Positions 1-64,000 of a DNA stretch of 64,000 bases are shown one piece after another. Source of the stretch: Corynebacterium matruchotii (GTDB lineage Bacteria > Actinomycetota > Actinomycetes > Mycobacteriales > Mycobacteriaceae); contig NZ_CP050134.2 of assembly GCF_011612265.2 (NCBI RefSeq), positions 744,001 through 808,000 on the forward strand, read 5' to 3'. The notes below the pieces were generated by a model. The model was not told the origin of the DNA and ran no database searches. It saw only the letters and a list, made by a program, of their open reading frames with translations. The position numbers and the translations under genes are program-made. How positions within the stretch are numbered: position 1 is the stretch's first letter; every line of letters starts with the position of its first letter.

Positions 1-129
1 CAGAATCTGCTTGGTAGCTGGGGAATTTATTGCCACCTGGTATCCCTTTTTAATTTGTTCGTAGCGCCGGCGACCCGCCTTGGTGCCAAAGACGTAACCC
101 GCGGCAGCACCGATAACGAACTGGATCAT
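1..129 (-). CDS. YtxH-like small membrane protein (partial, 3' end outside window)
   Basis: The visible N-terminus reads MIQFVIGAAAGYVFGTKAGR and continues RRYEQIKKGYQVAINSPATKQIL to the window edge. A short hydrophobic Gly/Ala-rich helix followed by a basic GTKAGRRRYEQI stretch is the usual pattern of small YtxH-like proteins next to tRNA genes in actinobacteria. The role of this family is not known. The ATG at 129 is preceded by an AAGGAG ribosome-binding site. Total length cannot be judged. Function is inferred only by resemblance. Confidence 0.6.
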   Translation of the reverse strand, partial: MIQFVIGAAAGYVFGTKAGRRRYEQIKKGYQVAINSPATKQIL

Positions 130-284
130 GGAAAGTCCCACTCCTTATATAAAAGCTTGTCAAGGAAGAAAGTAGTGTGACTGCCACATTACCGAAGAAA
201 CCACAACGGTGGTTAGCGCATCCAGTAACCCCCGCTAGCCCCATAGGTTCTGCAAAAATTTCGGGGTGGGTTAGGTCGCACAAA

Positions 285-309
285 CACAAAAACCGCCCTA
301 GTGGCGGTG
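285..309 (-). terminator. Rho-independent terminator of tRNA-Asn
   Basis: On the minus strand the arms ACCGCC and GGCGGT (292-297 and 303-308 on the plus strand) pair across a short loop and are followed by a T-rich run. It lies directly downstream of the tRNA-Asn gene. Confidence 0.7.
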
Positions 310-325
310 GTAGTGAAATAAAAAG

Positions 326-398
326 CTCCCCCAACTGGACTCGAACCAGTAACCCTTCGATTAACAGTCGAATGCTCTGCCAATTGAGCTATGGGGGA
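326..398 (-). tRNA. tRNA-Asn (anticodon GTT)
   Basis: Full cloverleaf on the minus strand. The acceptor arm TCCCCCA pairs with TGGGGGA, the T-loop reads GGTTCGAGTCC, and the anticodon loop CTGTTAA gives GTT. It is 73 nt with discriminator G, and CCA is not encoded. Confidence 0.97.
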
Positions 399-407
399 AT
401 GGATTTT

Positions 408-429
408 GCCACACAGTTACTGTGCTGGC
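408..429. other. Inverted repeat upstream of tRNA-Asn
   Basis: GCCA-CACAG-TTA-CTGTG-C-TGGC forms a near-perfect palindrome just upstream of the tRNA-Asn gene. It could be an operator or a transcript hairpin. The rest of 400-670 holds no convincing gene. Confidence 0.35.
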
Positions 430-670
430 AACGAATGAAACTATACAGTGCCCCGCTGATTTAAGGCAAATTTGCTGGTCAGTGCGATAAAATCCCTCAT
501 TGGCCGCAAGAATGATTCGGCGTCGGCGGGTGATGCGGCGTGCGGATGTTCCGGGGTGGGAGGAAAATTTGGGTATTCGGGTGTTGAGTTCGTTACTATG
601 TGCTATGACCCGCTATACTTTTCATTCGTGCCTTGCAATGGCTATTATGTAGCAGGATCGCTTTAAATTT

Positions 671-744
671 GGGGCTATAGCTCAGTCGGTTAGAGCTGCG
701 GACTCATAATCCGTCGGTCCCGGGTTCGAGCCCCGGTGGCCCCA
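671..744 (+). tRNA. tRNA with CAT anticodon (tRNA-Met, or tRNA-Ile2)
   Basis: The acceptor GGGGCTA pairs with TGGCCCC, the T-loop is GGTTCGAGCC, and the anticodon loop CTCATAA gives CAT. It is 74 nt with discriminator A and no encoded CCA. The perfectly paired first base pair argues against initiator tRNA. Elongator Met and lysidine-modified Ile cannot be separated with certainty by eye. Confidence 0.93.
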
Positions 745-751
745 CAATCAT

Positions 752-782
752 ACCCCAGTTCCACGCCAGGAGCTGGGGTTTT
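752..782 (+). terminator. Terminator of the CAT tRNA
   Basis: ACCCCAGTTCC and GGAGCTGGGGT form an 11-bp stem (one G-U pair) over a 6-nt loop and are followed by TTTT, immediately after the tRNA. Confidence 0.85.
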
Positions 783-950
783 CCCATTATCGGCATGCTT
801 TACGACGCCGTAACGGTGCTACCTTATTCGGGTAGCAGTCGTCTTGTACCGCGCCATGTGGGGGATTCCTCATCTTCATGGTGACCGCCTTGCGAATTGG
901 TTAAGGTGGCGGCAATCCGTCAATCGCCGACAAATCATGGGAAGTGATGA

Positions 951-2225
951 ATGCCGAACACCAACGACACTCAACCAACTGACGATCGCACAAGAGCGCA
1001 GGTTGTTACCGCGCGCACCGTGGCGGAAGCCGCCCGGAAAACCGGGGAAAAGGTCCAATCCCGAATCATCATTGTGGAAAACCTGGCGGACACCTCACTG
1101 GTGATCGACCAGGCGGGTGGTCCCAATGCGGTGGTAGAACCACTAACGGAACTATCCCCGGCGGCCGACCTTAGCCCCATCATGCGGCGACTCGCCGCCC
1201 TAGAAGCCACACCAACTCCGGCCGCCACCGTGGTCGAACAGGTGCAGGCATCGGCGCGGCTGAACCGCCTCGCCGACCACGCCGGAATCACCACCCGCGC
1301 CATCGGCATCGGTTGGGAAGACACCTCCAATGCGGCACGCCGCAACTGGTCCGAAATCGCCCGCACTGCGGTCACCAGGGGATATACTACCATCGACCTG
1401 GCTGCGGGTCGTCCCGAATGGACCCTCTTCCAGTGGCCAGCCCACCCCGAATGGGTGTCGTTAGAACCGCAGGAGAACCCCCTCCGCGACGTGATCGCCA
1501 CGCTCCGGGCCAACGGGATCGAAAAAATCTACCTCACGCTTGACATGATGGTGTCGACCTCGCTGGCGAAATTCCCGGAATGGAAGGCAATATCCAGGGA
1601 CGGCACCATTCGGAACATGCCCTCACCGGCGGCCCTCACCCGCAGCCCGATCCGGGACATGCTCGCCGGCGCCGTGGCGCAAGTTGCCACCCAATTCGGT
1701 GACATTATTGACGGGATCATCATCACCGAACTCTTTTGGGACTCCGGGTCGTTCTCCGACAACGACCTGCTGCTCTACCGCAGCGACACCGGCGCCACCG
1801 ACTGGCCCCGCAGCGACGATGGGGCACTCCAGGAAACTCCCGAATACCAGGAATGGCTCACCACCAAAATGGCGAATTTCATTGCCCACTGCCGAAGCCT
1901 GACCGCCGGCATCCCGCTGGTCATGGACGTGCGGGTGAACTGGAACCAGCCACTAGCGGGCCGCCCGGATAGCGGGCACGACTATGCCAAACTGCTGCGG
2001 GTGGCCGACGAAATCCAGCCATGGGTGTACTACGACACTGGGGAAGAATCGAAAGCGGTCGCCCTGGTGTCTGCCTTCAATAAGCAGTGGCCGGGGCGGG
2101 TGCGGCCCGCCCTCGGCCTATGGTCGGCAACCCCCGCCTCGGTGGGGAAGACCCTCGTCGACCTGGCTGCCGCCCACCGGGTGCAGGTCACCCCCTACTC
2201 GAAAATGGGAACCCTGCTCCACTGA
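951..2225 (+). CDS. Putative TIM-barrel glycoside-hydrolase-like protein
   Basis: A 424-aa protein without signal peptide or membrane segment. From about residue 120 it has the rhythm of a (beta/alpha)8 barrel: strands such as TRAIGIGW, YTTIDLAA, KIYLTLDMM, DGIIITELFWDSG and IPLVMDVRVNW alternate with helices. Acidic residues sit at strand ends, as in family-10-like glycosyl hydrolases (GHL10/DUF4015 type). The Glu-Leu-Phe-Trp-Asp after the sixth strand is a plausible catalytic site. The first 100 residues look partly disordered. The start is ATG at 951 with a purine-rich GGGAAG 8 nt upstream. It converges on the MFS gene with 24 bp between stops. The substrate is unknown, and assignment rests on fold pattern only. 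Confidence 0.5.
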   Translation: MPNTNDTQPTDDRTRAQVVTARTVAEAARKTGEKVQSRIIIVENLADTSLVIDQAGGPNAVVEPLTELSPAADLSPIMRRLAALEATPTPAATVVEQVQASARLNRLADHAGITTRAIGIGWEDTSNAARRNWSEIARTAVTRGYTTIDLAAGRPEWTLFQWPAHPEWVSLEPQENPLRDVIATLRANGIEKIYLTLDMMVSTSLAKFPEWKAISRDGTIRNMPSPAALTRSPIRDMLAGAVAQVATQFGDIIDGIIITELFWDSGSFSDNDLLLYRSDTGATDWPRSDDGALQETPEYQEWLTTKMANFIAHCRSLTAGIPLVMDVRVNWNQPLAGRPDSGHDYAKLLRVADEIQPWVYYDTGEESKAVALVSAFNKQWPGRVRPALGLWSATPASVGKTLVDLAAAHRVQVTPYSKMGTLLH

Positions 2226-2249
2226 TTATGACCTGCGGCAGATTCGTCA

Positions 2250-3461
2250 TTACCGCTCGTCGGGTGGCGATAACCGTTGGAAAACCATCACACACCCGCA
2301 GGCCAGCAGCAGCACGCCCGCGAGCGCCCACATGAGCGTCGAAAAGCCCACGGGCAGGCGGGCAGCAAGCGGGCCCAGGCTGGCGCCAATAAACAGCACC
2401 GCACCATTGACCGCCATACCACCGGCACGATAGGGTGCCGAAGCCTGGCCAAACAACGTAATCATGGTGGGCACGGCCATGGCAATACCCGCCACAAACA
2501 CCAGGCTGGCGACAATAATCCCCCACAGCGTTGCGGACAACAAACCCTCCAACAGCAACCCCAGGGCGGCGACAATAAAACTGGCGCGAGCAATGGTCCC
2601 TATGGGGATGCGGGCCGCGATGCGACCAATAACCAGCGACACGCACATGCTCGGCAGGCCCGCGAGTCGCAGCCAAATCAATTGTGACTGCGACATCCCA
2701 ATGCTCCCCAAGTGCGGTCCCAACGCGGAATACATGGCCACGAAACTCATGAGCACGGTCACGTGCGCTAAACACAGAAATTGCGTGCGCGGCTTTGCGA
2801 CGATCTGGCCAACCACCACAAAACTCTGCCTCATGCTGCCGGCCGTGGTGGCGTGGGGAATCTCCACCATGCGTCGCGTCGGGAAGAGTGATAGAAAACA
2901 CAAAATAAGGAGAATCGTGCTGCTGAGGAAAACCGCCCGCCACGTGGCGAATGTGAGATTGATCGCAGCGGCAAATACCTGACCGACAATGCCGGCCACC
3001 AAGAACGCGGTGGACATGGCCCCGATCGCCGTGGGGCGGTGGGTGATTGGTAACGCCTCGGCAAGGTAGGCCAGGGCGATGGGGGCGAAACTCGCGGCCG
3101 AAAACCCCTGCAATCCCCGGAGCACACCAAGCGTCGGCAGGTTTGGTGCCATGGCACAGCAGGCGGTGGTGAGGATCAGAAGCGTCATGCCGCAGAGCAG
3201 GATTTTCTTGCGGCCATACCGGTCAGAGATCGGCCCCCAGATGAGAAAACCGCTGGCGTAGCACAGGCTAAACGCGGTGGAGAGGGCGAGGGTGGCATCC
3301 CCGCCAAGACCGCGGCCGACCGGCGCGATCAGCGGGATGGCCAGATAGAGCTGGGTGAGTACTACAAGTGCGGTAGCCACCAGGAACACCACGGTGCTGG
3401 TGGTGGCTGGATACTCCGGTGCGTGGTCGGGCGATGGTGGTTGTGATGGTCGTTGTGACAT
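2250..3461 (-). CDS. MFS drug-efflux-type transporter
   Basis: A 403-aa integral membrane protein with about 12 hydrophobic helices. The MFS signature GPISDRYGRK lies in the loop between helices 2 and 3, and the overall look is that of proton-driven Bcr/CflA or DHA1 exporters. A longer reading from TTG at 3479 is possible, but ATG at 3461 has a GAGG box 8 nt upstream and is preferred. It is divergent from a TetR-family regulator, and two copies of one palindrome lie in the gap. One copy sits 14 bp upstream of this start. Substrate is unknown. Repression of the exporter by the neighbouring regulator, relieved by a toxic ligand, is the usual arrangement. Confidence 0.85.
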   Translation of the reverse strand: MSQRPSQPPSPDHAPEYPATTSTVVFLVATALVVLTQLYLAIPLIAPVGRGLGGDATLALSTAFSLCYASGFLIWGPISDRYGRKKILLCGMTLLILTTACCAMAPNLPTLGVLRGLQGFSAASFAPIALAYLAEALPITHRPTAIGAMSTAFLVAGIVGQVFAAAINLTFATWRAVFLSSTILLILCFLSLFPTRRMVEIPHATTAGSMRQSFVVVGQIVAKPRTQFLCLAHVTVLMSFVAMYSALGPHLGSIGMSQSQLIWLRLAGLPSMCVSLVIGRIAARIPIGTIARASFIVAALGLLLEGLLSATLWGIIVASLVFVAGIAMAVPTMITLFGQASAPYRAGGMAVNGAVLFIGASLGPLAARLPVGFSTLMWALAGVLLLACGCVMVFQRLSPPDER

Positions 3462-3474
3462 GCGAAACCTCAAT

Positions 3475-3538
3475 TCCAACTTTTTGGTTGGAGTTGAGTA
3501 TAGGCGACCGTGGCATAATTTCCAACCTTTTAGTTGGA
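3475..3538. promoter_or_regulatory. Two TetR-type operators between MFS and TetR genes
   Basis: Two 18-bp palindromes with identical arms, TCCAAC-N6-GTTGGA, lie at 3475-3492 and 3521-3538, 46 bp apart centre to centre. The second extends to TTCCAAC/GTTGGAA. Identical arms in a divergent TetR/MFS gap point to binding sites of the adjacent regulator. Confidence 0.85.
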
Positions 3539-3631
3539 ATTGTCGCGGTACACTGCTAGAGACCGCGACACCACCGTTGGCATTGCCGCGGCCCGCCTAT
3601 CCCACAATCCCCCTCACCGCAAAGGACCCCC

Positions 3632-4225
3632 ATGGCCTGGGACATTGAAGGAACGAAAACCAAAATCCTCACCGCCGCACTCGCCGAATTTGCCCACAAC
3701 GGCCCCGACGGCACCACCGTCGCTAAAATCGCCGCCCGGGCCGGAGTCAATAAGGAACGCATCTACAATTATTTCGGCGACAAACGCCAACTCTTCACCC
3801 ACGTTCTTCGGGAAGAACTCGCTAAGGTAGCCCAAGCCGTGCCCGTGCATTCCTTCGCTACCGAAGACATTGGCGACTGGGCTGGCCGCGTCTACGACTA
3901 TCACTGCGTCCACCCCGAACTTAACCGACTCATGCGGTGGGAAGGCCTCTACTTCGACGCGGAAGTACCCGACGAGGAGCTACGTAGCACCTACTACAAT
4001 CGGAAAATCCAGGCCATCCACGCCGGGCAGGCGGCCGGCACCCTAGCCACTACTATCGACGCCGATCACCTGGCCTTTCTCATCCTATCTATCGCCGGCT
4101 GGTGGTCTGCGGTCCCCCAAGTTGCCCGCATGTTCACCGGCCCCGAAACCGACGCCGAGCACGCTCGCCGCCGCGAATCGGTCATCACGGCCGCCCAATT
4201 ATTGGCGGGCACTTACAATCAATAG
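3632..4225 (+). CDS. TetR-family transcriptional repressor
   Basis: A 197-aa protein with the standard layout: an N-terminal helix-turn-helix at about residues 10-50 (TVAKIAARAGVNKERIYNYF, then GDKRQLF) and a ligand-binding helical domain. The recognition-helix pattern with IYNYFGDK is typical of TetR proteins. It is divergent from the MFS transporter and faces two identical palindromes, so autoregulation and exporter control are expected. The next gene starts 2 nt after its stop and is probably co-transcribed. Confidence 0.93.
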   Translation: MAWDIEGTKTKILTAALAEFAHNGPDGTTVAKIAARAGVNKERIYNYFGDKRQLFTHVLREELAKVAQAVPVHSFATEDIGDWAGRVYDYHCVHPELNRLMRWEGLYFDAEVPDEELRSTYYNRKIQAIHAGQAAGTLATTIDADHLAFLILSIAGWWSAVPQVARMFTGPETDAEHARRRESVITAAQLLAGTYNQ

Positions 4226-4227
4226 CC

Positions 4228-4968
4228 GTGGGTGACGTAGATACCGTAATTCATAACCTCTATCAAACTTTCGACCTCATTGGGGTGGTGCTCAACGGCA
4301 TCATCGGCGGCGCCATCGCCAGGCAACGAAACTTCGACTTCGTGGGCTTCGTGTTCCTCGCCTTATTCTCCGCCCTCGGCGGCGGCATGCTGCGTGATGT
4401 GCTTATGCAAAAAGGCACCGCCGCTGCCATCGCCAACCCCACCTATTTGCTCCTGGCCTGCTGTGGGGCAACCATCGCCCTGGTCACGCATTTTAAGGGG
4501 GACACCTGGGAGCTCTTTAAGGTGCACGGCGACGCCATCATCCTGGGCGTGTGGTCCGTCACCGGCTGCGTGAAGGCCCTGGTCTTCGACATGCCCCTCG
4601 TGTCCGCGGTCTTCATGGGCGTACTCACCGCCGTCGGGGGCGGTATGATCCGGGATGTCGTGACCGGCCAGATCCCTAGCATATTCGGGGGTGGCACCCT
4701 CTACGCCGTGCCTGCCACTATCAGCGCCGGTACCATGACGCTATTCTACGTCACTGGACACCAAGCCCTGGGCATGATTATCTCCCCAATAATAGGCGGT
4801 GGCCTGGTCATTCTCGCCTATTGGAAGGGTTGGGTCCTGTTCCGCAGCAGCGAGTGGGCGCCCGTGAATATGACCGCGGTGCAACTCCGGGAACTCGCAA
4901 AACGCTCCGAACGGCAGGGGTGGAATATGGCGCGGCGGATAAAAAAGAAAATCGAGGGAGAGTTTTAA
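4228..4968 (+). CDS. TRIC-type trimeric cation channel family protein (UPF0126)
   Basis: A 246-aa protein of about seven hydrophobic helices built as two similar halves. Each half carries the family's glycine motif: LGGGMLRDV near residue 45 and VGGGMIRDV near residue 140. Such a duplicated GGGxxRDV is diagnostic of the UPF0126/YicG family, prokaryotic relatives of TRIC potassium-permeable channels. The start is GTG at 4228, two bases after the TetR stop, so the pair looks translationally linked. The C-terminal 40 residues are basic and cytoplasmic. The exact ion is not known. Confidence 0.85.
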   Translation: MGDVDTVIHNLYQTFDLIGVVLNGIIGGAIARQRNFDFVGFVFLALFSALGGGMLRDVLMQKGTAAAIANPTYLLLACCGATIALVTHFKGDTWELFKVHGDAIILGVWSVTGCVKALVFDMPLVSAVFMGVLTAVGGGMIRDVVTGQIPSIFGGGTLYAVPATISAGTMTLFYVTGHQALGMIISPIIGGGLVILAYWKGWVLFRSSEWAPVNMTAVQLRELAKRSERQGWNMARRIKKKIEGEF

Positions 4969-5005
4969 CTGAGATTCCTTCCCGCAGGTCGGTAGCATAT
5001 ATCTC

Positions 5006-5836
5006 GTGACCAATGCGCTTTCCTCTCTCCTTGACCATCATCTTTCCGCTTGGCCAGTGCCGAACGCCGCCGGCGCGGTGTTCACTAACGGCACTACGGT
5101 GGCAACCGCCGGCGACCAAAATAGGATTTTCGAACTGGCGTCCGTGACGAAACTGCTGTCAGCTTACAGCTTCATGGTGGCAGTAGAGGAGGGGGTCTTC
5201 GATCTCGACACGGTCATCACCAAGCAAGGCGCCACGGTCAGACACCTATTATCCCACGCTGGCGGGGTGGGGTTTAGGGAAGAAGACTCAAGAAAGCCCG
5301 TGGGCACGCGCCGTATCTACTCCTCCTATGGCTTCGAACTGCTGGGCGATAGGTTGGTGTCGGAGACCCAAATGGGGCTCGGTGAATACTTCACCGCGGC
5401 CGTGTTCGAACCGCTGGGAATGGTGAACACTACGCTATGGGGATCGCCGGGGCACGAGGCGCGTTCCACCGTGGCCGATCTTCGTAGGTTCGTGGCCGAA
5501 ATCATGGCCCCTACCCTGCTCGACCCCGCCACCGTTGCGGAAATGTGGACACCCCAATACCCGGAACTCAATGGCATTGTCCCTGGTTACGGCATGTTTA
5601 AGCCTTGCCCATGGGGGTTGGGCTTTGAAATCAAAGGGGCAAAAACCCCACACTGGACCGGCACCCAACTGCCAAGCGACACGGTGGGGCATTTCGGCCA
5701 ATCAGGCACATTCGTGTGGGTGCACCCACCCACGCGCCGAGGGGCGATTGTTTTGACCGATCGGGCATTCGGGGAGTGGGCGAAGCCGGCCTGGACGCGG
5801 CTCAATGATGAGCTGTGGCAGGCATTGGCGACATAG
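5006..5836 (+). CDS. Serine hydrolase of the beta-lactamase / class C PBP-like family
   Basis: A 276-aa protein with the SxxK nucleophile motif SVTK at residues 46-49, a tyrosine motif YSSYG near residue 111, and a late HFGQSG segment standing in for the KTG box. These are the marks of beta-lactamase-related esterases/amidases (COG1680). No signal peptide is visible, so it is probably cytoplasmic and more likely an esterase than a beta-lactamase. The GTG start is preceded by a -10-like TAGCAT (4993-4998) only 7 nt away and no Shine-Dalgarno, which suggests a leaderless transcript. Confidence 0.8.
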   Translation: MTNALSSLLDHHLSAWPVPNAAGAVFTNGTTVATAGDQNRIFELASVTKLLSAYSFMVAVEEGVFDLDTVITKQGATVRHLLSHAGGVGFREEDSRKPVGTRRIYSSYGFELLGDRLVSETQMGLGEYFTAAVFEPLGMVNTTLWGSPGHEARSTVADLRRFVAEIMAPTLLDPATVAEMWTPQYPELNGIVPGYGMFKPCPWGLGFEIKGAKTPHWTGTQLPSDTVGHFGQSGTFVWVHPPTRRGAIVLTDRAFGEWAKPAWTRLNDELWQALAT

Positions 5837-5941
5837 GCACCCACCAGATCTTAGTAATTGACGATAGATGAAAAGATTTTTTATAGGGATGATGCTAATA
5901 GGAGCGACTGAAATTTTGATAAAAACAACTGGTAAGAGGTC

Positions 5942-5996
5942 ACTCTAAACTTTTGGTTTAACTTTAAAAGACCTGGTTAAAGTGTAAGTTTAGAGT
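5942..5996. other. Nested inverted repeat in AT-rich gene-free DNA
   Basis: Outer arms ACTCTAAACTT (5942-5952) and AAGTTTAGAGT (5986-5996) pair perfectly over 11 bp. Inside them ACTTTAA (5961-5967) pairs with TTAAAGT (5977-5983). The surrounding 5837-6090 is AT-rich compared with its neighbours and has no reading frame of note. It could be a transcript hairpin, an operator or a remnant of a mobile sequence. Confidence 0.6.
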
Positions 5997-6098
5997 TGCT
6001 GATGGGGGCAGAGTTGTAGTTGAATCGTAAGTAAATCAAAGTGACAGATGTTCATATTGATGCTGTTTCGTATTGGTGTTGAGGCTAGGCCGTTGGGG

Positions 6099-6141
6099 AA
6101 GACGATCCTCGTCTTAGCGGGAGTACCCCATGACTCCCGCT
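6099..6141 (+). other. Two adjacent hairpins, possible attenuator, terminator or small RNA end
   Basis: AAGACGA-TCC-TCGTCTT (6099-6115) is followed at once by AGCGGGAGT-N8-ACTCCCGCT (6116-6141) and then TTTC. Both stems are perfect (7 and 9 bp). They lie about 30 nt before the next gene and may end a short transcript or control read-through. Confidence 0.5.
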
Positions 6142-6172
6142 TTCACCATCAGTAGAGAAACGGTTACTTACA

Positions 6173-6478
6173 GTGGAAAAAGAAGTGCAGCGCATTGCTG
6201 TCTTACACGTGAGCGGTATGCCCCGCGCCTACCGCCCCCGAGTAGAACAAGCAATGCTCGACGTTATCACCTCCGAACCCATGTCAGCAGCACCCGGCGC
6301 GGACGTTTTAGACGCGACGTGGTGCACCAGGTGGCAGCGCTCCGGTGTTGCTGTCGGTGCCGTTGATTGCCGTCAGGTGCTTAGCGGCACTGATGAAGAA
6401 CTAGATATATTCTCCGGGGTCATGAGCCTCATGGCCGGGGAGTACGGTTTCCAAGCCTATGTGGAGCTTGTCGGTTAG
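6173..6478 (+). CDS. Hypothetical 101-aa protein
   Basis: No family is recognised. The protein is mixed alpha/beta in appearance with no membrane segment or signal. It begins VEKEVQRIAVLHVSGMPRAY and ends in GEYGFQAYVELVG. GTG at 6173 has no clear ribosome-binding site, and the ATG of MPRAY, 15 codons in, is an alternative. Its TAG stop overlaps the TAA stop of the convergent acyl carrier protein gene within the five bases GTTAG. Codon use resembles the neighbours, so it is probably a real gene. Confidence 0.55.
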   Translation: MEKEVQRIAVLHVSGMPRAYRPRVEQAMLDVITSEPMSAAPGADVLDATWCTRWQRSGVAVGAVDCRQVLSGTDEELDIFSGVMSLMAGEYGFQAYVELVG

Positions 6479-6777
6479 TTCGTAGACTGCTCACAAAAGC
6501 GGAGCACGTCTGCGAAGGTGCGCATAGTGAGATAGGCTTCGGCGTTGGTTTTTACGCCGAAGGTTTGTTCGCAGCGTACCGCTAATTCAATAAGATCAAG
6601 GGATTGGAACCCTAGGTCGTCGATAAGTAGCGAATTATCGGCGATGTCCTCGGTGGTGACTCCGGCAATAGATGCCATGAGGGTGCGGAGTTTAGTCGCG
6701 GTAGTGGCTTCGGCGCTGGTTGAAGCTGCGGCGGTGTCGGTGTGTAACGCGGCGAGTTGTTCTTGCAAGGAAGTCAT
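6475..6777 (-). CDS. acpM: Acyl carrier protein (AcpM-like)
   Basis: A 100-aa acidic helical protein with the phosphopantetheine attachment site LGFQSLDLIEL, serine at residue 59, in a four-helix ACP domain (about residues 28-95). The N-terminal 25 residues are an Ala/Thr-rich extension. Corynebacteria make fatty acids with a multidomain FAS-I that has its own carrier domain, so a free ACP must serve another pathway. The candidate best supported by this window is octanoyl supply to LipB for lipoate. The start ATG has AAGG 7 nt upstream. The gene stands alone and converges on the 101-aa gene. Confidence 0.88.
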   Translation of the reverse strand: MTSLQEQLAALHTDTAAASTSAEATTATKLRTLMASIAGVTTEDIADNSLLIDDLGFQSLDLIELAVRCEQTFGVKTNAEAYLTMRTFADVLRFCEQSTN

Positions 6778-6856
6778 AGTTTGACCTTAATAGAGACGGT
6801 TACGGGAATGCAGATAAGAATCAAATAGGACAGGGCAAAAGGGTAATCTGGGACCC

Positions 6857-7795
6857 ATGGTGTTTGCTCTTGTGACCAAGAAGTTTCGGGCCTGGAGAAT
6901 TGCCCGCAATACGCGGGGCCAGGAATTCAAACCGCCCCAATTCAGTCAGGGGCATCGGGTAGGAAAGCTGCGCTACTACACCGAGGGTGACGAGAATTCG
7001 CAGGTCACCCTGGTTTTTGTACACGGTTACACATTGGCCGCGCAGGCGTGGCACGTGCAGGTGGCGGCGTTTGCCGACCAGGTGCGGTGTATAGCCATGG
7101 ATTTGCGGGGGCACGGAAAGTCGGATCCCGTTCCGGCGTCGGAATGCAATATTCCTGATGCCGCGGATGATGTGATGGCGGTGTTGGATGATGCCGGGGT
7201 CACAACCCCGATTATTTTGGTGGGTCATTCACTAGGCACCATGGTGGTGCTGAATTTTTTACGACGCTACCCGCAGTTTCGGCTGCGGTGTCGGGGTGTG
7301 GTGTTGGTGTCGGCATCGGCGCAACCGTTTGCTTCGGAAGGCATGACGCAACTGCTGAAACTGCCGATCGTGAACTCGCTCCGGCATGTTGCCGAGGAAA
7401 ACCCCGAGGACGTGCAGGCGTTACGGTCGGCGGTTACCAATGTGGTGGCGCCGGTGGTGACGGCAGCTGCGGCATTGGCCCACGAGGAAGACATGCGGAA
7501 ACTACACATCAAACTTATCGACGACACCCCGCTGGCGACGATCATCGGCTTCCTGGATGATTTGCAGGAGGAAGACGAAACCGAGTCTTTGGCCCAGCTG
7601 TCTAGCATACCGGGGGCCGTGCTGGTGGGGGCCGATGACATATTCACACCGGTGGCCAGCTCGGAATACATTGTGCAGCATTGGCCGGCGGCCCGGCTGA
7701 CGGTGGTGCCGTCGGCGGGCCACATGCTGCCCCTGGAAAACCCGGCCGCGGTGAACACGGCGATTTCGGCGGTGCTGGCCGCGGCGACTCCATAG
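6857..7795 (+). CDS. Alpha/beta-hydrolase
   Basis: A 312-aa protein with the full alpha/beta-hydrolase set: oxyanion-hole HGYT near residue 56, nucleophile elbow GHSLG with Ser125, acid in GADDIFTP near residue 254, and histidine in SAGHMLPLE near residue 286. DLRGHGKSD after strand 4 is typical of esterases, lipases and epoxide hydrolases of this fold. No signal peptide is seen. A -10-like TAATCT lies 7 nt before the ATG with no Shine-Dalgarno, so a leaderless start is likely. The LssY_C gene follows after 13 nt, suggesting an operon. Substrate is unknown. Confidence 0.85.
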   Translation: MVFALVTKKFRAWRIARNTRGQEFKPPQFSQGHRVGKLRYYTEGDENSQVTLVFVHGYTLAAQAWHVQVAAFADQVRCIAMDLRGHGKSDPVPASECNIPDAADDVMAVLDDAGVTTPIILVGHSLGTMVVLNFLRRYPQFRLRCRGVVLVSASAQPFASEGMTQLLKLPIVNSLRHVAEENPEDVQALRSAVTNVVAPVVTAAAALAHEEDMRKLHIKLIDDTPLATIIGFLDDLQEEDETESLAQLSSIPGAVLVGADDIFTPVASSEYIVQHWPAARLTVVPSAGHMLPLENPAAVNTAISAVLAAATP

Positions 7796-7808
7796 CAGTG
7801 GGGGAGCG

Positions 7809-9149
7809 ATGAATCATTATCCGATTCCGCGGGATTACCCGGAATACCAGTCGCCCCCGAAAAAGGTATCCGATGGGCGGCGGTTTTCCATCTATGCGGC
7901 GCTTGACGCCGTGTTCATTGTGGTGGCCTTGGGGTTGGCGTTGTGGCTGGCCTACATTCTGTTGGTGGGGTCGTTCGTGTGGTCGGTCAAACTGGTCATC
8001 CCCCTGACGTTTGGGTGGGCCACCCTGGCGTATTTGGCGCTCCCCAGGCTGCACCAGCTCTTCACACTATTATATGTGCCTAACTATTTTATTGGTAGGA
8101 CGAAAACCGTGGATGGGATTTTAGGGGACCCGGTCAACCTGGCGTTCGACGGCACAGAAACAGACGTGCACGCCGCCATGCGGAACGCGGGGTGGGTGCC
8201 AGCCGACCCCATCACATTACGGTCCTCGTGGAACATCATCATTTCCTCGGTGTTCGGCACCTCATACCCGCGGGCCCCCGTGTCAGACCTGTACCTGTTT
8301 GACACCAAACAGGATTTCGCCTACCAGCAGGAGGTGTCGGGTAATGCGTCACAGCGGCACCACGTGCGGTTTTGGCGGGTACCGGAAGGGTGGGTACTCC
8401 CGGGCGGTCACCGGGCGGATTGGCTGGCCGCCGGCACCTACGACCGGTCGGTGGGGTTTTCCAGCTTCACATTCCAATTCACCCACAAGGTGGATGCTGA
8501 CACCGACCTGGAGCGAGACTACATTGTGAAAACCCTACGGTTCAGCGACCACGACATTGGGGTGGAGGTGATCCGGGACTTCTCCACCGCCTACCACCAG
8601 CGCAACGGCGGGGGCGACAAAATCAACACCGACGGAAACCTGCCGATCATCGACGTGCGCGATGCCGCCCATCGCACCCCCATGCCGGCGGCTAAGAAAT
8701 CGCTCCGGAAGTGGAAAGACCCGGCCGACCATGGGGTGCCGCCCGTGTCACTCCTTGTTGCCGGCGGGCTGCTTGTCCTCAACATTGTGGGGGCAATCCA
8801 GCTAGGCATAGTCGCCCTGACCGGCCAGGATTGGGGTTGGCTGCTTATCGACGACGGTGCCGACGAACCCTGGTGGATCCTGCTGCTCATGCCATTCATG
8901 TCCCTCATCGAGATTTTCCTGCTGGTAGGCACCCTCCTGCGGCACAAATGGGCCCGCATCGGGCTCATGGTGTTGTGCGTGATCTCTGCGGTACAAACAC
9001 TTGTAGCATTAACGGGGGAAACCACATCGTTCCGGGCCGTGTTGTTCGCATTCCTATCGGTGTTTGTGGTGTTGGGGGTAAGTGGGGATAAAGTCCGGGA
9101 ATGGGTGTCGGGGGAGCATACAACGCTGCGAACCAAGCAGCAGGCATAA
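7809..9149 (+). CDS. LssY C-terminal-domain membrane protein
   Basis: A 446-aa protein. Two N-terminal helices (about residues 28-80) are followed by a soluble domain with the features of LssY_C (PF14067): GTETDVHAAMRNAGWVPAD, SDLYLFDTKQDFAYQQE, HHVRFWRVP, and a WLAAGTYDRSVGF segment. Three or four hydrophobic helices close the protein (about residues 315-430). LssY_C domains occur alone or after PAP2 phosphatases. Their activity is not established. The gene follows the alpha/beta-hydrolase with 13 nt between them and has GGGAG before its ATG. Confidence 0.78.
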   Translation: MNHYPIPRDYPEYQSPPKKVSDGRRFSIYAALDAVFIVVALGLALWLAYILLVGSFVWSVKLVIPLTFGWATLAYLALPRLHQLFTLLYVPNYFIGRTKTVDGILGDPVNLAFDGTETDVHAAMRNAGWVPADPITLRSSWNIIISSVFGTSYPRAPVSDLYLFDTKQDFAYQQEVSGNASQRHHVRFWRVPEGWVLPGGHRADWLAAGTYDRSVGFSSFTFQFTHKVDADTDLERDYIVKTLRFSDHDIGVEVIRDFSTAYHQRNGGGDKINTDGNLPIIDVRDAAHRTPMPAAKKSLRKWKDPADHGVPPVSLLVAGGLLVLNIVGAIQLGIVALTGQDWGWLLIDDGADEPWWILLLMPFMSLIEIFLLVGTLLRHKWARIGLMVLCVISAVQTLVALTGETTSFRAVLFAFLSVFVVLGVSGDKVREWVSGEHTTLRTKQQA

Positions 9150-9183
9150 AGACGCCCCTACCCCCGTCCGTAGAATCGGTGCT

Positions 9184-10872
9184 ATGAACAAAAGATCCGT
9201 GATGGTATCCGTCATTCTCGCGGCCGTTGCGGTTGTCACCCCGACGGCAACCGCGGAACCCGCCAACCCCGACGGCCTGGTTGCCGCCTACCATCTCACC
9301 ACCAAAGACGGTTGGTCCAATGATCTACAAAGCATTGTGTGGAACGAAAAAGCCAAACACTACGATCTGTACTTCCTCCACTCCGCTGACGGCGCCGAAA
9401 ATCCACTAGGGCCCAGAGGCCAAGACTGGTACCACACCACAACCACCGACTTTGTGCACTTCACCGATCAGAAACAAGCCATACCCGCCAGCGGTGGACA
9501 CGCCACCGACGGGTGGAAATCCGCCTGGACCGGTTCCGTCATCAACCGCGGCGGCACCCCCACCGCCTACATTTCCGGCCTGAAGAAAACCGACGGTTCC
9601 CAAAACATTTGGGCCGTGGCGAGCACCGACGGGGGCGCCACCTTCACGAAACCACTCAACGACGGTAAACCCGTACTCGACATCACCGCCCCCAGCGCCT
9701 CAGTCAACCGTACCGACGAACGCGACCCCTACGTTTTCACCTACAACGGCAAAACCCTCATGTATGTGGCCGAAGGCGACCACATCGGGGTGTACCGCTC
9801 TACCGACGGCATCCGTTGGACCAAGGCTGATGCGGCAGCGGAGGCAAAAATCCAGCCGGCAACCTTCTTCCGCGGCCACACCTGGGCCGATAACGCACCG
9901 ATCGAATGCCCCGTCCTGAAAACCATGAAAACCCCCGCCGGTGACAAACAAGTTCTTTTCTTCGGCGCCAAAGACGCCAGCCGCGGGGAAACCACCGGCA
10001 CCTACTACACGGTGGGGCACCTCGACGCCAACGGCATGTTCGTCGCCGACACCGACACCCAACGCCTCGACCACGGTCCCGACTACTATGGTGCCAACTT
10101 CACCGGCAGCACCGACATCAGCACCGCGGAAGACACCATCACCTCCCTGGGCTGGGTGGGCAACTGGAACTACACGGCCGATGGGGTACACGCCGCCGAC
10201 AACGGCAGTGGCCCCTACCTGCGCCGACTAGGGTCTTACAGCCTGGCCAGGGAGCTCACCCTGGGGGCGGACAACCGTATCACCCAAAAACTAAAAACCA
10301 GCGACCTGAAATACCGCAATGTGAAAACCCACACCGGCGTGACCAAAGACAAGCCCGTCTCCGCCAGCGGAAAACCTTGGGTTGATCGGAAAGACACTAA
10401 TGGCGACGTGTATGGGCTTTACGACGTACCAAACCAGGATGCTGCCCAAAAACACACTCTGCGCTTCCGTAACATGGCTGGTAACTACACGGGTCGGATC
10501 TACATTGACCTGTGGCAGGGTGGCGACTGGGTGCGGTTCAACTACGACCCCACCGACGGCTGGTATAACGTGAAGGCTCGCGCCGGGGAGCTTGACAACA
10601 GCAAGAAGGGGCAGGATTCCACCCACTACTATTTTGATGGGCTTTTGGGTAACGGCAATGGGTACAGTGCCCAATCCTTGGTGCAGGACCAGCGGGACAT
10701 CACCCTAGAGGTGTACACCGATACCACCTCGGTGGAGTTCGTGTTCCCCAATGGACACACCTTCACGATCGCTAGGTTCTCCCAGTCGGACAAGCAGGAC
10801 TTCAAAGTGTTTACCGAGGACCCGACCGGCAAGAACACCGTCGACATTGAGGTGGGGGACGTGGGGAGGTAA
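9184..10872 (+). CDS. Secreted GH32 glycosidase (levanase/sucrase type)
   Basis: A 562-aa secreted enzyme. The signal peptide MNKRSVMVSVILAAVAVVTP is followed by a likely cut near ATA-EP. The five-bladed GH32 domain shows the three catalytic acids: nucleophile Asp47 in WSNDLQS (canonical WMNDPNG), the transition-state Asp in ERDPYVF (about 180-182), and acid/base Glu241 in IECPVL. A C-terminal beta-sandwich with LRFRNMAG and FVFPNGHTF follows. GH32 enzymes split sucrose, levan or inulin, releasing fructose outside the cell. The changed nucleophile motif (S for M, LQS for PNG) is unusual. TAGAAT sits 7 nt before the ATG with no Shine-Dalgarno, suggesting a leaderless start. An upstream extension to 9082 overlaps the previous gene and is rejected. 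Confidence 0.88.
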   Translation: MNKRSVMVSVILAAVAVVTPTATAEPANPDGLVAAYHLTTKDGWSNDLQSIVWNEKAKHYDLYFLHSADGAENPLGPRGQDWYHTTTTDFVHFTDQKQAIPASGGHATDGWKSAWTGSVINRGGTPTAYISGLKKTDGSQNIWAVASTDGGATFTKPLNDGKPVLDITAPSASVNRTDERDPYVFTYNGKTLMYVAEGDHIGVYRSTDGIRWTKADAAAEAKIQPATFFRGHTWADNAPIECPVLKTMKTPAGDKQVLFFGAKDASRGETTGTYYTVGHLDANGMFVADTDTQRLDHGPDYYGANFTGSTDISTAEDTITSLGWVGNWNYTADGVHAADNGSGPYLRRLGSYSLARELTLGADNRITQKLKTSDLKYRNVKTHTGVTKDKPVSASGKPWVDRKDTNGDVYGLYDVPNQDAAQKHTLRFRNMAGNYTGRIYIDLWQGGDWVRFNYDPTDGWYNVKARAGELDNSKKGQDSTHYYFDGLLGNGNGYSAQSLVQDQRDITLEVYTDTTSVEFVFPNGHTFTIARFSQSDKQDFKVFTEDPTGKNTVDIEVGDVGR

Positions 10873-10897
10873 CGATACGAGGTTGGTGGTCGCGTCG

Positions 10898-11692
10898 CTA
10901 GAATCCCATATTCACCACATATATGCCGCGAATACGTTCGAAGAAGCCGAAGAGGATTCGGTACTGTGATGGAATCTGTTTCCGCTGTTCATCGGTGAGG
11001 TAATCCAGGAAGTTGAATGTGACGTGGTAGTCCCGCACCGCGTCACTCCAATCCTGAGGTGTGTATGGGTCTTTCACCTTAAACGGCATAGATGCTGGAG
11101 TACCATGTCGGGCGATTTGTTTTTCGCTGCCGCGCATCACCATGGGGGATTCGGTTTCATACACCAGTCGGCCACCGGGAAACGCCTGGCCAAATGCATC
11201 AACCAGTGCCGCTACCTCGGGGATTGGCAAGTAATAGAACACCCCTGGAGCGACTGCTATGACGCCCTTATCTCCAGATACTTTTGTTAACCATTCGTGA
11301 TCCGTGGCGGAGTAGGGGAGATCAATCTCGTTGTCAGCCTTGGGTACCCACCGGTGTCGCATGTCGATGACGTCGGGAAAATCCAGGTTATAGATGGTGC
11401 AGTCGTAGCCGGCAAGGTCCTCGGATAGTACGTCGAGGCCACAGCCAATATTCACGACCGCGGCACCCGGATGCGTATCTAGGTATTGGGTAATCTCCCG
11501 AATGGTAAACAGGTGACGAAGCCCATAGCATAATGTTGGAAAAGTGCCGAGTGGCTGTGCGGGTGTTTTCTCCGCTGCCGCAATGTGCGCGGCCTGGGTG
11601 GCCCACGGGTCGGGGAATAGGTCGGGCCATTGACTGGCCGCCTTGGCTCGACCTAGCAGTGGGTAAAACAGGGTTTGGGAAACGTCTTCCAT
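10898..11692 (-). CDS. Class I SAM-dependent methyltransferase (LCM/TcmP-like), copy 2
   Basis: A 264-aa protein of the leucine-carboxyl-methyltransferase-like group (COG3315, O-methyltransferases of polyketide type). The SAM site is AAVVNIGCGLDVLSEDL near residue 80, followed by the acidic YNLDFPDV after strand 2. It is a close paralogue of the upstream gene and shares HRWVPKADNEIDLPYSAT and MPFKVKDPY. The two lie head to tail with 11 nt between them, forming an operon produced by tandem duplication. Substrate is unknown. Confidence 0.85.
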   Translation of the reverse strand: MEDVSQTLFYPLLGRAKAASQWPDLFPDPWATQAAHIAAAEKTPAQPLGTFPTLCYGLRHLFTIREITQYLDTHPGAAVVNIGCGLDVLSEDLAGYDCTIYNLDFPDVIDMRHRWVPKADNEIDLPYSATDHEWLTKVSGDKGVIAVAPGVFYYLPIPEVAALVDAFGQAFPGGRLVYETESPMVMRGSEKQIARHGTPASMPFKVKDPYTPQDWSDAVRDYHVTFNFLDYLTDEQRKQIPSQYRILFGFFERIRGIYVVNMGF

Positions 11693-11703
11693 GGGGATTC
11701 TCC

Positions 11704-12498
11704 TTAAAAATCGACGCGAACGAAATACATGCCTTTATTCCACTTCAACATGAGAAAAATCAGGCGGTAGCTCATTGGTAATTGGGAGCGGAGCTTTGGT
11801 GCCAGCCGGTCAAGGAAACTAAACTCCACGGTTACGTTTGTGACGGTGGTGCTCCATTTCCGTGGCGAATATGGGTCTTTGACCTTAAACGGCATTTCCG
11901 CGGGGGTGCCCTTTTTCTCTAGCATGCGTTCGCTGCGCTTGGTGGCGTCTGGGGATTCGGCGTCATACACCATGCGGCCGCCGGGAAAGGCGGTGCCGAA
12001 GGCGTCGATAAGCGAAGAAACGTCGGCGACCTGGAAATAGAAAAACACGCCCCCGGCCAGGGCAATAACCCCGCGGGAGGCGTCAACTTTACTTAGCCAC
12101 TCGTGATTGGTGGCGGAGTAGGGGAGATCAATCTCATTGTCGGCCTTGGGTACCCACCGGTGCCGCAGCTCGATGACGTCGGGAAGATCCAGGTTGTAGA
12201 TAGTGCACTCGTGGCCGGAAAGGTCCTCTGCCAGCATGTCCAGGCCGCAACCAATATTGACGACCGCGGCGCCCGGGTGCGTTTCCAAGTACGCCCGTGC
12301 CTCCTGCACCAGAATCATGTGCCGCAGGCCGTACACCAGTTCGGGAAACCCATCCATTGGCTGGGCAGTGGTGCCTTCCTGCGCCGCAATCTCCATGGCC
12401 TTGTGCGCCCACGGGTCGGGGAATAGCTCGGGCCACCGGTCACTCGCTTGCGCTCTACCGAAGAGCGGATAAAAAAGCGTTTGGGAAACATTATCCAT
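11704..12498 (-). CDS. Class I SAM-dependent methyltransferase (LCM/TcmP-like), copy 1
   Basis: A 264-aa paralogue of the next gene, the same length and collinear throughout. Shared blocks include DNVSQTLFYPLFGRA, GAAVVNIGCGLDMLAEDLSG, YNLDLPDVIELRHRWVPKAD and the C-terminal YRLIFLMLKWNKGMYFV. It is the promoter-proximal gene of the pair. In the minus-strand upstream DNA, TAGGCT lies about 14 nt before the ATG and could be the -10 box. Function is inferred from family only. Confidence 0.85.
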   Translation of the reverse strand: MDNVSQTLFYPLFGRAQASDRWPELFPDPWAHKAMEIAAQEGTTAQPMDGFPELVYGLRHMILVQEARAYLETHPGAAVVNIGCGLDMLAEDLSGHECTIYNLDLPDVIELRHRWVPKADNEIDLPYSATNHEWLSKVDASRGVIALAGGVFFYFQVADVSSLIDAFGTAFPGGRMVYDAESPDATKRSERMLEKKGTPAEMPFKVKDPYSPRKWSTTVTNVTVEFSFLDRLAPKLRSQLPMSYRLIFLMLKWNKGMYFVRVDF

Positions 12499-12571
12499 AC
12501 CGGCAAGCCTAGCCTAAGTTGGCGCCGATGGACAGCAAGTGGGTCCTCAAACGCTATCCATAAATATTTTC

Positions 12572-13075
12572 TTATTGCTGGGGGACTGTGGGGACATTTT
12601 GGCTGGTTGTCATGGTTGACATTGCCGTGTTTCCCGCCGGGTTTGGTGTGGCGGCATCAAATTTTGTGGCCCCCACACTGACCAAAACAGCCACCACCAG
12701 GAATAGAATCCACTGCCCCTGCTTGGCGTAATCCATTTTCTTGCGGCCTTTGGAAAACAAGATTGACAACAACCAAAATAGGGCATAGCCCAGGTACCAG
12801 AAAAATAGGGCGCTGAGCAGGGCCACATTGACCTCCATGAACTTAAAGCCCATGAGAATCAACAACGCCGCAGGCAGCAATAGGTCTATGCTGCCCATTT
12901 GGAATACCGCTCGGCCATTGAGCCATGCGGTGAATTTCTTATCACCCTCGTCGTCCTCGCTGCCTCTTTCCGGACGCAGCGCAGCATAGGCCGCATTGCC
13001 CCAGATGAAGTGGTAGCCGAACAAGATAAGCAGCAGCACGCCGGCGATGGAAAAAAGGATATGGGATATTGTCAT
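12572..13075 (-). CDS. Hypothetical four-helix membrane protein
   Basis: A 167-aa protein with about four hydrophobic segments: residues 5-25, 60-77, 83-105 and 122-138. A charged loop, RPERGSEDDEGDKKFT, follows the first helix. The C-terminus is a soluble Thr/Pro/Asn-rich tail. It is not a family I recognise. It lies downstream of aceE on the same strand but beyond the aceE hairpin, so it probably has its own promoter. Confidence 0.6.
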   Translation of the reverse strand: MTISHILFSIAGVLLLILFGYHFIWGNAAYAALRPERGSEDDEGDKKFTAWLNGRAVFQMGSIDLLLPAALLILMGFKFMEVNVALLSALFFWYLGYALFWLLSILFSKGRKKMDYAKQGQWILFLVVAVLVSVGATKFDAATPNPAGNTAMSTMTTSQNVPTVPQQ

Positions 13076-13154
13076 TATGCCCCTTCTGTCTTATGAACCA
13101 GCCACACAGAATACGCCGAAACCTGGGTGTCTGAAAGCGTTGGGGCAATGGTTA

Positions 13155-13198
13155 ACCCCGTCGTCGAAAAGTAGCAAATAACTTAACGACGACGGGGT
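13155..13198 (-). terminator. Long hairpin downstream of aceE
   Basis: ACCCCGTCGTCG (13155-13166) pairs with CGACGACGGGGT (13187-13198). AAGT and ACTT extend the stem after a 2-nt mismatch, leaving an 8-nt loop. It follows the aceE stop by 12 nt. A long T-run is absent. Inside the arms are two facing relatives of the recurrent GTCGANAAG element. Confidence 0.65.
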
Positions 13199-13210
13199 AG
13201 GGAAAACCTA

Positions 13211-15946
13211 TTAAGCCTTGGTTGGATCGGTCAAATTGAACCGTCGAGCGGCCTCAGCAGCCACCGAACGATCAATCTTGCCTTCCAGGGCCAAAGCATT
13301 CAGTGCGGCCACAACAATCGACTCCGCGTCGATATTGAAGAACCGGCGTGCCGCGGAGCGCGTGTCCGAGAACCCGAAACCGTCCGCACCCAGCGTGGTG
13401 TAGTCACCAGGCACAAACCGACGAATCTGTTCCTGCAAATCGCTGGCGAAGTCGCTCACCGCAATATACGGGCCAGAGGCCTTCCGCAGCTGCTTCGTGG
13501 CGAATGCCTCCTCCGGCGGATTCTCCGGGTGGCGCAGATTCTGCCGTGACTTTTCGTGACCCTCACGAGCCAACTCCACCCACGACGTCACCGAGAAAAT
13601 ATTCGTGCCAATGTTGTACTCATCCCGCAGGATCTCCTTGGCGCGCAACGCCTGCTGCATGCCAATACCCGACGCCAACACCGACACCTCATGGTCGCCA
13701 CCGGCAGCCTTCTCGTACAGGTAAATACCCTTATGCAGGCCCTCAACATCCAGGTCGGCCGGCTCCGCAGGCTGGGGAATCGGCTCATTGTAGATCGTCA
13801 GGTAATACATCACATCCTCGCCCCGGCCTGGGCCATACATGCGATCAATACCCTCCAGCAACAGGTGCGCAATCTCATAGGCGAACGCCGGGTCGTACGA
13901 CACCACCGCCGGGTTGGTGGCGGCCAGCAGTGGCGAATGCCCGTCCATGTGCTGCAAGCCTTCACCAGTGAGCGTGGTCCGGCCGGCCGTGGCACCCAGG
14001 ATAAACCCACGGGTCATCTGGTCACCTGCGGCCCAGAAATCGTCACCCGTGCGCTGGAACCCGAACATCGAATAGAAGATATACAGCGGAATCATGGGTT
14101 CGCCGTGCGTCGCATACGACGTGCCCGCCGCAATGAACGATGCCGTGGAACCGGCCTCGCTGATGCCCTCGTGCAGAATCTGGCCATTCACCTTCTCCGT
14201 GTACGACAGCATCAAATCATGGTCCACCGGCACATAGTTTTGGCCGTGCGGGTTATAGATACCCAACGGTGGGAACCACGAATCCATACCAAACGTCCGG
14301 GCCTCATCCGGCACAATCGGCACAATCCGCTTCCCCAACTCGGGATCCCGCAGCAGCTCCTTAAACGCCCGAACCACGGCCATTGTGGTGGCCACCTTCT
14401 GCTTGCCCGAGCCCTTCCGCAGGCCCCGTAGCTTCGTCAACGGTGGCACCTGCAACGGCTTATAGTTCACCCGACGTTCCGGCAAATACCCGCCCAGTTC
14501 TTTCCGGCGGGCCTGAAGATACTGGATTTCCGGGCTGTCCTGACCTGGGTGATAATACGGCGGCAGGTATGGATCCTTCTCCAGCTCCTCATCCGTGATG
14601 GGAATACCCTGCTTATCGCGCAGCTTCTTCAAATCCTCCAGTGTCAGCTTCTTCATCTGGTGGGTAGCATTCCGGCCCTCGAAGTTACTGCCCAGGCCGT
14701 AACCCTTAATGGTGTGCGCCAAAATCACTGTCGGTCGGTCCTTGGTTTCCAAGGCTCGCTTGTATGCCGCATAGATCTTGCGGTAGTCGTGCCCACCACG
14801 CGGCAGCTTCCAAATCTCCGCATCGGTCCAGTTCTCCACCAGCTTGGCGGTCCGGGGATCCTTGTTGAAGAAATGCTCCCGCACGTAGGCGCCATCGTTG
14901 GCCTTCATCGTTTGGAAGTCGCCGTCGGCGGTGGTGTTCATCAGATCCACCAACGCCCCTTCCTTATCGGCTTCGAACAGTTGATCCCATTCGCGGCCCC
15001 ACACGACCTTAATAACCGACCAGCCGGCGCCCCGGAAGAAGGACTCCAACTCCTGAATGATCTTCGTGTTACCACGCACTGGGCCGTCCAGCCGCTGCAG
15101 GTTACAGTTAATGACAAACGTCAGGTTATCCAGGTTATTTAGCGCAGCCATTTGGATCAGACCCCGGGACTCCGGCTCGTCCATTTCGCCGTCACCCAGG
15201 AACGCCCACACGTGCTGATCCGACGTGTCCTTAATGCCCCGGTTGAGCAGATACCGGTTGAACTTTGCCTGGTAGATGGCATTCATCGGGCCTAAGCCCA
15301 TGGACACGGTGGGGAATTCCCAGAACGTCTTCATGCCATGCGGGTGCGGATACGACGGCAAGCCGCCCTGCTCGCGGGACACCTCCTGCCGGAACCCGTC
15401 AAGGTCGTCTTCCGAAAGTCGGCCCTCTAAAAACGCCCGTGCATACATGCCGGGGGAGGCGTGACCCTGGAAAAACACCTGGTCGCCCCCACCAGGATGG
15501 TCCTTGCCGCGGAAGAAATAGTTAAAGCCCACCTCGTAGAGCGGGGCGGCGCCCGCATAGGTGGAAATGTGGCCACCGACGCCAATGCCGGGGCGCTGGG
15601 CCCGGTGGACCATCACCGCGGAATTCCACCGAATCCACCGACGGTACCGCTTCTCGATCTCTTCATCGCCCGGGAACTCTGGCTCCATCGAGGTGGGGAT
15701 CGTATTAACGTAATCCGTAGACGTCATTGCCGGGAGTGGCACCCGTTTGGCCGATGCCCGTTCCAGCATTCGCAGCATTAAATATCGGGCCCGATCTGGA
15801 CTGGCCTCCCGTAACAGCCCATCCAGTGATTCTAGCCACTCCGAGGTCTCCTCTGGGTCTGAGTCATTTAAGTATGACGCGACACCATCACGAATTAACG
15901 CGAAATTAGTGTCATCTGGGTGCTTCCCGGGTTTCGGGTCAGCCAT
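13211..15946 (-). CDS. aceE: Pyruvate dehydrogenase E1 component, homodimeric type
   Basis: A 911-aa thiamine-diphosphate enzyme that decarboxylates pyruvate and passes the acetyl group to the lipoyl E2. Motifs seen: [16 protein letters not shown], the substrate-channel [15 protein letters not shown], the ThDP/Mg2+ motif [13 protein letters not shown]27-type ending in [14 protein letters not shown], and the E. coli-type C-terminal YNEP...QPAE region. Sequence from [20 protein letters not shown] onward is nearly that of C. glutamicum AceE (922 aa) as I recall it. The start is ATG at 15946 with GGAGG 6 nt upstream. An in-frame extension to 16039 lacks support. In corynebacteria this E1 works in a mixed pyruvate/2-oxoglutarate dehydrogenase complex. 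Its E2 lies at the far end of this window. Confidence 0.98.
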
Positions 15947-16014
15947 TCCACACCTCCATGTGAGAGAGTCAGTCATAAAAACGATTGAGCCACAATAATC
16001 ACGCACGGTCACAC

Positions 16015-16025
16015 CGTCGATAAGC
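16015..16025 (+). repeat. CGTCGAHAAGC element upstream of aceE
   Basis: Exact copy (T form) of the 11-mer that recurs 21 times in the window. It lies 69 bp upstream of the aceE start, in gene-free DNA. Confidence 0.8.
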
Positions 16026-16228
16026 GTAAAAATGCGCAAAATACCGGCAACACCCCTACTCTACGTGTACTTGACACATCAGGGGGTAATTTTAGGCAGC
16101 CAATCTCCAAATACCAGGCTAAAAACCCTCATGAAACTCCCGCAAATTCCCGAAAAATCGGTGTAATACCAAAAAATTTCCCAGATAGGGTGTAAACCCG
16201 CAAATATTACTTGTATCATCATGCTTTG

Positions 16229-16669
16229 ATGAACGTTCAAAAACCCGAAGGGAAAAACACCACTCTCACCACAACCGATGGAATCGCCGCCCGGCTTGGC
16301 GTCTCCCATGGATTGATAGTGCAAGAGGTAGGCTGGGACGAGGATTGCGATTCCACGCTCAGCGAAGCAATCGAAGATGCTATCGGCTCCGAATTGCTCG
16401 ACGAAGACAGCTACGAAATCTGCGACATTGTGCTGCTGTGGTGGCGAAGTGACGACGGCGACCTGGTAGACGGGCTTGTCGACGCCGTCCGGCCGCTCGC
16501 CGACACCGGTCGCGTCTGGCTACTCACCCCCGGTAACGGAAAGTCCAATGCTCTGGCCCCCGGAGACATCGCCGAATCCGCGCAACTCGCTGGCATGGTG
16601 CAAACCAAAGCCGAACGGTTCGGTGACTGGCAGGGAAGCTGCCTCGTCCGCCGCGGCAATAAACAATAA
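16229..16669 (+). CDS. DUF3052 family protein
   Basis: A 146-aa acidic protein with the family's features: IAARLGVSHGLIVQEVGWDED, a middle DSYEICDIVLLWWRSDDGDL, and the end QTKAERFGDWQGSCLVRRG. DUF3052 proteins are small actinobacterial proteins of unknown role, often next to aceE as here (divergent). The start is ATG at 16229 (MNVQKPEGK). Six codons further upstream are readable from TTG. A TATCAT box at 16214-16219 lies 9 nt before the ATG with no Shine-Dalgarno, fitting a leaderless mRNA. Confidence 0.85.
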   Translation: MNVQKPEGKNTTLTTTDGIAARLGVSHGLIVQEVGWDEDCDSTLSEAIEDAIGSELLDEDSYEICDIVLLWWRSDDGDLVDGLVDAVRPLADTGRVWLLTPGNGKSNALAPGDIAESAQLAGMVQTKAERFGDWQGSCLVRRGNKQ

Positions 16670-16740
16670 CCAACCAGTGTTTTTGTGCACATTCGCGGTT
16701 TGCTGTTAACATTTATCACCGACGCTTTACCGCGTTGTGC

Positions 16741-16816
16741 GCGCCTTTAGCTCAGCTGGGAGAGCAGCTGGTTTACACCCAGCAGGTCGGCGGTTCGAGC
16801 CCGTCAGGGCGCACCA
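16741..16816 (+). tRNA. tRNA-Val (anticodon TAC)
   Basis: The acceptor GCGCCTT pairs with AGGGCGC. Anticodon stem GCTGG/CCAGC holds loop TTTACAC, anticodon TAC. The T-loop is GGTTCGAGCC. Discriminator A at 16813 is followed by an encoded CCA (16814-16816), unlike the other two tRNAs here. Confidence 0.97.
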
Positions 16817-16865
16817 ATATGTATGAGGCGGATGACGCCAAAATCACACAGAGAAGGCGGCGGCC

Positions 16866-17849
16866 ATGACCCTGGGAATCTTCCTCGGCATGGCCGCCGA
16901 TCGCGTGCTTGGCGACCCGCCCACCGCCGTCCACCCCGTTGCCTTGTTCGGCCGCGCCGCCACCAAGCTAGAAAAAGTGTTCTATAGGGATTCCAAGCTG
17001 GCTGGCGCGCTCTACCTCACTGCGGCGGTCGTGCCGCCGGTCGTGGCCACCCGTTGGCTGGAGAAACGCTACCCAACCGCTACGATGACCCTGGCATTAT
17101 TCTCCGCCCTGGGCGGCACCACCCTCGAACGTGTTGGCGAACGCATGGCTCGGGCCCTGGAGGTCAAGGATATCGACCAGGCCCGCGAACTTGTTCCCTG
17201 GTTATGCTCCCGCGACCCCCAGTATTTGGACGAACAAGGCATTATCCGCGCCACCGTGGAGTCCCTGGCGGAAAACACCTCGGATGCCGCCACTGCCCCC
17301 ATTCTCTGGGCCACCTGCGGCGCCTCGGGGGTGGTGCTGCACCGCCTGGTCAACACCTTGGATGCCATGGTGGGCTACCGGTCCCCGCGGTACGAGAATT
17401 TCGGGTGGGCAGCCGCCACCTTCGACGACGTGCTAGCCTACCTGCCGGCCCGCTTCACCGCCGGGGTGCATGTGGCCTACGCCGCGGCCAGTGGGGGACT
17501 GCCGCGGGCGCGGCGGGCGATGGCAGCCTGGCGGAATGATGCGCCGAAGCATCCCAGCCCCAATGCCGGCCCGGTGGAGGCGACCGCCGCCGGCGCCCTG
17601 GGGGTGGTGCTGGGCGGGACCACAACCTACGCGCATGGGGTAGAGCAGCGACCCCTGCTGGGGGCCGCCATCCCCGCCGCGGCGGGCCCCGAAACCCCCG
17701 CAACCTCTAAAGCCTTGGGGGCGCCCACGGTGGCGACCATAAGGGAAGCCATTCGGCTTTCTCGTTGCGTCCAATTGATTGCCGGGGTGGCCGCCGGAAT
17801 TGCCGCGGTGGGGGTGGGCACGCTCCGCCGTCGGGTACGGCGCCGGTAG
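16866..17849 (+). CDS. cobD: Adenosylcobinamide-phosphate synthase CobD/CbiB
   Basis: A 327-aa membrane protein that attaches the aminopropanol arm to adenosylcobyric acid. Family motifs are clear: ADRVLGDPPTAVHPVALFGR at the N-terminus, VESLAENTSDAATAPILWA near residue 140, the MVGYRSPRYENFGWAAAT block, and RARRAMAAWRNDAPKHPSPN. Hydrophobic helices lie at about residues 42-60, 75-85, 140-160 and the C-terminus. Length is normal. AGAAGGCGG precedes the ATG. It stands after tRNA-Val. Another cobalamin-type gene lies nearby (cobC-like aminotransferase at 21115), but a full B12 pathway is not in this window, so it may serve salvage. Confidence 0.93.
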   Translation: MTLGIFLGMAADRVLGDPPTAVHPVALFGRAATKLEKVFYRDSKLAGALYLTAAVVPPVVATRWLEKRYPTATMTLALFSALGGTTLERVGERMARALEVKDIDQARELVPWLCSRDPQYLDEQGIIRATVESLAENTSDAATAPILWATCGASGVVLHRLVNTLDAMVGYRSPRYENFGWAAATFDDVLAYLPARFTAGVHVAYAAASGGLPRARRAMAAWRNDAPKHPSPNAGPVEATAAGALGVVLGGTTTYAHGVEQRPLLGAAIPAAAGPETPATSKALGAPTVATIREAIRLSRCVQLIAGVAAGIAAVGVGTLRRRVRRR

Positions 17850-17851
17850 GC

Positions 17852-17862
17852 CGTCGACAAGC
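17852..17862 (+). repeat. CGTCGAHAAGC element after cobD
   Basis: Exact copy (C form) beginning 3 bp after the cobD stop codon. Confidence 0.8.
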
Positions 17863-17938
17863 GTCTGCGGGCGGTAGCGGAACTGTTTTCTTAGACTTTC
17901 GGGTGCTGGTGGGAGAAATCCTGCTAGGCTATGTGGGG

Positions 17939-18382
17939 ATGTATGACAACAGTGATACCAGCAAGTTTACTGCAATTAAGCAGTTGCCACAGAACGGCCG
18001 CGAACGCTTGGTGTACGAATCCGAGCAGCGAATCATCAATTGGCTCAATAGCAATGTCGCTAAATCTGTGCAACGGATCGGTCGGATTGACGACCTGGAT
18101 GCGCCCGCACCTAGCACCCTCCCCGACATTGTTGTGGACGATCGAACCGCGGTGATTAAGACCGTTCATTCGAAAGAATCCATAGTCAAACGGGCCGCGT
18201 GGGCGGTGCTGCAATCCCGCATGATGATCTTCGACGCCCGGGGCGCCGACGGCCGTAACCTAGTGGGCGAGAAAGACATAGAGGCGGGCATGCGTCAGGC
18301 CGTGCAGGACTACGGTATGAACATCGACCTCATCATCGTGTTTAATAACGATGCGACCCTGTTTTGGGAGGCGGAATCATGA
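17939..18382 (+). CDS. Hypothetical 147-aa protein
   Basis: No family recognised. It starts MYDNSDTSKFTAIKQLPQNG. The second half, with IVVDDRTAVIKTVHSKESIVKRAAWAVLQSRMMIFDAR and IDLIIVFNNDATLFWEAES, looks like an alpha/beta domain. ATG at 17939 follows TAGGCT (17925-17930) by 8 nt without a strong Shine-Dalgarno, suggesting leaderless translation. It overlaps the next gene by 4 nt (ATGA), so the two are translationally coupled and probably act together. As I recall, the M. tuberculosis block has no counterpart between cobD and SURF1. Confidence 0.6.
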   Translation: MYDNSDTSKFTAIKQLPQNGRERLVYESEQRIINWLNSNVAKSVQRIGRIDDLDAPAPSTLPDIVVDDRTAVIKTVHSKESIVKRAAWAVLQSRMMIFDARGADGRNLVGEKDIEAGMRQAVQDYGMNIDLIIVFNNDATLFWEAES

Positions 18383-18720
18383 GTGTGCGACCCTTCATCG
18401 AGGTGGTTTCCGGGCCGGCTAGAGCCTCGGTGGCGACCGAAACCATCGCTGGCATCCTGGGGGTGGCCAAGCAAACCAACGGCCAGGCCGACTGGCTGCC
18501 GTTCGCCGGCGACCAGCGGCTCTATATCGTGCCGACGGTGGATGACACGGTGGCCGGCTACCAAATCCACTCGCTTGACGACCCCAGCATCCACGGCCTC
18601 TACGACCTGTTCACCACTTTGTGTGACCAGACCGACTGGCATGTGCGGCTCGACTGGGACGAGCTGGAATACCTCGACAAAAGCTTCCCCTACCGGTCGC
18701 TGGATTCTGCCGAGGCATAG
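18379..18720 (+). CDS. Hypothetical 113-aa protein coupled to the previous gene
   Basis: No family recognised. It is a small acidic alpha/beta-looking protein (MSVRPFIEVVSGPARASVAT at the start, LCDQTDWHVRLDWDELEYLD near the end). Its ATG overlaps the upstream TGA as ATGA, and GGAGGCGGA lies 5 nt before it, so the start is well supported. It converges on the SURF1 gene with 15 bp between stops. Confidence 0.6.
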   Translation: MSVRPFIEVVSGPARASVATETIAGILGVAKQTNGQADWLPFAGDQRLYIVPTVDDTVAGYQIHSLDDPSIHGLYDLFTTLCDQTDWHVRLDWDELEYLDKSFPYRSLDSAEA

Positions 18721-18735
18721 CCGGATGCGGCCCGG

Positions 18736-19752
18736 CTAGAACCGTTGATCGTCCCGCTTGGCGAATTTTTCGTAATGGTTGGGGTGCTGATTGCCGTAGC
18801 GTGAGCGCCGCGGCCGCGACCCCTGCGCCGCCGTGCTTGTGCTTTGCGACGCCGCCTCCGTCGGGGCCTGCTGGGCCACTGGTGCCGCTGAGACTATCGG
18901 GGCCGCCGAGTCTGCCTGCGGTTCCGGGTCCGGCTCACGTTCCGGGGTGGCCGCGGCCTGCGCCGCCATCTCGGCCTCTTCCTCCCGCAACCTCCGCCGT
19001 TCCCGGGCCTCCGACCAGAGGAAATACCCAAACCCCAGTGGGGCCATGATGCCGAAGGCAATCCATTGGAAACCGTAGGAAAGATGATTGCCCCGATCCA
19101 GCTTGGGGATGGGAATAAAATGCAGCAACCCCGGCTGGTTATCGGAAAGCTGCACATAGTCCTTGGCTAGCGTTAACCCTTCGATCTGGCCGATCTGCTC
19201 CGTGTTGATGCCATACACCTGCTTCGGATCCACATCGGTGCGGGGTGCGGTTTGGGGCTGTTGCTCATCGACCCGGGCGTGCGCCAGGATCGTCACCTCC
19301 TCGGTTGGTGCCGGCGGGATCGTGGTTTCCTTGTCCGCGGTGGTGGGCTCAAAACCCCGGTTGACCAGGATGATCTCCCCGGAATCCAATTGGAACGGGG
19401 TGAGCGCATGCAGCGCCGGGGTGGATTCCACCGGCCGCAGCCGCAGAATCACCTCCTTCTCGGTGAGATACCGGCCGGTGAGGGTCACCCGCATCCACTC
19501 CTGATCGTCCTTAATCACACCGTCGCTGGTGAAGATATCCGAATAGGGTTTCGGATCCACGTTGAATGCGTCTTCGATGTGATTATTGCGGTTCACGATC
19601 TGTGCGTCCTTGCCCAATTGCCAGGGCGACAAAATGGTGAAAGCCGCGTAGGAGAAACTGATGACCAGCAGGAAGGTAATGACCCAGCCGGGGGTGATAA
19701 AGACACGCCACCCGGTTTGTGCGGTTCGGGTGGTGCGAGAAATGCGTGCCAT
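18736..19752 (-). CDS. SURF1 family cytochrome oxidase assembly protein
   Basis: A 338-aa membrane protein. It has one helix near residues 20-42 with TPGWVITFLLVISFSYAAF, a periplasmic domain with WMRVTLTGRYL, ILRLRPVESTPALHALTPF and EIILVNRGFEP, and a second helix near 228-248 beginning with SYGFQWIAFGIMAPLGFGYF. These are the SURF1 hallmarks. The family helps insert haem a into cytochrome aa3 oxidase. The C-terminal 90 residues are a charged, Ala/Pro/Gln-rich cytoplasmic tail, usual for actinobacterial members. The preceding DNA to 19818 is short and holds the promoter. Confidence 0.9.
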   Translation of the reverse strand: MARISRTTRTAQTGWRVFITPGWVITFLLVISFSYAAFTILSPWQLGKDAQIVNRNNHIEDAFNVDPKPYSDIFTSDGVIKDDQEWMRVTLTGRYLTEKEVILRLRPVESTPALHALTPFQLDSGEIILVNRGFEPTTADKETTIPPAPTEEVTILAHARVDEQQPQTAPRTDVDPKQVYGINTEQIGQIEGLTLAKDYVQLSDNQPGLLHFIPIPKLDRGNHLSYGFQWIAFGIMAPLGFGYFLWSEARERRRLREEEAEMAAQAAATPEREPDPEPQADSAAPIVSAAPVAQQAPTEAASQSTSTAAQGSRPRRSRYGNQHPNHYEKFAKRDDQRF

Positions 19753-19818
19753 GAGTGTTGACCTGAGAGTAAAAATCCGAGAATAAGAATTCGCTGAACT
19801 GTTCTACGCTAGCCGGGG

Positions 19819-20409
19819 TTATTCCAGCTCGTGCCTGATCCAGTCGAGAATGCCGGGAACAGCCGCCTCGATTTGGGTGCGGGCCAGCTCGAAATCGGAG
19901 GCGTAACCATAGTAAGGATCCTCCACATTCAGGTCGCCTGCGGCCACGGATGCCGGGTCGAAGCTGCGCAGCAATCTAATCCGTCCAGGTTCTACCCCTA
20001 TGGTGGTCAACCACTGTACATGGCGGTCATCCATGGCGATAATCAGGTCGGCGGCCGCGTGCGAATCGTCGAACTGGGCGGCCCGGTGGGCGCTCCCATC
20101 GTAGCCGGCCTTCGCCAACTCGGTGAGCGCCCGACGGTCGGCCCCCTGGCCCACATGCCAGCCTCCGGTCCCGCAGGAATCGACGGTGACGCTGTCGGCC
20201 AACCCGGCCGCCGCCACCGCCTGATTGAGGATCACATCCCCCATTGGGGAGCGGCAGATATTACCGGTGCAGATGACCGTGATGTGGAGTTTAGGACTGC
20301 TCGGTGTTGTAGCCCCAGCCGCGCCTTTCGGGAGCTTCTCCGGGTTCGTCGTCGGATTCGTTGGTGAGTGGTCGCGGCTGGAAACTGTGGGGGGACTGGT
20401 TGAAGTCAT
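19819..20409 (-). CDS. Low-molecular-weight protein-tyrosine phosphatase (PtpA-like)
   Basis: A 196-aa protein. The catalytic P-loop CTGNICRS has Cys47 and Arg53, and the general-acid loop is DPYYGYASDFE near residue 165. These define LMW-PTPs. The 40 residues before the domain are Ser/Thr/Pro-rich and unusual. ATG at 20409 has AAAGGA 7 nt upstream, and no later start exists before the P-loop. The gene therefore begins inside the 3' end of the HAD gene, overlapping it by 119 nt in another frame. In M. tuberculosis the neighbours are PtpA (Rv2234) and the HAD-type kinase PtkA (Rv2232), which phosphorylates PtpA. The same pairing is likely here. Confidence 0.9.
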   Translation of the reverse strand: MTSTSPPTVSSRDHSPTNPTTNPEKLPKGAAGATTPSSPKLHITVICTGNICRSPMGDVILNQAVAAAGLADSVTVDSCGTGGWHVGQGADRRALTELAKAGYDGSAHRAAQFDDSHAAADLIIAMDDRHVQWLTTIGVEPGRIRLLRSFDPASVAAGDLNVEDPYYGYASDFELARTQIEAAVPGILDWIRHELE

Positions 20410-21040
20410 GAACAATTCCTTTCAATTCCGTCATGGTGCTAGCCGTGCGACAAGCTGCCTGCCATTCATCTGGACTGCCGTAACCCCAAGAAACCAACAC
20501 GGTTGGTATTCCAAACGGTGTTGCCCCTTCGATGTCATGCATTCGATCGCCAATCATAAGCATATCCGAACCATCGGTGGGGAGATTCATTGAATCAATC
20601 ACATATTGGATGACGTCGGCTTTGGTTGCCCGTGGACCATATTCCTGCGCCCCCGCAATAAAATCGAAATATTGTTCTATTCCGAAGTTTCGCAGCATGG
20701 TCTTAGCGCTCATTTCATTTTTGCTGGTTGCGACGCAGAGGGTGTGCCCATCAGCCTTCCATTCCGCCAGGGTCTCCGGCCATTCGGGATAGAGGCTGGA
20801 ATCTAACCAACCGCTAAGCTCGTAGTGCTCCCGATACATGCCCTTGGCTACGCGGGCTTCGGCGGGGGTTAAGCCGAGCCGGGTAAATGTGTGCTCGATC
20901 GGGGGGCCGGGGATGGTCCGCAGCCAAGCCTCGTCTGGGATGGGGGTACCCAGATCCCGCAGGGTTGCGGTAAAGGATGCGCGGATCCCGGGGTAGGAGT
21001 CAATGAGTGTGCCATCTACGTCGAGAAGTAATGTGGTCAT
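20291..21040 (-). CDS. HAD-superfamily hydrolase, PtkA-like
   Basis: A 249-aa HAD protein. Motif I is LLLDVDGTLIDSY with Asp7 and Asp9, motif II is CVATSKNE, and motif III/IV runs through MLMIGDRMHDIEGATPFG. The helical cap lies between residues 15 and 90. By order it matches Rv2232 (PtkA) of M. tuberculosis, a HAD-fold protein reported as a tyrosine kinase, but it lacks that protein's long disordered N-terminus. A phosphoglycolate-phosphatase-like activity is the alternative. The last 40 codons overlap the phosphatase gene and encode a polar tail rich in Asn, Glu and Pro. Confidence 0.88.
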   Translation of the reverse strand: MTTLLLDVDGTLIDSYPGIRASFTATLRDLGTPIPDEAWLRTIPGPPIEHTFTRLGLTPAEARVAKGMYREHYELSGWLDSSLYPEWPETLAEWKADGHTLCVATSKNEMSAKTMLRNFGIEQYFDFIAGAQEYGPRATKADVIQYVIDSMNLPTDGSDMLMIGDRMHDIEGATPFGIPTVLVSWGYGSPDEWQAACRTASTMTELKGIVHDFNQSPHSFQPRPLTNESDDEPGEAPERRGWGYNTEQS

Positions 21041-21114
21041 GTGCTCAAGTCTGGCATTGATTCACACATTCTGTCACCTTTCCCCTAAAAGTTTCGGTAG
21101 TAAAGTGTTACAAC

Positions 21115-22149
21115 ATGAATGTGCCAGCTTGCCCGCCGTCCCGCATTCACGGCGATATTGCCGCCCGCGGCGCCCGCATCGACTTCTCTGTCAATGTTGC
21201 TACTAGCACGCCTAGCTGGCTTATCGACGCTTTGACCAGCGAAATTGCAAATCTTGCGGCTTATCCCGATGCCGACCGCCTCGCGGCGGCGGAAGAACTC
21301 ATTGCGGAATATCACGGAGTCCCCCCGGACTATGTGATGTTGCTTGCAGGAGCGGCCGAAGGCTTCGTTTTATTGCCCCACCTGCCCACCACCCACCCGA
21401 CTATTATCCACCCGGGGTTCTCCGAACCCGACATTATTTTCACCGACGCCGGCCGGCCCGTGGACCGGGTGATCCTGCCCGAACCCTTCACCGTGCTCCC
21501 GTCGATAAGCGACGATGCGGACCTCGTGGTCATCGGCAACCCCACCAACCCCACCGGCGTGCTATGGGGGACAGACGACCTGCTGGACCTTGATGACGGG
21601 CGGCGGTTCGTCGTGGTCGATGAGGCCTTTATCGACGTGGTGGGGGAGGAGCATTCCGTCATTCCCCAGGTGCCGATTCACCCCCGCCTCATCGTGCTCC
21701 GCAGCCTCACGAAAACGTGGGCGATCGCCGGGCTGCGGGTGGGCTATATGGTGGCCGACCCCGACATCGTGCTCGGACCCCTGCGCCGCTGGCGCCCCCA
21801 CTGGCCGATCGGCACCCTGCAAATCGCCGCCGCCGAGGCAGTCTTCACCCACGGCGTGACCACCCTGCCGGAACATCGCAGCCAGCTGCTAGCCGACCGG
21901 GAGGCGATGCTTCGCCAACTGGCCACCGTCGGCTGGCTGCCCGTGAGCGACTCGCGCGCCCCCTTCGTGCTGGTTCGCCCCGGCGACCTGAGCCCCGACC
22001 AGGCCCGCACCCGCTACCGGAAGCTGATGGCCCACGGCATTGCCCTGCGCCGATGCGACACATTCCCTGGGCTAGGATGGAACTATTTCCGGCTCGCCGT
22101 CCGAAAAAAACCGCAGGTAGATTCCCTCATCACCGCACTTAAGGAGTGA
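21115..22149 (+). CDS. cobC: PLP-dependent aminotransferase, CobC/HisC-like
   Basis: A 344-aa fold-type I PLP enzyme of the threonine-phosphate decarboxylase/histidinol-phosphate aminotransferase group. Seen: IDFSVNVATSTPSWLIDAL at the N-terminus, VVIGNPTNPTGVL, the VVVDEAFIDVV aspartate segment, and the Schiff-base lysine in RSLTKTWAIAGLRVGY. It matches the position of M. tuberculosis cobC (Rv2231c). CobC makes aminopropanol phosphate used by CobD, which lies 4 kb away. It is translated just ahead of the NIF3 gene (3-nt gap). TAAAGT lies 8 nt before the ATG with no Shine-Dalgarno. An amino-acid aminotransferase is an alternative. Confidence 0.82.
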   Translation: MNVPACPPSRIHGDIAARGARIDFSVNVATSTPSWLIDALTSEIANLAAYPDADRLAAAEELIAEYHGVPPDYVMLLAGAAEGFVLLPHLPTTHPTIIHPGFSEPDIIFTDAGRPVDRVILPEPFTVLPSISDDADLVVIGNPTNPTGVLWGTDDLLDLDDGRRFVVVDEAFIDVVGEEHSVIPQVPIHPRLIVLRSLTKTWAIAGLRVGYMVADPDIVLGPLRRWRPHWPIGTLQIAAAEAVFTHGVTTLPEHRSQLLADREAMLRQLATVGWLPVSDSRAPFVLVRPGDLSPDQARTRYRKLMAHGIALRRCDTFPGLGWNYFRLAVRKKPQVDSLITALKE

Positions 22150-22152
22150 CAC

Positions 22153-23286
22153 ATGACCACCGTTGCCGACGCGATCGCCGTTTTGGATCGTGCCTACCCA
22201 CCCCACCTTGCGGAAAGCTGGGACAAGGTTGGTCTCATTTGCGGCGACCCAGCCGACCCCGCCGACACGATCCTCCTGGCCTTGGACTGCACCCAGGAAG
22301 TCGCCGACGCCGCCGTGGCCGCCGGCGCCGACATGCTGGTCGTCCACCACCCGCTGCTGCTGCGCGGCGTGACCAGCGTGGCCGCCAACACCCCCAAGGG
22401 CAAAATCATCCACACGCTCATCCGCAACGGTGTGGCCCTGTTTGCCGCCCACACCAACGCTGACTCCGCCCGGCCTGGCGTCAACGACCAATTGGCCTAC
22501 CTGGTGGGCGTCACCCCGGGGCGGCCCATCAAACCCATCAGGCGGGGCTTGGACAAGTGGGGAGTACAGGTGCCCGTCGACCAGGCCCCAGCATTGAAGT
22601 CGGCCCTGTTCGCCGCCGGAGCGGGAAACATTGGCGAATACTCCGAATGTGCATTCGCCTGGGAGGGGGCCGGGCAGTTTCGGCCGTCGACAAGCGCCCA
22701 GCCCGCAATCGGCAACCGGAACGAATTAACCAAGGTCACAGAGCTGCGGATCGAATTCGTCGCCCCCAGCAGGCTCCGCGAAACCATCATGGGTGCGCTA
22801 CGAACCGCACACCCGTACGAGGAACCTGCCTTCGACGTGGTGGCCACTGAACCCACCCAACCCCTGGAGGAAGCCTACGGACTGGGGCGCATCGGGGACC
22901 TGCCGCACCCCATGCGATTCGCCGACTTTGTGCAGCAGGTCGCCGATGCCCTGCCCGTCACCGAGTGGGGCATTCGTGCCGCCGGCGACCCCGACCAAAT
23001 GGTGCAAACAATCGCCGTCAGCTCCGGGTCTGGCGACAGCTTCCTTGACGCCGTGACCGGCCTGGGCGTGGACGTGTATGTCACCTCTGACCTGCGTCAC
23101 CACCCGGCCGACGAACATCTGCGCGGCAGTGGCCCCCTGCTGATCGACACCGCCCACTGGGCCAGCGAATACCCCTGGACCTCGCAGGCCGCCGACATCT
23201 TGGCTACCGCACTGCCACACAGTAACGTATCAGTGCTACCTATTCGTACCGATCCGTGGACCATTTCGGCCCACCCCACCGACTAA
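22153..23286 (+). CDS. NIF3-like dinuclear metal center protein
   Basis: A 377-aa protein. The N-terminal [19 protein letters not shown], the metal-binding [10 protein letters not shown] and [19 protein letters not shown], and the C-terminal [14 protein letters not shown] and [13 protein letters not shown] give the family's metal ligands. A middle insertion (about residues 130-240) is the PII-like domain of long Nif3 proteins. The family has been called GTP cyclohydrolase I type 2, but that activity is not generally proven. It sits 3 nt after cobC and 16 nt before the zinc-ribbon gene in a conserved actinobacterial row. Confidence 0.92.
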
Positions 23287-23302
23287 ACCCAAGGGGACTC
23301 AT

Positions 23303-24013
23303 ATGAAACTTGATCCGCAGCAGCAAGTACTTCTCCTCGAACTCGCCACCACGCAACGCCTGCACGAATCCAGCGGCAAGGCCCCGGAATCCCCGGAACA
23401 GGCCGAACTCACCAAGGCCACCAATGCGCTGGCCCGGCAACGCTCCGCCACCCATGCCGCCCAACGCGCCGTCGACGACATGGAACGCGAAATCCTCCGC
23501 ATCCAAGCCGACGAGGCACGGCTTCGCAGCCGGATCGCGGACAACAAGAAACAACTCATGGCGGCCACCGACCCAAGCACCCGCAAAGACCTCAACAAGG
23601 ACCTGTACACCACCAAATCCCGCCTCAACGACCTGCTGAGTGAACTGGCCGAGGCCCATAACGAAATCCACGCCCTCCGAAACAACCTCGACCTGGCCAA
23701 CCAACGACTCGCCGACGCCGAACAAGCATTCGACGCCGCCCAGGCTGCGAAAGACGCCGCGCCAGCCGTTCCCACCGCCGCCGACCGGGAACACCGCATG
23801 GCAGAAATCCGCCAGAGCCTACCAGCCGACATCATTGCCGCATACGATGCCCAACGCAACGAAAACTCCGTGGGCGTGGCCGCCTTCAACGGGCGCAGCT
23901 GCGGCGGCTGCTTCATCATCCTGCCCGCCGGCGACATCGCCGCCATCCGCGGTGCCGCCGCCGACGAACTACCCCAATGCCCCGACTGCGGCAGCTACCT
24001 GGTGCGCACCTAA
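23303..24013 (+). CDS. Coiled-coil protein with C4 zinc ribbon (zf-RING_7)
   Basis: A 236-aa protein. Residues about 1-165 are a long heptad-rich coiled coil with charged Gln/Glu/Ala/Arg content. The C-terminus is a C4 zinc ribbon, CGGCFI...CPDCGSY, near residues 195-235, as in PF02591. Function is unknown. Actinobacterial members always seem to stand between NIF3 and RNase HI genes, as here. AAGGGG precedes the ATG by 9 nt. Confidence 0.88.
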   Translation: MKLDPQQQVLLLELATTQRLHESSGKAPESPEQAELTKATNALARQRSATHAAQRAVDDMEREILRIQADEARLRSRIADNKKQLMAATDPSTRKDLNKDLYTTKSRLNDLLSELAEAHNEIHALRNNLDLANQRLADAEQAFDAAQAAKDAAPAVPTAADREHRMAEIRQSLPADIIAAYDAQRNENSVGVAAFNGRSCGGCFIILPAGDIAAIRGAAADELPQCPDCGSYLVRT

Positions 24014-24105
24014 AACATTCGGCCCCACCAGGTAGCATGGTGGAAAGTCGGGGCGCCGACCACATGTGATAATCACGGACAACCAAACAAGGGAGTGAAA
24101 CCTTC

Positions 24106-25311
24106 ATGAAACTCGTCATCGAAGCCGACGGCGGCTCCCGCGGTAACCCCGGCATCGCCGGCTCTGGCACCGTCATTTACGAGGCCGACGGCACCACCGT
24201 CGTGCGGAAACTCGCCTACGTGGTGGGCACCGCCACCAACAATGTTGCCGAATACCATGCGCTCTACAACGGGCTGTGCGTCGCCCAACAACTCGGGGCC
24301 ACCGACATCAGCGTCCGCATGGACTCCAAACTTGTAGTCGAACAAATGTCTGGACGGTGGAAGATCAAACATCCCGACATGCGGGAACTCGCCCTCAAAT
24401 GCCAAAAAATCCTCCGCACTCTGCACTCCGCCGAATTCACTTGGGTGCCCCGCAGACAGAACGCTGCCGCCGACGCCCTCGCTAACCTCGCCATGGATGC
24501 CGGTGCCACCGGCCACCCCATCGGGTTTCTCACCCTCGACAACGACGCCACCGAAGACGTCACCGAAACCGCTGACATCGCTGATATCACCCCCACCATG
24601 GCGACGCCTATGACCGACGCCGCTGGCAGCAAGGCCACCGCCGCTGAAACCCCCGCACCCACCACCTGGAACGGGGCCACCACCAACGCCACCCGCATGC
24701 TCCTGCTCCGCCACGGACAAACCACCATGTCCCGGCGCCGCCAATACTCCGGCCTATCCAACCCGCCGCTGACTGAACTGGGGGAGTGGCAGGCCAGCCG
24801 CGCTGCCCACCGCATCGCCGCCGCCGACGACATTCCCACCGCCATTATCGCATCCCCGCTGGCCCGCTGCCAACAAACCGCCCAAACCGTCGCCGACCTG
24901 CTCAACCTGCCGGTGAACACCGAACCCGGTCTGGTGGAACTCGACTTCGGGCAGTGGGATGGCCTCACCTTTGCCCAGGCCAATGCGGCCGACCCAAAAC
25001 TGCACGCCAGGTGGCTTCTCGACCCCACCCTCCCCGCACCCGGCGGGGAATCCCTCGCCCAGGCCCATGAGCGAGTCACCGCCGCCCGAAAAAGACTCCA
25101 GGAACGCTACCAGGGCTGCACCATTCTCGTGGTCAGCCACGTCACCCCCATCAAATCCATTCTCGGGCAGGCCCTCGACGCCGCCGCCAACATCTACCAC
25201 CGGCTCCACCTCGACCTGGCGTCATTATCCATCGCCGAATTCTATGCCGACGGCCCTACCTGTGTGCGACTCGTCAACGACACCTCCTACCTGAAAGTCC
25301 AATCAACCTAA
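24106..25311 (+). CDS. RNase HI fused to a CobC-type (alpha-ribazole) phosphatase
   Basis: A 401-aa bifunctional protein. Residues 1-135 form RNase HI with its acidic residues in IEADGGSRGNPG, NVAEYHALYNGL, RMDSKLVVEQMSG and NAAADALANLAMD. This part cleaves RNA in RNA-DNA hybrids. After a Thr/Ala-rich linker of about 65 residues comes a histidine-phosphatase domain with LLLRHGQTTMSRRRQYSG, SPLARCQQTAQT, LVELDFGQWDG and VVSHVTPIKSI. The M. tuberculosis counterpart Rv2228c has this same fusion with both activities reported. The phosphatase half could serve cobalamin assembly, fitting the nearby cobC and cobD. GGGAG lies 10 nt before the ATG. Confidence 0.92.
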   Translation: MKLVIEADGGSRGNPGIAGSGTVIYEADGTTVVRKLAYVVGTATNNVAEYHALYNGLCVAQQLGATDISVRMDSKLVVEQMSGRWKIKHPDMRELALKCQKILRTLHSAEFTWVPRRQNAAADALANLAMDAGATGHPIGFLTLDNDATEDVTETADIADITPTMATPMTDAAGSKATAAETPAPTTWNGATTNATRMLLLRHGQTTMSRRRQYSGLSNPPLTELGEWQASRAAHRIAAADDIPTAIIASPLARCQQTAQTVADLLNLPVNTEPGLVELDFGQWDGLTFAQANAADPKLHARWLLDPTLPAPGGESLAQAHERVTAARKRLQERYQGCTILVVSHVTPIKSILGQALDAAANIYHRLHLDLASLSIAEFYADGPTCVRLVNDTSYLKVQST

Positions 25312-25334
25312 CCCCACCTCAGGGCAAATCGTGG

Positions 25335-25340
25335 TAGGCT
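25335..25340 (+). promoter_or_regulatory. -10 box of rnpB
   Basis: TAGGCT followed by AAAT lies 7 bp before the 5' strand of helix P1. It matches the usual corynebacterial -10 consensus. Confidence 0.65.
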
Positions 25341-25346
25341 AAATCC

Positions 25347-25761
<415 letters not shown>

Positions 25762-25774
25762 CCCCACCTTGGGG
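25762..25774 (+). terminator. Small hairpin after rnpB
   Basis: CCCCA-CCT-TGGGG directly follows P1. The stem is short and there is no T-run, so this is a weak terminator call. Confidence 0.35.
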
Positions 25775-25824
25775 TGTGCCAGGCGGGTGTCCCGTCGCCG
25801 TGCAAACTGGCACAATCGGAGACT

Positions 25825-27294
25825 ATGAAACTCTATGCGGCCCACCTCGATTTCACCGCAATCATCGACGAATTCCGGCTCGACCCCGCCTTTCCGCCCG
25901 ATGTGCTTGCCGACGCTGCTACCGCCACCGACCAACATGCCGCCGGCCGCGTCGACGCCACCCACATTCCGCTCGTCACTATCGACCCGCCCGGATCCAT
26001 GGATCTCGACCAAGCCGTGGGCATCACCATGCTTGACGACGAACGCTATCGCGTGCACTACGCCATCGCCGACCCCGCGGCCTTCATCACCCCCGGGGGT
26101 GCCCTCCACGCCGAATCGCTCCGCCGCGGCCAAAGCATCTATCTTCCCGACCAAACCATCCGCCTGCACCCGCCAGCGCTGTCCGAAAACAAGGCCAGTC
26201 TCCTCCCCAACGCCACTCGGCCCGCTATCTTGTGGACCATCGACCTTGACCCCGCCGGCGCCTGGATCGACTACACCATAACCCGGGCCATCGTGCGCTC
26301 TCGGGCCCGCTTCACCTACGAGGAAACCCAGGCCGCCTACGACGCAGGCACTCTCCACCCCGCCATCGCCCACCTGCCCGCGGTGGGGAAACTTCTCCAA
26401 ACCAGCGCTGCCCGCAGAGATGCCATCACCCTGAACTTCCCCAGCCAGGAAGTCCAACAAACCCCCGACGGGCTCTTCGAACTCATCATCGAACCACGGT
26501 TGCCGATGATGGACTATAACTCCGAAATATCCCTCCTCGCCGGCCGGTGCGCCGGCACCACCATGGCCAACGCTGGCATTGGCATACTCCGCACCCTCGC
26601 CGAACCAGAACCCACCGCGGTCAGCCGCTTCTGGGCTGAGGCCGAACACCTTGGTTACACCACCCACCCCGCGTCCCCCGGCGAATTCCTCCGCACCTTG
26701 GACGCCAACACTTCCCGCGGCATGGCCATTATGCGGGAAGCGCAAAAACTTCTCCGTGGCAGCGAATACCTCGAACTGGGAGCCAATCCGCCCAGGTCAC
26801 ACTCGGGGGTCATCACCAATAATGATGGTGTGCGACCGGAATATTATGCCCAGGTCACCGCACCGCTTAGGCGGCTTGCCGACCGTTATGCCACCGAGAT
26901 TGTGTTGAGCCTTGTGGCCGAAACTCCCATACCCGACTGGGTGACATGCGACCTCGAACAGGTGTTTGCCGCCATGACTGCTAGCGGTCGCCTTGCGGCC
27001 ACCGTCGACCACGCCTGTCTCGACTACTGCGAGGCCGAGGTGCTCAAAACCTTTGTGGGGAACCGATTCCCCGCCACTGTCGTGGAGGTCAACCCCAGGC
27101 AGAAGACCGCACGAGTGTTCGTGGACAAACCCCCGGTGTTAGCCGACTGCGACTACGGCGGTGCTTCCGACCTCGCCGAGCCCAGTGCTGAACCTGGCGT
27201 CAAGCCCGGCGCTGAACTTGTTGAGGGCGAACGCTACTGTGTCACCCTCAGCGAAGCCGACCCGGTGCGCCGGGTGGTCCGGTTCTGCATCTAG
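25825..27294 (+). CDS. RNB-domain (RNase II/R family) exoribonuclease
   Basis: A 489-aa protein. The RNB catalytic centre is VTIDPPGSMDLDQAVGITM (about residues 51-70), carrying the Asp cluster that binds two metal ions. YRVHYAIADPAAFITPGG, SIYLPDQTIRLHPPALSENKASL, and the later YNSEISLLAGRCAG and YAQVTAPLRRLADRY complete the domain. It hydrolyses RNA from the 3' end. It is shorter than E. coli RNase II/R and lacks clear cold-shock domains at the N-terminus, as in actinobacterial relatives. ATG at 25825 has CGGAG very close (4 nt), with CACAAT 8 nt before the ATG. Readings starting at 25774 would run into the rnpB hairpin. Confidence 0.9.
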   Translation: MKLYAAHLDFTAIIDEFRLDPAFPPDVLADAATATDQHAAGRVDATHIPLVTIDPPGSMDLDQAVGITMLDDERYRVHYAIADPAAFITPGGALHAESLRRGQSIYLPDQTIRLHPPALSENKASLLPNATRPAILWTIDLDPAGAWIDYTITRAIVRSRARFTYEETQAAYDAGTLHPAIAHLPAVGKLLQTSAARRDAITLNFPSQEVQQTPDGLFELIIEPRLPMMDYNSEISLLAGRCAGTTMANAGIGILRTLAEPEPTAVSRFWAEAEHLGYTTHPASPGEFLRTLDANTSRGMAIMREAQKLLRGSEYLELGANPPRSHSGVITNNDGVRPEYYAQVTAPLRRLADRYATEIVLSLVAETPIPDWVTCDLEQVFAAMTASGRLAATVDHACLDYCEAEVLKTFVGNRFPATVVEVNPRQKTARVFVDKPPVLADCDYGGASDLAEPSAEPGVKPGAELVEGERYCVTLSEADPVRRVVRFCI

Positions 27295-27305
27295 GGCGTT
27301 TGGCG

Positions 27306-28637
27306 CTATTCCGCGGGTGGCTCTGTGAGTAGTTCTATGTCAACCAGTTCCGCGATGCGCCCCTGGCGGAGCGGCATAATGGTCAGCCCCATGTCGCTGA
27401 GGTCCGCGGTGAAATTCGCCTCCCGGTCGTGGCGGACGATGGCGATGACGGCGCTCGTGGCGCCGCTGTAGGCGCTGCGGGCGCTGAACGCCCCGCGGCC
27501 CAGGCAGAGCTGCGCCACCTGCTCATCAGAGCCGGTTATCTGGTATAGCCCGCTCATGTTCGATTGGGATTGGGAGAGGGCCGGGTATAGCCGGTTAAGT
27601 GCTCGGCCGCGGAGGGTTTGGCCGATCGACCGGATGAGTGCTAGTTCTTGGGATTGGAATTCCAACCAGTTTTGCGCCTCGATGAGGGTTGGTAGTCCGT
27701 CGCTGCCCTGCACCTCGTGGCGGGCTTGGAGCCAATCTAATACCCGGGTGTTGGCGTCGGGAAGGTGACGTATCGACTCCACCCCGAAGGCCCGGGCGGC
27801 CTCATCGAGGAAGACCCGCCGGCGGCGGAGCTCTTCGGGTTTGGTGGTGTGTCGGGGCGGGATGACCAGCAGGGCGACCGTGGTGTTCGATTCGACTATG
27901 GGATGGGTGTTTTTGGTGGCTTCGGTGATGGAGTAGTCGGCGTAGTCCACCACGTTGATGACGGTGTCTTTACCGCGGAGGGTCACGAGGTAGGGGGCGC
28001 GGAGCGGTGGGATTGCGTGGGAGCGGGTGGCCGCCTGGTAGCAGGTTTCCGCAAGTTTGGCGCGGATTGGTGGGGAGTCTATTTCCTCCACGTTATGGGC
28101 TAGGGCTAGGGCGGTGGCTACTTCGATGGCGGCGTCGTCGCCGATGCCGGCCTGCGGGGGGATGGTGGTGGTGAGGGTGATGTCGAAGCCAGCGGTTTCT
28201 CGGCTGAGGAGTTGGCGTTGGATGAGGGTGGCAACGAGTTGGGATAATATTTCGGCCCGGGTGGTGCAGGTTGCGGCACTGGAGGGTTCGGATGCTGTGG
28301 CGGTGTTTGGGGTGTCGGCGGTGATGTCGTCGAGGGTGGGCGCGGTGGTGGTTTCAGGTTGAAATCCATTGGTGGTGGGTTCGAACGTGTATTCGGTTAC
28401 ATGGATGGTTCGGTCGGGTCGGGGGCTGATGGCCGCGGCGACCCGTGCTTGGCATAGACTCAGTAGCACAATGCCGCCGGCGTGGTCGGTGTGCTCGCCG
28501 ATAAGCGACCAGGTGGCGGGTGCCGTGGCGAGAGCTTCGGGGGCTCGCCCTGCTGCCGTGGTGTGGTATTCCACCACGGCAGCTATGAGATCATTATTGT
28601 CGGCTTGCGAATCAGTATTGGTGGGCCACACCGGCAT
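27306..28637 (-). CDS. Galactokinase-like GHMP protein with degraded ATP-binding motifs
   Basis: A 443-aa protein. The galactokinase signature is present as WSLIGEHTDHAGGIVLLSL (about residues 43-61). The phosphate-binding loop, normally PxGxGLSSSAA, reads TIPPQAGIGDDAAIEVATAL, with the serines lost. The late GAGFGG motif reads RSAYSGATSAVIAIV. A proline/threonine-rich insert lies near residues 95-130. This may be a pseudo-kinase or act on another substrate. ATG at 28637 (MPVWPTN) is chosen. The frame is open much further upstream, but that stretch overlaps the divergent SPOR-like gene. No other galactose genes are nearby. Confidence 0.75.
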   Translation of the reverse strand: MPVWPTNTDSQADNNDLIAAVVEYHTTAAGRAPEALATAPATWSLIGEHTDHAGGIVLLSLCQARVAAAISPRPDRTIHVTEYTFEPTTNGFQPETTTAPTLDDITADTPNTATASEPSSAATCTTRAEILSQLVATLIQRQLLSRETAGFDITLTTTIPPQAGIGDDAAIEVATALALAHNVEEIDSPPIRAKLAETCYQAATRSHAIPPLRAPYLVTLRGKDTVINVVDYADYSITEATKNTHPIVESNTTVALLVIPPRHTTKPEELRRRRVFLDEAARAFGVESIRHLPDANTRVLDWLQARHEVQGSDGLPTLIEAQNWLEFQSQELALIRSIGQTLRGRALNRLYPALSQSQSNMSGLYQITGSDEQVAQLCLGRGAFSARSAYSGATSAVIAIVRHDREANFTADLSDMGLTIMPLRQGRIAELVDIELLTEPPAE

Positions 28638-28766
28638 GACTGTTGACTTTCTATTCCTTGAGGATATTCCTGGGGTTGTATACATCCAATGTAGCGGCAA
28701 CCGGTCGATTACCGCAGATGTTAAAATGACCAGACGCCAGTTCGTTGGTCGTTGACAGAAAGTAGC

Positions 28767-28964
28767 ATGATGCACAACGAAGATTTGAAATATTACTATA
28801 ATCTGGAAACCCACCAGGTGGAGCAGGGAAAAATTTCCTCCTACGATAATCGTATTGGCCCGTATGACACCCGCGAGGAAGCGGAGCATGCTCTGGAGAT
28901 AGCCAAGGAACGCAACCAGGTCGCCGACGCCTATGATGAGCAAGACGATCGGTGGCGTGATTGA
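28767..28964 (+). CDS. Small SPOR-like-domain protein
   Basis: A 65-aa protein, MMHNEDLKYYYNLETHQVEQ followed by GKISSYDNRIGPYDTREEAEHALEIAKERN and an acidic tail. The pattern YYYN...VE.GK...RIGPY.TREEAE.AL resembles the short SPOR-annotated proteins of corynebacteria and mycobacteria. A peptidoglycan-binding role is only suggested by the name. AGAAAG precedes the ATG. It is divergent from the galactokinase-like gene and convergent with CYTH-CHAD, with 27 bp between stops. Confidence 0.75.
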   Translation: MMHNEDLKYYYNLETHQVEQGKISSYDNRIGPYDTREEAEHALEIAKERNQVADAYDEQDDRWRD

Positions 28965-28991
28965 TATCCTTAGGACAACATTCCCGGTGGG

Positions 28992-30521
28992 TTAAAGACG
29001 CTGATATGCCTGGGTGACCGCAGCCATGGCGGCCGGATAGTCTTGCATGATGTTCCGGCTTAATTCCACTTCGGTTTCGTACAATACACCATAGATGAAG
29101 ATGTTTTCGCCGCGTTTAAAGGCCTCGTGCGACTTGGCCAGCAGCTTCTTCCGGGAGGTGATGCTGTCCTGGAAATTCCCCAGCACCTCTTGAAGCTGTT
29201 TGCAGGCACGATACAGCTGACCTGTGGGAATGTCGGTGGCATCCCCCACGGCTTCCGTGGTGTACCGGAGTTTCTTCGCGGCTTTGCGCACATTGTGGAA
29301 TTTTTGTTCCTGCTGGGGTCGGAGCGACGAACGTCCATCCCAATCGCTCATGGCCTTGTTATGCAGCTTCATGAGACGCTTATAGCTCTTCCGCAACTGT
29401 TCGAGCAGCACGTGTGTTGAGGCTGGGGTGGGGTCGGGGTCAGCCAGTTCCTGCGGGTGGGCGATGAGCTCATCCAATTCGTCCAGCAGCCGCAGGTACC
29501 GGTCGTCGTTGAGTGCCGCCACTACTTTTTGGTGCGCGGCAGCGTATTCCGCCAGCATGTCGTCGTGCAACTGCTTGCCGCTCGCGGCATCAATGATTCC
29601 GCTGGGGTGCTGGTCGCACAGGTCCTTGAACCGCTCGGCGATGACCTCGGCGTCGCGTGCCACCCCGAGAGTAGCGGCCAGATGCTTGAGTTCTTCGGAC
29701 ACATCTTTGTGGTGGGTGCCTGCAAGAATGCTGGCAAAGCTTTGCAGGTGGCTGCGTAGCTCCCGGGTGGCGACCCGCATTTGGTGGACGGAATCCCACT
29801 CGTCCCGCCGCACCCGCGGGTCGTATGCCAATAACTTATCCCGGTTACGCTTCAACGCTGCTATTACCCCGGCGGTGGGGGAGTTCGGGTCAAGGTTATT
29901 ATCGACCATGGGTTCGGTTGGCAGGTCCGGCCCTAACGCCATCGCTAGTTTCGACGGGCTTTTCGACGCCGCGGCGCCCGCCCGGGTCAAGACCTCAGTG
30001 GCGGCCGCGATGAGGGTCGACGGGGCGGCTGGGGTCACCTCAACCTCCCACTCCCGCCAGCTCGTGGCGGTATTCGACTTCAGTGATGTGGCCGACACGT
30101 GGTCGTCGCAAAACTCCGCAACAACGGTGCCCGCCGCATCCCCCAACAGTGTTTCATGCCGCTCATTGTCTACCTGGGCGATGGGGGACAAGGGCTCATC
30201 ACGCACAATCGAACGCACCATCGAACGAATTTCCTCGGGTATTTTTGTGCCCCGATCAATGGGGTGATGTATTTCCAACCGCCCAGTTTTCCCCGGGAAC
30301 TTAATGTGCCACCCGTCATCCGTGCCCCCGGTGCGCCGCCGCAGGGTTATCTTCGAGCGGGTAAGCCGCAGATCTTCGGTGTCGTAATACACCGCTGACA
30401 GGTGATGCACCTTTGTCGACACGATCTGCTCCACCCCCATGATCGTGGTGAGATCCGGCACCACAGTGTCGGATGTGACGGAAAACTTTGCCTCAACTTC
30501 CACCTGACTCTTCAGCTCCAT
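28992..30521 (-). CDS. CYTH and CHAD domain protein
   Basis: A 509-aa two-domain protein. The CYTH domain (residues 1-200) starts with VEVEAKFSV and contains YYDTEDLRLTRSKITLRRR, WHIKFPG and the acidic WEVEV strand, forming a tunnel that binds triphosphate and metal. The CHAD domain (about 215-505) is helical with repeated conserved His/Arg segments such as VHQMRVATRELRSHLQSF and FHNVRKAAKKLRYTTEAVG. It is known to bind inorganic polyphosphate. The architecture matches Rv2226. A role at polyphosphate granules or as a triphosphatase is plausible. It is divergent from glnA2 with a 69-bp gap. Confidence 0.93.
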   Translation of the reverse strand: MELKSQVEVEAKFSVTSDTVVPDLTTIMGVEQIVSTKVHHLSAVYYDTEDLRLTRSKITLRRRTGGTDDGWHIKFPGKTGRLEIHHPIDRGTKIPEEIRSMVRSIVRDEPLSPIAQVDNERHETLLGDAAGTVVAEFCDDHVSATSLKSNTATSWREWEVEVTPAAPSTLIAAATEVLTRAGAAASKSPSKLAMALGPDLPTEPMVDNNLDPNSPTAGVIAALKRNRDKLLAYDPRVRRDEWDSVHQMRVATRELRSHLQSFASILAGTHHKDVSEELKHLAATLGVARDAEVIAERFKDLCDQHPSGIIDAASGKQLHDDMLAEYAAAHQKVVAALNDDRYLRLLDELDELIAHPQELADPDPTPASTHVLLEQLRKSYKRLMKLHNKAMSDWDGRSSLRPQQEQKFHNVRKAAKKLRYTTEAVGDATDIPTGQLYRACKQLQEVLGNFQDSITSRKKLLAKSHEAFKRGENIFIYGVLYETEVELSRNIMQDYPAAMAAVTQAYQRL

Positions 30522-30567
30522 AACCAGATTTTACCAGCAAAACCACCATGGGTGGGTGCCGGGAGGA

Positions 30568-30578
30568 CGTCGAAAAGC
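30568..30578 (+). repeat. CGTCGAHAAGC element in the glnA2 leader
   Basis: Exact copy (A form) ending 3 bp before the glnA2 ribosome-binding site AAAAGG. Confidence 0.75.
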
Positions 30579-30590
30579 GAAAAGGCAACT

Positions 30591-31943
30591 ATGGTTAAAC
30601 CCATGGATTCCCAACAAGAATATGTGCTACGCGCCGTGGAAGAGCGCGATATTCGGATCGTGCGACTCTGGTTCAGCGACATTCTCGGCACCCTCAAATC
30701 CGTTGCCATCGCCCCCGCCGAATTAGAAAGCGCGTTCGCCGAAGGCATCGGGTTTGACGGTTCTGCCATCGAGGGGTTTTCTCGCATCTCCGAATCCGAC
30801 ACCATCGCCATGCCCGACCCCTCCACCTTCCAACTGCTTCCCCTCGGCGTCGGCGACGGCGGCATTAAATCCGCCCGCATGTTCTGCGACATCCTCAACC
30901 CCGACGGCCAGGCCTTCTACTCCGACCCCCGCCAAGTGCTGCGCCGCCAAGTCCAGACTGCCGCCGACGAAGGCTTCACCTGCAAAGTCAGCCCCGAAAT
31001 CGAATTCTATCTCGTCGAAGACCAAGAAACCGACGGCCGGCCCCCCAAACCCACCGATGACGGCAGCTACTTCGACCAGGCCAACCGCAGCCTCGCCCCC
31101 TACTTCCGCCGCGACGCCATGCTCGCCCTGGAAGACATGGGCATTCCCGTGGAATTCTCCCACCACGAAACCGCCCCCGGCCAGCAAGAAATCGACCTGC
31201 GCCACGCCGACATTCTCACCATGGGCGACTCCATCATGACCTTCCGGTACATCACCAAACTCATTGCCCACCGCAATAACGTGGCCGCCACCTTCATGCC
31301 CAAACCCTTCACCGACTACGCCGGCTCCGCCATGCACACCCACATGTCCCTCTTCGAAGGCGACATCAACGCATTCCACGACCCCGACGCCGAATTCAGC
31401 CTCTCCCGCACCGGCCAACAATTCATCGCCGGCATCCTCACCCACGCCAACGAAATCTCCGCCGTCACCAACCAATGGACCAACTCCTATAAACGCATCC
31501 TCTTCGGCAGCGAGGCCCCCACCGCCGCCACCTGGGGTGTGTCCAACCGCTCCGCCATGGTCCGCGTCCCCACCTACCGGCTGGGCAAAGCCGAATCCCG
31601 CCGCGTCGAGGTCCGATCCCCCGACTCCGCCTGCAACCCCTACCTTGCCCTCGCCGTCCTCCTCGCTGCCGGCCTGCGCGGCATCCGCGACGGCTACGAA
31701 CTCAACGAACCAGCCGAAGACGACATTGCCGCCCTCACCCGCCGCGAACGCCGCGCTCTCGGATACGTCGACCTGCCCGCCAGCCTCGACCAGGCCCTGA
31801 GAGAAATGGAAAAATCCGACTTCGTCGCCGATATCCTGGGCGAACACGTTTTCGAGTTCTTCCTTCGCAATAAATGGCGCGAATGGCACGACTACCAAAA
31901 ACAAATCACGCCCTGGGAACTCCAAAACAACCTCAGCTTCTAA
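30591..31943 (+). CDS. glnA2: Glutamine synthetase GlnA2
   Basis: A 450-aa type I glutamine-synthetase-like enzyme. Seen are the N-terminal beta-grasp part (IVRLWFSDILGTLKSVAIAP), the GIGFDGSAIEGFSRISESD loop, the catalytic metal ligands in VSPEIEFYLVED and HHETAPGQQEIDLRHAD, NVAATFMPKPFTDYAGSAMH, and the ATP/glutamate site NRSAMVRVPTYR followed by EVRSPDSACNPYLALAV. The C-terminal adenylylation Tyr motif of GlnA1 is absent. In C. glutamicum glnA2 is co-transcribed with glnE, as the 11-nt gap suggests here. Its metabolic role is not the main ammonium uptake. ATG at 30591 with AAAAGG 5 nt upstream is preferred over longer readings. Confidence 0.94.
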   Translation: MVKPMDSQQEYVLRAVEERDIRIVRLWFSDILGTLKSVAIAPAELESAFAEGIGFDGSAIEGFSRISESDTIAMPDPSTFQLLPLGVGDGGIKSARMFCDILNPDGQAFYSDPRQVLRRQVQTAADEGFTCKVSPEIEFYLVEDQETDGRPPKPTDDGSYFDQANRSLAPYFRRDAMLALEDMGIPVEFSHHETAPGQQEIDLRHADILTMGDSIMTFRYITKLIAHRNNVAATFMPKPFTDYAGSAMHTHMSLFEGDINAFHDPDAEFSLSRTGQQFIAGILTHANEISAVTNQWTNSYKRILFGSEAPTAATWGVSNRSAMVRVPTYRLGKAESRRVEVRSPDSACNPYLALAVLLAAGLRGIRDGYELNEPAEDDIAALTRRERRALGYVDLPASLDQALREMEKSDFVADILGEHVFEFFLRNKWREWHDYQKQITPWELQNNLSF

Positions 31944-31954
31944 AATGAGAAAGC

Positions 31955-34900
31955 ATGACCACCCCGCGCACCACCCGCAGCCACATCCCCACCCCCGGAG
32001 CCCTCAGCCTCACCAGTCCCAGAGCCGTCAGCGACCTCACCTGGCTTGGCTGGTGGAATAGTGCCAGCGTGGAAGTCCTCTGGGCGCTCTCTGGAGCGGC
32101 TGACGCCGACCTGGCCCTCAACTCCCTCTACCGACTTATGGTCGCTCTCGACGACCACCAAGGCAACCACGACGACATCGACCACGCCATCCGCACCGAC
32201 CCCGTATTCCGCGTCCGACTCTTCGCTCTCCTCGGCGCATCCAGCGTCCTTGGCGACCACCTCATCGCCAACCCCACCACCTGGCAGCTCCTCCGCCACG
32301 ACGCCCCCACCCGACGCGATATGCTCCGCGAACTCCTCGGCTGCATCGGCGCCGCCCCCGCCGGCCTGGTCGGCGACACCGCCACCGACACCCTCGACAA
32401 CGTAGGCACCTACCGGGCCGCCGGCACCGGCACCACCTGCACCACCATCGAAACCACGCTCAAACAAACCTACCGCACCCTCCTCATGCGCATCGCCGCC
32501 ATCGACCTGGCCGGCACCTACCCCGAAAACTCCCGCCGAGTCGGCCAACCCGAAGTACCACTCGGCACCGTCACCGCCCAACTCGCCGACCTAGCCGACG
32601 CCGCCCTCACCGCCGCCCTCGCCGTGGCCATACGACACGTCTACGGCGACAACCCCGTCGAATCCCAACTCGCCGTCATCGCCATGGGCAAATGCGGCGC
32701 CCGGGAACTCAACTACATTTCCGACGTCGACGTCGTCTTCGTAGCAGAACCAGCAGACGCAGCAGCCACCAGGGTCGCCAGCGAACTCATCCGCCTCGGC
32801 TCCCACTGCTTCTTCGAAGTCGACGCCGCCCTCCGCCCCGAAGGAAAACACGGCGCCCTGGTCCGCACCCTCGAATCCCACGTCACCTACTACCGCCGGT
32901 GGGCAGAAACCTGGGAATTCCAAGCCCTCCTCAAACACCGACCCATGACCGGCTACCTGCCGCTAGGGCGCGCCTACAGCGACGTCATCTCCCCCCTGGT
33001 ATGGCAAGCCAGCCAACGCAACTCCTTCGTCGCCGACGTCCAAGCCATGCGCCGCCGCGTCCTGGAAAACGTGCCCGAAGCCATGAAACACCGAGAACTC
33101 AAACTCGGCGAAGGCGGCCTCCGCGACGTCGAATTCGCCGTACAACTCCTCCAACTCGTCCACGGCCGCTACGACGAAACCCTCCGCACCCCAGCCACCA
33201 TCGACGCCCTCGCCGCACTCATCGAATCCGGCTACGTAGGCCGCGAAGACGGCGCAAACCTCATCGAATGCTACGAATTCCTCCGATCACTCGAACACCG
33301 ACTCCAACTACAAAAAGTCAAACGCACCCACACCCTCCCCGCGGAATCCGACTACCAAACCCTCCGCTGGCTCGCCCACGCCGCCGGCTTCCGCGGACAC
33401 ATGACCCAATCCAGCGTCGAAAAAATGCTCGACGAACTGCGGAAAGTCCGACTCAGCATCTCCTCACTCCACCACAAACTGTTCTACCGGCCCCTCCTGG
33501 ATTCGGTGGTCAACCTCAGCGTCGACACCATCAAACTCTCCGCAACCGCGGCAAAAGAACAACTCCGGGCCCTCGGCTACCTCTACCCCGACCGTGCATT
33601 CGAACACCTCACCGCACTCGCCGCCGGGGCAAACCGCAAAGCCAAAATCCAAGCAATGCTGCTGCCCACCCTCATGGAATGGCTCTCCACCACCGCCGAC
33701 CCCGACGCCGGCCTGCTCAACTACCGGAAACTCTCCGATGCCGCATTCGACCGCATCTGGTTCCTCCGACTCCTCCGCGACGAAGGTATCGTAGGCAAAC
33801 GCCTCATGCGCATCCTCGGCAACTCACCCTTCGCAGCCTCCCTCATCATCGCCGCCCCCGACATTGTCAAACAGCTTGGCGACGGCGCCACCGGCCCCAA
33901 ACTCCTCGAAACCAAACCCGACACCGTATCCACCTCCCTAGTGCGGGCCGCCTCCCGCCACGACGACCCCGACAAAGCCATCGCCGTCGCCCGGTCCCTC
34001 CGCCGCACCGAACTCGCCCGCATCGCCGCCGCCGACCTCCTCGACCTCATGACCGTGCAGGAAGTCTGCCGCAGCCTCTCCCTCGTGTGGGATGCCGTCC
34101 TCGAAGCCGCCCTCCGGGCCGAAATCAGCGCCGCCCTCAGGGCCGAAAACCTCACCACCGCCCCCGCTGAAATCGCCGTCATCGGCATGGGCCGCCTCGG
34201 CGGTGCGGAACTCGGCTACGGCTCCGACGCCGACGTCATGTTCGTCTGCCAACCCGCCGAAGGCGTCTCCGACACCGACGCGGTCCGCTGGTCCATTGGA
34301 ATATGTGATCGAATGCGGAAACGACTAGCGAAACCCTCCGGCGACCCACCCCTCGACGTCGACCTGGGACTCCGCCCCGAAGGCCGATCCGGCCCAGTCG
34401 TGCGCACCCTGGAATCCTACCGCCGCTACTACCAACAATGGGGAGAAACCTGGGAAATCCAAGCCCTCCTCCGGGCCGTATGGATCGCCGGCTCCCAACA
34501 ACTCGGGGAACGATTCATCGCCATGATCGACCACTTCCGCTACCCCGACGGCGGGGTGGGAGAGAAAACCATCCGGGAAGTCCGCCGAATGAAAGCACGG
34601 GTCGACAACGAACGCCTGCCCCGCGGCGCCGACCGCAACACCCACACCAAACTCGGCCGGGGCGCCCTCACCGACATCGAATGGACCACCCAACTCCTCA
34701 TCCTCATGCACGCCGACGCCATCCCCGAACTCCGAACCCCCGCCACACTCACCGCACTACAGGTGGTTGCGGAACACAAACTAGTGGACCCGGAAAAAGT
34801 CCAAACGCTCATCGACGCCTGGATCATGGCCACCCTGGCCCGCAACGCAATAGTGCTGGTGCGGGGCAAACGAGTCGACCAACTCCCACAACCCGGACCG

Positions 34901-35050
34901 CAACTCGCGCAGGTGGCGGGTGCTGCTGGCTGGAACCCGGAGGATTCCCAAGAGTTTCTAGAACATTATCTTCGGGTGACGCGCCGGGCTCGGAAGGTGG
35001 TGGATGAGGTGTTTTGGGGTGAGGTCATTTCCGAGCACGACGATTATTAA
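31955..35050 (+). CDS. glnE: Glutamine synthetase adenylyltransferase/deadenylase
   Basis: A 1031-aa bifunctional enzyme that adds AMP to or removes AMP from the regulatory tyrosine of glutamine synthetase. It has two nucleotidyltransferase domains. The N-terminal (deadenylylating) one shows ELNYISDVDVVFVAEPADA near residue 252. The C-terminal (adenylylating) one shows ELGYGSDADVMFVCQPAEG near residue 756. Each is followed by a VDAALRPEGKHGALVRTLES or VDLGLRPEGRSGPVVRTLES block. A helical linker joins them. Length is normal for actinobacteria. It follows glnA2 by 11 nt. The target tyrosine is in GlnA, 14 kb further on. Confidence 0.97.
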   Translation: MTTPRTTRSHIPTPGALSLTSPRAVSDLTWLGWWNSASVEVLWALSGAADADLALNSLYRLMVALDDHQGNHDDIDHAIRTDPVFRVRLFALLGASSVLGDHLIANPTTWQLLRHDAPTRRDMLRELLGCIGAAPAGLVGDTATDTLDNVGTYRAAGTGTTCTTIETTLKQTYRTLLMRIAAIDLAGTYPENSRRVGQPEVPLGTVTAQLADLADAALTAALAVAIRHVYGDNPVESQLAVIAMGKCGARELNYISDVDVVFVAEPADAAATRVASELIRLGSHCFFEVDAALRPEGKHGALVRTLESHVTYYRRWAETWEFQALLKHRPMTGYLPLGRAYSDVISPLVWQASQRNSFVADVQAMRRRVLENVPEAMKHRELKLGEGGLRDVEFAVQLLQLVHGRYDETLRTPATIDALAALIESGYVGREDGANLIECYEFLRSLEHRLQLQKVKRTHTLPAESDYQTLRWLAHAAGFRGHMTQSSVEKMLDELRKVRLSISSLHHKLFYRPLLDSVVNLSVDTIKLSATAAKEQLRALGYLYPDRAFEHLTALAAGANRKAKIQAMLLPTLMEWLSTTADPDAGLLNYRKLSDAAFDRIWFLRLLRDEGIVGKRLMRILGNSPFAASLIIAAPDIVKQLGDGATGPKLLETKPDTVSTSLVRAASRHDDPDKAIAVARSLRRTELARIAAADLLDLMTVQEVCRSLSLVWDAVLEAALRAEISAALRAENLTTAPAEIAVIGMGRLGGAELGYGSDADVMFVCQPAEGVSDTDAVRWSIGICDRMRKRLAKPSGDPPLDVDLGLRPEGRSGPVVRTLESYRRYYQQWGETWEIQALLRAVWIAGSQQLGERFIAMIDHFRYPDGGVGEKTIREVRRMKARVDNERLPRGADRNTHTKLGRGALTDIEWTTQLLILMHADAIPELRTPATLTALQVVAEHKLVDPEKVQTLIDAWIMATLARNAIVLVRGKRVDQLPQPGPQLAQVAGAAGWNPEDSQEFLEHYLRVTRRARKVVDEVFWGEVISEHDDY

Positions 35051-35112
35051 GGCGTCGATAAGCTGAAACCCCATACTAGGCAAGGTTCGACTTGTTGTAG
35101 CTTGACGACGCC
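35051..35112. repeat. Inverted pair of CGTCGAHAAGC-type elements after glnE
   Basis: GGCGTCGATAAGCT (35051-35064) faces AGCTTGACGACGCC (35099-35112). The arms match at 12 of 14 positions. They start one base after the glnE stop codon and probably form the end-of-operon hairpin. The left arm is an exact 11-mer, and the right arm is the variant GTCGTCAAGC in reverse. Confidence 0.7.
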
Positions 35113-35224
35113 CGACGGTTGCGGCTGCTCACCGATTTGGGGGAGTAACAAAACCCTAAACGGTAACTGGGGGTATGATAAGAAAACACCACAATCCACC
35201 TGTTTTGAGGGAAAGGTATTTCTT

Positions 35225-36871
35225 ATGTTCCCCCCATATTCCGCTTCTGACTATGGTAACGAGAACGGCCCGGGCGTGAGCCTGGTGGAGATTGAGCCCG
35301 GTGTGGCGGTCGTGATGGGGGATCGACCACTGGAATCTATGGGTCTACCTGCGGAATTTGACTGCGAGGTCACCCCATTCCAACTCATGCCGCCTGGGGA
35401 TATACAGAATCTGGCGGATAAAATTTCCCTGGCCACCGGTGGTTTGAACCTGGCGGCTCAGGGGGCGCAGGGGATGGTTTCCGCCCGAGGGCTGGTGCGG
35501 TTAGCCCCCGAAACCATGAAAGCCATGAAGTCTGGGTTACAGCCGCTCACGTCCGGGGGTAAAAACCTGGGGGTTTTGGTGGGCAAGGGCGGAAAAATCG
35601 CTCACCAGATCCGCTGGGTACCAGCCACCGGAGTCGCGGCCACCAGTGTTCTCGCTGCGTTGGGGCCCGCCGCGGCAGCACTGGCGTTGCAGGCACAGTT
35701 GGCGTCTGTTTCAAAAAAGCTTGATAAAAACCTGAAGGAAACTCAGAGCATAGCCCATACGATTTACGGTAACCGCTGGTATGACCTCATGGGATTATAT
35801 AAGAACGCTGTGCGGGCGTTTCGGGAGGCGCAAGAATTGGGGGTCGTCAACCAGCATACTTTCAGCCTGGTTGCTGCCGACCTGTCGAATTTGGAGGGCA
35901 AACGGGGATCGTTCCGGAATAACCTCCGGCAGCATGTTGCTGCTCTCAACACCGATCGGAAACAGCAGCTCGACTACATTCGGGAGAATAGCAACCAGAT
36001 TCTTGCCGACGTGCAGGCGGTGATGGTGGCGGAGGAAACCTGGCGGTGTTTCCACCTATTGCGCACGGCACACATCAGTTGCGACACAACGATGGATCCG
36101 GCGTTGAAGGAAAAACAGCTTGCGCACATGGTGGAGCAGGCCCAGCAGGAATACTCTCAGGTCATGGACGAGGTTTCCCGTATCACATTGGAGCTGGAGC
36201 GCATGTGTAGCCTCATTGCGATATTGCCGGGGAAACGTAGCATGTCGTTTTTTGGGAGCAATAATACTCGTAACGATGACGAGGTTGCGCGAATGGCGGC
36301 AACCCTGGCAAAAACGGTGTCAGAGATGCGTAACCAAGTGCATGCTATCCCGGAGAAACCCGACCCGAAGGTGACAGCATTTTATGGTCGCGTTCCCGAT
36401 GATGTCTTGGTGCTGCTGCAATATTTACTGCCCGAGGATGAGCCGCTCTTGGCCCTCGCTGAGGCGAAAAGCTATGATTCATTTTTCGATAGTGACGTGT
36501 ACCTGGGCATCACGCTGACCCGGTTCTTTGTTTCCGGGAAAAACAAGATGAGTCGGGAAGGCATTATCGACAAAATGTATCCGCTCGCTGATGTGCGCTA
36601 TGTGCGGTTCCGGGAGCAAGATGGCTTGGGCCCTAAGTTGGAAATCTTCACAGAGAACGACAATATCAGTCTCTATTTTGACACCTGGGCCGCCAACGGC
36701 TCGTGGTTGGCGGATGCCCAGCGTATTCGGGATCTGTTTGCTACGGTCATGAACATTCCTGAGCAAGAATACCGTGACGATTCCCTGTTTGCGGAGGCAC
36801 ACCAGGCCCTCGAAGCCGCGAAAACGGGCATGAAAGAATTGCCGCGAAAATCCCGACATTCCGCAGGGTAA
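35225..36871 (+). CDS. Hypothetical 548-aa protein with coiled coil and possible PH-like C-terminus
   Basis: No family recognised. Residues about 1-135 are Gly-rich and mixed. A hydrophobic stretch near 140-165 (GVAATSVLAALGPAAAALAL) could be a membrane helix. It is followed by long charged helices (about 165-400) of coiled-coil character, with QLASVSKKLDKNLKETQSIA. The last 110 residues (GIIDKMYPLADVRYVRFRE, LEIFTENDNISLYFDTWA) resemble a PH-like beta-barrel ending in a helix. ATG at 35225 has AAAGG 8 nt upstream. TATGAT near 35173 may be its -10. An earlier start at 35102 would reach into the glnE hairpin. It heads an accessory segment between glnE and thrC. Confidence 0.65.
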   Translation: MFPPYSASDYGNENGPGVSLVEIEPGVAVVMGDRPLESMGLPAEFDCEVTPFQLMPPGDIQNLADKISLATGGLNLAAQGAQGMVSARGLVRLAPETMKAMKSGLQPLTSGGKNLGVLVGKGGKIAHQIRWVPATGVAATSVLAALGPAAAALALQAQLASVSKKLDKNLKETQSIAHTIYGNRWYDLMGLYKNAVRAFREAQELGVVNQHTFSLVAADLSNLEGKRGSFRNNLRQHVAALNTDRKQQLDYIRENSNQILADVQAVMVAEETWRCFHLLRTAHISCDTTMDPALKEKQLAHMVEQAQQEYSQVMDEVSRITLELERMCSLIAILPGKRSMSFFGSNNTRNDDEVARMAATLAKTVSEMRNQVHAIPEKPDPKVTAFYGRVPDDVLVLLQYLLPEDEPLLALAEAKSYDSFFDSDVYLGITLTRFFVSGKNKMSREGIIDKMYPLADVRYVRFREQDGLGPKLEIFTENDNISLYFDTWAANGSWLADAQRIRDLFATVMNIPEQEYRDDSLFAEAHQALEAAKTGMKELPRKSRHSAG

Positions 36872-36933
36872 AAAGGGATGCCCCACGTATTACGCTTGGG
36901 GCCAGGAGCCATGGTGCGTTACGACGTCTATAG

Positions 36934-36966
36934 CAGTCGCAAACCTATCAATATTGTGTGCGACTG
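36934..36966. other. Inverted repeat in gene-free DNA
   Basis: CAGTCGCA (36934-36941) and TGCGACTG (36959-36966) are perfect 8-bp arms around a 17-nt AT-rich loop, 60 bp after the 548-aa gene. It may be a terminator or an operator. Confidence 0.5.
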
Positions 36967-37032
36967 AGACCCGAATAATAGTGAAATGAGGGCACCTGGT
37001 AGCGTCATACATTTCCGTAAAAAGGGACCTTG

Positions 37033-37062
37033 ATGTGATTCGCCTGGGTTTTCGAATCACAT
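37033..37062. other. Perfect 10-bp inverted repeat upstream of the tandem array
   Basis: ATGTGATTCG (37033-37042) and CGAATCACAT (37053-37062) with a 10-nt loop, extendable by two pairs. It lies 120 bp before the first array gene. The rest of 36872-37182 has no coding frame of note. Confidence 0.6.
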
Positions 37063-37182
37063 TATATTGTTAATCCTAGGGTTTACTAGGGAGAAAGCCT
37101 AACGTAGGGTTGTGTATTATGCCGTAATGTTATCGGGTTCCTTCCTCTCATAGGGAAGGGCCTTGAGTAGGTGGATTATCTC

Positions 37183-37638
37183 ATGACAGACAGCCCAGAC
37201 ATCACAGAAGTCAAAGAATGCTTTCGTGCAAGTGACGACGCTAAACTTCTTGATGCGTTCCAGCGTTTCATCGCTTCGGATAAGTGGCCCACCAGTTGCC
37301 ACAAGTGGGGTGAGGAAAACGCCGAAGAACTTTCCGCATTTATCCAACACATTGTGCCGCTGCTGCCGGTTTCCACTCCCGTGGATGTGGTAGGGGAGCT
37401 ATGCCGAAACTATATGCTAGGCCTTGCGCAGGTACCGCAGTCGATTGATATTACCGCAAAAGTATTTGTCGATTTCTGGAATCGTAAACGTGCGGAAGAA
37501 GACGACAATGCGGTTAGTTTCCTCTCGGTTATGCTGACCCACCCCGACGGGGATTACGTTGCCGAAACCGCACGCAATGCGGTGGGGCTTGCCGACCAGC
37601 TGGGCATTGATAAAGCTAAGGACACAAAATCATGCTGA
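37183..37638 (+). CDS. Tandem-array protein, type A (copy 1)
   Basis: A 151-aa acidic, probably all-helical protein of unknown family, first of a tandem set. Landmarks shared across the array: ITEVKECFRASDDAKLLDAF, then W...C..W...NAEELSAFIQHIVPLLP, S.P.DVV..LC..Y, and VDFWNRKRAEED. ATG at 37183 has AGGTGG 9 nt upstream. Its end overlaps the next start by 7 nt. Base composition is visibly less GC-rich than thrC or glnE. No catalytic motif is seen. An immunity or binding role would be speculation. Confidence 0.7.
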   Translation: MTDSPDITEVKECFRASDDAKLLDAFQRFIASDKWPTSCHKWGEENAEELSAFIQHIVPLLPVSTPVDVVGELCRNYMLGLAQVPQSIDITAKVFVDFWNRKRAEEDDNAVSFLSVMLTHPDGDYVAETARNAVGLADQLGIDKAKDTKSC

Positions 37639-38093
37639 CCGAAGCAGATATGATCGAGGCTATCAACTACTACCGTGCAGGTGACGATGATAAGCTGCTG
37701 GAATTATTCCAACGTTTTGATTTCTATGATTGGGAAACACCTGAATGCAATGAGTGGAAAAAGCACCATGCCCAGGAGTTCTCTGATTTCATTCAATACG
37801 TTATGGCAATACTGCCAACAACATCCACGCCCATGATAAACGTCTTGGCCCTATGCGATAACTATATTGACCTATTAGCGCACGTTCCAGCTGCCCCTGA
37901 TCTTGCTATTCAGATGATTGTCGATTTTTGGAATCGTAAACGTGCAGCAGAAGAGGAGGATGTTGCAAGTTATTTGGCACTTTTGATAAAAAATCCCGAT
38001 GGCGAACGCGTTGCAGAAATTGCGCAAGGTGCTATTGGTATTGCCAATAAGTTACAAGGCGATGGTCATCTAAGCGCAAACCCAAACCATTGA
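37632..38093 (+). CDS. Tandem-array protein, type B (copy 1)
   Basis: A 153-aa homologue of its neighbours, of the B subtype: MLTEADMIEAINYYRAGDDD at the start, CNEWKKHHAQEFSDFIQYVM in the middle, and the array-wide VDFWNRKRAAEEED. Its ATG lies inside the last codons of the preceding gene (7-nt overlap), which implies coupled translation. A 15-nt gap with AGAAAGAGAAG leads to the next copy. Function unknown. Confidence 0.7.
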   Translation: MLTEADMIEAINYYRAGDDDKLLELFQRFDFYDWETPECNEWKKHHAQEFSDFIQYVMAILPTTSTPMINVLALCDNYIDLLAHVPAAPDLAIQMIVDFWNRKRAAEEEDVASYLALLIKNPDGERVAEIAQGAIGIANKLQGDGHLSANPNH

Positions 38094-38108
38094 CAGAAAG
38101 AGAAGCTG

Positions 38109-38540
38109 ATGATTTTTCCAGATATCACAGAGGTTCAAGAATGTTTCCGCGCGGGTGACGACGCTAAACTGCTGGACGTATTCCAGCGTTTCATTTCTTC
38201 GGATGAATGGCCTACCAAATGTTATGAGTGGGGAGAAGAAAACGCGGAAGAATATTCCGCATTCATCCAACACATTGTTCCACTGTTGCCGCCGTCAACG
38301 CCGATGGAGGTGGTCTTGATTTTATGTGAGGACTATTTGTTGGAGTTAGTGTATTTGCCGAATTCGATTGACATTGGAGTAAAGGTACTTGTCGATTTTT
38401 GGAATCGTAAACGTGCTGTGGAAGACGAATCAATGGTACGTATGCTCTCTGCCTTTCTGATGCACCCTGATGGTGAGCATGTGGTGGAGACAATTCAAAG
38501 GGCCACCGGTGGTCTTACTGAGCAGCTTGGTATTAATTAA
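38109..38540 (+). CDS. Tandem-array protein, type A (copy 2)
   Basis: A 143-aa type A copy, close to the first: DITEVQECFRAGDDAKLLDV, EWGEENAEEYSAFIQHIVPL, VDFWNRKRAVEDES. A purine-rich AGAAAGAGAAG serves as ribosome-binding site. It is followed 12 nt later by the fused B-A gene. Function unknown. Confidence 0.7.
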   Translation: MIFPDITEVQECFRAGDDAKLLDVFQRFISSDEWPTKCYEWGEENAEEYSAFIQHIVPLLPPSTPMEVVLILCEDYLLELVYLPNSIDIGVKVLVDFWNRKRAVEDESMVRMLSAFLMHPDGEHVVETIQRATGGLTEQLGIN

Positions 38541-38552
38541 AGATACGAAATC

Positions 38553-39422
38553 ATGCTGACCGAGTCGGACCTAGTTGAGATCATGGGGTACTACCATGCG
38601 GGTGATAATAGCAAGCTGTTAGACGCATTCCAACGTTTCGATCTCCATGATTGGGTAACAGAATGCAATGAGTGGAAAAGAAAACATGCCCAAGAGTTTT
38701 CCGATTTTCTCCAACACGTTATTTCGATACTGCCATCAGAATATACATCCATGGGAGATGTGTTGACTTTATGCGAAAACTACGCTCGTGCATTAGCGTA
38801 TCTTCCAGCAGCACCCGATTGCGCAGCCCAGACGATCGTTAAATTTTGGAATCGCAAACGTTTAGGAGAAGAAGAAAGCATGGTGATTTACTTTTCGCTT
38901 TTAATGAGGAAACTTGATAGCGCGTGTATTGCAGAAAATGCGAAGAATGCTGTTGATATTGCCGACAGGATAAACGAGAAGCATCAGTGGAGATTAATAG
39001 TTCTTCCCCATATTGAAGAAGTCAAAGAATGCTTCCGTGCCGGTGACGATGCCAAGCTTCTTGACGCGTTCCAGCGCCTGATTGCTTTAGGTGATTGGTA
39101 TGGCAGTTTTTATGGATGGGGTGAGGAAAACGCCGAGGAATGTTCTGCGTTTGTTCAACGCATTGTCCCGTTGCTTCCGCCGTCAACGCCGATGGATGTG
39201 GTGATTGCTCTGTGTGACAATTATTTACTAGAGCTGGTGTGTTTGCCGCATGCAATTGATATTTCCGTCAAGCTGTTTGTTGATTTCTTGAATCGTAAAC
39301 GGGCCGCGGAAGACCGGGAAGCCATTGAGCTTCTCTCGGCACTCTCGGCCCATCCCGATGGGGATCATGCTGCGGAAATCGCGCAGAGTGCTGTTGGTAT
39401 TGGGGATAGGCTGAACGGGTGA
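38553..39422 (+). CDS. Tandem-array protein, fused type B plus type A
   Basis: A 289-aa protein of two array units in one frame. Residues 1-145 are type B (MLTESDLVEIMGYYHAGDNS, VKFWNRKRLGEEES). Residues 150-289 are type A (HIEEVKECFRAGDDAKLLDA, VDFLNRKRAAEDRE). At the junction the DNA still resembles the stop-spacer-start of the unfused copies (GAGAAGC kept near 38976), but the stop and start are gone. This indicates fusion by small sequence changes. Both halves keep the conserved core. Function unknown. Confidence 0.72.
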   Translation: MLTESDLVEIMGYYHAGDNSKLLDAFQRFDLHDWVTECNEWKRKHAQEFSDFLQHVISILPSEYTSMGDVLTLCENYARALAYLPAAPDCAAQTIVKFWNRKRLGEEESMVIYFSLLMRKLDSACIAENAKNAVDIADRINEKHQWRLIVLPHIEEVKECFRAGDDAKLLDAFQRLIALGDWYGSFYGWGEENAEECSAFVQRIVPLLPPSTPMDVVIALCDNYLLELVCLPHAIDISVKLFVDFLNRKRAAEDREAIELLSALSAHPDGDHAAEIAQSAVGIGDRLNG

Positions 39423-39552
39423 GCTTCCTGCCCTCATGCTTTTTCGTCGTGAGCGGCGAACTCAACAATATTTTTGGAAGATCTTTTCACTGCTACCGGC
39501 GCCTCTGAGTCAGCCATTGTGTCGCATCGACGCCGAAACTTTTCGCTCTTCG

Positions 39553-39657
39553 CTACTCGCTTTGCGACGATTCCGCTGCCGGTTCCGCCTGTTGGGTGGG
39601 GGATAATGCGCAGCCGGCAAGCAGAAATGGCAGACACAAGATTGGGATTTTCGTCAT
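39553..39657 (-). CDS. Very short lipoprotein, possibly a truncated gene
   Basis: A 34-codon frame reads MTKIPILCLPFLLAGCALSP and then TQQAEPAAESSQSE before TAG. The N-terminus is a lipoprotein signal with lipobox LAGC. ATG at 39657 has GGGGAG 5 nt upstream. Mature peptide would be only 19 residues. DNA beyond the stop remains open for 36 codons in another frame, so a frameshifted remnant of a longer lipoprotein is equally possible. Confidence 0.45.
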   Translation of the reverse strand: MTKIPILCLPFLLAGCALSPTQQAEPAAESSQSE

Positions 39658-39775
39658 GATGACTCCCCAGGCCAGGAACTCAGGGAAAAAACCGGGGGAT
39701 ACCCCGATGCCGTATCACTATCACCGCTCTAAGCTAGGTATCACACATCACACAATATGAAGAAAGGAATTTCCC

Positions 39776-40081
39776 ATGGCCCTAAAATTTTCCCTCGATC
39801 TCGAAGGCGCCACCTTTGATGAGCTTGCCACTTTTGTCGAATCCCTGAAGACCGCGGGCATGAAAGACCACGACACCCTCACGCTTGATGGCACACAATT
39901 GGTTGCCACGGTTGAGCCCACCGGCGGCCAGGTCAGCGATACCCGCCGGTCCACCGCAACCCCACGTCAAACCGTCTATCCCGATGCCTTCCCAGGTACC
40001 GGCAACCTTGATTTTATGAAGTTTGGGGATGCCGCCCTGGACTCCCTCATCGAGGCCCTGAAGTATCGCCGCGGCCGGTAG
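39776..40081 (+). CDS. Hypothetical 101-aa protein upstream of thrC
   Basis: MALKFSLDLEGATFDELATF begins a short domain with a beta-helix-beta look (about residues 1-50). A Thr/Arg-rich linker and a last helix (DFMKFGDAALDSLIEALKYR) follow. No family is recognised. GAAAGGA lies 8 nt before the ATG. It ends 39 nt before thrC, with a GTCGATAAGT relative of the recurrent element in the gap (40090-40099). Confidence 0.65.
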   Translation: MALKFSLDLEGATFDELATFVESLKTAGMKDHDTLTLDGTQLVATVEPTGGQVSDTRRSTATPRQTVYPDAFPGTGNLDFMKFGDAALDSLIEALKYRRGR

Positions 40082-40120
40082 GAAAAACCGTCGATAAGTG
40101 TAATACGGGTGGGAAACGCT

Positions 40121-41560
40121 ATGGTAGATTCCATGCGTTATATCTCCACCCGCGATGAGTCCCGCACCGAAATCCCGTTTAGTGACATCCTTCTCGGCGG
40201 GCTCGCCCCCGACGGTGGCCTCTATCTGCCCGCCGAATATCCGCAGGTCACCGGTGATATGCTCGACAGGTGGCGGAAACTGCTCAACACGCAGGGTTAT
40301 CCCGCCCTCGCCGCCGAAGTCCTGCAATTATTTATCGACGACATTCCCGCCGATGATCTTACGGACATCGCCTACCGCGCCTACACCTTCCCGAAGTTTG
40401 CGCACGCCGAAATCGTGCCGGTGACCAAGCTGGAAGACGGCATGTATATCGGCCATCTTTCCGAGGGACCCACCGCCGCCTTTAAAGACATCGCCATGCA
40501 ATTGCTCGGGGAATTCTTCGAATACGAGCTGCGCCGACGGGGCGAAACCCTCACCATTGTTGGGGCAACTTCGGGTGACACCGGGTCCGCCGCCGAATAC
40601 GCCATGAGCGGTCGGGACGGCATTAAGGTCTTCATGCTCACCCCGGCCGGCCGCATGACCCCATTCCAGCAGGCACAAATGTTCGGTCTCAACGACCCCA
40701 ACATCTTCAACATTGCCCTCGAAGGCGTATTCGACGATTGCCAGGATGTGGTCAAGGCCGTGTCCGCCGATGCCGACTTTAAACGCGCCCACCGCATCGG
40801 TGCCGTGAACTCCATTAACTGGGCCCGGCTCGTCGCCCAGGTGGTGTATTACATTTCCTGCTACCTGCATGTTGCCACCTCTAACGAGCAAAAAGTATCG
40901 TTCAGCGTGCCCACCGGCAACTTTGGGGACATTTGCGCTGGCCATATCGCCAAGCAAATGGGGGTGCCGATCGACAAGCTCATCGTGGCCACCAACGAGA
41001 ATGATGTGTTGGACGAATTCTTCCGCACCGGTGTGTACCGGGTGCGGTCCTCCGCAGATACGTTCGAAACCTCGTCGCCGTCCATGGATATTTCCCGCGC
41101 ATCCAATTTCGAACGATTCATCTATGATCTTCTGGGTCGGGACGCCGTTCGGGTCGCCGACCTGTTTGGCACCCAGGTTCCCCAGGGTGGGTTCACTCTC
41201 GCGGATGACCCCGCATTCTTGAAGGTTGGCACCCAGTACGGTTTCCTATCCGGGTCCTCCACCCACGCCGACCGGGTGGCCACCATTCGGGACTGCTACG
41301 AGCGGTTGGGCGTCATGATCGACCCCCACACCGCCGACGGCGTGAAAGTCGCCCGCGAACTGCGGAATCAGGTCGACACTCCCATTGTTTGCCTGGAGAC
41401 CGCCCTGCCCGTGAAATTCGCCCACACCATCAAGGAAGCCACCGGCCGGGAACCGGACCTGCCCGACCGGTTCACCACCATCATGCAGGCCGAACGGCAC
41501 GTCACGGACTTGCCCAACGATGTGGATGTGGTGAAAGATTTCATTGCGGCAAACGACTAA
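40121..41560 (+). CDS. thrC: Threonine synthase
   Basis: A 479-aa PLP enzyme making threonine from O-phosphohomoserine. YISTRDESRTEIPFSDILLG at the N-terminus, the Schiff-base lysine in HLSEGPTAAFKDIAMQLLGE, the phosphate loop TIVGATSGDTGSAAEYAM, and VSFSVPTGNFGDICAGHIAK match C. glutamicum ThrC almost block for block. ATG at 40121 has GGTGGG 7 nt upstream and is chosen. The ATG at 40133 (MRYIST) equals the C. glutamicum start. It may form an operon with the 45-aa and NUDIX genes. Confidence 0.96.
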   Translation: MVDSMRYISTRDESRTEIPFSDILLGGLAPDGGLYLPAEYPQVTGDMLDRWRKLLNTQGYPALAAEVLQLFIDDIPADDLTDIAYRAYTFPKFAHAEIVPVTKLEDGMYIGHLSEGPTAAFKDIAMQLLGEFFEYELRRRGETLTIVGATSGDTGSAAEYAMSGRDGIKVFMLTPAGRMTPFQQAQMFGLNDPNIFNIALEGVFDDCQDVVKAVSADADFKRAHRIGAVNSINWARLVAQVVYYISCYLHVATSNEQKVSFSVPTGNFGDICAGHIAKQMGVPIDKLIVATNENDVLDEFFRTGVYRVRSSADTFETSSPSMDISRASNFERFIYDLLGRDAVRVADLFGTQVPQGGFTLADDPAFLKVGTQYGFLSGSSTHADRVATIRDCYERLGVMIDPHTADGVKVARELRNQVDTPIVCLETALPVKFAHTIKEATGREPDLPDRFTTIMQAERHVTDLPNDVDVVKDFIAAND

Positions 41561-41568
41561 ACTTTAGG

Positions 41569-41579
41569 CGTCGACAAGC
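41569..41579 (+). repeat. CGTCGAHAAGC element after thrC
   Basis: Exact copy (C form) 8 bp after the thrC stop. Confidence 0.8.
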
Positions 41580-41601
41580 ATAGTCAGAAAGGACAACCAT
41601 T

Positions 41602-41739
41602 ATGGCCCAAGAACGCACCGCCCCCGCTGAATATTTCAACGATTTTGACCCCGAAAAAATGGCGAAACAGCTGGCAGAACAACTAGCCGCCAAGAAAGCC
41701 GCCGAAGCGGAAGCCCAGGCGAAATCGGAAGGGGAGTAA
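41602..41739 (+). CDS. 45-aa protein coupled to the NUDIX gene
   Basis: MAQERTAPAEYFNDFDPEKM is followed by a lysine/alanine/glutamate helix (AKQLAEQLAAKKAAEAEAQA) ending KSEGE. It has its own AAAGGA 9 nt before the ATG. Its TAA shares one base with the NUDIX ATG (TAATG), so translation is coupled. The charged helix suggests a coiled-coil partner or a leader. No family recognised. Confidence 0.65.
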   Translation: MAQERTAPAEYFNDFDPEKMAKQLAEQLAAKKAAEAEAQAKSEGE

Positions 41740-42278
41740 TGCCCATCCCCGATTTTGTGCGGGCGTTGCGGGAGAAAATCGGCACCGATGAACTGTGGCT
41801 GCCGGGCGTGACCGCCGTCATCATCCGTGATGTGCCCGAAGGTGCCCCCATCACCGCCGTGCCGGAAGTGCTGCTGGTCAAACGCGCCGACAACGGCCAA
41901 TGGACCCCGGTCACCGGCATTGCCGACCCGGGGGAGGAACCGCACCAGACCGCTGTCCGGGAGGCCAAGGAGGAGGTCGGCCTGGACATTCAGGTGGAGG
42001 CGCTGCTGGGTGTCGGCGCGGTCGGGCCGGTCACCTACCCCAATGGGGATGTCACCCGCTATATGGACACCGCGGTGCGATGCAGCGTGGTTGGCGACAG
42101 TGACGAACCCGTCATCAGCGACGACGAAAACACCGAGGCCGCCTGGTTCTCCATCATGCACATGCCGCCCATGAATCCCAGGTTCCGGCTCATCGTCGGC
42201 GATGCGGTAGCACAACTGCGTCGGCCTGAGGGATTTCGCCCTCGAATGGGGTATGTGAAGCGGGATCGCACGCGCTAA
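41739..42278 (+). CDS. NUDIX hydrolase
   Basis: A 179-aa protein with a complete Nudix box, GIADPGEEPHQTAVREAKEE followed by VGL (about residues 61-83), in an alpha/beta/alpha fold. It starts MPIPDFVRALREKIGTDELW, common in actinobacterial members that hydrolyse nucleoside diphosphate derivatives. Substrate is unknown. It is translated by re-initiation from the 45-aa gene, whose end supplies GGAAGGGGAG as ribosome-binding site. Confidence 0.92.
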   Translation: MPIPDFVRALREKIGTDELWLPGVTAVIIRDVPEGAPITAVPEVLLVKRADNGQWTPVTGIADPGEEPHQTAVREAKEEVGLDIQVEALLGVGAVGPVTYPNGDVTRYMDTAVRCSVVGDSDEPVISDDENTEAAWFSIMHMPPMNPRFRLIVGDAVAQLRRPEGFRPRMGYVKRDRTR

Positions 42279-42371
42279 ACCCGAAAATTACCCGCTAATA
42301 GGGTTGAACTGGGAAAAGTAATTCCTCACAGGTGCAGACAACTGTGCAAACCAGTTGTAGGGTTTTCTTGT

Positions 42372-43301
42372 ATGAGACGACCTTTGTGCATCATTCAGCG
42401 ATTTGGCAGAGCCACCGGTTCCGGCGGCCGTAGAGGCACCATCTGCGCTGCCCGCGCCACCAAAACCGTGGCCGCCGCCATGTCCGGCCTTATCGTGCTG
42501 GCCACGAGCATGATTCCCGCGGCCGCTGCCACCGTTGACGTTGCCGCCGCACCCGCGCGCACCCAAATCATCATGATGAAAGACAACGGGGAAGTGATCG
42601 AAACCCCCGGTGCCCACGAATCCCGCGCCTCACTGTCCATCGTCAAACTGTATTTGGGCCATTGGGTGTTGCAACATGGCGCCCCTGAGGATAAAGCCCT
42701 GGTGTATGAGATGATCCGCAGCTCCCATGATGGGATTGCTTCGAACCTGGATCGGAAATATCGCCAAGCCATCCCCGACACCATTGGTCGGTTCCGGCTC
42801 ACCGAAACCAACTATCGGGGCAGGTGGGGTGATACCACCACCAGTGTTCACGACATGGCAGCATTTGTGTGGGCAGTTCGCACCGATCCGGCGGCCCGGC
42901 CGCTGATCGACGGCATGCGGAACCCGGCCGCCGTGGCCGCCGACGGTTATCCCCAGAATTTTGGTACCGCCACCCTGCCCGGTATTGAGGGCACCAAGTT
43001 TGGGTGGTCGGATAAGCGCGATGTGCACGCCACCGTGAGCTTCGGCCCGGGGTTTGTGGTGGCCGCCCACACGTTCGGTTCGGCGCAGGTACACACCGAC
43101 GATGTGCGTCGTGCCGTGCACACGGATGGCCTGGTGGCCGGGGCGCAGCAGATTCAGATTGGTGGCGTCACCATTCCGGTGGCCAGCGGTGCGGAGCTGA
43201 AGGCGCGCACCAGGTGCACCAAGACGGAACAGTTCTGGCAGGGCGTGCCCGACACCGTGCTGGTGCCACGCTACGTGCTCGATGTGATTCCGGCATGCTA
43301 G
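42372..43301 (+). CDS. Secreted protein with class A beta-lactamase-like fold
   Basis: A 309-aa exported protein. The leader is long, with twin arginines near residue 20 and a hydrophobic core at about 34-52 ending in AAAATV. The mature part has SIVK (Ser89, Lys92) as SxxK motif, SSHDGIASNLDR as a loose SDN loop, and EGTKFGWSD near residue 210 as a KTG-like box. This is the order seen in D-Ala-D-Ala carboxypeptidases and class A beta-lactamases. The terminal CTKTE...PAC pair may form a disulfide. The motifs are altered, so peptidoglycan hydrolysis is likely but unproven. Confidence 0.72.
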   Translation: MRRPLCIIQRFGRATGSGGRRGTICAARATKTVAAAMSGLIVLATSMIPAAAATVDVAAAPARTQIIMMKDNGEVIETPGAHESRASLSIVKLYLGHWVLQHGAPEDKALVYEMIRSSHDGIASNLDRKYRQAIPDTIGRFRLTETNYRGRWGDTTTSVHDMAAFVWAVRTDPAARPLIDGMRNPAAVAADGYPQNFGTATLPGIEGTKFGWSDKRDVHATVSFGPGFVVAAHTFGSAQVHTDDVRRAVHTDGLVAGAQQIQIGGVTIPVASGAELKARTRCTKTEQFWQGVPDTVLVPRYVLDVIPAC

Positions 43302-43369
43302 AACCGGCGGCGAGGCGGCGACCGTGGCTGTGATTTGTCGCCGGTTGGTTCGCTGTTACATTTAATGAC

Positions 43370-43774
43370 ATGCCCTTACATCCCCTGGCGGTGCATCTTC
43401 CCGTCGTCATTATTCCGCTCACCGCCTTGGGATTATTGGCCTGGGTGCTGGTGCCCAGCCTTGGGGCGAAGGTCCGGTCCTGGCTGGTGGGCGGCGGCGT
43501 GTTGGGGGTCATTGGGACTGCCTGGTCCAACACCACGGGGGCGGAGTTGCTGAAGGATATTGGTCGCAGTCCGCAGAATCCGGGTGATGTCGCACCCCAC
43601 ATGATGTGGGGGAACGCGCTGGTGGTGGCGAGTATTTTTCTGGCGGCCGCGGCCATAGCACTGTGGTACAAGGAGACCGTGGTGACGCAGATCGCAGCGG
43701 TCATTATGGCGGTGGTCGCACTGATTATTACATTTGGCGCAGGTCACTCTGGCGCCCAATTGGTGTGGCACTAA
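43370..43774 (+). CDS. DUF2231-like membrane protein
   Basis: A 134-aa protein with four hydrophobic helices (about residues 10-30, 38-52, 80-97, 105-125). MPLHPLAVHLPVVIIPLTAL is the typical DUF2231 opening, with its conserved HPxxVHxP, and HSGAQLVWH is the typical end. The family is thought to be haem- or redox-linked. Its role is not established. TACATT lies 7 nt before the ATG with no Shine-Dalgarno. Confidence 0.8.
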   Translation: MPLHPLAVHLPVVIIPLTALGLLAWVLVPSLGAKVRSWLVGGGVLGVIGTAWSNTTGAELLKDIGRSPQNPGDVAPHMMWGNALVVASIFLAAAAIALWYKETVVTQIAAVIMAVVALIITFGAGHSGAQLVWH

Positions 43775-43798
43775 CAGTTTCCGTTAATATTATGCGGT

Positions 43799-45148
43799 AT
43801 GAATGCTGTCCTCATTGCCGTCCTCGTGATGCTCATCTTGTCCGTCGCCCGGGTGCATGTTGTTATTTCCCTGTTTATCGGGGCGCTGGTTGGTGGTCTC
43901 ATCAGCGGTATTGGCCTCGGGCCCACCATGGTGGCGTTCCAGGATGGCCTAGCCGGTGGGGCGAAAATCGCCCTGAGTTACGCGCTGTTGGGGGCGTTTG
44001 CCATGGCGGTCGCCAGTTCCGGCCTGCCCACGCTGTTGGCCAGATGGATCATGTCCAAGATTGGCAACACCGAGGAATCCGCGAATCGTCGCGCGGTTCT
44101 GGTAACAAAATGGCTGATGGTGGCGGGCGTGTTGGCAATGGCCATTATGAGCCAAAACCTGATTCCCGTCCACATTGCCTTCATCCCGCTCATTATTCCG
44201 CCGCTGCTCGGGGTGATGAATAAACTCCGTATCGACCGGCGCCTGATTGCCTGTGTGCTCACTTTCGGCTTGGTCACCACCTACATGTGGATCCCGGTGG
44301 GGTTCGGTTCGATCTTCCTTAATGAAATTCTCTTGGGCAATATTCGCAAGGCCGGCCTGGACACCACCGGAATTAATATTATGCAGGTCATGTCAATTCC
44401 GGCGTTGGGCATGATCGCGGGGTTGATTATCGCCGTGGGGTTCTCCTACCGGAAGCCCCGCGACTACGAAAACCGCCCCCTGGAGGCCGCCCACTCGGTG
44501 GAGGAGGTTACGCGCTACAAGGTCATTGTGGCGATCATTGCGATCTTGGCCACGTTTATCGTGCAGGTGGTGATGCAGTTGGCGGATTCGGAGGCGGACT
44601 CCCTGCTCATTGGTGCGCTCACCGGCCTGGCGGTGTTCCTGGTGACCGGCGCTGTGAACTGGAAGGAAGCGGATGACGTGTTTACTTCCGGCATGAAAAT
44701 GATGGCGCTCATTGGGTTCATTATGATTACCGCCCAGGGCTTCGCCGCCGTCATGACCGCCACCGGTCAGGTGGAGACGCTTGTCGACGCCTCTGCGGCG
44801 CTGTTCGGCAGCAATAAGGCGATGGGGGCGTTGGTGATGCTCATCGTGGGCTTGATTGTGACGATGGGTATCGGGTCATCGTTTTCAACGCTGCCGATCA
44901 TTGCCACGATCTATGTGCCCCTGTGCCTGGCCTTGGGCTTCAGCCCCGCCGCCACGGTTGCCATTGTGGGTGCCGCCGGCGCGCTTGGCGACGCCGGGTC
45001 GCCCGCATCCGACTCCACCCTAGGGCCCACCGCCGGGTTGAACGCCGACGGCCAGCACGACCATATCCGCGACTCGGTGATTCCCACCTTCCTGCACTAT
45101 AACCTGCCGCTGATCGTGTCCGGGTGGGTGGCAGCCATGGTGCTTTAG
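43799..45148 (+). CDS. Na+/H+ antiporter-family permease
   Basis: A 449-aa membrane protein with about 11-12 helices, starting MNAVLIAVLVMLILSVARVH. Conserved stretches include GALVGGLISGIGLGPTMVAF, SQNLIPVHIAFIPLIIPPLL, GIGSSFSTLPIIATIYVPLC and GDAGSPASDSTLGPTAGLNA near the end. The latter two are typical of the NhaC-like/COG2056 antiporter group. Ion specificity is not visible. It follows the DUF2231 gene by 24 nt, and TATTAT stands 5 nt before its ATG. Confidence 0.85.
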   Translation: MNAVLIAVLVMLILSVARVHVVISLFIGALVGGLISGIGLGPTMVAFQDGLAGGAKIALSYALLGAFAMAVASSGLPTLLARWIMSKIGNTEESANRRAVLVTKWLMVAGVLAMAIMSQNLIPVHIAFIPLIIPPLLGVMNKLRIDRRLIACVLTFGLVTTYMWIPVGFGSIFLNEILLGNIRKAGLDTTGINIMQVMSIPALGMIAGLIIAVGFSYRKPRDYENRPLEAAHSVEEVTRYKVIVAIIAILATFIVQVVMQLADSEADSLLIGALTGLAVFLVTGAVNWKEADDVFTSGMKMMALIGFIMITAQGFAAVMTATGQVETLVDASAALFGSNKAMGALVMLIVGLIVTMGIGSSFSTLPIIATIYVPLCLALGFSPAATVAIVGAAGALGDAGSPASDSTLGPTAGLNADGQHDHIRDSVIPTFLHYNLPLIVSGWVAAMVL

Positions 45149-45155
45149 TTGATCT

Positions 45156-46685
45156 CTAGTTGATGCAGCGTGGTCCGTTGCCGCCGGCATCAATGGTGGG
45201 GGAGGCGCTGTTTTTATCCATGGCAGTGCCCTCCTGACCGACCACGCCCGCCCCGGAGCCACTACTGTCGTCGGCGCTGGTGGGGCCAGCATAGTCTGCG
45301 GCGAGAACGACAGTGATGGTGCCATTGGTGAGCGTGGCGTCGGCAACAACCGGGAGTCCGCCTAATTCTTGGGCGATCGCTGCCGCTTCCTCGTTGGTTT
45401 CTTGCGGCGCCAAGACTTGCGACTGGCTGTAGGTGCCCACCTCGGCGTTGCCGGTATCGCCGACCGTGTAGCCCGCGCTCTTGAGGACGCTTGCCACGGT
45501 GGTGGCCAGCCCGGTGGTCCCCGAGGCGTTGAGTACCGTCACTGTCGAGGTTGCTGCGGGTTGTGCCGACGTGGTGGCGGCCGCGGTGGAGCTGCCCAGG
45601 TTCTCGTTGCCGCCCAGGAGCTGGTCAAAGAATTTATGCACCTGGCGGGGATCCACCGTCACCACAGATTCACCATTGTCGCCCGTGCCGTCAATAGAGG
45701 TCACGGGGATGGTATTGAATTTCACATTGCCGCCGGTCAGGTTAGACATTTGTACCGCCAGTTGGGAGAGGTCCCAGTTGCTGTCGAGGGTGAGTGACCG
45801 CTTGGCGGCGTCCTGGAGCTTCAGCAGCGTGCCGCCCTGCAACATGTTGGTCGAAAGTATCTTCGAAACCAGGGAGGCCATGTAGGCCTGCTGCCGCACG
45901 ATACGATCCAGGTCGCCGCGCGGTAAACCATGCCGTTGCCGCACGAACGCCAACCCCTGCGCCCCGTTGAGGACCTGCCTGCCGGCGGGGAAATTCGCCC
46001 CCGAAAACTCGTCGTTGACCGGGGCGTTGAGGCATACCTCGACCCCGCCCACGGCGTCGGTAAGCAGCACGAACCCTACCAGGCCGACCTCTGCGTAGTG
46101 GTCCACGCTAATGCCAGTCAGGTCGGAGATGGCATTGATGAGCCCGCGCTGGCCCGCGGCCTTGGCCTTGCGCTCCAGGCTGGGGCCCTCTTTCTCCCCC
46201 TCGGCGAGGAGTCGCTCCTTTTCGATGGCCTTGTGGCCGGAGTATACGCCGTTGATTTTGGTGTTCCCGATGTCATCGTCGTGAATATAGGTGTCGCGGG
46301 GGATAGAGATCGCAGTTGCCGATGACCCGTCGTTGGGGATGCGGATCACCATGATGGTGTCCGTGTTGTCCGCCTCCTCGTCGCCGGCGTGGAGCATTGC
46401 TATTTCCTCCGGGGTGAGGGGGTTGCCCTGCGCATCCGTGCGAGAATCATTGCCCACGAGCAAAACATCCATGGCGCCGTCGGGGGATCCGGCATTAAGC
46501 GGTATTGATGGCGAATCTATTTTTGGTATGAGGAAATACCCCACCCCGGCCACCACCAGCATGATGGCAGACAGCAGCGCAATAAGCGCCTTGACGGCGG
46601 GCGGGCCCTGCTGTCTAACGGCGGGGCCAACATTCGACCTAGATGACGAATTACGGGAATTACGGTGATGGGACGTAGCACTCAT
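45156..46685 (-). CDS. LytR-CpsA-Psr family cell-wall glycopolymer ligase
   Basis: A 509-aa membrane-anchored enzyme. A cytoplasmic Ser/Asn/Arg tail precedes one helix (about residues 33-53). The LCP domain follows with MDVLLVGNDSRTD, NTDTIMVIRIPNDG, the arginine motif ISIPRDTYI, INGVYSGHKA, and FVRQRHGLPRGDLDRIVRQQ. Residues about 385-470 form a LytR_C domain (STVTVLNASGTTGLATTVAS). In corynebacteria such proteins join arabinogalactan to peptidoglycan using polyprenyl-phosphate donors. It is convergent with the antiporter gene, with 7 bp between stops. Confidence 0.93.
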   Translation of the reverse strand: MSATSHHRNSRNSSSRSNVGPAVRQQGPPAVKALIALLSAIMLVVAGVGYFLIPKIDSPSIPLNAGSPDGAMDVLLVGNDSRTDAQGNPLTPEEIAMLHAGDEEADNTDTIMVIRIPNDGSSATAISIPRDTYIHDDDIGNTKINGVYSGHKAIEKERLLAEGEKEGPSLERKAKAAGQRGLINAISDLTGISVDHYAEVGLVGFVLLTDAVGGVEVCLNAPVNDEFSGANFPAGRQVLNGAQGLAFVRQRHGLPRGDLDRIVRQQAYMASLVSKILSTNMLQGGTLLKLQDAAKRSLTLDSNWDLSQLAVQMSNLTGGNVKFNTIPVTSIDGTGDNGESVVTVDPRQVHKFFDQLLGGNENLGSSTAAATTSAQPAATSTVTVLNASGTTGLATTVASVLKSAGYTVGDTGNAEVGTYSQSQVLAPQETNEEAAAIAQELGGLPVVADATLTNGTITVVLAADYAGPTSADDSSGSGAGVVGQEGTAMDKNSASPTIDAGGNGPRCIN

Positions 46686-46762
46686 ACTGATACCAGAGTA
46701 ACCAAATAGCCAGGGCTAGACCATGAGCTACCCACAGGTGTCGCCGTGGATATAGTGAAATC

Positions 46763-47320
46763 ATGGTAGATATGACGGAATCCGATAACCTGTTCGAAAC
46801 GATAGATGATGTGTATTGGCGTGCGACGGTTGGGGATATCATTGCCGCGCACTCCGACCCGCAGCACCCCCTTCAAGCCCTTGACCCGCAACGTTTTACG
46901 ACGGTGCACCGCGAGGTCACCGCGCTGCTCACCAGGGTTGCCACCACTATGGGCCGGTTTCGCCTCCGGGATCAGGTGCCCGTGCGCCCACCCGGCCGCC
47001 AGGTGGCGGTCCCGGTCACAGCTCCCGACACATCAGTCCTGGACCTGGTCGGTCAGCTGCGCGCCGACATCCGTAACCTGCGCACCCCGCATGACCGCTC
47101 GGAAATGAGCCGGCTCATGTCCCAGCATTCAGCCACTATCGACGTGCTGGCCCGCACCATCCGTGCCGCGGACGCGGACCATGCGCTGGCGCTCAAGGAA
47201 AGCGAAACCCGCAGGCTCCAAGCCCAGCGGTGGGAGCAGGCAGCTCGGCGAACCGCCCGATACTATGCGGCAGCCAGCCTTATCCTTGGTGTTGCGGTGG
47301 TGATGATGTGGCTGTTGTAG
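46763..47320 (+). CDS. Hypothetical tail-anchored protein
   Basis: A 185-aa protein, mostly charged helices (about residues 85-160 likely coiled coil: SRLMSQHSATIDVLARTIRA), with a single C-terminal membrane helix (YYAAASLILGVAVVMMWLL). No family recognised. TATAGT at 46751-46756 lies 6 nt before the ATG and there is no Shine-Dalgarno, so the mRNA is probably leaderless. It is divergent from the LCP gene and convergent with the Panacea-like gene, which lies 27 bp away. Confidence 0.65.
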   Translation: MVDMTESDNLFETIDDVYWRATVGDIIAAHSDPQHPLQALDPQRFTTVHREVTALLTRVATTMGRFRLRDQVPVRPPGRQVAVPVTAPDTSVLDLVGQLRADIRNLRTPHDRSEMSRLMSQHSATIDVLARTIRAADADHALALKESETRRLQAQRWEQAARRTARYYAAASLILGVAVVMMWLL

Positions 47321-47347
47321 CTGGTTGGTCACCTTTCGGGATAATTG

Positions 47348-47887
47348 CTAACGCGTAGCGAGCAACGCCAATGTGCCACCCCACGTCTTTTCTATTTTGG
47401 CTATGGCAGCTAATGCTGTTTCGAGAGAATAATTCTCGGGAATGAGAACTCCTGGTGGGCAGGAAGGCACATTCGGTGTGGAATGAAGCAGGTCGGTGAA
47501 TTCCTCCCGCATTGTCGTCACGCTCAATACTTCCTGGAAGTGTGCGTTATCGGGCAGGTTCCGCCGTGCCTCTTTCCACGCTTTACCTCGGCTGAGTCGA
47601 GACAGTTCGATAGAATCTTTATCCCCGTAGAAATCGACCACACTTTCTACAGTGTGCAGCTCGGTGTCCGTCAAGTTTGTGGAATCGCCGCCTGGCTTGC
47701 TTCGATCGCGCAGAGCAACAGGGACAGGACCGTTCGCCCATGCCTGTAATGGTTCCTGGAACAATAGGCAACCGGTCCAAGCGAGCTTCCACCCTTGGGA
47801 AAAATAGCAGAGTTTATAGAGCTTCATTGTGTCCACGGTTGGAACTAACTCCGTGATGTATTGACCCACGTCGTAAACATTTGCCAT
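47348..47887 (-). CDS. Panacea (SocA/DUF4065)-domain protein
   Basis: A 179-aa protein whose first 70 residues match the Panacea/SocA pattern: VYDVGQYITELVP...TMKLYKLCYFSQGW, FQEPLQAWANGPV. These domains act as chaperone-like antitoxins fused or linked to varied toxins, or as proteolytic adaptors. The C-terminal half (about 80-179) is not recognised. No obvious toxin lies beside it. The upstream neighbour is a membrane protease and the downstream one is a convergent tail-anchored protein. AAAGGAG lies before the ATG. Confidence 0.82.
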   Translation of the reverse strand: MANVYDVGQYITELVPTVDTMKLYKLCYFSQGWKLAWTGCLLFQEPLQAWANGPVPVALRDRSKPGGDSTNLTDTELHTVESVVDFYGDKDSIELSRLSRGKAWKEARRNLPDNAHFQEVLSVTTMREEFTDLLHSTPNVPSCPPGVLIPENYSLETALAAIAKIEKTWGGTLALLATR

Positions 47888-47951
47888 TGCTCAAACTCCT
47901 TTCCCGCTGTGCCGTTATGTGGTTAGTCTAGTGTTGAATAGACTCCACACA

Positions 47952-48620
47952 CTAGACAAGCAGGGTCATGATGACTATGGGCAGGTTATTGGCAATATGC
48001 AGCAGGCTCGACAACACAACATTACGGCCGGACAACACATAGACCAGGCCAAGCCCCAGGCCGGTGGCGGTGAAACTTACGGCGTTAATCCATTCGGATG
48101 CCACCAACGAATATACGTGGAACATGCCAAACAGCACGCTCGACACCACCAGCGACATCCAGGTAGGGGCGTGCTTCCCAAGGGAACCAATGAGGAACTG
48201 GCGGAAAAACAACTCCTCCACTATCGGCGCCGCAATCCCGATATACACCATGGACAGAATCAGCTGAACCAGGCTTGCCCGGGGTTGGGACAGCTCGCCG
48301 GTGTTTTGTGGGTCGGCGAGAGCAACACCGAAATAGTCGAAAAGGTATTGGGTGAGATACCCGACCGCCACGGTCAGGGCCAGGATCCCCAGGTAGCCAC
48401 CAACTACCATGGCGAACGATCGGGCCCGATGCTGCCACGCCCGACGGGCGGCATCGGCCAGCACCCGGCGGTAGGCCACCAGGGCGGCAATAACCACCAC
48501 AGCATACACGCCAGGCATGACCACGCTTGGGAGAACCGACCCCAGCAGCGGCCTCGACGCATAAACCAGCACAAAAACCCACGTGGCTATCGTGGTGACA
48601 TAACTCCGATCACTGACCAT
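47952..48620 (-). CDS. CPBP-family intramembrane metalloprotease
   Basis: A 222-aa membrane protein with about seven helices. The glutamate motif EELFFRQFL and the later HVYSLVAS and SSLLHIANN give the Glu-Glu, His and His-Asn residues of the CAAX/Abi (CPBP) family. Roles range from prenyl-protein processing to bacteriocin self-protection. A longer frame to GTG at 48722 would start inside the glnA terminator stem, so ATG at 48620 (MVSDRSYVTT) is preferred, although its ribosome-binding site is weak. It is 64 bp upstream of the Panacea-like gene on the same strand. Confidence 0.8.
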   Translation of the reverse strand: MVSDRSYVTTIATWVFVLVYASRPLLGSVLPSVVMPGVYAVVVIAALVAYRRVLADAARRAWQHRARSFAMVVGGYLGILALTVAVGYLTQYLFDYFGVALADPQNTGELSQPRASLVQLILSMVYIGIAAPIVEELFFRQFLIGSLGKHAPTWMSLVVSSVLFGMFHVYSLVASEWINAVSFTATGLGLGLVYVLSGRNVVLSSLLHIANNLPIVIMTLLV

Positions 48621-48694
48621 GCCCAAACGATACGCCGCATCCGACCACCCCAACGCGCGGGTGCGCCTATCCGGTCGGTCGTCGGAAAGGCACG

Positions 48695-48729
48695 GAAAAA
48701 CCAACGATGGCAGGTTCGCCACCGTTGGT
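48695..48729 (-). terminator. Terminator of glnA
   Basis: On the minus strand ACCAACGGTGGC pairs with GCCATCGTTGGT (one mismatch) over a 6-nt loop and is followed by TTTTT. It lies 20 bp after the glnA stop. Confidence 0.88.
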
Positions 48730-48734
48730 CACCG

Positions 48735-48745
48735 CGTCGACAAGC
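48735..48745 (+). repeat. CGTCGAHAAGC element between glnA and its terminator
   Basis: Exact copy (C form) 3 bp beyond the glnA stop codon. Orientation is opposite to glnA transcription. Confidence 0.8.
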
Positions 48746-48748
48746 AAA

Positions 48749-50182
48749 CTAGCAGTCGAAATACAGTTCGAACTCCTGTGGTGTGGGGCGCAACCGCACC
48801 GGATCAATCTCGTGATCGTACTTCAACTTGATATACGTATCGATCAGATCCTCGGTAAACACCCCATTATCAGTCAAGAAGTCATGGTTATCCGCCAACG
48901 CTTTCAGTGACTCCTCCAACGAACCCGGGGCCTGCGGAATCGACGCAGCCTCCTCCGGTGGCAACTCATACAAATCCTTATCCACCGGTGCGTGCGGCTC
49001 AATCCGGTTCTTAATACCGTCCAAACCAGCCAACATCATCGCCGCAAACCCGAAATACGGGTTCCCCGACGGGTCCGGCGCTCGGAACTCAATCCGCTTC
49101 GCCTTCGGATTCGAACCCGTGATCGGAATCCGCACCGCCGCCGACCGGTTCCGTTGCGAATACACCAAATTAATCGGTGCCTCAAACCCCGGCACCAACC
49201 GGTGATACGAATTCAATGTCGGGTTCGTAAACGCCAACACCGCCGCCGCATGGTGCAAAATGCCACCAATATAATAACGGGCGATATCCGACAGCCCCGC
49301 ATAGCCCGACTCGTCATGGAACAACGGTTTGCCGTCCTTCCACAACGACTGGTGCGCATGCATGCCCGAACCATTATCGCCAGCCAGCGGCTTCGGCATA
49401 AACGTTGCCGTCTTCCCATGCCGGAACGCCACATTCTTAATAATGTATTTAAACGTCTGCAAATCATCCGCAGCATGCAGCAGCGTATTGAACTTATAGT
49501 TGATCTCCTGCTGGCCCCCACCAACCTCATGGTGGAACCGCTCTAAATCAAACCCACACTCCAACAACACCTGGACCATATTATCCCGCACATCTTCCGC
49601 CTTATCGTACGGCGGCAACGGGAAATACCCACCCTTCATCCGGGTCTTATAGCCCAGATTCGGCTCCCCATTGAGCTCGTGTTTCTTCCCCCGATTCCAC
49701 CAGCCCTCAACCGAATCCACCTCATAGAACCCGGCATGCGCATCCGTGGAATACCGCACCGAATCAAACAGGTAAAACTCGGCCTCCGCACCAAAGAAAC
49801 ACGTGTCCGCAATACCCGTCGACGCCAAATACTCCTCAGCCTTCAACGCCACCGTCCGCGGATCCCGGCTAAACGGCTCCTGCGTAAACGGATCCACCAC
49901 AAAAAACTTGATATTCAACGTTTTCGCCGCCCGGAACGGATCCACCTGCGCCGTCGCTAAATCCGCAATCAGATTCATGTCCGACTCGTCAATGCTGGTA
50001 AACCCGCGAATAGACGAACCATCAAAAGCTAAACCATCAGTCAACGCGTCTGCATCAAGAATATGGGCCGGGATAGTGAAATGCTGTTCCGTGCCAGGCA
50101 CATCAGTGAATCGAATGTCAATGAACTCGACATTCTCGTCTTGAATAAACTTCAGCGCCTCATCGGCGGAATGAAAGGCCAC
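48749..50182 (-). CDS. glnA: Glutamine synthetase type I (GlnA)
   Basis: A 477-aa ATP-dependent enzyme joining ammonium to glutamate. Motifs: [18 protein letters not shown], metal ligands in [11 protein letters not shown] and [34 protein letters not shown], the glutamate site [21 protein letters not shown], and the adenylylation tyrosine in [11 protein letters not shown] (near residue 408). The last makes it the target of GlnE in this window. The start is GTG at 50182 with GAGGAG 6 nt upstream. A strong terminator follows, so it is monocistronic. AmtR control is known in C. glutamicum, but I could not find a convincing AmtR site here. Confidence 0.97.
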
Positions 50183-50311
50183 GATTACTCCTCAAAAAAT
50201 TCTGGCAGTACCACCCCATGGTAACCTACTTTCTATAGTGCGACCAATAAAATATTTGGCCTTATCGCCGCCAGTTAAAGAATAATCCCCAAAACAGCTA
50301 CATTATTAACC

Positions 50312-50797
50312 ATGGCAAAACGTGACCGCAGCACTGGCCGCACCTGGCTCGACGGCCCAACAATCCCCGCTCCCTACGACGACGACACGCCCGCCAAATG
50401 GCCCGGCGAAAAACTCGGCCTTCCCCAAACCGGACCCGGCGCCCTCGCATCCGTCGCCCGCCGCGCCGGGGGAGTGGCCATCGACTGGGTAATCTGCTGG
50501 ATCGTCGCCGGATTCCTCCACATGTTCACCACCTACCTTGGTGACACCGCCACCTTAACCCTCATGCTGTTTGTGATCCTCGGCATTATCAGCGTTGCCC
50601 TATTCGCCCGCACCCCCGGCCAGGCGCTGCTCGGCATGGGGGTGGCCCGCGTCGACCAGCGTGACCAGCGGGTTGGTCTCGCCCGGGCCGCGGCCCGCAC
50701 CCTGCTCACCATTTTTGTGCTCCCCGCCGCCATGGTCGACACCGACGGGCGCGGCATGCACGACCGTGCCACCGGCACCGCGGTCATCCTCGGGTGA
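50312..50797 (+). CDS. RDD-family membrane protein
   Basis: A 161-aa protein. A soluble N-terminus (about 45 residues) starts MAKRDRSTGRTWLDGPTIPA. The RDD domain follows: ASVARRAGGVAIDWVICWIV in the first helix, then a second helix near residues 75-98, TPGQALLGMGVARVD, and a third near 125-140. RDD proteins are small membrane proteins of unclear transport role. Their position divergent from glnA is conserved in mycobacteria (Rv2219A). TACATTAT ends 5 nt before the ATG with no Shine-Dalgarno. Confidence 0.88.
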   Translation: MAKRDRSTGRTWLDGPTIPAPYDDDTPAKWPGEKLGLPQTGPGALASVARRAGGVAIDWVICWIVAGFLHMFTTYLGDTATLTLMLFVILGIISVALFARTPGQALLGMGVARVDQRDQRVGLARAAARTLLTIFVLPAAMVDTDGRGMHDRATGTAVILG

Positions 50798-50839
50798 TCG
50801 GCGCTTACAGGCGGGTCCCTCGGGAGGGCGTCGGCAAGC

Positions 50840-51613
50840 CTACTTGCCCTTGTTCTGCCGTTCCGCGTGCCGACGCGCCCGCCGGTTCATGCCCGACATC
50901 TTTGCCTGCGCCCCCTTGGGCAGCGGGCCGCGGGGCAGGCCCTGACGGTTCTGGTCCGCCGCATCCATGGCCTCAATGCGGGCCGCAATCTCGTGCACGT
51001 CCTCTTTCTTGTACTTGCGCTCCATCCTCATCAACCGGCTCTGCAACTTCCGCAATGGCACCTGGTCCTCGCCATCGCCCACAATAATCGTGTTGATCGG
51101 CACCCCGGGCGCCAACCTACGCAACCGCTTCTGCTGCTGCTGGAAGAGCGGGCGCAGCCGGTGCGGTTCGCCCTCGCCAACCAGCACAATGCCGCCCACA
51201 CCAATCACCCGGTGCACAATATCCATCTGCGTGTTATAGGCCACGGCCGACTTGGTGCGCCAGGCCATGCCCACCCCTTCCCGCATGTTCTCCAGTGCCC
51301 AGCCCGCGGCACCCGGCTGGCCGGCCGCCTGGTTGTACACATTATTCTGCAACCGACGGCTGAAAATCCACAACGCTATCGCAACACCTAAAAGCAGGCC
51401 GGTGACCAGCATGAGCCACTGGCCCCTCCACAGCAACCCAATCAGGAAAAATAGCACCCCTGTGCCAATAACGGCCAGCAGCATGAGCGGCACAAGCTTA
51501 GAGTCCTGCTTCCGCTGCATTTGGAACGCCTGCCACAATTGCGCCCAATTTTCTTTCCGCCGCGCCCGCTTCGCCGCGCGCTCTTCCTTCTTCGCGTTTT
51601 TATCCTCAGCCAT
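50840..51613 (-). CDS. DUF4191 membrane protein
   Basis: A 257-aa protein. The N-terminus is very basic with helices (KKEERAAKRARRKENWAQLW). Two membrane helices lie at about residues 42-60 and 66-85. The cytoplasmic part has WALENMREGVGMAWRTKSAV, HRVIGVGGIVLVGEGEPHRL and VPLRKLQSRL, typical of DUF4191 (Rv2219). Function unknown. It stands next to lipA in many actinobacteria, as here. ATG at 51613 follows TATTGT by 7 nt with no Shine-Dalgarno, so it is probably leaderless. Confidence 0.9.
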   Translation of the reverse strand: MAEDKNAKKEERAAKRARRKENWAQLWQAFQMQRKQDSKLVPLMLLAVIGTGVLFFLIGLLWRGQWLMLVTGLLLGVAIALWIFSRRLQNNVYNQAAGQPGAAGWALENMREGVGMAWRTKSAVAYNTQMDIVHRVIGVGGIVLVGEGEPHRLRPLFQQQQKRLRRLAPGVPINTIIVGDGEDQVPLRKLQSRLMRMERKYKKEDVHEIAARIEAMDAADQNRQGLPRGPLPKGAQAKMSGMNRRARRHAERQNKGK

Positions 51614-51800
51614 GGTCAATACAATAGCCTATGAAAAACCCTAGGTCAGAATAATGCAGCAAACCTGCGCGCCACTGGGTCGGCCACGTCAAACATCCGC
51701 CACCCGCCCAACCGGTGCGGCAGGTCCGACAACGGCAAAATGTGAATCGGACGAGCTAGGATTGGCACCCCAAACACCAAGGCCCGATCGGGGACGGCAC

Positions 51801-51833
51801 GAAAAAACCAGCCAGCACCACGACTGGCTGGTT
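51801..51833 (-). terminator. Terminator of the lipB-lipA unit
   Basis: AACCAGCCAG and CTGGCTGGTT (51806-51815 and 51824-51833) pair perfectly over an 8-nt loop. On the minus strand TTTTTT follows. It lies 50 bp after the lipA stop. Confidence 0.93.
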
Positions 51834-51882
51834 CACGCCGGCACACCCAGCGGGGCCGACCCGGCTCACGCCGCGGAAAAAC

Positions 51883-52932
51883 CTACCGCGACGTCGACAC
51901 CGGTGTGTCCTGGGACGCACCATAGCGTTCCAGCAACGTGGAAGCCTCCTGCGCCGTCGACACATGCGCGTTCTTTGCTAAATGCCGCAAATTCTCCGGC
52001 AGCGGCAACCCCCGGGCCTCCATCGCCTGCGCATACAACTTGCCCGCCCGATACGACGACCGCACCAACGGGCCCGACATCACCGCGCCGAAACCAAGCT
52101 CTAATGCGAAATCCCGATGCTCAATAAACTCCTCCGGCTTCACCCACCGGTCAATCGGGTGGAACCTTGGGCCCGGCCGCAAATACTGGGTAATCGTCAA
52201 AATGTCGCACCCGGCCGAATGCAAATCCATGAGCGCATCCCGAATCTCCTCCGGGGTCTCACCCATGCCCAAAATCAGATTCGACTTAGTAATAAGACCA
52301 AAATCCCTAGCCTGCCGAATCACATCCAGGGAACGGTCATACCGGAACGCCGGCCGGATCCGCTTAAAAATCCGTGGTACCGTCTCTAGATTATGGGCAA
52401 ACACCTCCGGGCGTGCCTCAAACACCTCATGCAATAAATCCGGCTTGCCCGAAAAATCCGGGGTGAGGTTCTCCACGCCAGTATTCGGATTCAGCGCATG
52501 AATCTGCCGCACCACCTCGGCATAGAGCCAAGCGCCCTCATCGTCTAAATCATCCCGGGTCACGCCGGTAATCGTGGAATAATTCAGGCCCATTTCCTTG
52601 ACCGACTCCGCCACCCGGCGCGGCTCATCCCGGTCTAACGGTTCCGGCTTCGCCGAATTAATCTGGCAGAAATCGCACCGGCGGGAACAATTCGCCCCAC
52701 CGATTAAAAACGTGGCCTCCCGGGATTCCCAACACTCGTGAATATTGGGGCACCCCGCCTCCTGGCACACGGTGTGCAGGCTCGAACCCGACACTCGTTT
52801 TTTAATGTCCTGGTATTCCGGGCCGGTTTTGACCGTGGTGCGGATCCACCGTGGCTTGTTTTCAATGGGGGTTTCAGAATTTCGTACTTCTACTCGGAGT
52901 AATTTGCGTCCATTGGGGGCTGCTGTAGTCAC
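51883..52932 (-). CDS. lipA: Lipoyl synthase
   Basis: A 349-aa radical-SAM enzyme inserting two sulfurs into octanoyl groups on lipoyl domains. The auxiliary 4Fe-4S cluster motif is [12 protein letters not shown], and the radical-SAM CxxxCxxC is [42 protein letters not shown] and the C-terminal [17 protein letters not shown] match the family. Length equals C. glutamicum LipA (348). The start is GTG at 52932 ([13 protein letters not shown]), with a GGGTGTGGG stretch upstream. The frame stays open to 53016 without support. It lies 90 bp after lipB on the same strand. Confidence 0.97.
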
Positions 52933-53022
52933 GCCCCACACCCTACTACCAATTGCGAAATGTGTCGAAATAAACAAAATCCTTATAATGTTGCCAATAA
53001 TTGGCTGGTGGCCCATCGTTGG

Positions 53023-53778
53023 TTACCGGCGCGGCAGCCCCTTGGTTGGGTCGGGTGCCGAATCAAATGTGTGATCCGCAACCACTAGCCGGCCCGAAAA
53101 GGCGTCGTCAAGTGCCTGCAATGTGGGTTGGATCATTTCCGCCACCGAAACATCCCGGTCGAGTTCGCGGCTGAGCGTGGTCACGCCCGCGTCGGAAATG
53201 CCGCATGGAATAATGTGCTCGTAGAACTCTAGGGTGTTGTCGCAGTTGAGCGCCAACCCGTGCATGGTCACCCCGTGCGTGATCCGAATCCCCAGGGCGG
53301 CAATCTTCCGGTGCTCCGCCGGGGTCGCGCCGGGCACCCACACGCCGGAGCGTCCGTCGATGCGGCCCGCGGTGGTCACTCCGGCCTGGCGGACCACTTG
53401 GATGAGGGCTTCTTCGACGCGGCGCACGTAATCCACCACGTCGATGGGGTCCGCCAGCTTGATGATGGGGTATGCCACCAATTGGCCGGGGCCGTGCCAG
53501 GTGATGCGGCCGCCCCGGTCCACGTCGATGACCGGCAGCCCGTTCGTGGGTCGATCTTCCGGCTGGGTGCGTTTGCCGGCCGTGTAGATGCTGGGGTGTT
53601 CCAGCACGATGATGGTGTCGCCGATGTCGCCGCGCGCCCGCTGTGCCGCCAGGTCGGCCTGCATGTCCCACGCCGCGAGATAATCCACCGTGCCCAGCAG
53701 CTGGACCGCGATGGGGGAGTCGTTGTCCTGGCGAATGGATTGGTCGGCGGGGAAAAATGGTTGGCGGGGCGCGGTCAT
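53023..53778 (-). CDS. lipB: Octanoyltransferase
   Basis: A 251-aa enzyme moving octanoate from ACP to lipoyl-domain lysines, the first step of lipoate synthesis. Seen: [58 protein letters not shown] with the catalytic lysine in the [11 protein letters not shown] run, and the catalytic cysteine in [18 protein letters not shown] at 53778 with AGGAG 7 nt upstream sets the start. An open frame reaches 54036 but overlaps gcvH and hairpins. The ACP at 6475 is a possible donor. Confidence 0.96.
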
Positions 53779-53821
53779 GTGTGACTCCTTGTGGTCGGGT
53801 GGTGCGGTGGTGCTGGGCAGG

Positions 53822-53832
53822 GCTTTTCGACG
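53822..53832 (-). repeat. CGTCGAHAAGC element upstream of lipB
   Basis: Exact copy (A form, minus strand) 44 bp before the lipB start. Confidence 0.75.
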
Positions 53833-53847
53833 GATTCCCATGGCGAA

Positions 53848-53917
53848 GCGCCTTAAGACCCGCAGGGGAGGGGTGCTTAAGGCGCAATGCATTAGTGAAA
53901 CCTTATATTTAAGGTTT
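53848..53917. other. Two tandem inverted repeats between gcvH and lipB
   Basis: GCGCCTTAAG/CTTAAGGCGC (53848-53857, 53876-53885) and AAACCTTA-TATT-TAAGGTTT (53898-53917) are both perfect. They fill most of the gcvH-lipB gap. They could end the gcv transcript or regulate lipB. T-runs are weak. Confidence 0.65.
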
Positions 53918-53935
53918 ATGGTTGGGGGTTTGAGG

Positions 53936-54322
53936 TTAGATGCCGTTCTTTTCGGCGTATTCGGCGGCGGTGAGCAGCGGGCCCACCTCAGTGACCTCAA
54001 CCTCGAACAGCCAGCCGGCGGTGAACGGGTCACCATTGATGATGGCGCAGTCGTCCAAGACCTCCTGGTTCACCGCGGTGACCGTGCCCGTGACCGGGGA
54101 ATACAGGTCGGACACGGACTTGGTGGATTCCACCTCACCGCAGGTTTCGCCGGCCTCCACGGAGTCGCCCACCTGCGGCAGGTCGGCGAATACGATCTCG
54201 CCCAGCCGGTCGGTGGCGACGGACGTGATGCCCACCTTCACCTTGGCGCCCACGGCCTTGTCGGCGGTGGTGTCGATCCATTCGTGATCGTCGGAGTAGG
54301 AATAATTCTCAGGCAATGACAT
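53936..54322 (-). CDS. gcvH: Glycine cleavage system H protein
   Basis: A 128-aa carrier that shuttles the aminomethyl group on a lipoyl arm. The lipoylation lysine lies in [15 protein letters not shown] (near residue 68). DDHEWI at the N-terminus and AGWLFEVEV at the C-terminus are family standards. AAAGG precedes the ATG by 8 nt. It is last of gcvP-gcvT-gcvH on the minus strand and directly precedes lipB and lipA, the enzymes that build its cofactor. Confidence 0.97.
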
Positions 54323-54373
54323 AGGGGGAGCCTTTCAAAAGTAGATGATTCTGGTTGGGATTCTAGCTGGTCG

Positions 54374-55483
54374 TTACTTGGCCCGGGAGTAAAATGGGAG
54401 TTTTACCACCTCAAACGGGTATTTCTTTCCCCGAATGTCCGCCTCCAGCTTGGTGCCGGGTTCCGCGAGTGCCGTATCCACATAGGCCAAGGCGATCGGG
54501 TGACCAAGCGTGGGGGAGGGTTGCCCGGAGGTGACCTCGCCTACCACGGTGCCGTCCGCGTCGAACAGTTCGGCGTGGGCGCGGGCTGCCCGCCGGCCGG
54601 TGGAGGTCAACCCCACCAGGATCCGGGTTGGCGGGGTGCCGGACAGCAGTTTCTCCTTGGCCACGAAATCCCCCTCCTTCTTCTTGCCCACCAGGACGCC
54701 CAGGCCGGCGTCGATCGGGGTGAGCGTCAGGTTCAGCTCGTTGCCGTAGAGCGGCATGCCCGCCTCCAGGCGCAACGAATCCCGGGCGGCCAGGCCGGCT
54801 GGCTTCAGGCCGAACTCGTCACCGGCCTGCAGGATCCGTTCCCACAGATCCGCGGCACCCGCGTTGGGGAGGAATAATTCGAACCCGTCTTCCCCGGTGT
54901 AGCCAGTGCGGGCCAGCAGCACCTCGTGGCCGGCCACCGTGACCGGTGCGGCGGAATAATATTTCATTTCTTTGACAATCTGGCCATCCGCTTCGTTGGT
55001 GAGCGTAACCAATAATGCTTCCGCATTGGGTCCCTGCACCGCGATCAGGGCGGTGTCGGTGGATTCATTGACGAGCTCCACATCAAACTTGGCTGCCCGA
55101 TCCACAAACGCCTGGAACACGGTTTCGGCGTTCCCCGCATTGGGCACCACCAGGAATTCGTTCTCGCCCAGGCGGTAGGTGATGAGATCGTCGATGATAT
55201 GCCCATCCTCGTTGACGATCATCGAATACTTGGCCTTGCCCACCTTAATAATGGACAGGTGAGAGATCAGCGCGTAATCCAAGAACGCGCCGGCGTCGGG
55301 GCCGGTCACCCGGATTTCGCCCATGTGGGAGAGGTCGAACAGGCCACAGGCGGTGCGAACAGCCTGGTGCTCTTCCAGCTCGTTACCGTATTTGAGCGGC
55401 ATGTTCCACGGGCCAAAGGCGGTGAAGGAAGCGCCCAGCTTCTCGTGCTCGGCATGGAGGGGGGACTGACGAAGTTCGGTCAT
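54374..55483 (-). CDS. gcvT: Glycine cleavage system T protein (aminomethyltransferase)
   Basis: A 369-aa enzyme releasing ammonia and passing the C1 unit to tetrahydrofolate. SPLHAEHEKLGASFTAFGPW, the catalytic-Asp region of ACGLFDLSHMGEIRVTGPDA, ARTGYTGEDGFELFLPN and GLAARDSLRLEAGMPLYGNE are diagnostic. Length is standard. It follows gcvP by 120 bp and precedes gcvH by 51 bp. Confidence 0.97.
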   Translation of the reverse strand: MTELRQSPLHAEHEKLGASFTAFGPWNMPLKYGNELEEHQAVRTACGLFDLSHMGEIRVTGPDAGAFLDYALISHLSIIKVGKAKYSMIVNEDGHIIDDLITYRLGENEFLVVPNAGNAETVFQAFVDRAAKFDVELVNESTDTALIAVQGPNAEALLVTLTNEADGQIVKEMKYYSAAPVTVAGHEVLLARTGYTGEDGFELFLPNAGAADLWERILQAGDEFGLKPAGLAARDSLRLEAGMPLYGNELNLTLTPIDAGLGVLVGKKKEGDFVAKEKLLSGTPPTRILVGLTSTGRRAARAHAELFDADGTVVGEVTSGQPSPTLGHPIALAYVDTALAEPGTKLEADIRGKKYPFEVVKLPFYSRAK

Positions 55484-55603
55484 GGGTTTCTTAATTCTTT
55501 CTTCTTGGGAAAAGTTTTCATGTGGTGCAGGTTCCGGCCGCCAGGCACTGGGCTACTCGCCGGATGGGCCCAGCGGCCGGAACCAGCGAAAGACCAGCGG
55601 CGG

Positions 55604-58423
55604 CTAGTCGTCGATGTTGAACGCTTCGGGTGGCGGGCAGGAGCACACGAAGTGCCGGTCGCCGAACGCCTCATCAATGCGGCGCACCGGCGGGAAATAC
55701 TTCACGCCCTGCCGCAGGGACGTCACCGGGTAGGCGGCCTGCCGCCGGCTGAATGCATAGCCCCACTCGTCGTCGGACACCGACTCGGCGGTGAATGGGG
55801 CGTGATGCAGCACGGACTCTTCGAATGTGATGCTTCCCTGGGCGATCTCCTCGATCTCGGCGCGGATGCTGCGCATGGCGGCAATAAACCGATCCAACTC
55901 GGCCTTATCCTCCGACTCGGTGGGCTCCACCATGAGCGTGCCCGCCACCGGGAACGAAAGGGTGGGGGCGTGGAAACCATAATCCACCAGGCGTTTTGCC
56001 ACATCCGTGGCGGACACGCCGGTGTCGTGCTCCAGGCCGCGCAGGTCGAAGATGCATTCGTGGCCCACCAGGTCGTTCTTGCCGGTGTAGAGCACCGGGA
56101 AGGAGTCGGACAATTCCTTTGCCAGATAGTTGGCGTTTAACACGGCGGTTGCAGAGGCCCGCTCCAGGCCCTCGGCGCCCATCATGGCGACATACGCCCA
56201 GGCGATGGGCACCACGCCGGCCGAACCATAGCGGGCCCCCGAGGTCGGCACCCCAATATTGATGGGGGTTTCCTTGGTGAGATCGACCGCATTGGCGTCG
56301 GTAGGCAGGAACGGCACCAAATGCTCTGCCACCGCCACCGGTCCCACGCCTGGGCCGCCGCCACCGTGTGGAATGCTGAACGTCTTGTGCAGATTCAGGT
56401 GGGAAACATCGCCCCCGAATTCGCCCGGGCGTGCGATACCGGTCAGGGCGTTCAGGTTAGCACCGTCGATATACACCTGACCGCCGACGGCGTGCACCTT
56501 TTGGCACACCTCCCGTACCGTGTCCTCAAACACCCCGTGGGTGGACGGGTAGGTAATCATAATGCCGGCAATGTTGTCCGCATGCTTTTCCAGCTTGGCG
56601 TCCAAATCGCCCAGGTCAATGGAGCCGTCCGGGGCGGTGGCCACCACCACAACCCGAAGCTTCGCCAGGGTTGCCGAGGCGGCATTGGTGCCGTGGGCGG
56701 ATTGCGGAATGAGAATGATGTCTCGCTGATGCTCACCATTGGCCTGGTGATAGCGTCGAATAGCGAGCAGGCCGGCAAGCTCACCCTGCGAACCTGCGTT
56801 CGGTTGCACCGAAACTTTCGCATACCCAGTGATCTCCGCGAGCCACTCCTCCATTTCGTCGAGCAGCGCCCGCCACCCGGCGGTCTGCGAATCGGGCGCA
56901 TACGGGTGCACGTTGGCGAACTCCGGCCAGGTGATCGGCTCCATACCGGTGGTCGGGTTCAGCTTCATGGTGCACGACCCCAGCGGGATCATGGTGCGAT
57001 CCAACGCCAAATCCTTGTCCTTCAACTCCCGCAGGTAGCGCAGCATTTGGGTCTCCGAATGCACCGACGAGAAAATGGGGTGCGTCAAGGTTTCCGTGGT
57101 GCGCGGCAGCGGCAGCGGGCGGGCCTCCGACTCGGTTGCGGTGGCACCGAACAACTGTGCGAGCTTTTCGACGTCCTCCCGGGTGGCGCCCTCGCCAAAC
57201 GACACCGAAACCTTCGAATCCCCCAGGGAACGCACCAGGTAGCCGGCCTCCGCCGCGGCAGCCACAATCGCCGGGGCATCACACTCCACCGTCACCGTGT
57301 CGAAAAAGTTTTCGTGCACCACCTTATCGCCCACGGCCTGGGCAAAATCGGAAGCATACTGGTGCACCCGCTCGGCAATCGCCCGCAAACCGGCCGGGCC
57401 ATGCCAAATGGCGTACATGGCGGCGCACACCGCCAACAGCGCCTGGGCGGTACAAATATTACTGGTGGCTCGCTCCCGGCGAATATGCTGCTCCCGGGTT
57501 TGCAGGGCCAGGCGGTAGGCGGGGCGGCCTTCGGCATCCTTCGACACGCCAACAATCCGGCCGGCCAACTGGCGCTTCAACTTGTCAGTGACCGCCATGA
57601 ACGCGGCGTGCGGGCCGCCGAAAAACAGGGGCACACCAAACCGTTGCGACGAACCCACCGCAATATCCGCCCCCAAGGTGCCGGGGGACTCCAACAATTG
57701 CAGGGCCAGAAGATCCGTGGCGATCGCGGCCAGGCCACCCCGGGAATGAATATCCTCAATGGCGCCGCGAACATCGACAATATCCCCCTCGGTGCCGGGG
57801 TAGGCCAACACCACGCCAATCAGTGACTCGCCCACCACACCGCTGGAAACGTCGGCGATTTCTACCTCCAAGCCCAGGGTGCGGGCCCGTTCGGTGGTTA
57901 CCGCCACAACCTGCGGGTGCAGGCGGCGATCCAAAATAACCCGATTACCCTTCTTATTGGTGCGGGCCATGAGCCCCACAGCCTCAGCCACCGCGGTGGC
58001 CTCATCGAGCAGCGACGCATTAGCGATGGGCAGGCCGGTGAGTTCCTGCACCATGGTTTGGAAGTTCAATAATGCTTCCAGCCGTCCCTGGGAGATTTCC
58101 GGCTGATATGGGGTGTAGGCCGTGTACCAGCCTGGATCCTCCACTACATTCCTACGGATAACCGGCGGGGTGATCGTGTCAAAATAGCCTTGGCCATAAA
58201 ATGATTGAAGCACCACGTTCTGCTGCGCATAACTGCGGAGCTTCCGTAGTGCTTCTTCTTCGGTGAGGGCCGGTCCGAGGGCGAGCGTGGTGGTGCGAAT
58301 ATCCTCCGGGACCGCGGCGTCGATAAGCGCTGCTAGTGTGGGGTAACCAACACTGCCGAGCATCTCGGCCGTTTCCTTGCTGTCGGGGCCGATATGGCGA
58401 TCAGAATAACTGGCGGGCGTCAT
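55604..58423 (-). CDS. gcvP: Glycine dehydrogenase (decarboxylating), P protein
   Basis: A 939-aa fused-type P protein (both halves in one chain) that decarboxylates glycine with PLP and loads the H protein. Markers: [20 protein letters not shown] at the start, [20 protein letters not shown], the glycine-rich [20 protein letters not shown], and the PLP lysine in [21 protein letters not shown] at 58423 ([10 protein letters not shown]) has AGGGAG 11 nt upstream. C. glutamicum lacks this system, as I recall, while several other corynebacteria have it, which helps place the organism. Confidence 0.96.
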
Positions 58424-58471
58424 AACGTGACGGACTCCCTTCAAAAAGACCAAATTTATAGTGATTTACAT

Positions 58472-58489
58472 CATTATACCGTCATAATG
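58472..58489. promoter_or_regulatory. Palindrome overlapping the putative gcvP -10 box
   Basis: CATTAT-N6-ATAATG is a perfect inverted repeat. On the minus strand TATAAT (58473-58478) falls inside it and is a good -10 box for gcvP. A TTGACT lies upstream but only 12 bp away, too close for a normal -35. A regulator bound here would block the polymerase. Confidence 0.5.
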
Positions 58490-58590
58490 TAGTCAATATC
58501 TGGTTTCTGGATGACTGTCTGATTTCCCGAGGCACTCGCACAGGGGGACAAGACTAGCCATGTTCCCACAGATATAGCACTATTTTGGGT

Positions 58591-59277
58591 ATGCGCTTGT
58601 CCGAATCTGTTGTTTACACCACCACAGCCATGAGTTCTATCGTGTTGTGTTGCGTGCTTTTCCTCAGCGGATCCGCCGCTGTACCGCCGTCGCTTATCGA
58701 CGAGCAACCCACAGCCGCCAGCCCCGACCCCATAGACGCCGAAACCCCAGCACCCGACGACACCACAACCATGGCAGCCAACCCCACCACCCTCGGGGAA
58801 GCCCTGGGAGTGGGCGACGGCACCTTCGACCCCACGGTGGACGGCTTTCACCTCTTCGACCCCTGCGCCGAAATCACCACCGAACAATGGGAAAAACTCG
58901 GGTGGAAACCACTGCCCGGCCAACAAGTCCGGTCCGATGCGGACCGCAAATTCTGCACCTTCATCCCCGCCACCGACCGGCCCGAATGGGTAACTGGCTT
59001 CGCTGAATCCGATGTGCTAGACCAGCGGCAACTCGACCAGCAAGGCCTGCTCATCACCGATGTGAAGGTCACCGCCCCCGATGGCTTCTACCTGTATAAA
59101 TTCAGCAAGGACGAAAACGAATTCTTCTGCTCCGCGGCAGTAGCCACCAGCCGCGGCCGGGTGAGCTTCACCTTCGGCGCCAACCCGGACATCCCCACCG
59201 AAAAGAAACGCACCTGCCAGGTAGCGGCCGACATGCTGCGGGACATCCTCGAATTACCGCCGGCGGCTACGCAATAA
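58591..59277 (+). CDS. Secreted DUF3558-like protein
   Basis: A 228-aa exported protein. The signal core SSIVLCCVLFLSGSAAV is followed by a Thr/Ala/Pro linker (about residues 35-75). The DUF3558-like domain has FDPCAEITTEQWEKLGW, a second cysteine in RKFCTFIP, then FFCSAAVATSRGRVSFTFG and KKRTCQVAADMLRDI. The four cysteines probably form two disulfides. No clear lipobox is present, which is unusual for this mostly lipoprotein family. Start ATG 58591 (MRLSESVVYT) is chosen over TTG at 58585. Function unknown. Confidence 0.75.
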   Translation: MRLSESVVYTTTAMSSIVLCCVLFLSGSAAVPPSLIDEQPTAASPDPIDAETPAPDDTTTMAANPTTLGEALGVGDGTFDPTVDGFHLFDPCAEITTEQWEKLGWKPLPGQQVRSDADRKFCTFIPATDRPEWVTGFAESDVLDQRQLDQQGLLITDVKVTAPDGFYLYKFSKDENEFFCSAAVATSRGRVSFTFGANPDIPTEKKRTCQVAADMLRDILELPPAATQ

Positions 59278-59279
59278 AA

Positions 59280-59318
59280 ACCGGCGCCGCAGCGGGTCAC
59301 GCCAGGTGCCGGTTTCGT
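59280..59318. terminator. Shared terminator of convergent genes
   Basis: ACCGGCGCC (59280-59288) pairs with GGTGCCGGT (59305-59313), one G-U pair, 16-nt loop, then TT. It lies between the DUF3558-like gene and the E2 gene. Confidence 0.75.
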
Positions 59319-59330
59319 CAATTCGAAATC

Positions 59331-61043
59331 TTACAGGTCAAGATCAGCGGCGAAATTGCCGGTCTCAAGCCGATCCTTAATGGTGGCGGTGAACCGGCCG
59401 GCGTCGGCACCATCAACCACCTGGTGGTCATACGTAAACGGCATATAGCACATCTGGCGGATGGCGATGGCGTCGGCGCCATCCACCGAAACCACCACCG
59501 GCCGCTTCTGAATAGCAGCCGTGCCCAAGATACCGGCCTGCGGCGGCACCAGGATCGGGGTGTCCGACAGCGCGCCCTCGGAACCAATATTGGTGATCGT
59601 GAAGGTGGCGCCGAACAATTCGGTGGGCTTGAGCTTATTATTCCGGGCCCGATCCGCCAGGTCGGCAATGGCCTGGGCGATCTGCGGCAACGTCAGCTCC
59701 TGGGCCTTGTGGATTACCGGGGTGAGCAGGCCCCGCGGAGTATCCACGGCAATGGCCACATTCACATCCTCGTGGTAGGTCATTTCCTTGGTCTCGGCGT
59801 TATACGACGCATTCACGTTCGGATGGCTGACCAAAGCCTCCACCACGGCCTTCACGAAGAACGGCAGGTACGTCAGGTTCACCCCATGCTTCGCCTGGAA
59901 CTGTGGCTTGGACTGCTTCCGCAGTTCGGCAATCCGGGTCATATCCACCTCTTGCAGGTGCGTGAGCTGGGCAGACAGCTGGAGTGCCTCCACCATCTTG
60001 GCGGCGGTGATCTCCCGAATCCGGTTCACCTTCTTGGTGGTGCCAATCAGCTCTGCCTTGGCCGGATCCACGGACTTGGTGGACCAGTTTGCCCGCGGAC
60101 CGGTCGGCTCGGCAGGTGCCTGGGCAGCCGGTGCCTCCGCGGCGGCGGGTGCCTGTGCCGCAGCCGCAGCAGCCAACACATCCTGCTTACGGATCCGCCC
60201 ACCAATGCCGGTGCCGGTCACCGTGGTCAGATCAATGCCATGCTTGTCGGCCAGCTTGCGCACGAGCGGTGTCACATACGGCAGCTTCTTGCCGGCATTT
60301 ACCTTTGCCGCCGGTGCTGCTGGGGTGGTCGGCGCTGGTGTCGGAGCAGGTGTGGGCTCTGGCTTGGGTGCTGGGGCCGGTGCTGCCGGGGCCGGGGTGG
60401 GTTCGGGTTGTGGCTCCGGGGTCGGTGCCGGTGCGGCGGGAGCGGGGGCGGCGTTCTTGTCGCCGATGCGGGCAATAACATCACCCACCTCAACCGTGTC
60501 ATCCTCTTCGAACAAAATTTCTACGATGGTGCCGGCGATGGGGGAGGGGACCTCCGTGTCGACCTTGTCCGTCGACACCTCAAGCAGCGCCTCATCCACC
60601 GCGACGGTGTCTCCCACCGACTTCAACCACTGGGTAATGACGCCCTCGGTGACCGACTCGCCCAACTCCGGCATCACCACATCGACGGCGCCCGAGGTGG
60701 CAGGCGCAGCCGGTGCGGCGGGTGTTGCAGGTGCGGCGGCGGCCGGGGCCGGCTCCGGTTCAGCAGGTGCGGCCGGGGCTGCCGGCGTGGTGGCCGGGGC
60801 CTCACCAGCGTCACCGATGATCGCAATCACATCACCGACCTCAATGGTGTCGTCTTCCTCGGCGCGGATCTCCAGCAAAACACCGGCGACCGGGGACGGC
60901 ACCTCCGTATCCACCTTGTCGGTAGAAACCTCAAGCAACGGTTCATCAACCGAAACCGTGTCCCCTACAGCCTTCAACCACTGTGTGATCGTGCCTTCAG
61001 TAACTGATTCGCCCAGCTCGGGCATCACAACGGAGTGTGCCAT
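59331..61043 (-). CDS. aceF: Dihydrolipoamide acyltransferase E2 (two lipoyl domains)
   Basis: A 570-aa E2 core protein. There are two lipoyl domains (about residues 2-78 and 120-195), each with the lysine in [14 protein letters not shown], and they are joined by Ala/Pro linkers. Next comes a peripheral-subunit-binding domain ([20 protein letters not shown], then [14 protein letters not shown], about 250-290). Last is a catalytic domain ending [14 protein letters not shown] with the active histidine. C. glutamicum AceF carries three lipoyl domains, so this one is a shorter architecture. In this group one E2 serves the combined pyruvate/2-oxoglutarate dehydrogenase, so sucB is a synonym in many annotations. 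AceE is the matching E1. Confidence 0.95.
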
Positions 61044-61173
61044 TGTTGTTATGACTCCTAGAAAAGCTTGTTGTATAGACTCTTAATACCCCTATGAGAG
61101 TACCTTTTTTACACGCGTCATGTGACTTTTACCATCAGCCACTGAAAAATAATTCCCCCTACAATTGTCTATC

Positions 61174-61560
61174 GTGTTCAATCTCTTTCGCAGAAAACGT
61201 ACCAACTCCAGCAACAAACCAGTTCGCGGCCCCGGTGAAACTATCCGCAAGGCCGACCTGGAATACCTCAAACAATGGGCCAACGACCGGGCCATGATCG
61301 AAGCCTTTGTGGAACCGGAAACCCTAGTGAACGAAATGTCCGTCGTGCTTGTCGACGTCACCGGGGATTTTACCCGCCGCAACATTGGCGGCCCCAAAGG
61401 CATCGACGTCATAGCGAAAGAGCTAGATGTGCCAATATATGACGTGGAAGAAACCGGCTACCCACCCCGAATGCGGCAAAAAATTGAACGCGATCGACTC
61501 CTCAAAAAGCGGGAAGAACAGCGGAAACGCCGCGAAAAATTCGAACGCGGCGAAACCTAA
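61174..61560 (+). CDS. Hypothetical 128-aa basic protein
   Basis: No family recognised. It starts VFNLFRRKRTNSSNKPVRGP. Residues 25-90 form an alpha/beta-looking domain (VEPETLVNEMSVVLVDVTGD, IDVIAKELDVPIYDVEETGY). The last 30 residues are an Arg/Lys/Glu helix. GTG at 61174 follows TACAAT (61160-61165) by 8 nt with no Shine-Dalgarno, so it is probably leaderless. Its stop lies 13 bp from the convergent pepA stop. Confidence 0.7.
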   Translation: MFNLFRRKRTNSSNKPVRGPGETIRKADLEYLKQWANDRAMIEAFVEPETLVNEMSVVLVDVTGDFTRRNIGGPKGIDVIAKELDVPIYDVEETGYPPRMRQKIERDRLLKKREEQRKRREKFERGET

Positions 61561-61571
61561 CGTCGAAAAGC
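61561..61571 (+). repeat. CGTCGAHAAGC element between convergent genes
   Basis: Exact copy (A form) beginning directly after the TAA of the 128-aa gene and filling the 13-bp gap to pepA. Confidence 0.8.
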
Positions 61572-61573
61572 CC

Positions 61574-63064
61574 CTAGATGCTGGACAAGAATTCGACAAG
61601 CGTGCGAACCGGCACCCCAGTCCCCCGTGCGGGGGTAAAGCCATGGGGGGTGGATGTGTTAAACGCCGGCCCAGCAATGTCCACATGCGCCCACTGGATG
61701 GGGGGCTTTACGAACTCCCGCAAGAAACACGCGGCCGACAACATGCCGCCGTGCCGCTTCGGCGTCGCATTCCGCAAATCCGCCACCGGTGACTTCACCG
61801 CCTCCGCCAACTCCTCCGGCAGCGGCATCGCCCACGCCGGCTCATCAACCTCACGGCCAATATGCGCCAACTGCTCCGCTAACTCCGCATCACCCATCAC
61901 CCCGGACGTCCGATCCCCCAACGCCACAATCTGCGCGCCAGTCAACGTCGCCACATCAATCAACACATCCGGCTCCTTCTCGCTCGCAAACGCCAGCGCA
62001 TCCGCCAACACCAGCCGCCCCTCCGCATCAGTATTGAGAATTTCCGTGGTCTTCTCGCCATAATGGGTGATGACATCCCCCGGCCGGTAAGCCGCACCAC
62101 CTGGCATATTCTCCGCCAACGCCACCGTCGCCGTCACCGCGACCGGCAACTGCAACCGTGCCGCAGCCACCACCGTCGCCACCACCGCAGCAGACCCACC
62201 CATATCCGAAATCATGTTCTCCATGTTGGCCGCCGGCTTCATCGAAATCCCGCCCGTATCAAACGTGATTCCCTTGCCGACAAGCGACACATGCTTCTTC
62301 GCATCCGCCGGCCAATACCGCAACTGCACCAACCGTGGCTTCCGCGCCGACCCCGACCCCACGGCCAGAATCCCCCCAAACCCCTGCTCCTTCAACTTCG
62401 TCTCATCCCAGCACTGAAAGCCCAGATCATAGTTCTGGGCAATAGTGCTCAACGCCGTAGCATATGTTTCGGGATACAAATGCGACGACGGTGTATTCAC
62501 CAAATCCCGAGCAAAATTCACCGACTCGGCCACCACCAGCGCCCGCTGGCATGCCGCCTTATCCTCCTTCCGACAAAGCACCTCGATGCGCTTCACCGGT
62601 TGAGTCGCCGCCGGCACATCATGCTTGAACCCAAAATACTTATACGACCCCAACAATGCCCCCGCCACCGCGGCGGTCGGATCAAGCGTCTCAAAATCCA
62701 CCATGAATGCCGTATCCATCCCGGTGAGCGACCTGGCCATCAGACCACAAGCCCGACGCACCGTTTCCGCAGTGCAATCGTGGAAACTCCCCAACCCCAC
62801 CGCAACCGCGAAATACGAATCATCCCCCTCCGAAATCGGTATTCGTACCACCTCGCCATACCGACCAGTAGCCCCCATAGCCAGAAGCATCGGCCGCAGC
62901 CTATCCGCATGAGGCATCCGCTCCGCCCATTCCTCATCGTAATCCGTGAAAAACGGCACCACCAGCGCCTCATAATGCTTCGAGAACTTTGAAGTAACCG
63001 TCACCTTGGTGTGCGCACCCGACGCCGGCAACACCCGACAACCAATTGCAGACGGACCAGCCAT
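61574..63064 (-). CDS. pepA: Leucyl aminopeptidase (M17)
   Basis: A 496-aa cytosolic metallo-aminopeptidase. The M17 signature NTDAEGRLVLADAL (near residue 345) and the metal ligands in LVGKGITFDTGGISMKP and MISDMGGSAAV are intact. The N-terminal macro-like domain (residues 1-160) is present. It forms hexamers with two metal ions per active site and removes N-terminal residues from peptides. ATG at 63064 has GGAGG 5 nt upstream. The TTG at 63076 is not needed. It matches Rv2213 (pepB) in order. Confidence 0.96.
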   Translation of the reverse strand: MAGPSAIGCRVLPASGAHTKVTVTSKFSKHYEALVVPFFTDYDEEWAERMPHADRLRPMLLAMGATGRYGEVVRIPISEGDDSYFAVAVGLGSFHDCTAETVRRACGLMARSLTGMDTAFMVDFETLDPTAAVAGALLGSYKYFGFKHDVPAATQPVKRIEVLCRKEDKAACQRALVVAESVNFARDLVNTPSSHLYPETYATALSTIAQNYDLGFQCWDETKLKEQGFGGILAVGSGSARKPRLVQLRYWPADAKKHVSLVGKGITFDTGGISMKPAANMENMISDMGGSAAVVATVVAAARLQLPVAVTATVALAENMPGGAAYRPGDVITHYGEKTTEILNTDAEGRLVLADALAFASEKEPDVLIDVATLTGAQIVALGDRTSGVMGDAELAEQLAHIGREVDEPAWAMPLPEELAEAVKSPVADLRNATPKRHGGMLSAACFLREFVKPPIQWAHVDIAGPAFNTSTPHGFTPARGTGVPVRTLVEFLSSI

Positions 63065-63193
63065 AAAAACCTCCAAACCAAAACTACTTACGCAAAACTG
63101 AAACCCACCCTACCCGCATCCCACCACAACCGTCGCCCAAAATCTCGACACAACCACTTGCATGCCCAGCCAACAGGAGTAAGTTTTTCTACC

Positions 63194-64000
63194 ATGATTA
63201 CTTTCACGCGCACCCCCAACCCCAATCCTGTCCCAGACGAACAAGTCGCCGAACACCTCGCCAACCCCGGATTCGGCAAATATTTCACCGACCACATGGT
63301 CACCATTGACTGGGACCAGGAACACGGTTGGCACAACGCCCAAGTCACCGCCCACCACAACCTAGAGCTTCCGCCCGCCACCAGCGTTCTCCACTACGGG
63401 CAGGCCATCTTCGAAGGCATCAAAGCCTATCGCCAACCCGACGGCAGCATCAAAACCTTCCGGCCCGAAGAAAACGCCGTCCGTTTCCAACGCTCCGCCA
63501 ACCGGCTCGCCATGCCGGAACTCCCCGCCGACCTCTTCATCGAATCCCTCCGCCAAATCGTCGACATCGACCAGCGCTGGGTACCGGCCGCCGGCGGGGA
63601 AGCAGCCCTCTACCTGCGCCCCTTCATGATCGCCACCCAACCCACCCTAGGGGTCAGCCCCTCCACCACCTACACCTACGCCGTCATCGCCGCCCCCGCC
63701 GGCGCCTACTTCACCGGTGGCGTGAAACCCGTCTCCGTGTGGCTATGCGAAGACTACGTCCGGGCCGCCCCCGGTGGCACCGGCGCCGCTAAATTCGCCG
63801 GCAACTACGCTGCCTCCCTCGCCGCCCAAGCCCAAGCTGCCGAAAAAGGCTGCGACCAGGTTGTCTGGCTCGACGCCCACGAACACAAATACATTGAAGA
63901 AATGGGCGGCATGAACCTCATGTTCGTCTACGCCGGCACCAATGGGGCCGCCCCCACCATTGTCACCCCCAAACTATCGGGATCCCTCCTGTCCGGCATA
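63194..64000 (+). CDS. ilvE: Branched-chain amino acid aminotransferase (3' end outside window)
   Basis: The first 269 codons of a fold-type IV PLP enzyme: FGKYFTDHMVTIDWDQEHGW, SVLHYGQAIFEGIKAYRQPD, the arginine-containing FQRSANRLAMPELP, ALYLRPFMIATQPTLGVSPS, and the Schiff-base lysine in GGTGAAKFAGNYAASL. It transfers amino groups to and from leucine, isoleucine and valine. AGGAG lies 15 nt before the ATG, an unusually long spacing. It is divergent from pepA. Rv2210c is the counterpart. Confidence 0.96.
   Translation, partial: MITFTRTPNPNPVPDEQVAEHLANPGFGKYFTDHMVTIDWDQEHGWHNAQVTAHHNLELPPATSVLHYGQAIFEGIKAYRQPDGSIKTFRPEENAVRFQRSANRLAMPELPADLFIESLRQIVDIDQRWVPAAGGEAALYLRPFMIATQPTLGVSPSTTYTYAVIAAPAGAYFTGGVKPVSVWLCEDYVRAAPGGTGAAKFAGNYAASLAAQAQAAEKGCDQVVWLDAHEHKYIEEMGGMNLMFVYAGTNGAAPTIVTPKLSGSLLSGI

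Follow-up and report, generated by a model that had tools for sequence, protein, structure and literature searches.

The word CGTCGNHAAGC, which is abundant in Corynebacterium matruchotii and in much of its genus, is very probably a DNA uptake sequence for natural transformation that evolved independently in Corynebacterium, a genus with a mycolate envelope. The wider proposal, which we consider probable if somewhat less secure, is that it marks a third, independent sequence-specific uptake system and the first outside the Pseudomonadota, operating in a mycolate-coated Gram-positive through a putative receptor on the Tad/Flp pilus, with most of the genus transformable and with dialects that switched genome-wide and once apparently switched back. 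The evidence taken directly from the genomes is the enrichment of the word, its limits at the genus, its two dialects and the concerted switch between them, its excess over a synonymous null, its lack of polarity in a sample of the genome, and the competence genes.

Abundance and placement in C. matruchotii

The window, which is the entire 64-kb stretch of C. matruchotii DNA analyzed, contains 21 matches to CGTCGAHAAGC when both strands are scanned, at the coordinates and strands claimed in an earlier note on this DNA; that note counted from the G, and the leading C is present in every copy. Its claim of a copy number beyond chance holds, as 100 dinucleotide shuffles give a mean of 0.07 matches and a maximum of 1. 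Simple gene calls place 14 of the 21 copies in genes and seven, rather than the eight proposed, between genes; the proposed intergenic excess itself is borne out (see below). The suggestion of ten fixed bases and one three-way position stands except at position 6, which is not fixed as A because 12 further copies match CGTCGBHAAGC (0.39 expected). The core is therefore CGTCGNHAAGC, with 33 copies in the window.

Core copies matching CGTCGAHAAGC (intergenic status from gene calls):
2337..2347, plus strand, CGTCGAAAAGC
8843..8853, minus strand, CGTCGATAAGC
12003..12013, plus strand, CGTCGATAAGC
16015..16025, plus strand, CGTCGATAAGC, intergenic
16474..16484, minus strand, CGTCGACAAGC
17852..17862, plus strand, CGTCGACAAGC, intergenic
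21219..21229, minus strand, CGTCGATAAGC
21500..21510, plus strand, CGTCGATAAGC
22685..22695, plus strand, CGTCGACAAGC
29958..29968, minus strand, CGTCGAAAAGC
30568..30578, plus strand, CGTCGAAAAGC, intergenic
35053..35063, plus strand, CGTCGATAAGC, intergenic, inverted relative to the copy at 35100
41569..41579, plus strand, CGTCGACAAGC, intergenic
44779..44789, minus strand, CGTCGACAAGC
48735..48745, plus strand, CGTCGACAAGC, intergenic
53822..53832, minus strand, CGTCGAAAAGC
57163..57173, minus strand, CGTCGAAAAGC
58318..58328, plus strand, CGTCGATAAGC
58692..58702, minus strand, CGTCGATAAGC
61347..61357, minus strand, CGTCGACAAGC
61561..61571, plus strand, CGTCGAAAAGC, intergenic

Variant core copies matching CGTCGBHAAGC:
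797..807, minus strand, CGTCGTAAAGC
2792..2802, minus strand, CGTCGCAAAGC
10416..10426, minus strand, CGTCGTAAAGC
18841..18851, minus strand, CGTCGCAAAGC
25905..25915, minus strand, CGTCGGCAAGC
26031..26041, minus strand, CGTCGTCAAGC
33874..33884, minus strand, CGTCGCCAAGC
35100..35110, minus strand, CGTCGTCAAGC
39559..39569, minus strand, CGTCGCAAAGC
44983..44993, minus strand, CGTCGCCAAGC
46055..46065, plus strand, CGTCGGTAAGC
50829..50839, plus strand, CGTCGGCAAGC (listed earlier as GTCGGCAAGC at 50830)

No inverted repeat of 10 or more bases was reported around both copies of the pair at 35053 and 35100.

Counted on both strands, the 2.87-Mb genome has 796 copies of the noted word and 23 of its reversed form. 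Placement and polarity were determined in a 464-kb sample of this genome, which contains 206 copies of the core (about 0.44 per kb) and 202 sites with a PWM score of at least 16, versus seven such sites in reversed DNA. Copies mostly occur singly, and genes hold 133 of the 206. A codon-aware null had been set in advance as the refuting test, and the excess persists against it: the 133 coding copies compare with 6.5 under synonymous shuffling (sd 2.1, maximum 11), and the 22 core copies in the coding DNA of the window with a mean of 1.05 and a maximum of 5 in 100 shuffles. The core is denser between genes than within them, at 0.60 versus 0.39 per kb over the whole sample and 1.05 versus 0.42 per kb in the 14 stretches with GC above 0.57; seven stretches with GC below 0.56, picked by GC alone, have 36 copies in 140 kb, about half as dense as the remaining 324 kb with its 170 copies. 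Its flanks show weak preferences only, largely of codon period. We also considered a longer motif upstream of the core, but rejected it as mostly codon phase, the exception being GGCGG before the core in one genome (G053).

Distribution across the genus and the two dialects

The enrichment extends to related species, with 98 to 1309 copies of this first spelling in 103 of 151 Corynebacterium genomes, compared with 2 to 30 for the reversed control; summed over those 103 genomes (each with at least 98 copies) there are 23306 forward and 23390 reverse copies. Outside the genus, the word is near the control both in 30 sister genera (140 genomes) and in 295 genomes across the phylum, apart from a slight excess in a few. 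A second spelling, CATCGNHAAGC, is present in at least 80 copies in nine of the 151 genomes, and only one of these (G143) also has more than 80 copies of the first; in G084 the second spelling is weakly enriched (44 copies versus none reversed).

Both spellings fall below 80 copies in 40 of the 151 genomes, and in 37 of these the first numbers fewer than 26. Our tree includes 29 word-free genomes, 20 of which group in a single deep clade. C. otitidis (L127), which is outside the tree, has a modest excess (55 versus 7). A de novo k-mer search recognized no further dialect in samples of nine word-free genomes, comprising 80 kb each of G147, G014 and G133, 60 kb of G084, and 40 kb each of G041, G062, G120, G132 and G128, sizes at which a rarer word would escape. 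The search did turn up CTGTGGACAA in G147, which we take to resemble DnaA boxes, and an excess of CGGCGTCC in G147 and G128.

Comparison of two relatives that use different spellings and are 81% identical shows that base 2 is the sole difference at 35 of 62 aligned sites, versus 21 of 509 control sites having the same five-base start without AAGC (Fisher p 1e-24); among the 38 sites at which every other base of the word is conserved, 35 have switched, versus 21 of 111 controls. With the other genome as reference, base 2 alone differs at 33 of 54 aligned first-dialect sites. The A-to-G change at this base is missing at 20 of the 62 sites of the pair, a point against the uptake reading proposed below. 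The dialect base is a synonymous position in the main reading frame, but the switch is not explained by a single frame, because synonymous sites (28 of the 35), Ile to Val sites (4) and intergenic sites (3) all switch. Together with the excess over the synonymous null, this change in varied contexts upholds the earlier view that selection acts on the DNA and not on protein.

Dialects limited to clades and differing by few bases are characteristic of uptake sequences, and a single-base change made throughout a genome is the hallmark of dialects in such sequences. Sister species appear to have switched dialect genome-wide and, in one case, back again, the second-to-first direction being read from a single FastTree tree of four linked genes with a midpoint root. 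At 71–75% identity the word is kept at few aligned sites, from 3 of 21 to 5 of 10 in six comparisons. Between L079 and L080, gap-free alignment places some copies opposite homologous sequence lacking the word; these copies therefore arise in place.

A probable uptake signal and its alternatives

The earlier note offered three readings, an uptake signal, a Chi-type site and a site for a chromosome-organizing protein. The first is well supported: the word is non-palindromic and enriched genome-wide well beyond chance, it occupies both strands and both coding and intergenic DNA with greater density in the latter, its dialects replace each other at matching sites, and it shows no replication polarity in the sample. 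The other two are disfavored because of this non-polarity, the existence of word-poor genomes, and the joint change of many sites to the same base.

A Chi-like site, which would guide a nuclease of the RecBCD, AddAB or AdnAB type and be enriched by its aid to double-strand break repair, seems improbable. Chi sites and KOPS are likewise short, over-represented and non-palindromic, the word is very abundant and genome-wide, and it might equally be spread by biased conversion at sites of this kind. However, Chi sites and KOPS are oriented by replication, and we found no such co-orientation in the sample, where the strands are balanced in both chromosome halves (111 versus 95, p 0.30, with the origin set by noisy GC skew only). 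The 40 genomes in which the word is at or near background, with their deep clade, also argue against it, and we know of no Chi word with a one-base difference between sister species at matching sites. A chromosome-organizing or segregation site (KOPS for FtsK, a MatP-like site, or that of a nucleoid protein) is less probable still; high copy number and wide spread suit it, but KOPS-type sites point from origin to terminus, a bias absent from the sample, and under a regulatory protein hundreds of sites would need independent selection for the same base, without the self-spreading that uptake provides.

We give little credence to a dispersed repeat, terminator hairpin or mobile element remnant. 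Of the 13 close pairs (less than 60 bp apart) in the sample, 10 are in inverted orientation, among them all six with both copies intergenic, and hairpin formation is possible; but the reading is disfavored because shared flanks are absent, the flanks being weakly shared at most, and the single copies, the placement of most of them in genes and the in-place origin of some in L079 and L080 also speak against it. Mutation bias, codon preference, or a mismatch-repair or methylation context effect is just as implausible: the main frame does make the dialect base synonymous, but synonymous shuffling yields 20-fold fewer copies, intergenic DNA is richer in the word and not poorer, Ile/Val and intergenic sites switch too, the five-base start without AAGC seldom switches alone, and no bias model known to us accounts for the copy number together with the switch.

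We therefore favor an uptake signal, and from it we infer binding, uptake, a receptor and transformability of these species. A competent cell would display a receptor that binds CGTCGNHAAGC on free DNA, the likeliest candidates being a minor pilin of the Tad/Flp pilus or a protein at the pilus, and in one subclade it would bind CATCGNHAAGC instead; the pilus would draw the bound DNA in and hand it over to ComEA, and a single strand would pass through ComEC and recombine, aided by DprA. Fragments carrying the preferred word would enter more often, such that recombination would spread chance copies and build them up genome-wide (molecular drive), and an altered receptor taste would cause many sites to be converted one by one, producing a dialect switch.

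Known uptake systems and the competence genes

As the earlier note supposed, no such element is described for corynebacteria among the literature matches listed, and these contain no report of natural transformation in Corynebacterium. Choice of DNA by word at uptake is known in only two families, both Pseudomonadota, according to the available part of a 2025 paper (PMC12616744). The available part of PMC3630211 describes the DUS of Neisseriaceae as about 10–12 bases long and present in hundreds to thousands of copies (2,787 to 5,918 in single Kingella genomes), with eight dialects that follow clades, some of them one base apart, and one genome with two dialects. By this account the Corynebacterium dialects are similar in being one base apart, but the word is non-homologous (by eye it has only CGTC in common with the DUS ATGCCGTCTGAA) and sparser, at less than one per kb versus thousands of copies per Kingella genome, and its uptake role is predicted; moreover, Neisseriaceae use a type IVa pilus and the ComP receptor, whereas Corynebacterium is an actinobacterium with a Tad/Flp pilus. 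The USS of Pasteurellaceae, in the available parts of PMC12616744 and PMC5217627, is a short word enriched genome-wide with two subclade-bound dialects and inverted pairs, features also found in Corynebacterium, but the word and the phylum differ, and flank analysis showed no AT-rich extension downstream of the Corynebacterium core. The actinobacterium Micrococcus luteus is transformed by means of Tad/Flp pili with ComEA, ComEC and tad genes (PMC4322843, PMC6370729, available parts), the tad genes being required (PMC4322843); these genes and the phylum are common to both, but the term 'uptake sequence' is absent from PMC4322843.

If the proposal is correct, this would be a third case, in the Actinomycetota, implying that word-based self-recognition evolves repeatedly, and would open the way to comparative work, given the many genomes available and a dialect switch that is clean. 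It would predict natural transformation in skin, oral and industrial Corynebacterium; word density could guide the choice of strains, and adding the word to DNA could ease genetics in harmless species of the genus.

ComEC is present in all 151 Corynebacterium genomes, a TadA-type ATPase in 63 of 63 and 13 of 13, and DprA in 72 of 72; a prepilin peptidase is matched in 71 of 72 (67 above the family cut-off), and ComEA adjoins ComEC in 27 of 28 loci inspected. Seven tad-locus genes are found in 32 of 32 loci in one set and 72 of 73 in another, irrespective of word status, the exception (G073) being a locus cut by a contig end. The competence machinery is no predictor of the word because it is equally common in species with and without it, and the presence of ComEC, DprA or prepilin peptidase does not track the word. 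A correlation between ComEC frame length and the word was dropped, as frames were measured between stop codons and the tendency runs along clades. C. phoceense (G138), in which ComEA and ComEC are truncated and a prepilin peptidase match is lacking, still has 316 copies; compared with its sister G053 and with G144, neither its density (0.219 per kb versus 0.181 and 0.362) nor its near-miss ratio (1.29 versus 2.10 and 1.16) gives a clear sign of decay.

A search through Tad-locus genes, ComEC, DprA and prepilin peptidase, by charge and by residue columns, found no word receptor. All pilins in the loci studied are Tad-type, with no ComP counterpart among them; the minor pilins are on average not electropositive, and the word classes cannot be told apart by the net charge of their Flp, TadE and Rv3654c-like proteins. 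In a scan for columns uniting reverted and other first-dialect species against all second-dialect ones, a single TadZ column separated cleanly (E in 9 of 9, versus Q in both reverted species and 27 of 33 others); the Rv3654c-like protein gave a weaker one, ComEA one and ComEC five. With thousands of columns tested, we do not trust these as receptor evidence.

TadB and TadC lie in one reading frame in all 20 clade-I genomes and in none of the 52 others in which both were found, which counts as one event because it marks one clade. The two are separate in clade II, and the M. luteus tad-2 cluster has the single frame of clade I, as does C. otitidis.

Copies of the word and their placement in the chromosome

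All 21 copies of the 11-mer CGTCGAHAAGC reported for the window by the earlier note are exact. The source genome is a single contig of 2,866,540 bases, in which the window occupies bases 744001-808000; we sampled the window together with 20 stretches of 20 kb set at even intervals, 464 kb in all. The most over-represented 11-mers in this sample are CGTCGACAAGC (47 copies), CGTCGAAAAGC (49), CGTCGTAAAGC (21) and CGTCGATAAGC (28), each with an expectation below 0.6 under a third-order model. The core of the word is CGTCG-N-H-AAGC, which occurs 206 times in the sample (33 in the window) and, by proportion, some 1,270 times in the whole genome; its flanks show weak preferences only, mostly codon-phased. 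A trained position weight matrix gives a score of at least 16 at 202 places in the sample, as against seven in reversed DNA. The second spelling discussed below, CATCGNHAAGC, has no copy in the window.

The core copies are genic in 133 cases, intergenic in 72, and span a gene edge in one. Their density is 0.39 per kb in genes and 0.60 per kb between them, rising to 0.42 and 1.05 per kb when only the 14 stretches with GC above 0.57 are counted; these figures are approximate because our simple gene caller, trained on the pooled sample, found few genes in low-GC stretches. The excess in genes stands up to a codon-aware null: synonymous shuffling within genes keeps 6.5 copies against the 133 observed (100 shuffles, maximum 11). 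Among the genic copies, the antisense orientation in one frame is favored (77 of 133), and 10 of 13 pairs lying less than 60 bases apart are inverted. There is no bias with replication polarity in the sample (111 one way and 95 the other, p 0.30); a noisy GC skew was used to put the origin at about 1.4 Mb, and the terminus was assumed to lie opposite.

In the seven stretches with GC below 0.56 (140 kb) there are 36 copies, compared with 170 in the other 324 kb of the sample. One of these seven, L009 (genome bases 1-20000), has a GC of 0.459, one core copy and 13% called coding, and looks like an acquired island. A further sequence, TGCTGCGATAT, has 20 copies in the sample; 18 are clustered on both strands within L011 (genome 286001-306000), and it is also seen in L009 and L024. 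It is a local repeat unrelated to the word.

Two dialects within the genus

The recurrence extends to the relatives in which the earlier note had proposed to count it: among 151 Corynebacterium genomes taken evenly out of a larger group, CGTCGAHAAGC is abundant in 103 (98-1309 copies), with 29-65 copies in five and 3-23 in 43, and the reversed word used as control has 2-30 copies in every one. Whole-genome counts of CGTCGNHAAGC in named species include 1663 in C. pilosum, 1034 in C. haemomassiliense, 865 in C. pseudodiphtheriticum, 490 in C. lemuris and 324 in C. alimapuense, and 35 (control 37) in C. pygosceleis. Across 140 genomes from 30 other genera of the family, CGTCGAHAAGC reaches at most 90 copies (a 6.5-Mb genome, control 36), and three of the 140, all from genus g23, show a slight excess (G232, G245 and G268; 73-78 copies versus 15-21 reversed). 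None of 295 further genomes across the phylum (eight from the same family) exceeds 50, and 58 loci of other genera (1.13 Mb) contain 10 copies of the first core spelling and 9 of the second.

In some genomes where the first word is scarce, another is abundant: GGCGGCATCGGCAAGC in G053, and a similar form in G006. Counted as CATCGDCAAGC, it totals 527 in G006, 512 in G105, 531 in G053, 633 in G144, 494 in G111, 412 in G143, 362 in G094, 316 in C. phoceense (G138) and 89 in G073, and at most 65 in all remaining genomes of the 151 (reversed control 0-11). With 80 copies as the threshold, the first word alone is carried by 102 genomes, the second alone by eight, both by one (G143, with 100 copies of the first) and neither by 40, three of these having 33-65 copies of the first word. 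The second word is commoner in the relatives G004 (34), G074 (55) and G011 (65) than in most first-dialect genomes, as if these copies were leftovers of the second dialect.

A tree of TadZ, TadA, TadB and TadC from 73 genomes has two deep clades, in which the counts are not frequencies because genomes were picked to span word-rich and word-poor ones. The word is present in none of the 20 clade I genomes, and in all 20 (including loci L059 and L060) a single reading frame spans TadB and TadC, an arrangement seen in none of the 52 others with both genes. In C. otitidis (L127, outside the tree) the two also share one frame, and there are 55 core copies versus seven reversed. The 53 clade II genomes comprise 35 of the first dialect, nine of the second and nine with neither (G014, G039, G041, which is C. 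pygosceleis, G062, G082, G084, G120, G132 and G133); within the tree, the closest relative of the window's genome is a Corynebacterium MAG (G136). All nine second-dialect genomes fall in a single subclade, together with the word-free G014 and the first-dialect G004 and G304 (Corynebacterium sp. ACRPO), and the position of the latter two suggests a switch back to the first dialect.

A one-base switch between relatives

Stretches L079 (a Corynebacterium MAG, second dialect) and L080 (ACRPO, first dialect) are 78.6% identical across 19.4 kb, and of the ten second-dialect copies of L079 that align, nine recur in L080 with A replaced by G as the sole change among the 11 bases; of 12 first-dialect copies in L080, nine match, two lie opposite word-free sequence and one is unaligned. 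Over 116.5 kb aligned between G006 and G304 (81.2% identity), 62 of 64 second-dialect sites of G006 align, of which 35 differ at base 2 alone, seven combine A to G at base 2 with other changes, three are identical and 17 are otherwise different, two adjacent sites in an apparently duplicated segment each being counted twice among the last groups. CATCGNH without a following AAGC differs at base 2 alone in only 21 of 509 aligned cases (Fisher p 1e-24). Viewed in reverse, 54 first-dialect sites of G304 align (40 more are unaligned to the G006 sequence compared): 33 have A at base 2 as the sole difference, seven have A there and differences elsewhere, three have C, nine share base 2 and differ otherwise, and two are identical.

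Per-position identity within the motif is 0.76-0.98, with the exception of base 2, at 0.26. Positions in phase with it score 0.61-0.77 downstream and 0.48 at one upstream position, and the motif stands out clearly from its flanks on just one side, because four upstream positions (-2, -5, -11 and -14) score 0.79-0.90. The 35 base-2-only changes comprise 28 at synonymous third positions, four Ile to Val and three intergenic.

A putative uptake signal and the competence machinery

Drive would spread an uptake signal through a genome, and a putative signal of this kind would explain the excess of the word, its indifference to strand and frame, the near-exclusion of the dialects and, most of all, the one-base switch made in concert at many sites, a switch that resembles the DUS dialects of Neisseriaceae (PMC3630211). 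A Chi-like site, a site for a chromosome-organising protein and the other rival readings account for the enrichment but fail on the switch; of the readings offered in the earlier note, uptake is the one retained, its function being predicted. Neither an uptake sequence nor natural transformation in Corynebacterium is among the matches listed in the open literature (judged by titles and abstract openings, for several searches from the best 12-25 of 22-310 matches), and according to PMC10526031 mycobacteria, too, have no reported uptake sequence.

The Tad pilus is the proposed uptake apparatus, and transformation of Micrococcus luteus requires the tad genes (PMC4322843). The relevant loci in the window's genome are:
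L030:10512-12928, ComEA (247 aa) adjoining ComEC (558 aa)
L050:7864-12404, Tad locus with TadZ, TadA, TadB, TadC, and Flp-like, TadE-like and Rv3654c-like proteins

All 151 genomes have ComEC; a TadA-type ATPase is present in each of the 76 genomes screened for it and DprA in each of 72, and the prepilin peptidase is matched in 71 of 72 (67 above cut-off). This machinery is equally common in species without the word, so that absence of the word there is uncoupled from loss of known genes, and may reflect lost specificity or loss of an unseen component. In C. phoceense (L232, about 1117-2078), ComEA matches without its helix-hairpin-helix end, ComEC is matched over its middle part only, and the prepilin peptidase family has no match in the genome, as if competence had recently been lost with the word still there. 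Column 385 of the TadZ alignment is Glu in all nine second-dialect genomes and Gln in the two reverted ones and 27 of 33 other first-dialect genomes, a pattern that is probably chance.

Two other words were seen in word-free genomes. One, CTGTGGACAA, which resembles DnaA boxes, has 10 copies in the 80 kb sampled from G147 (L031-L033 and L059; 0.1 expected); the other, CGGCGTCC, occurs 111 times in G147 (34 expected) and 59 times in 40 kb of G128 (L060 and L069; 17 expected).
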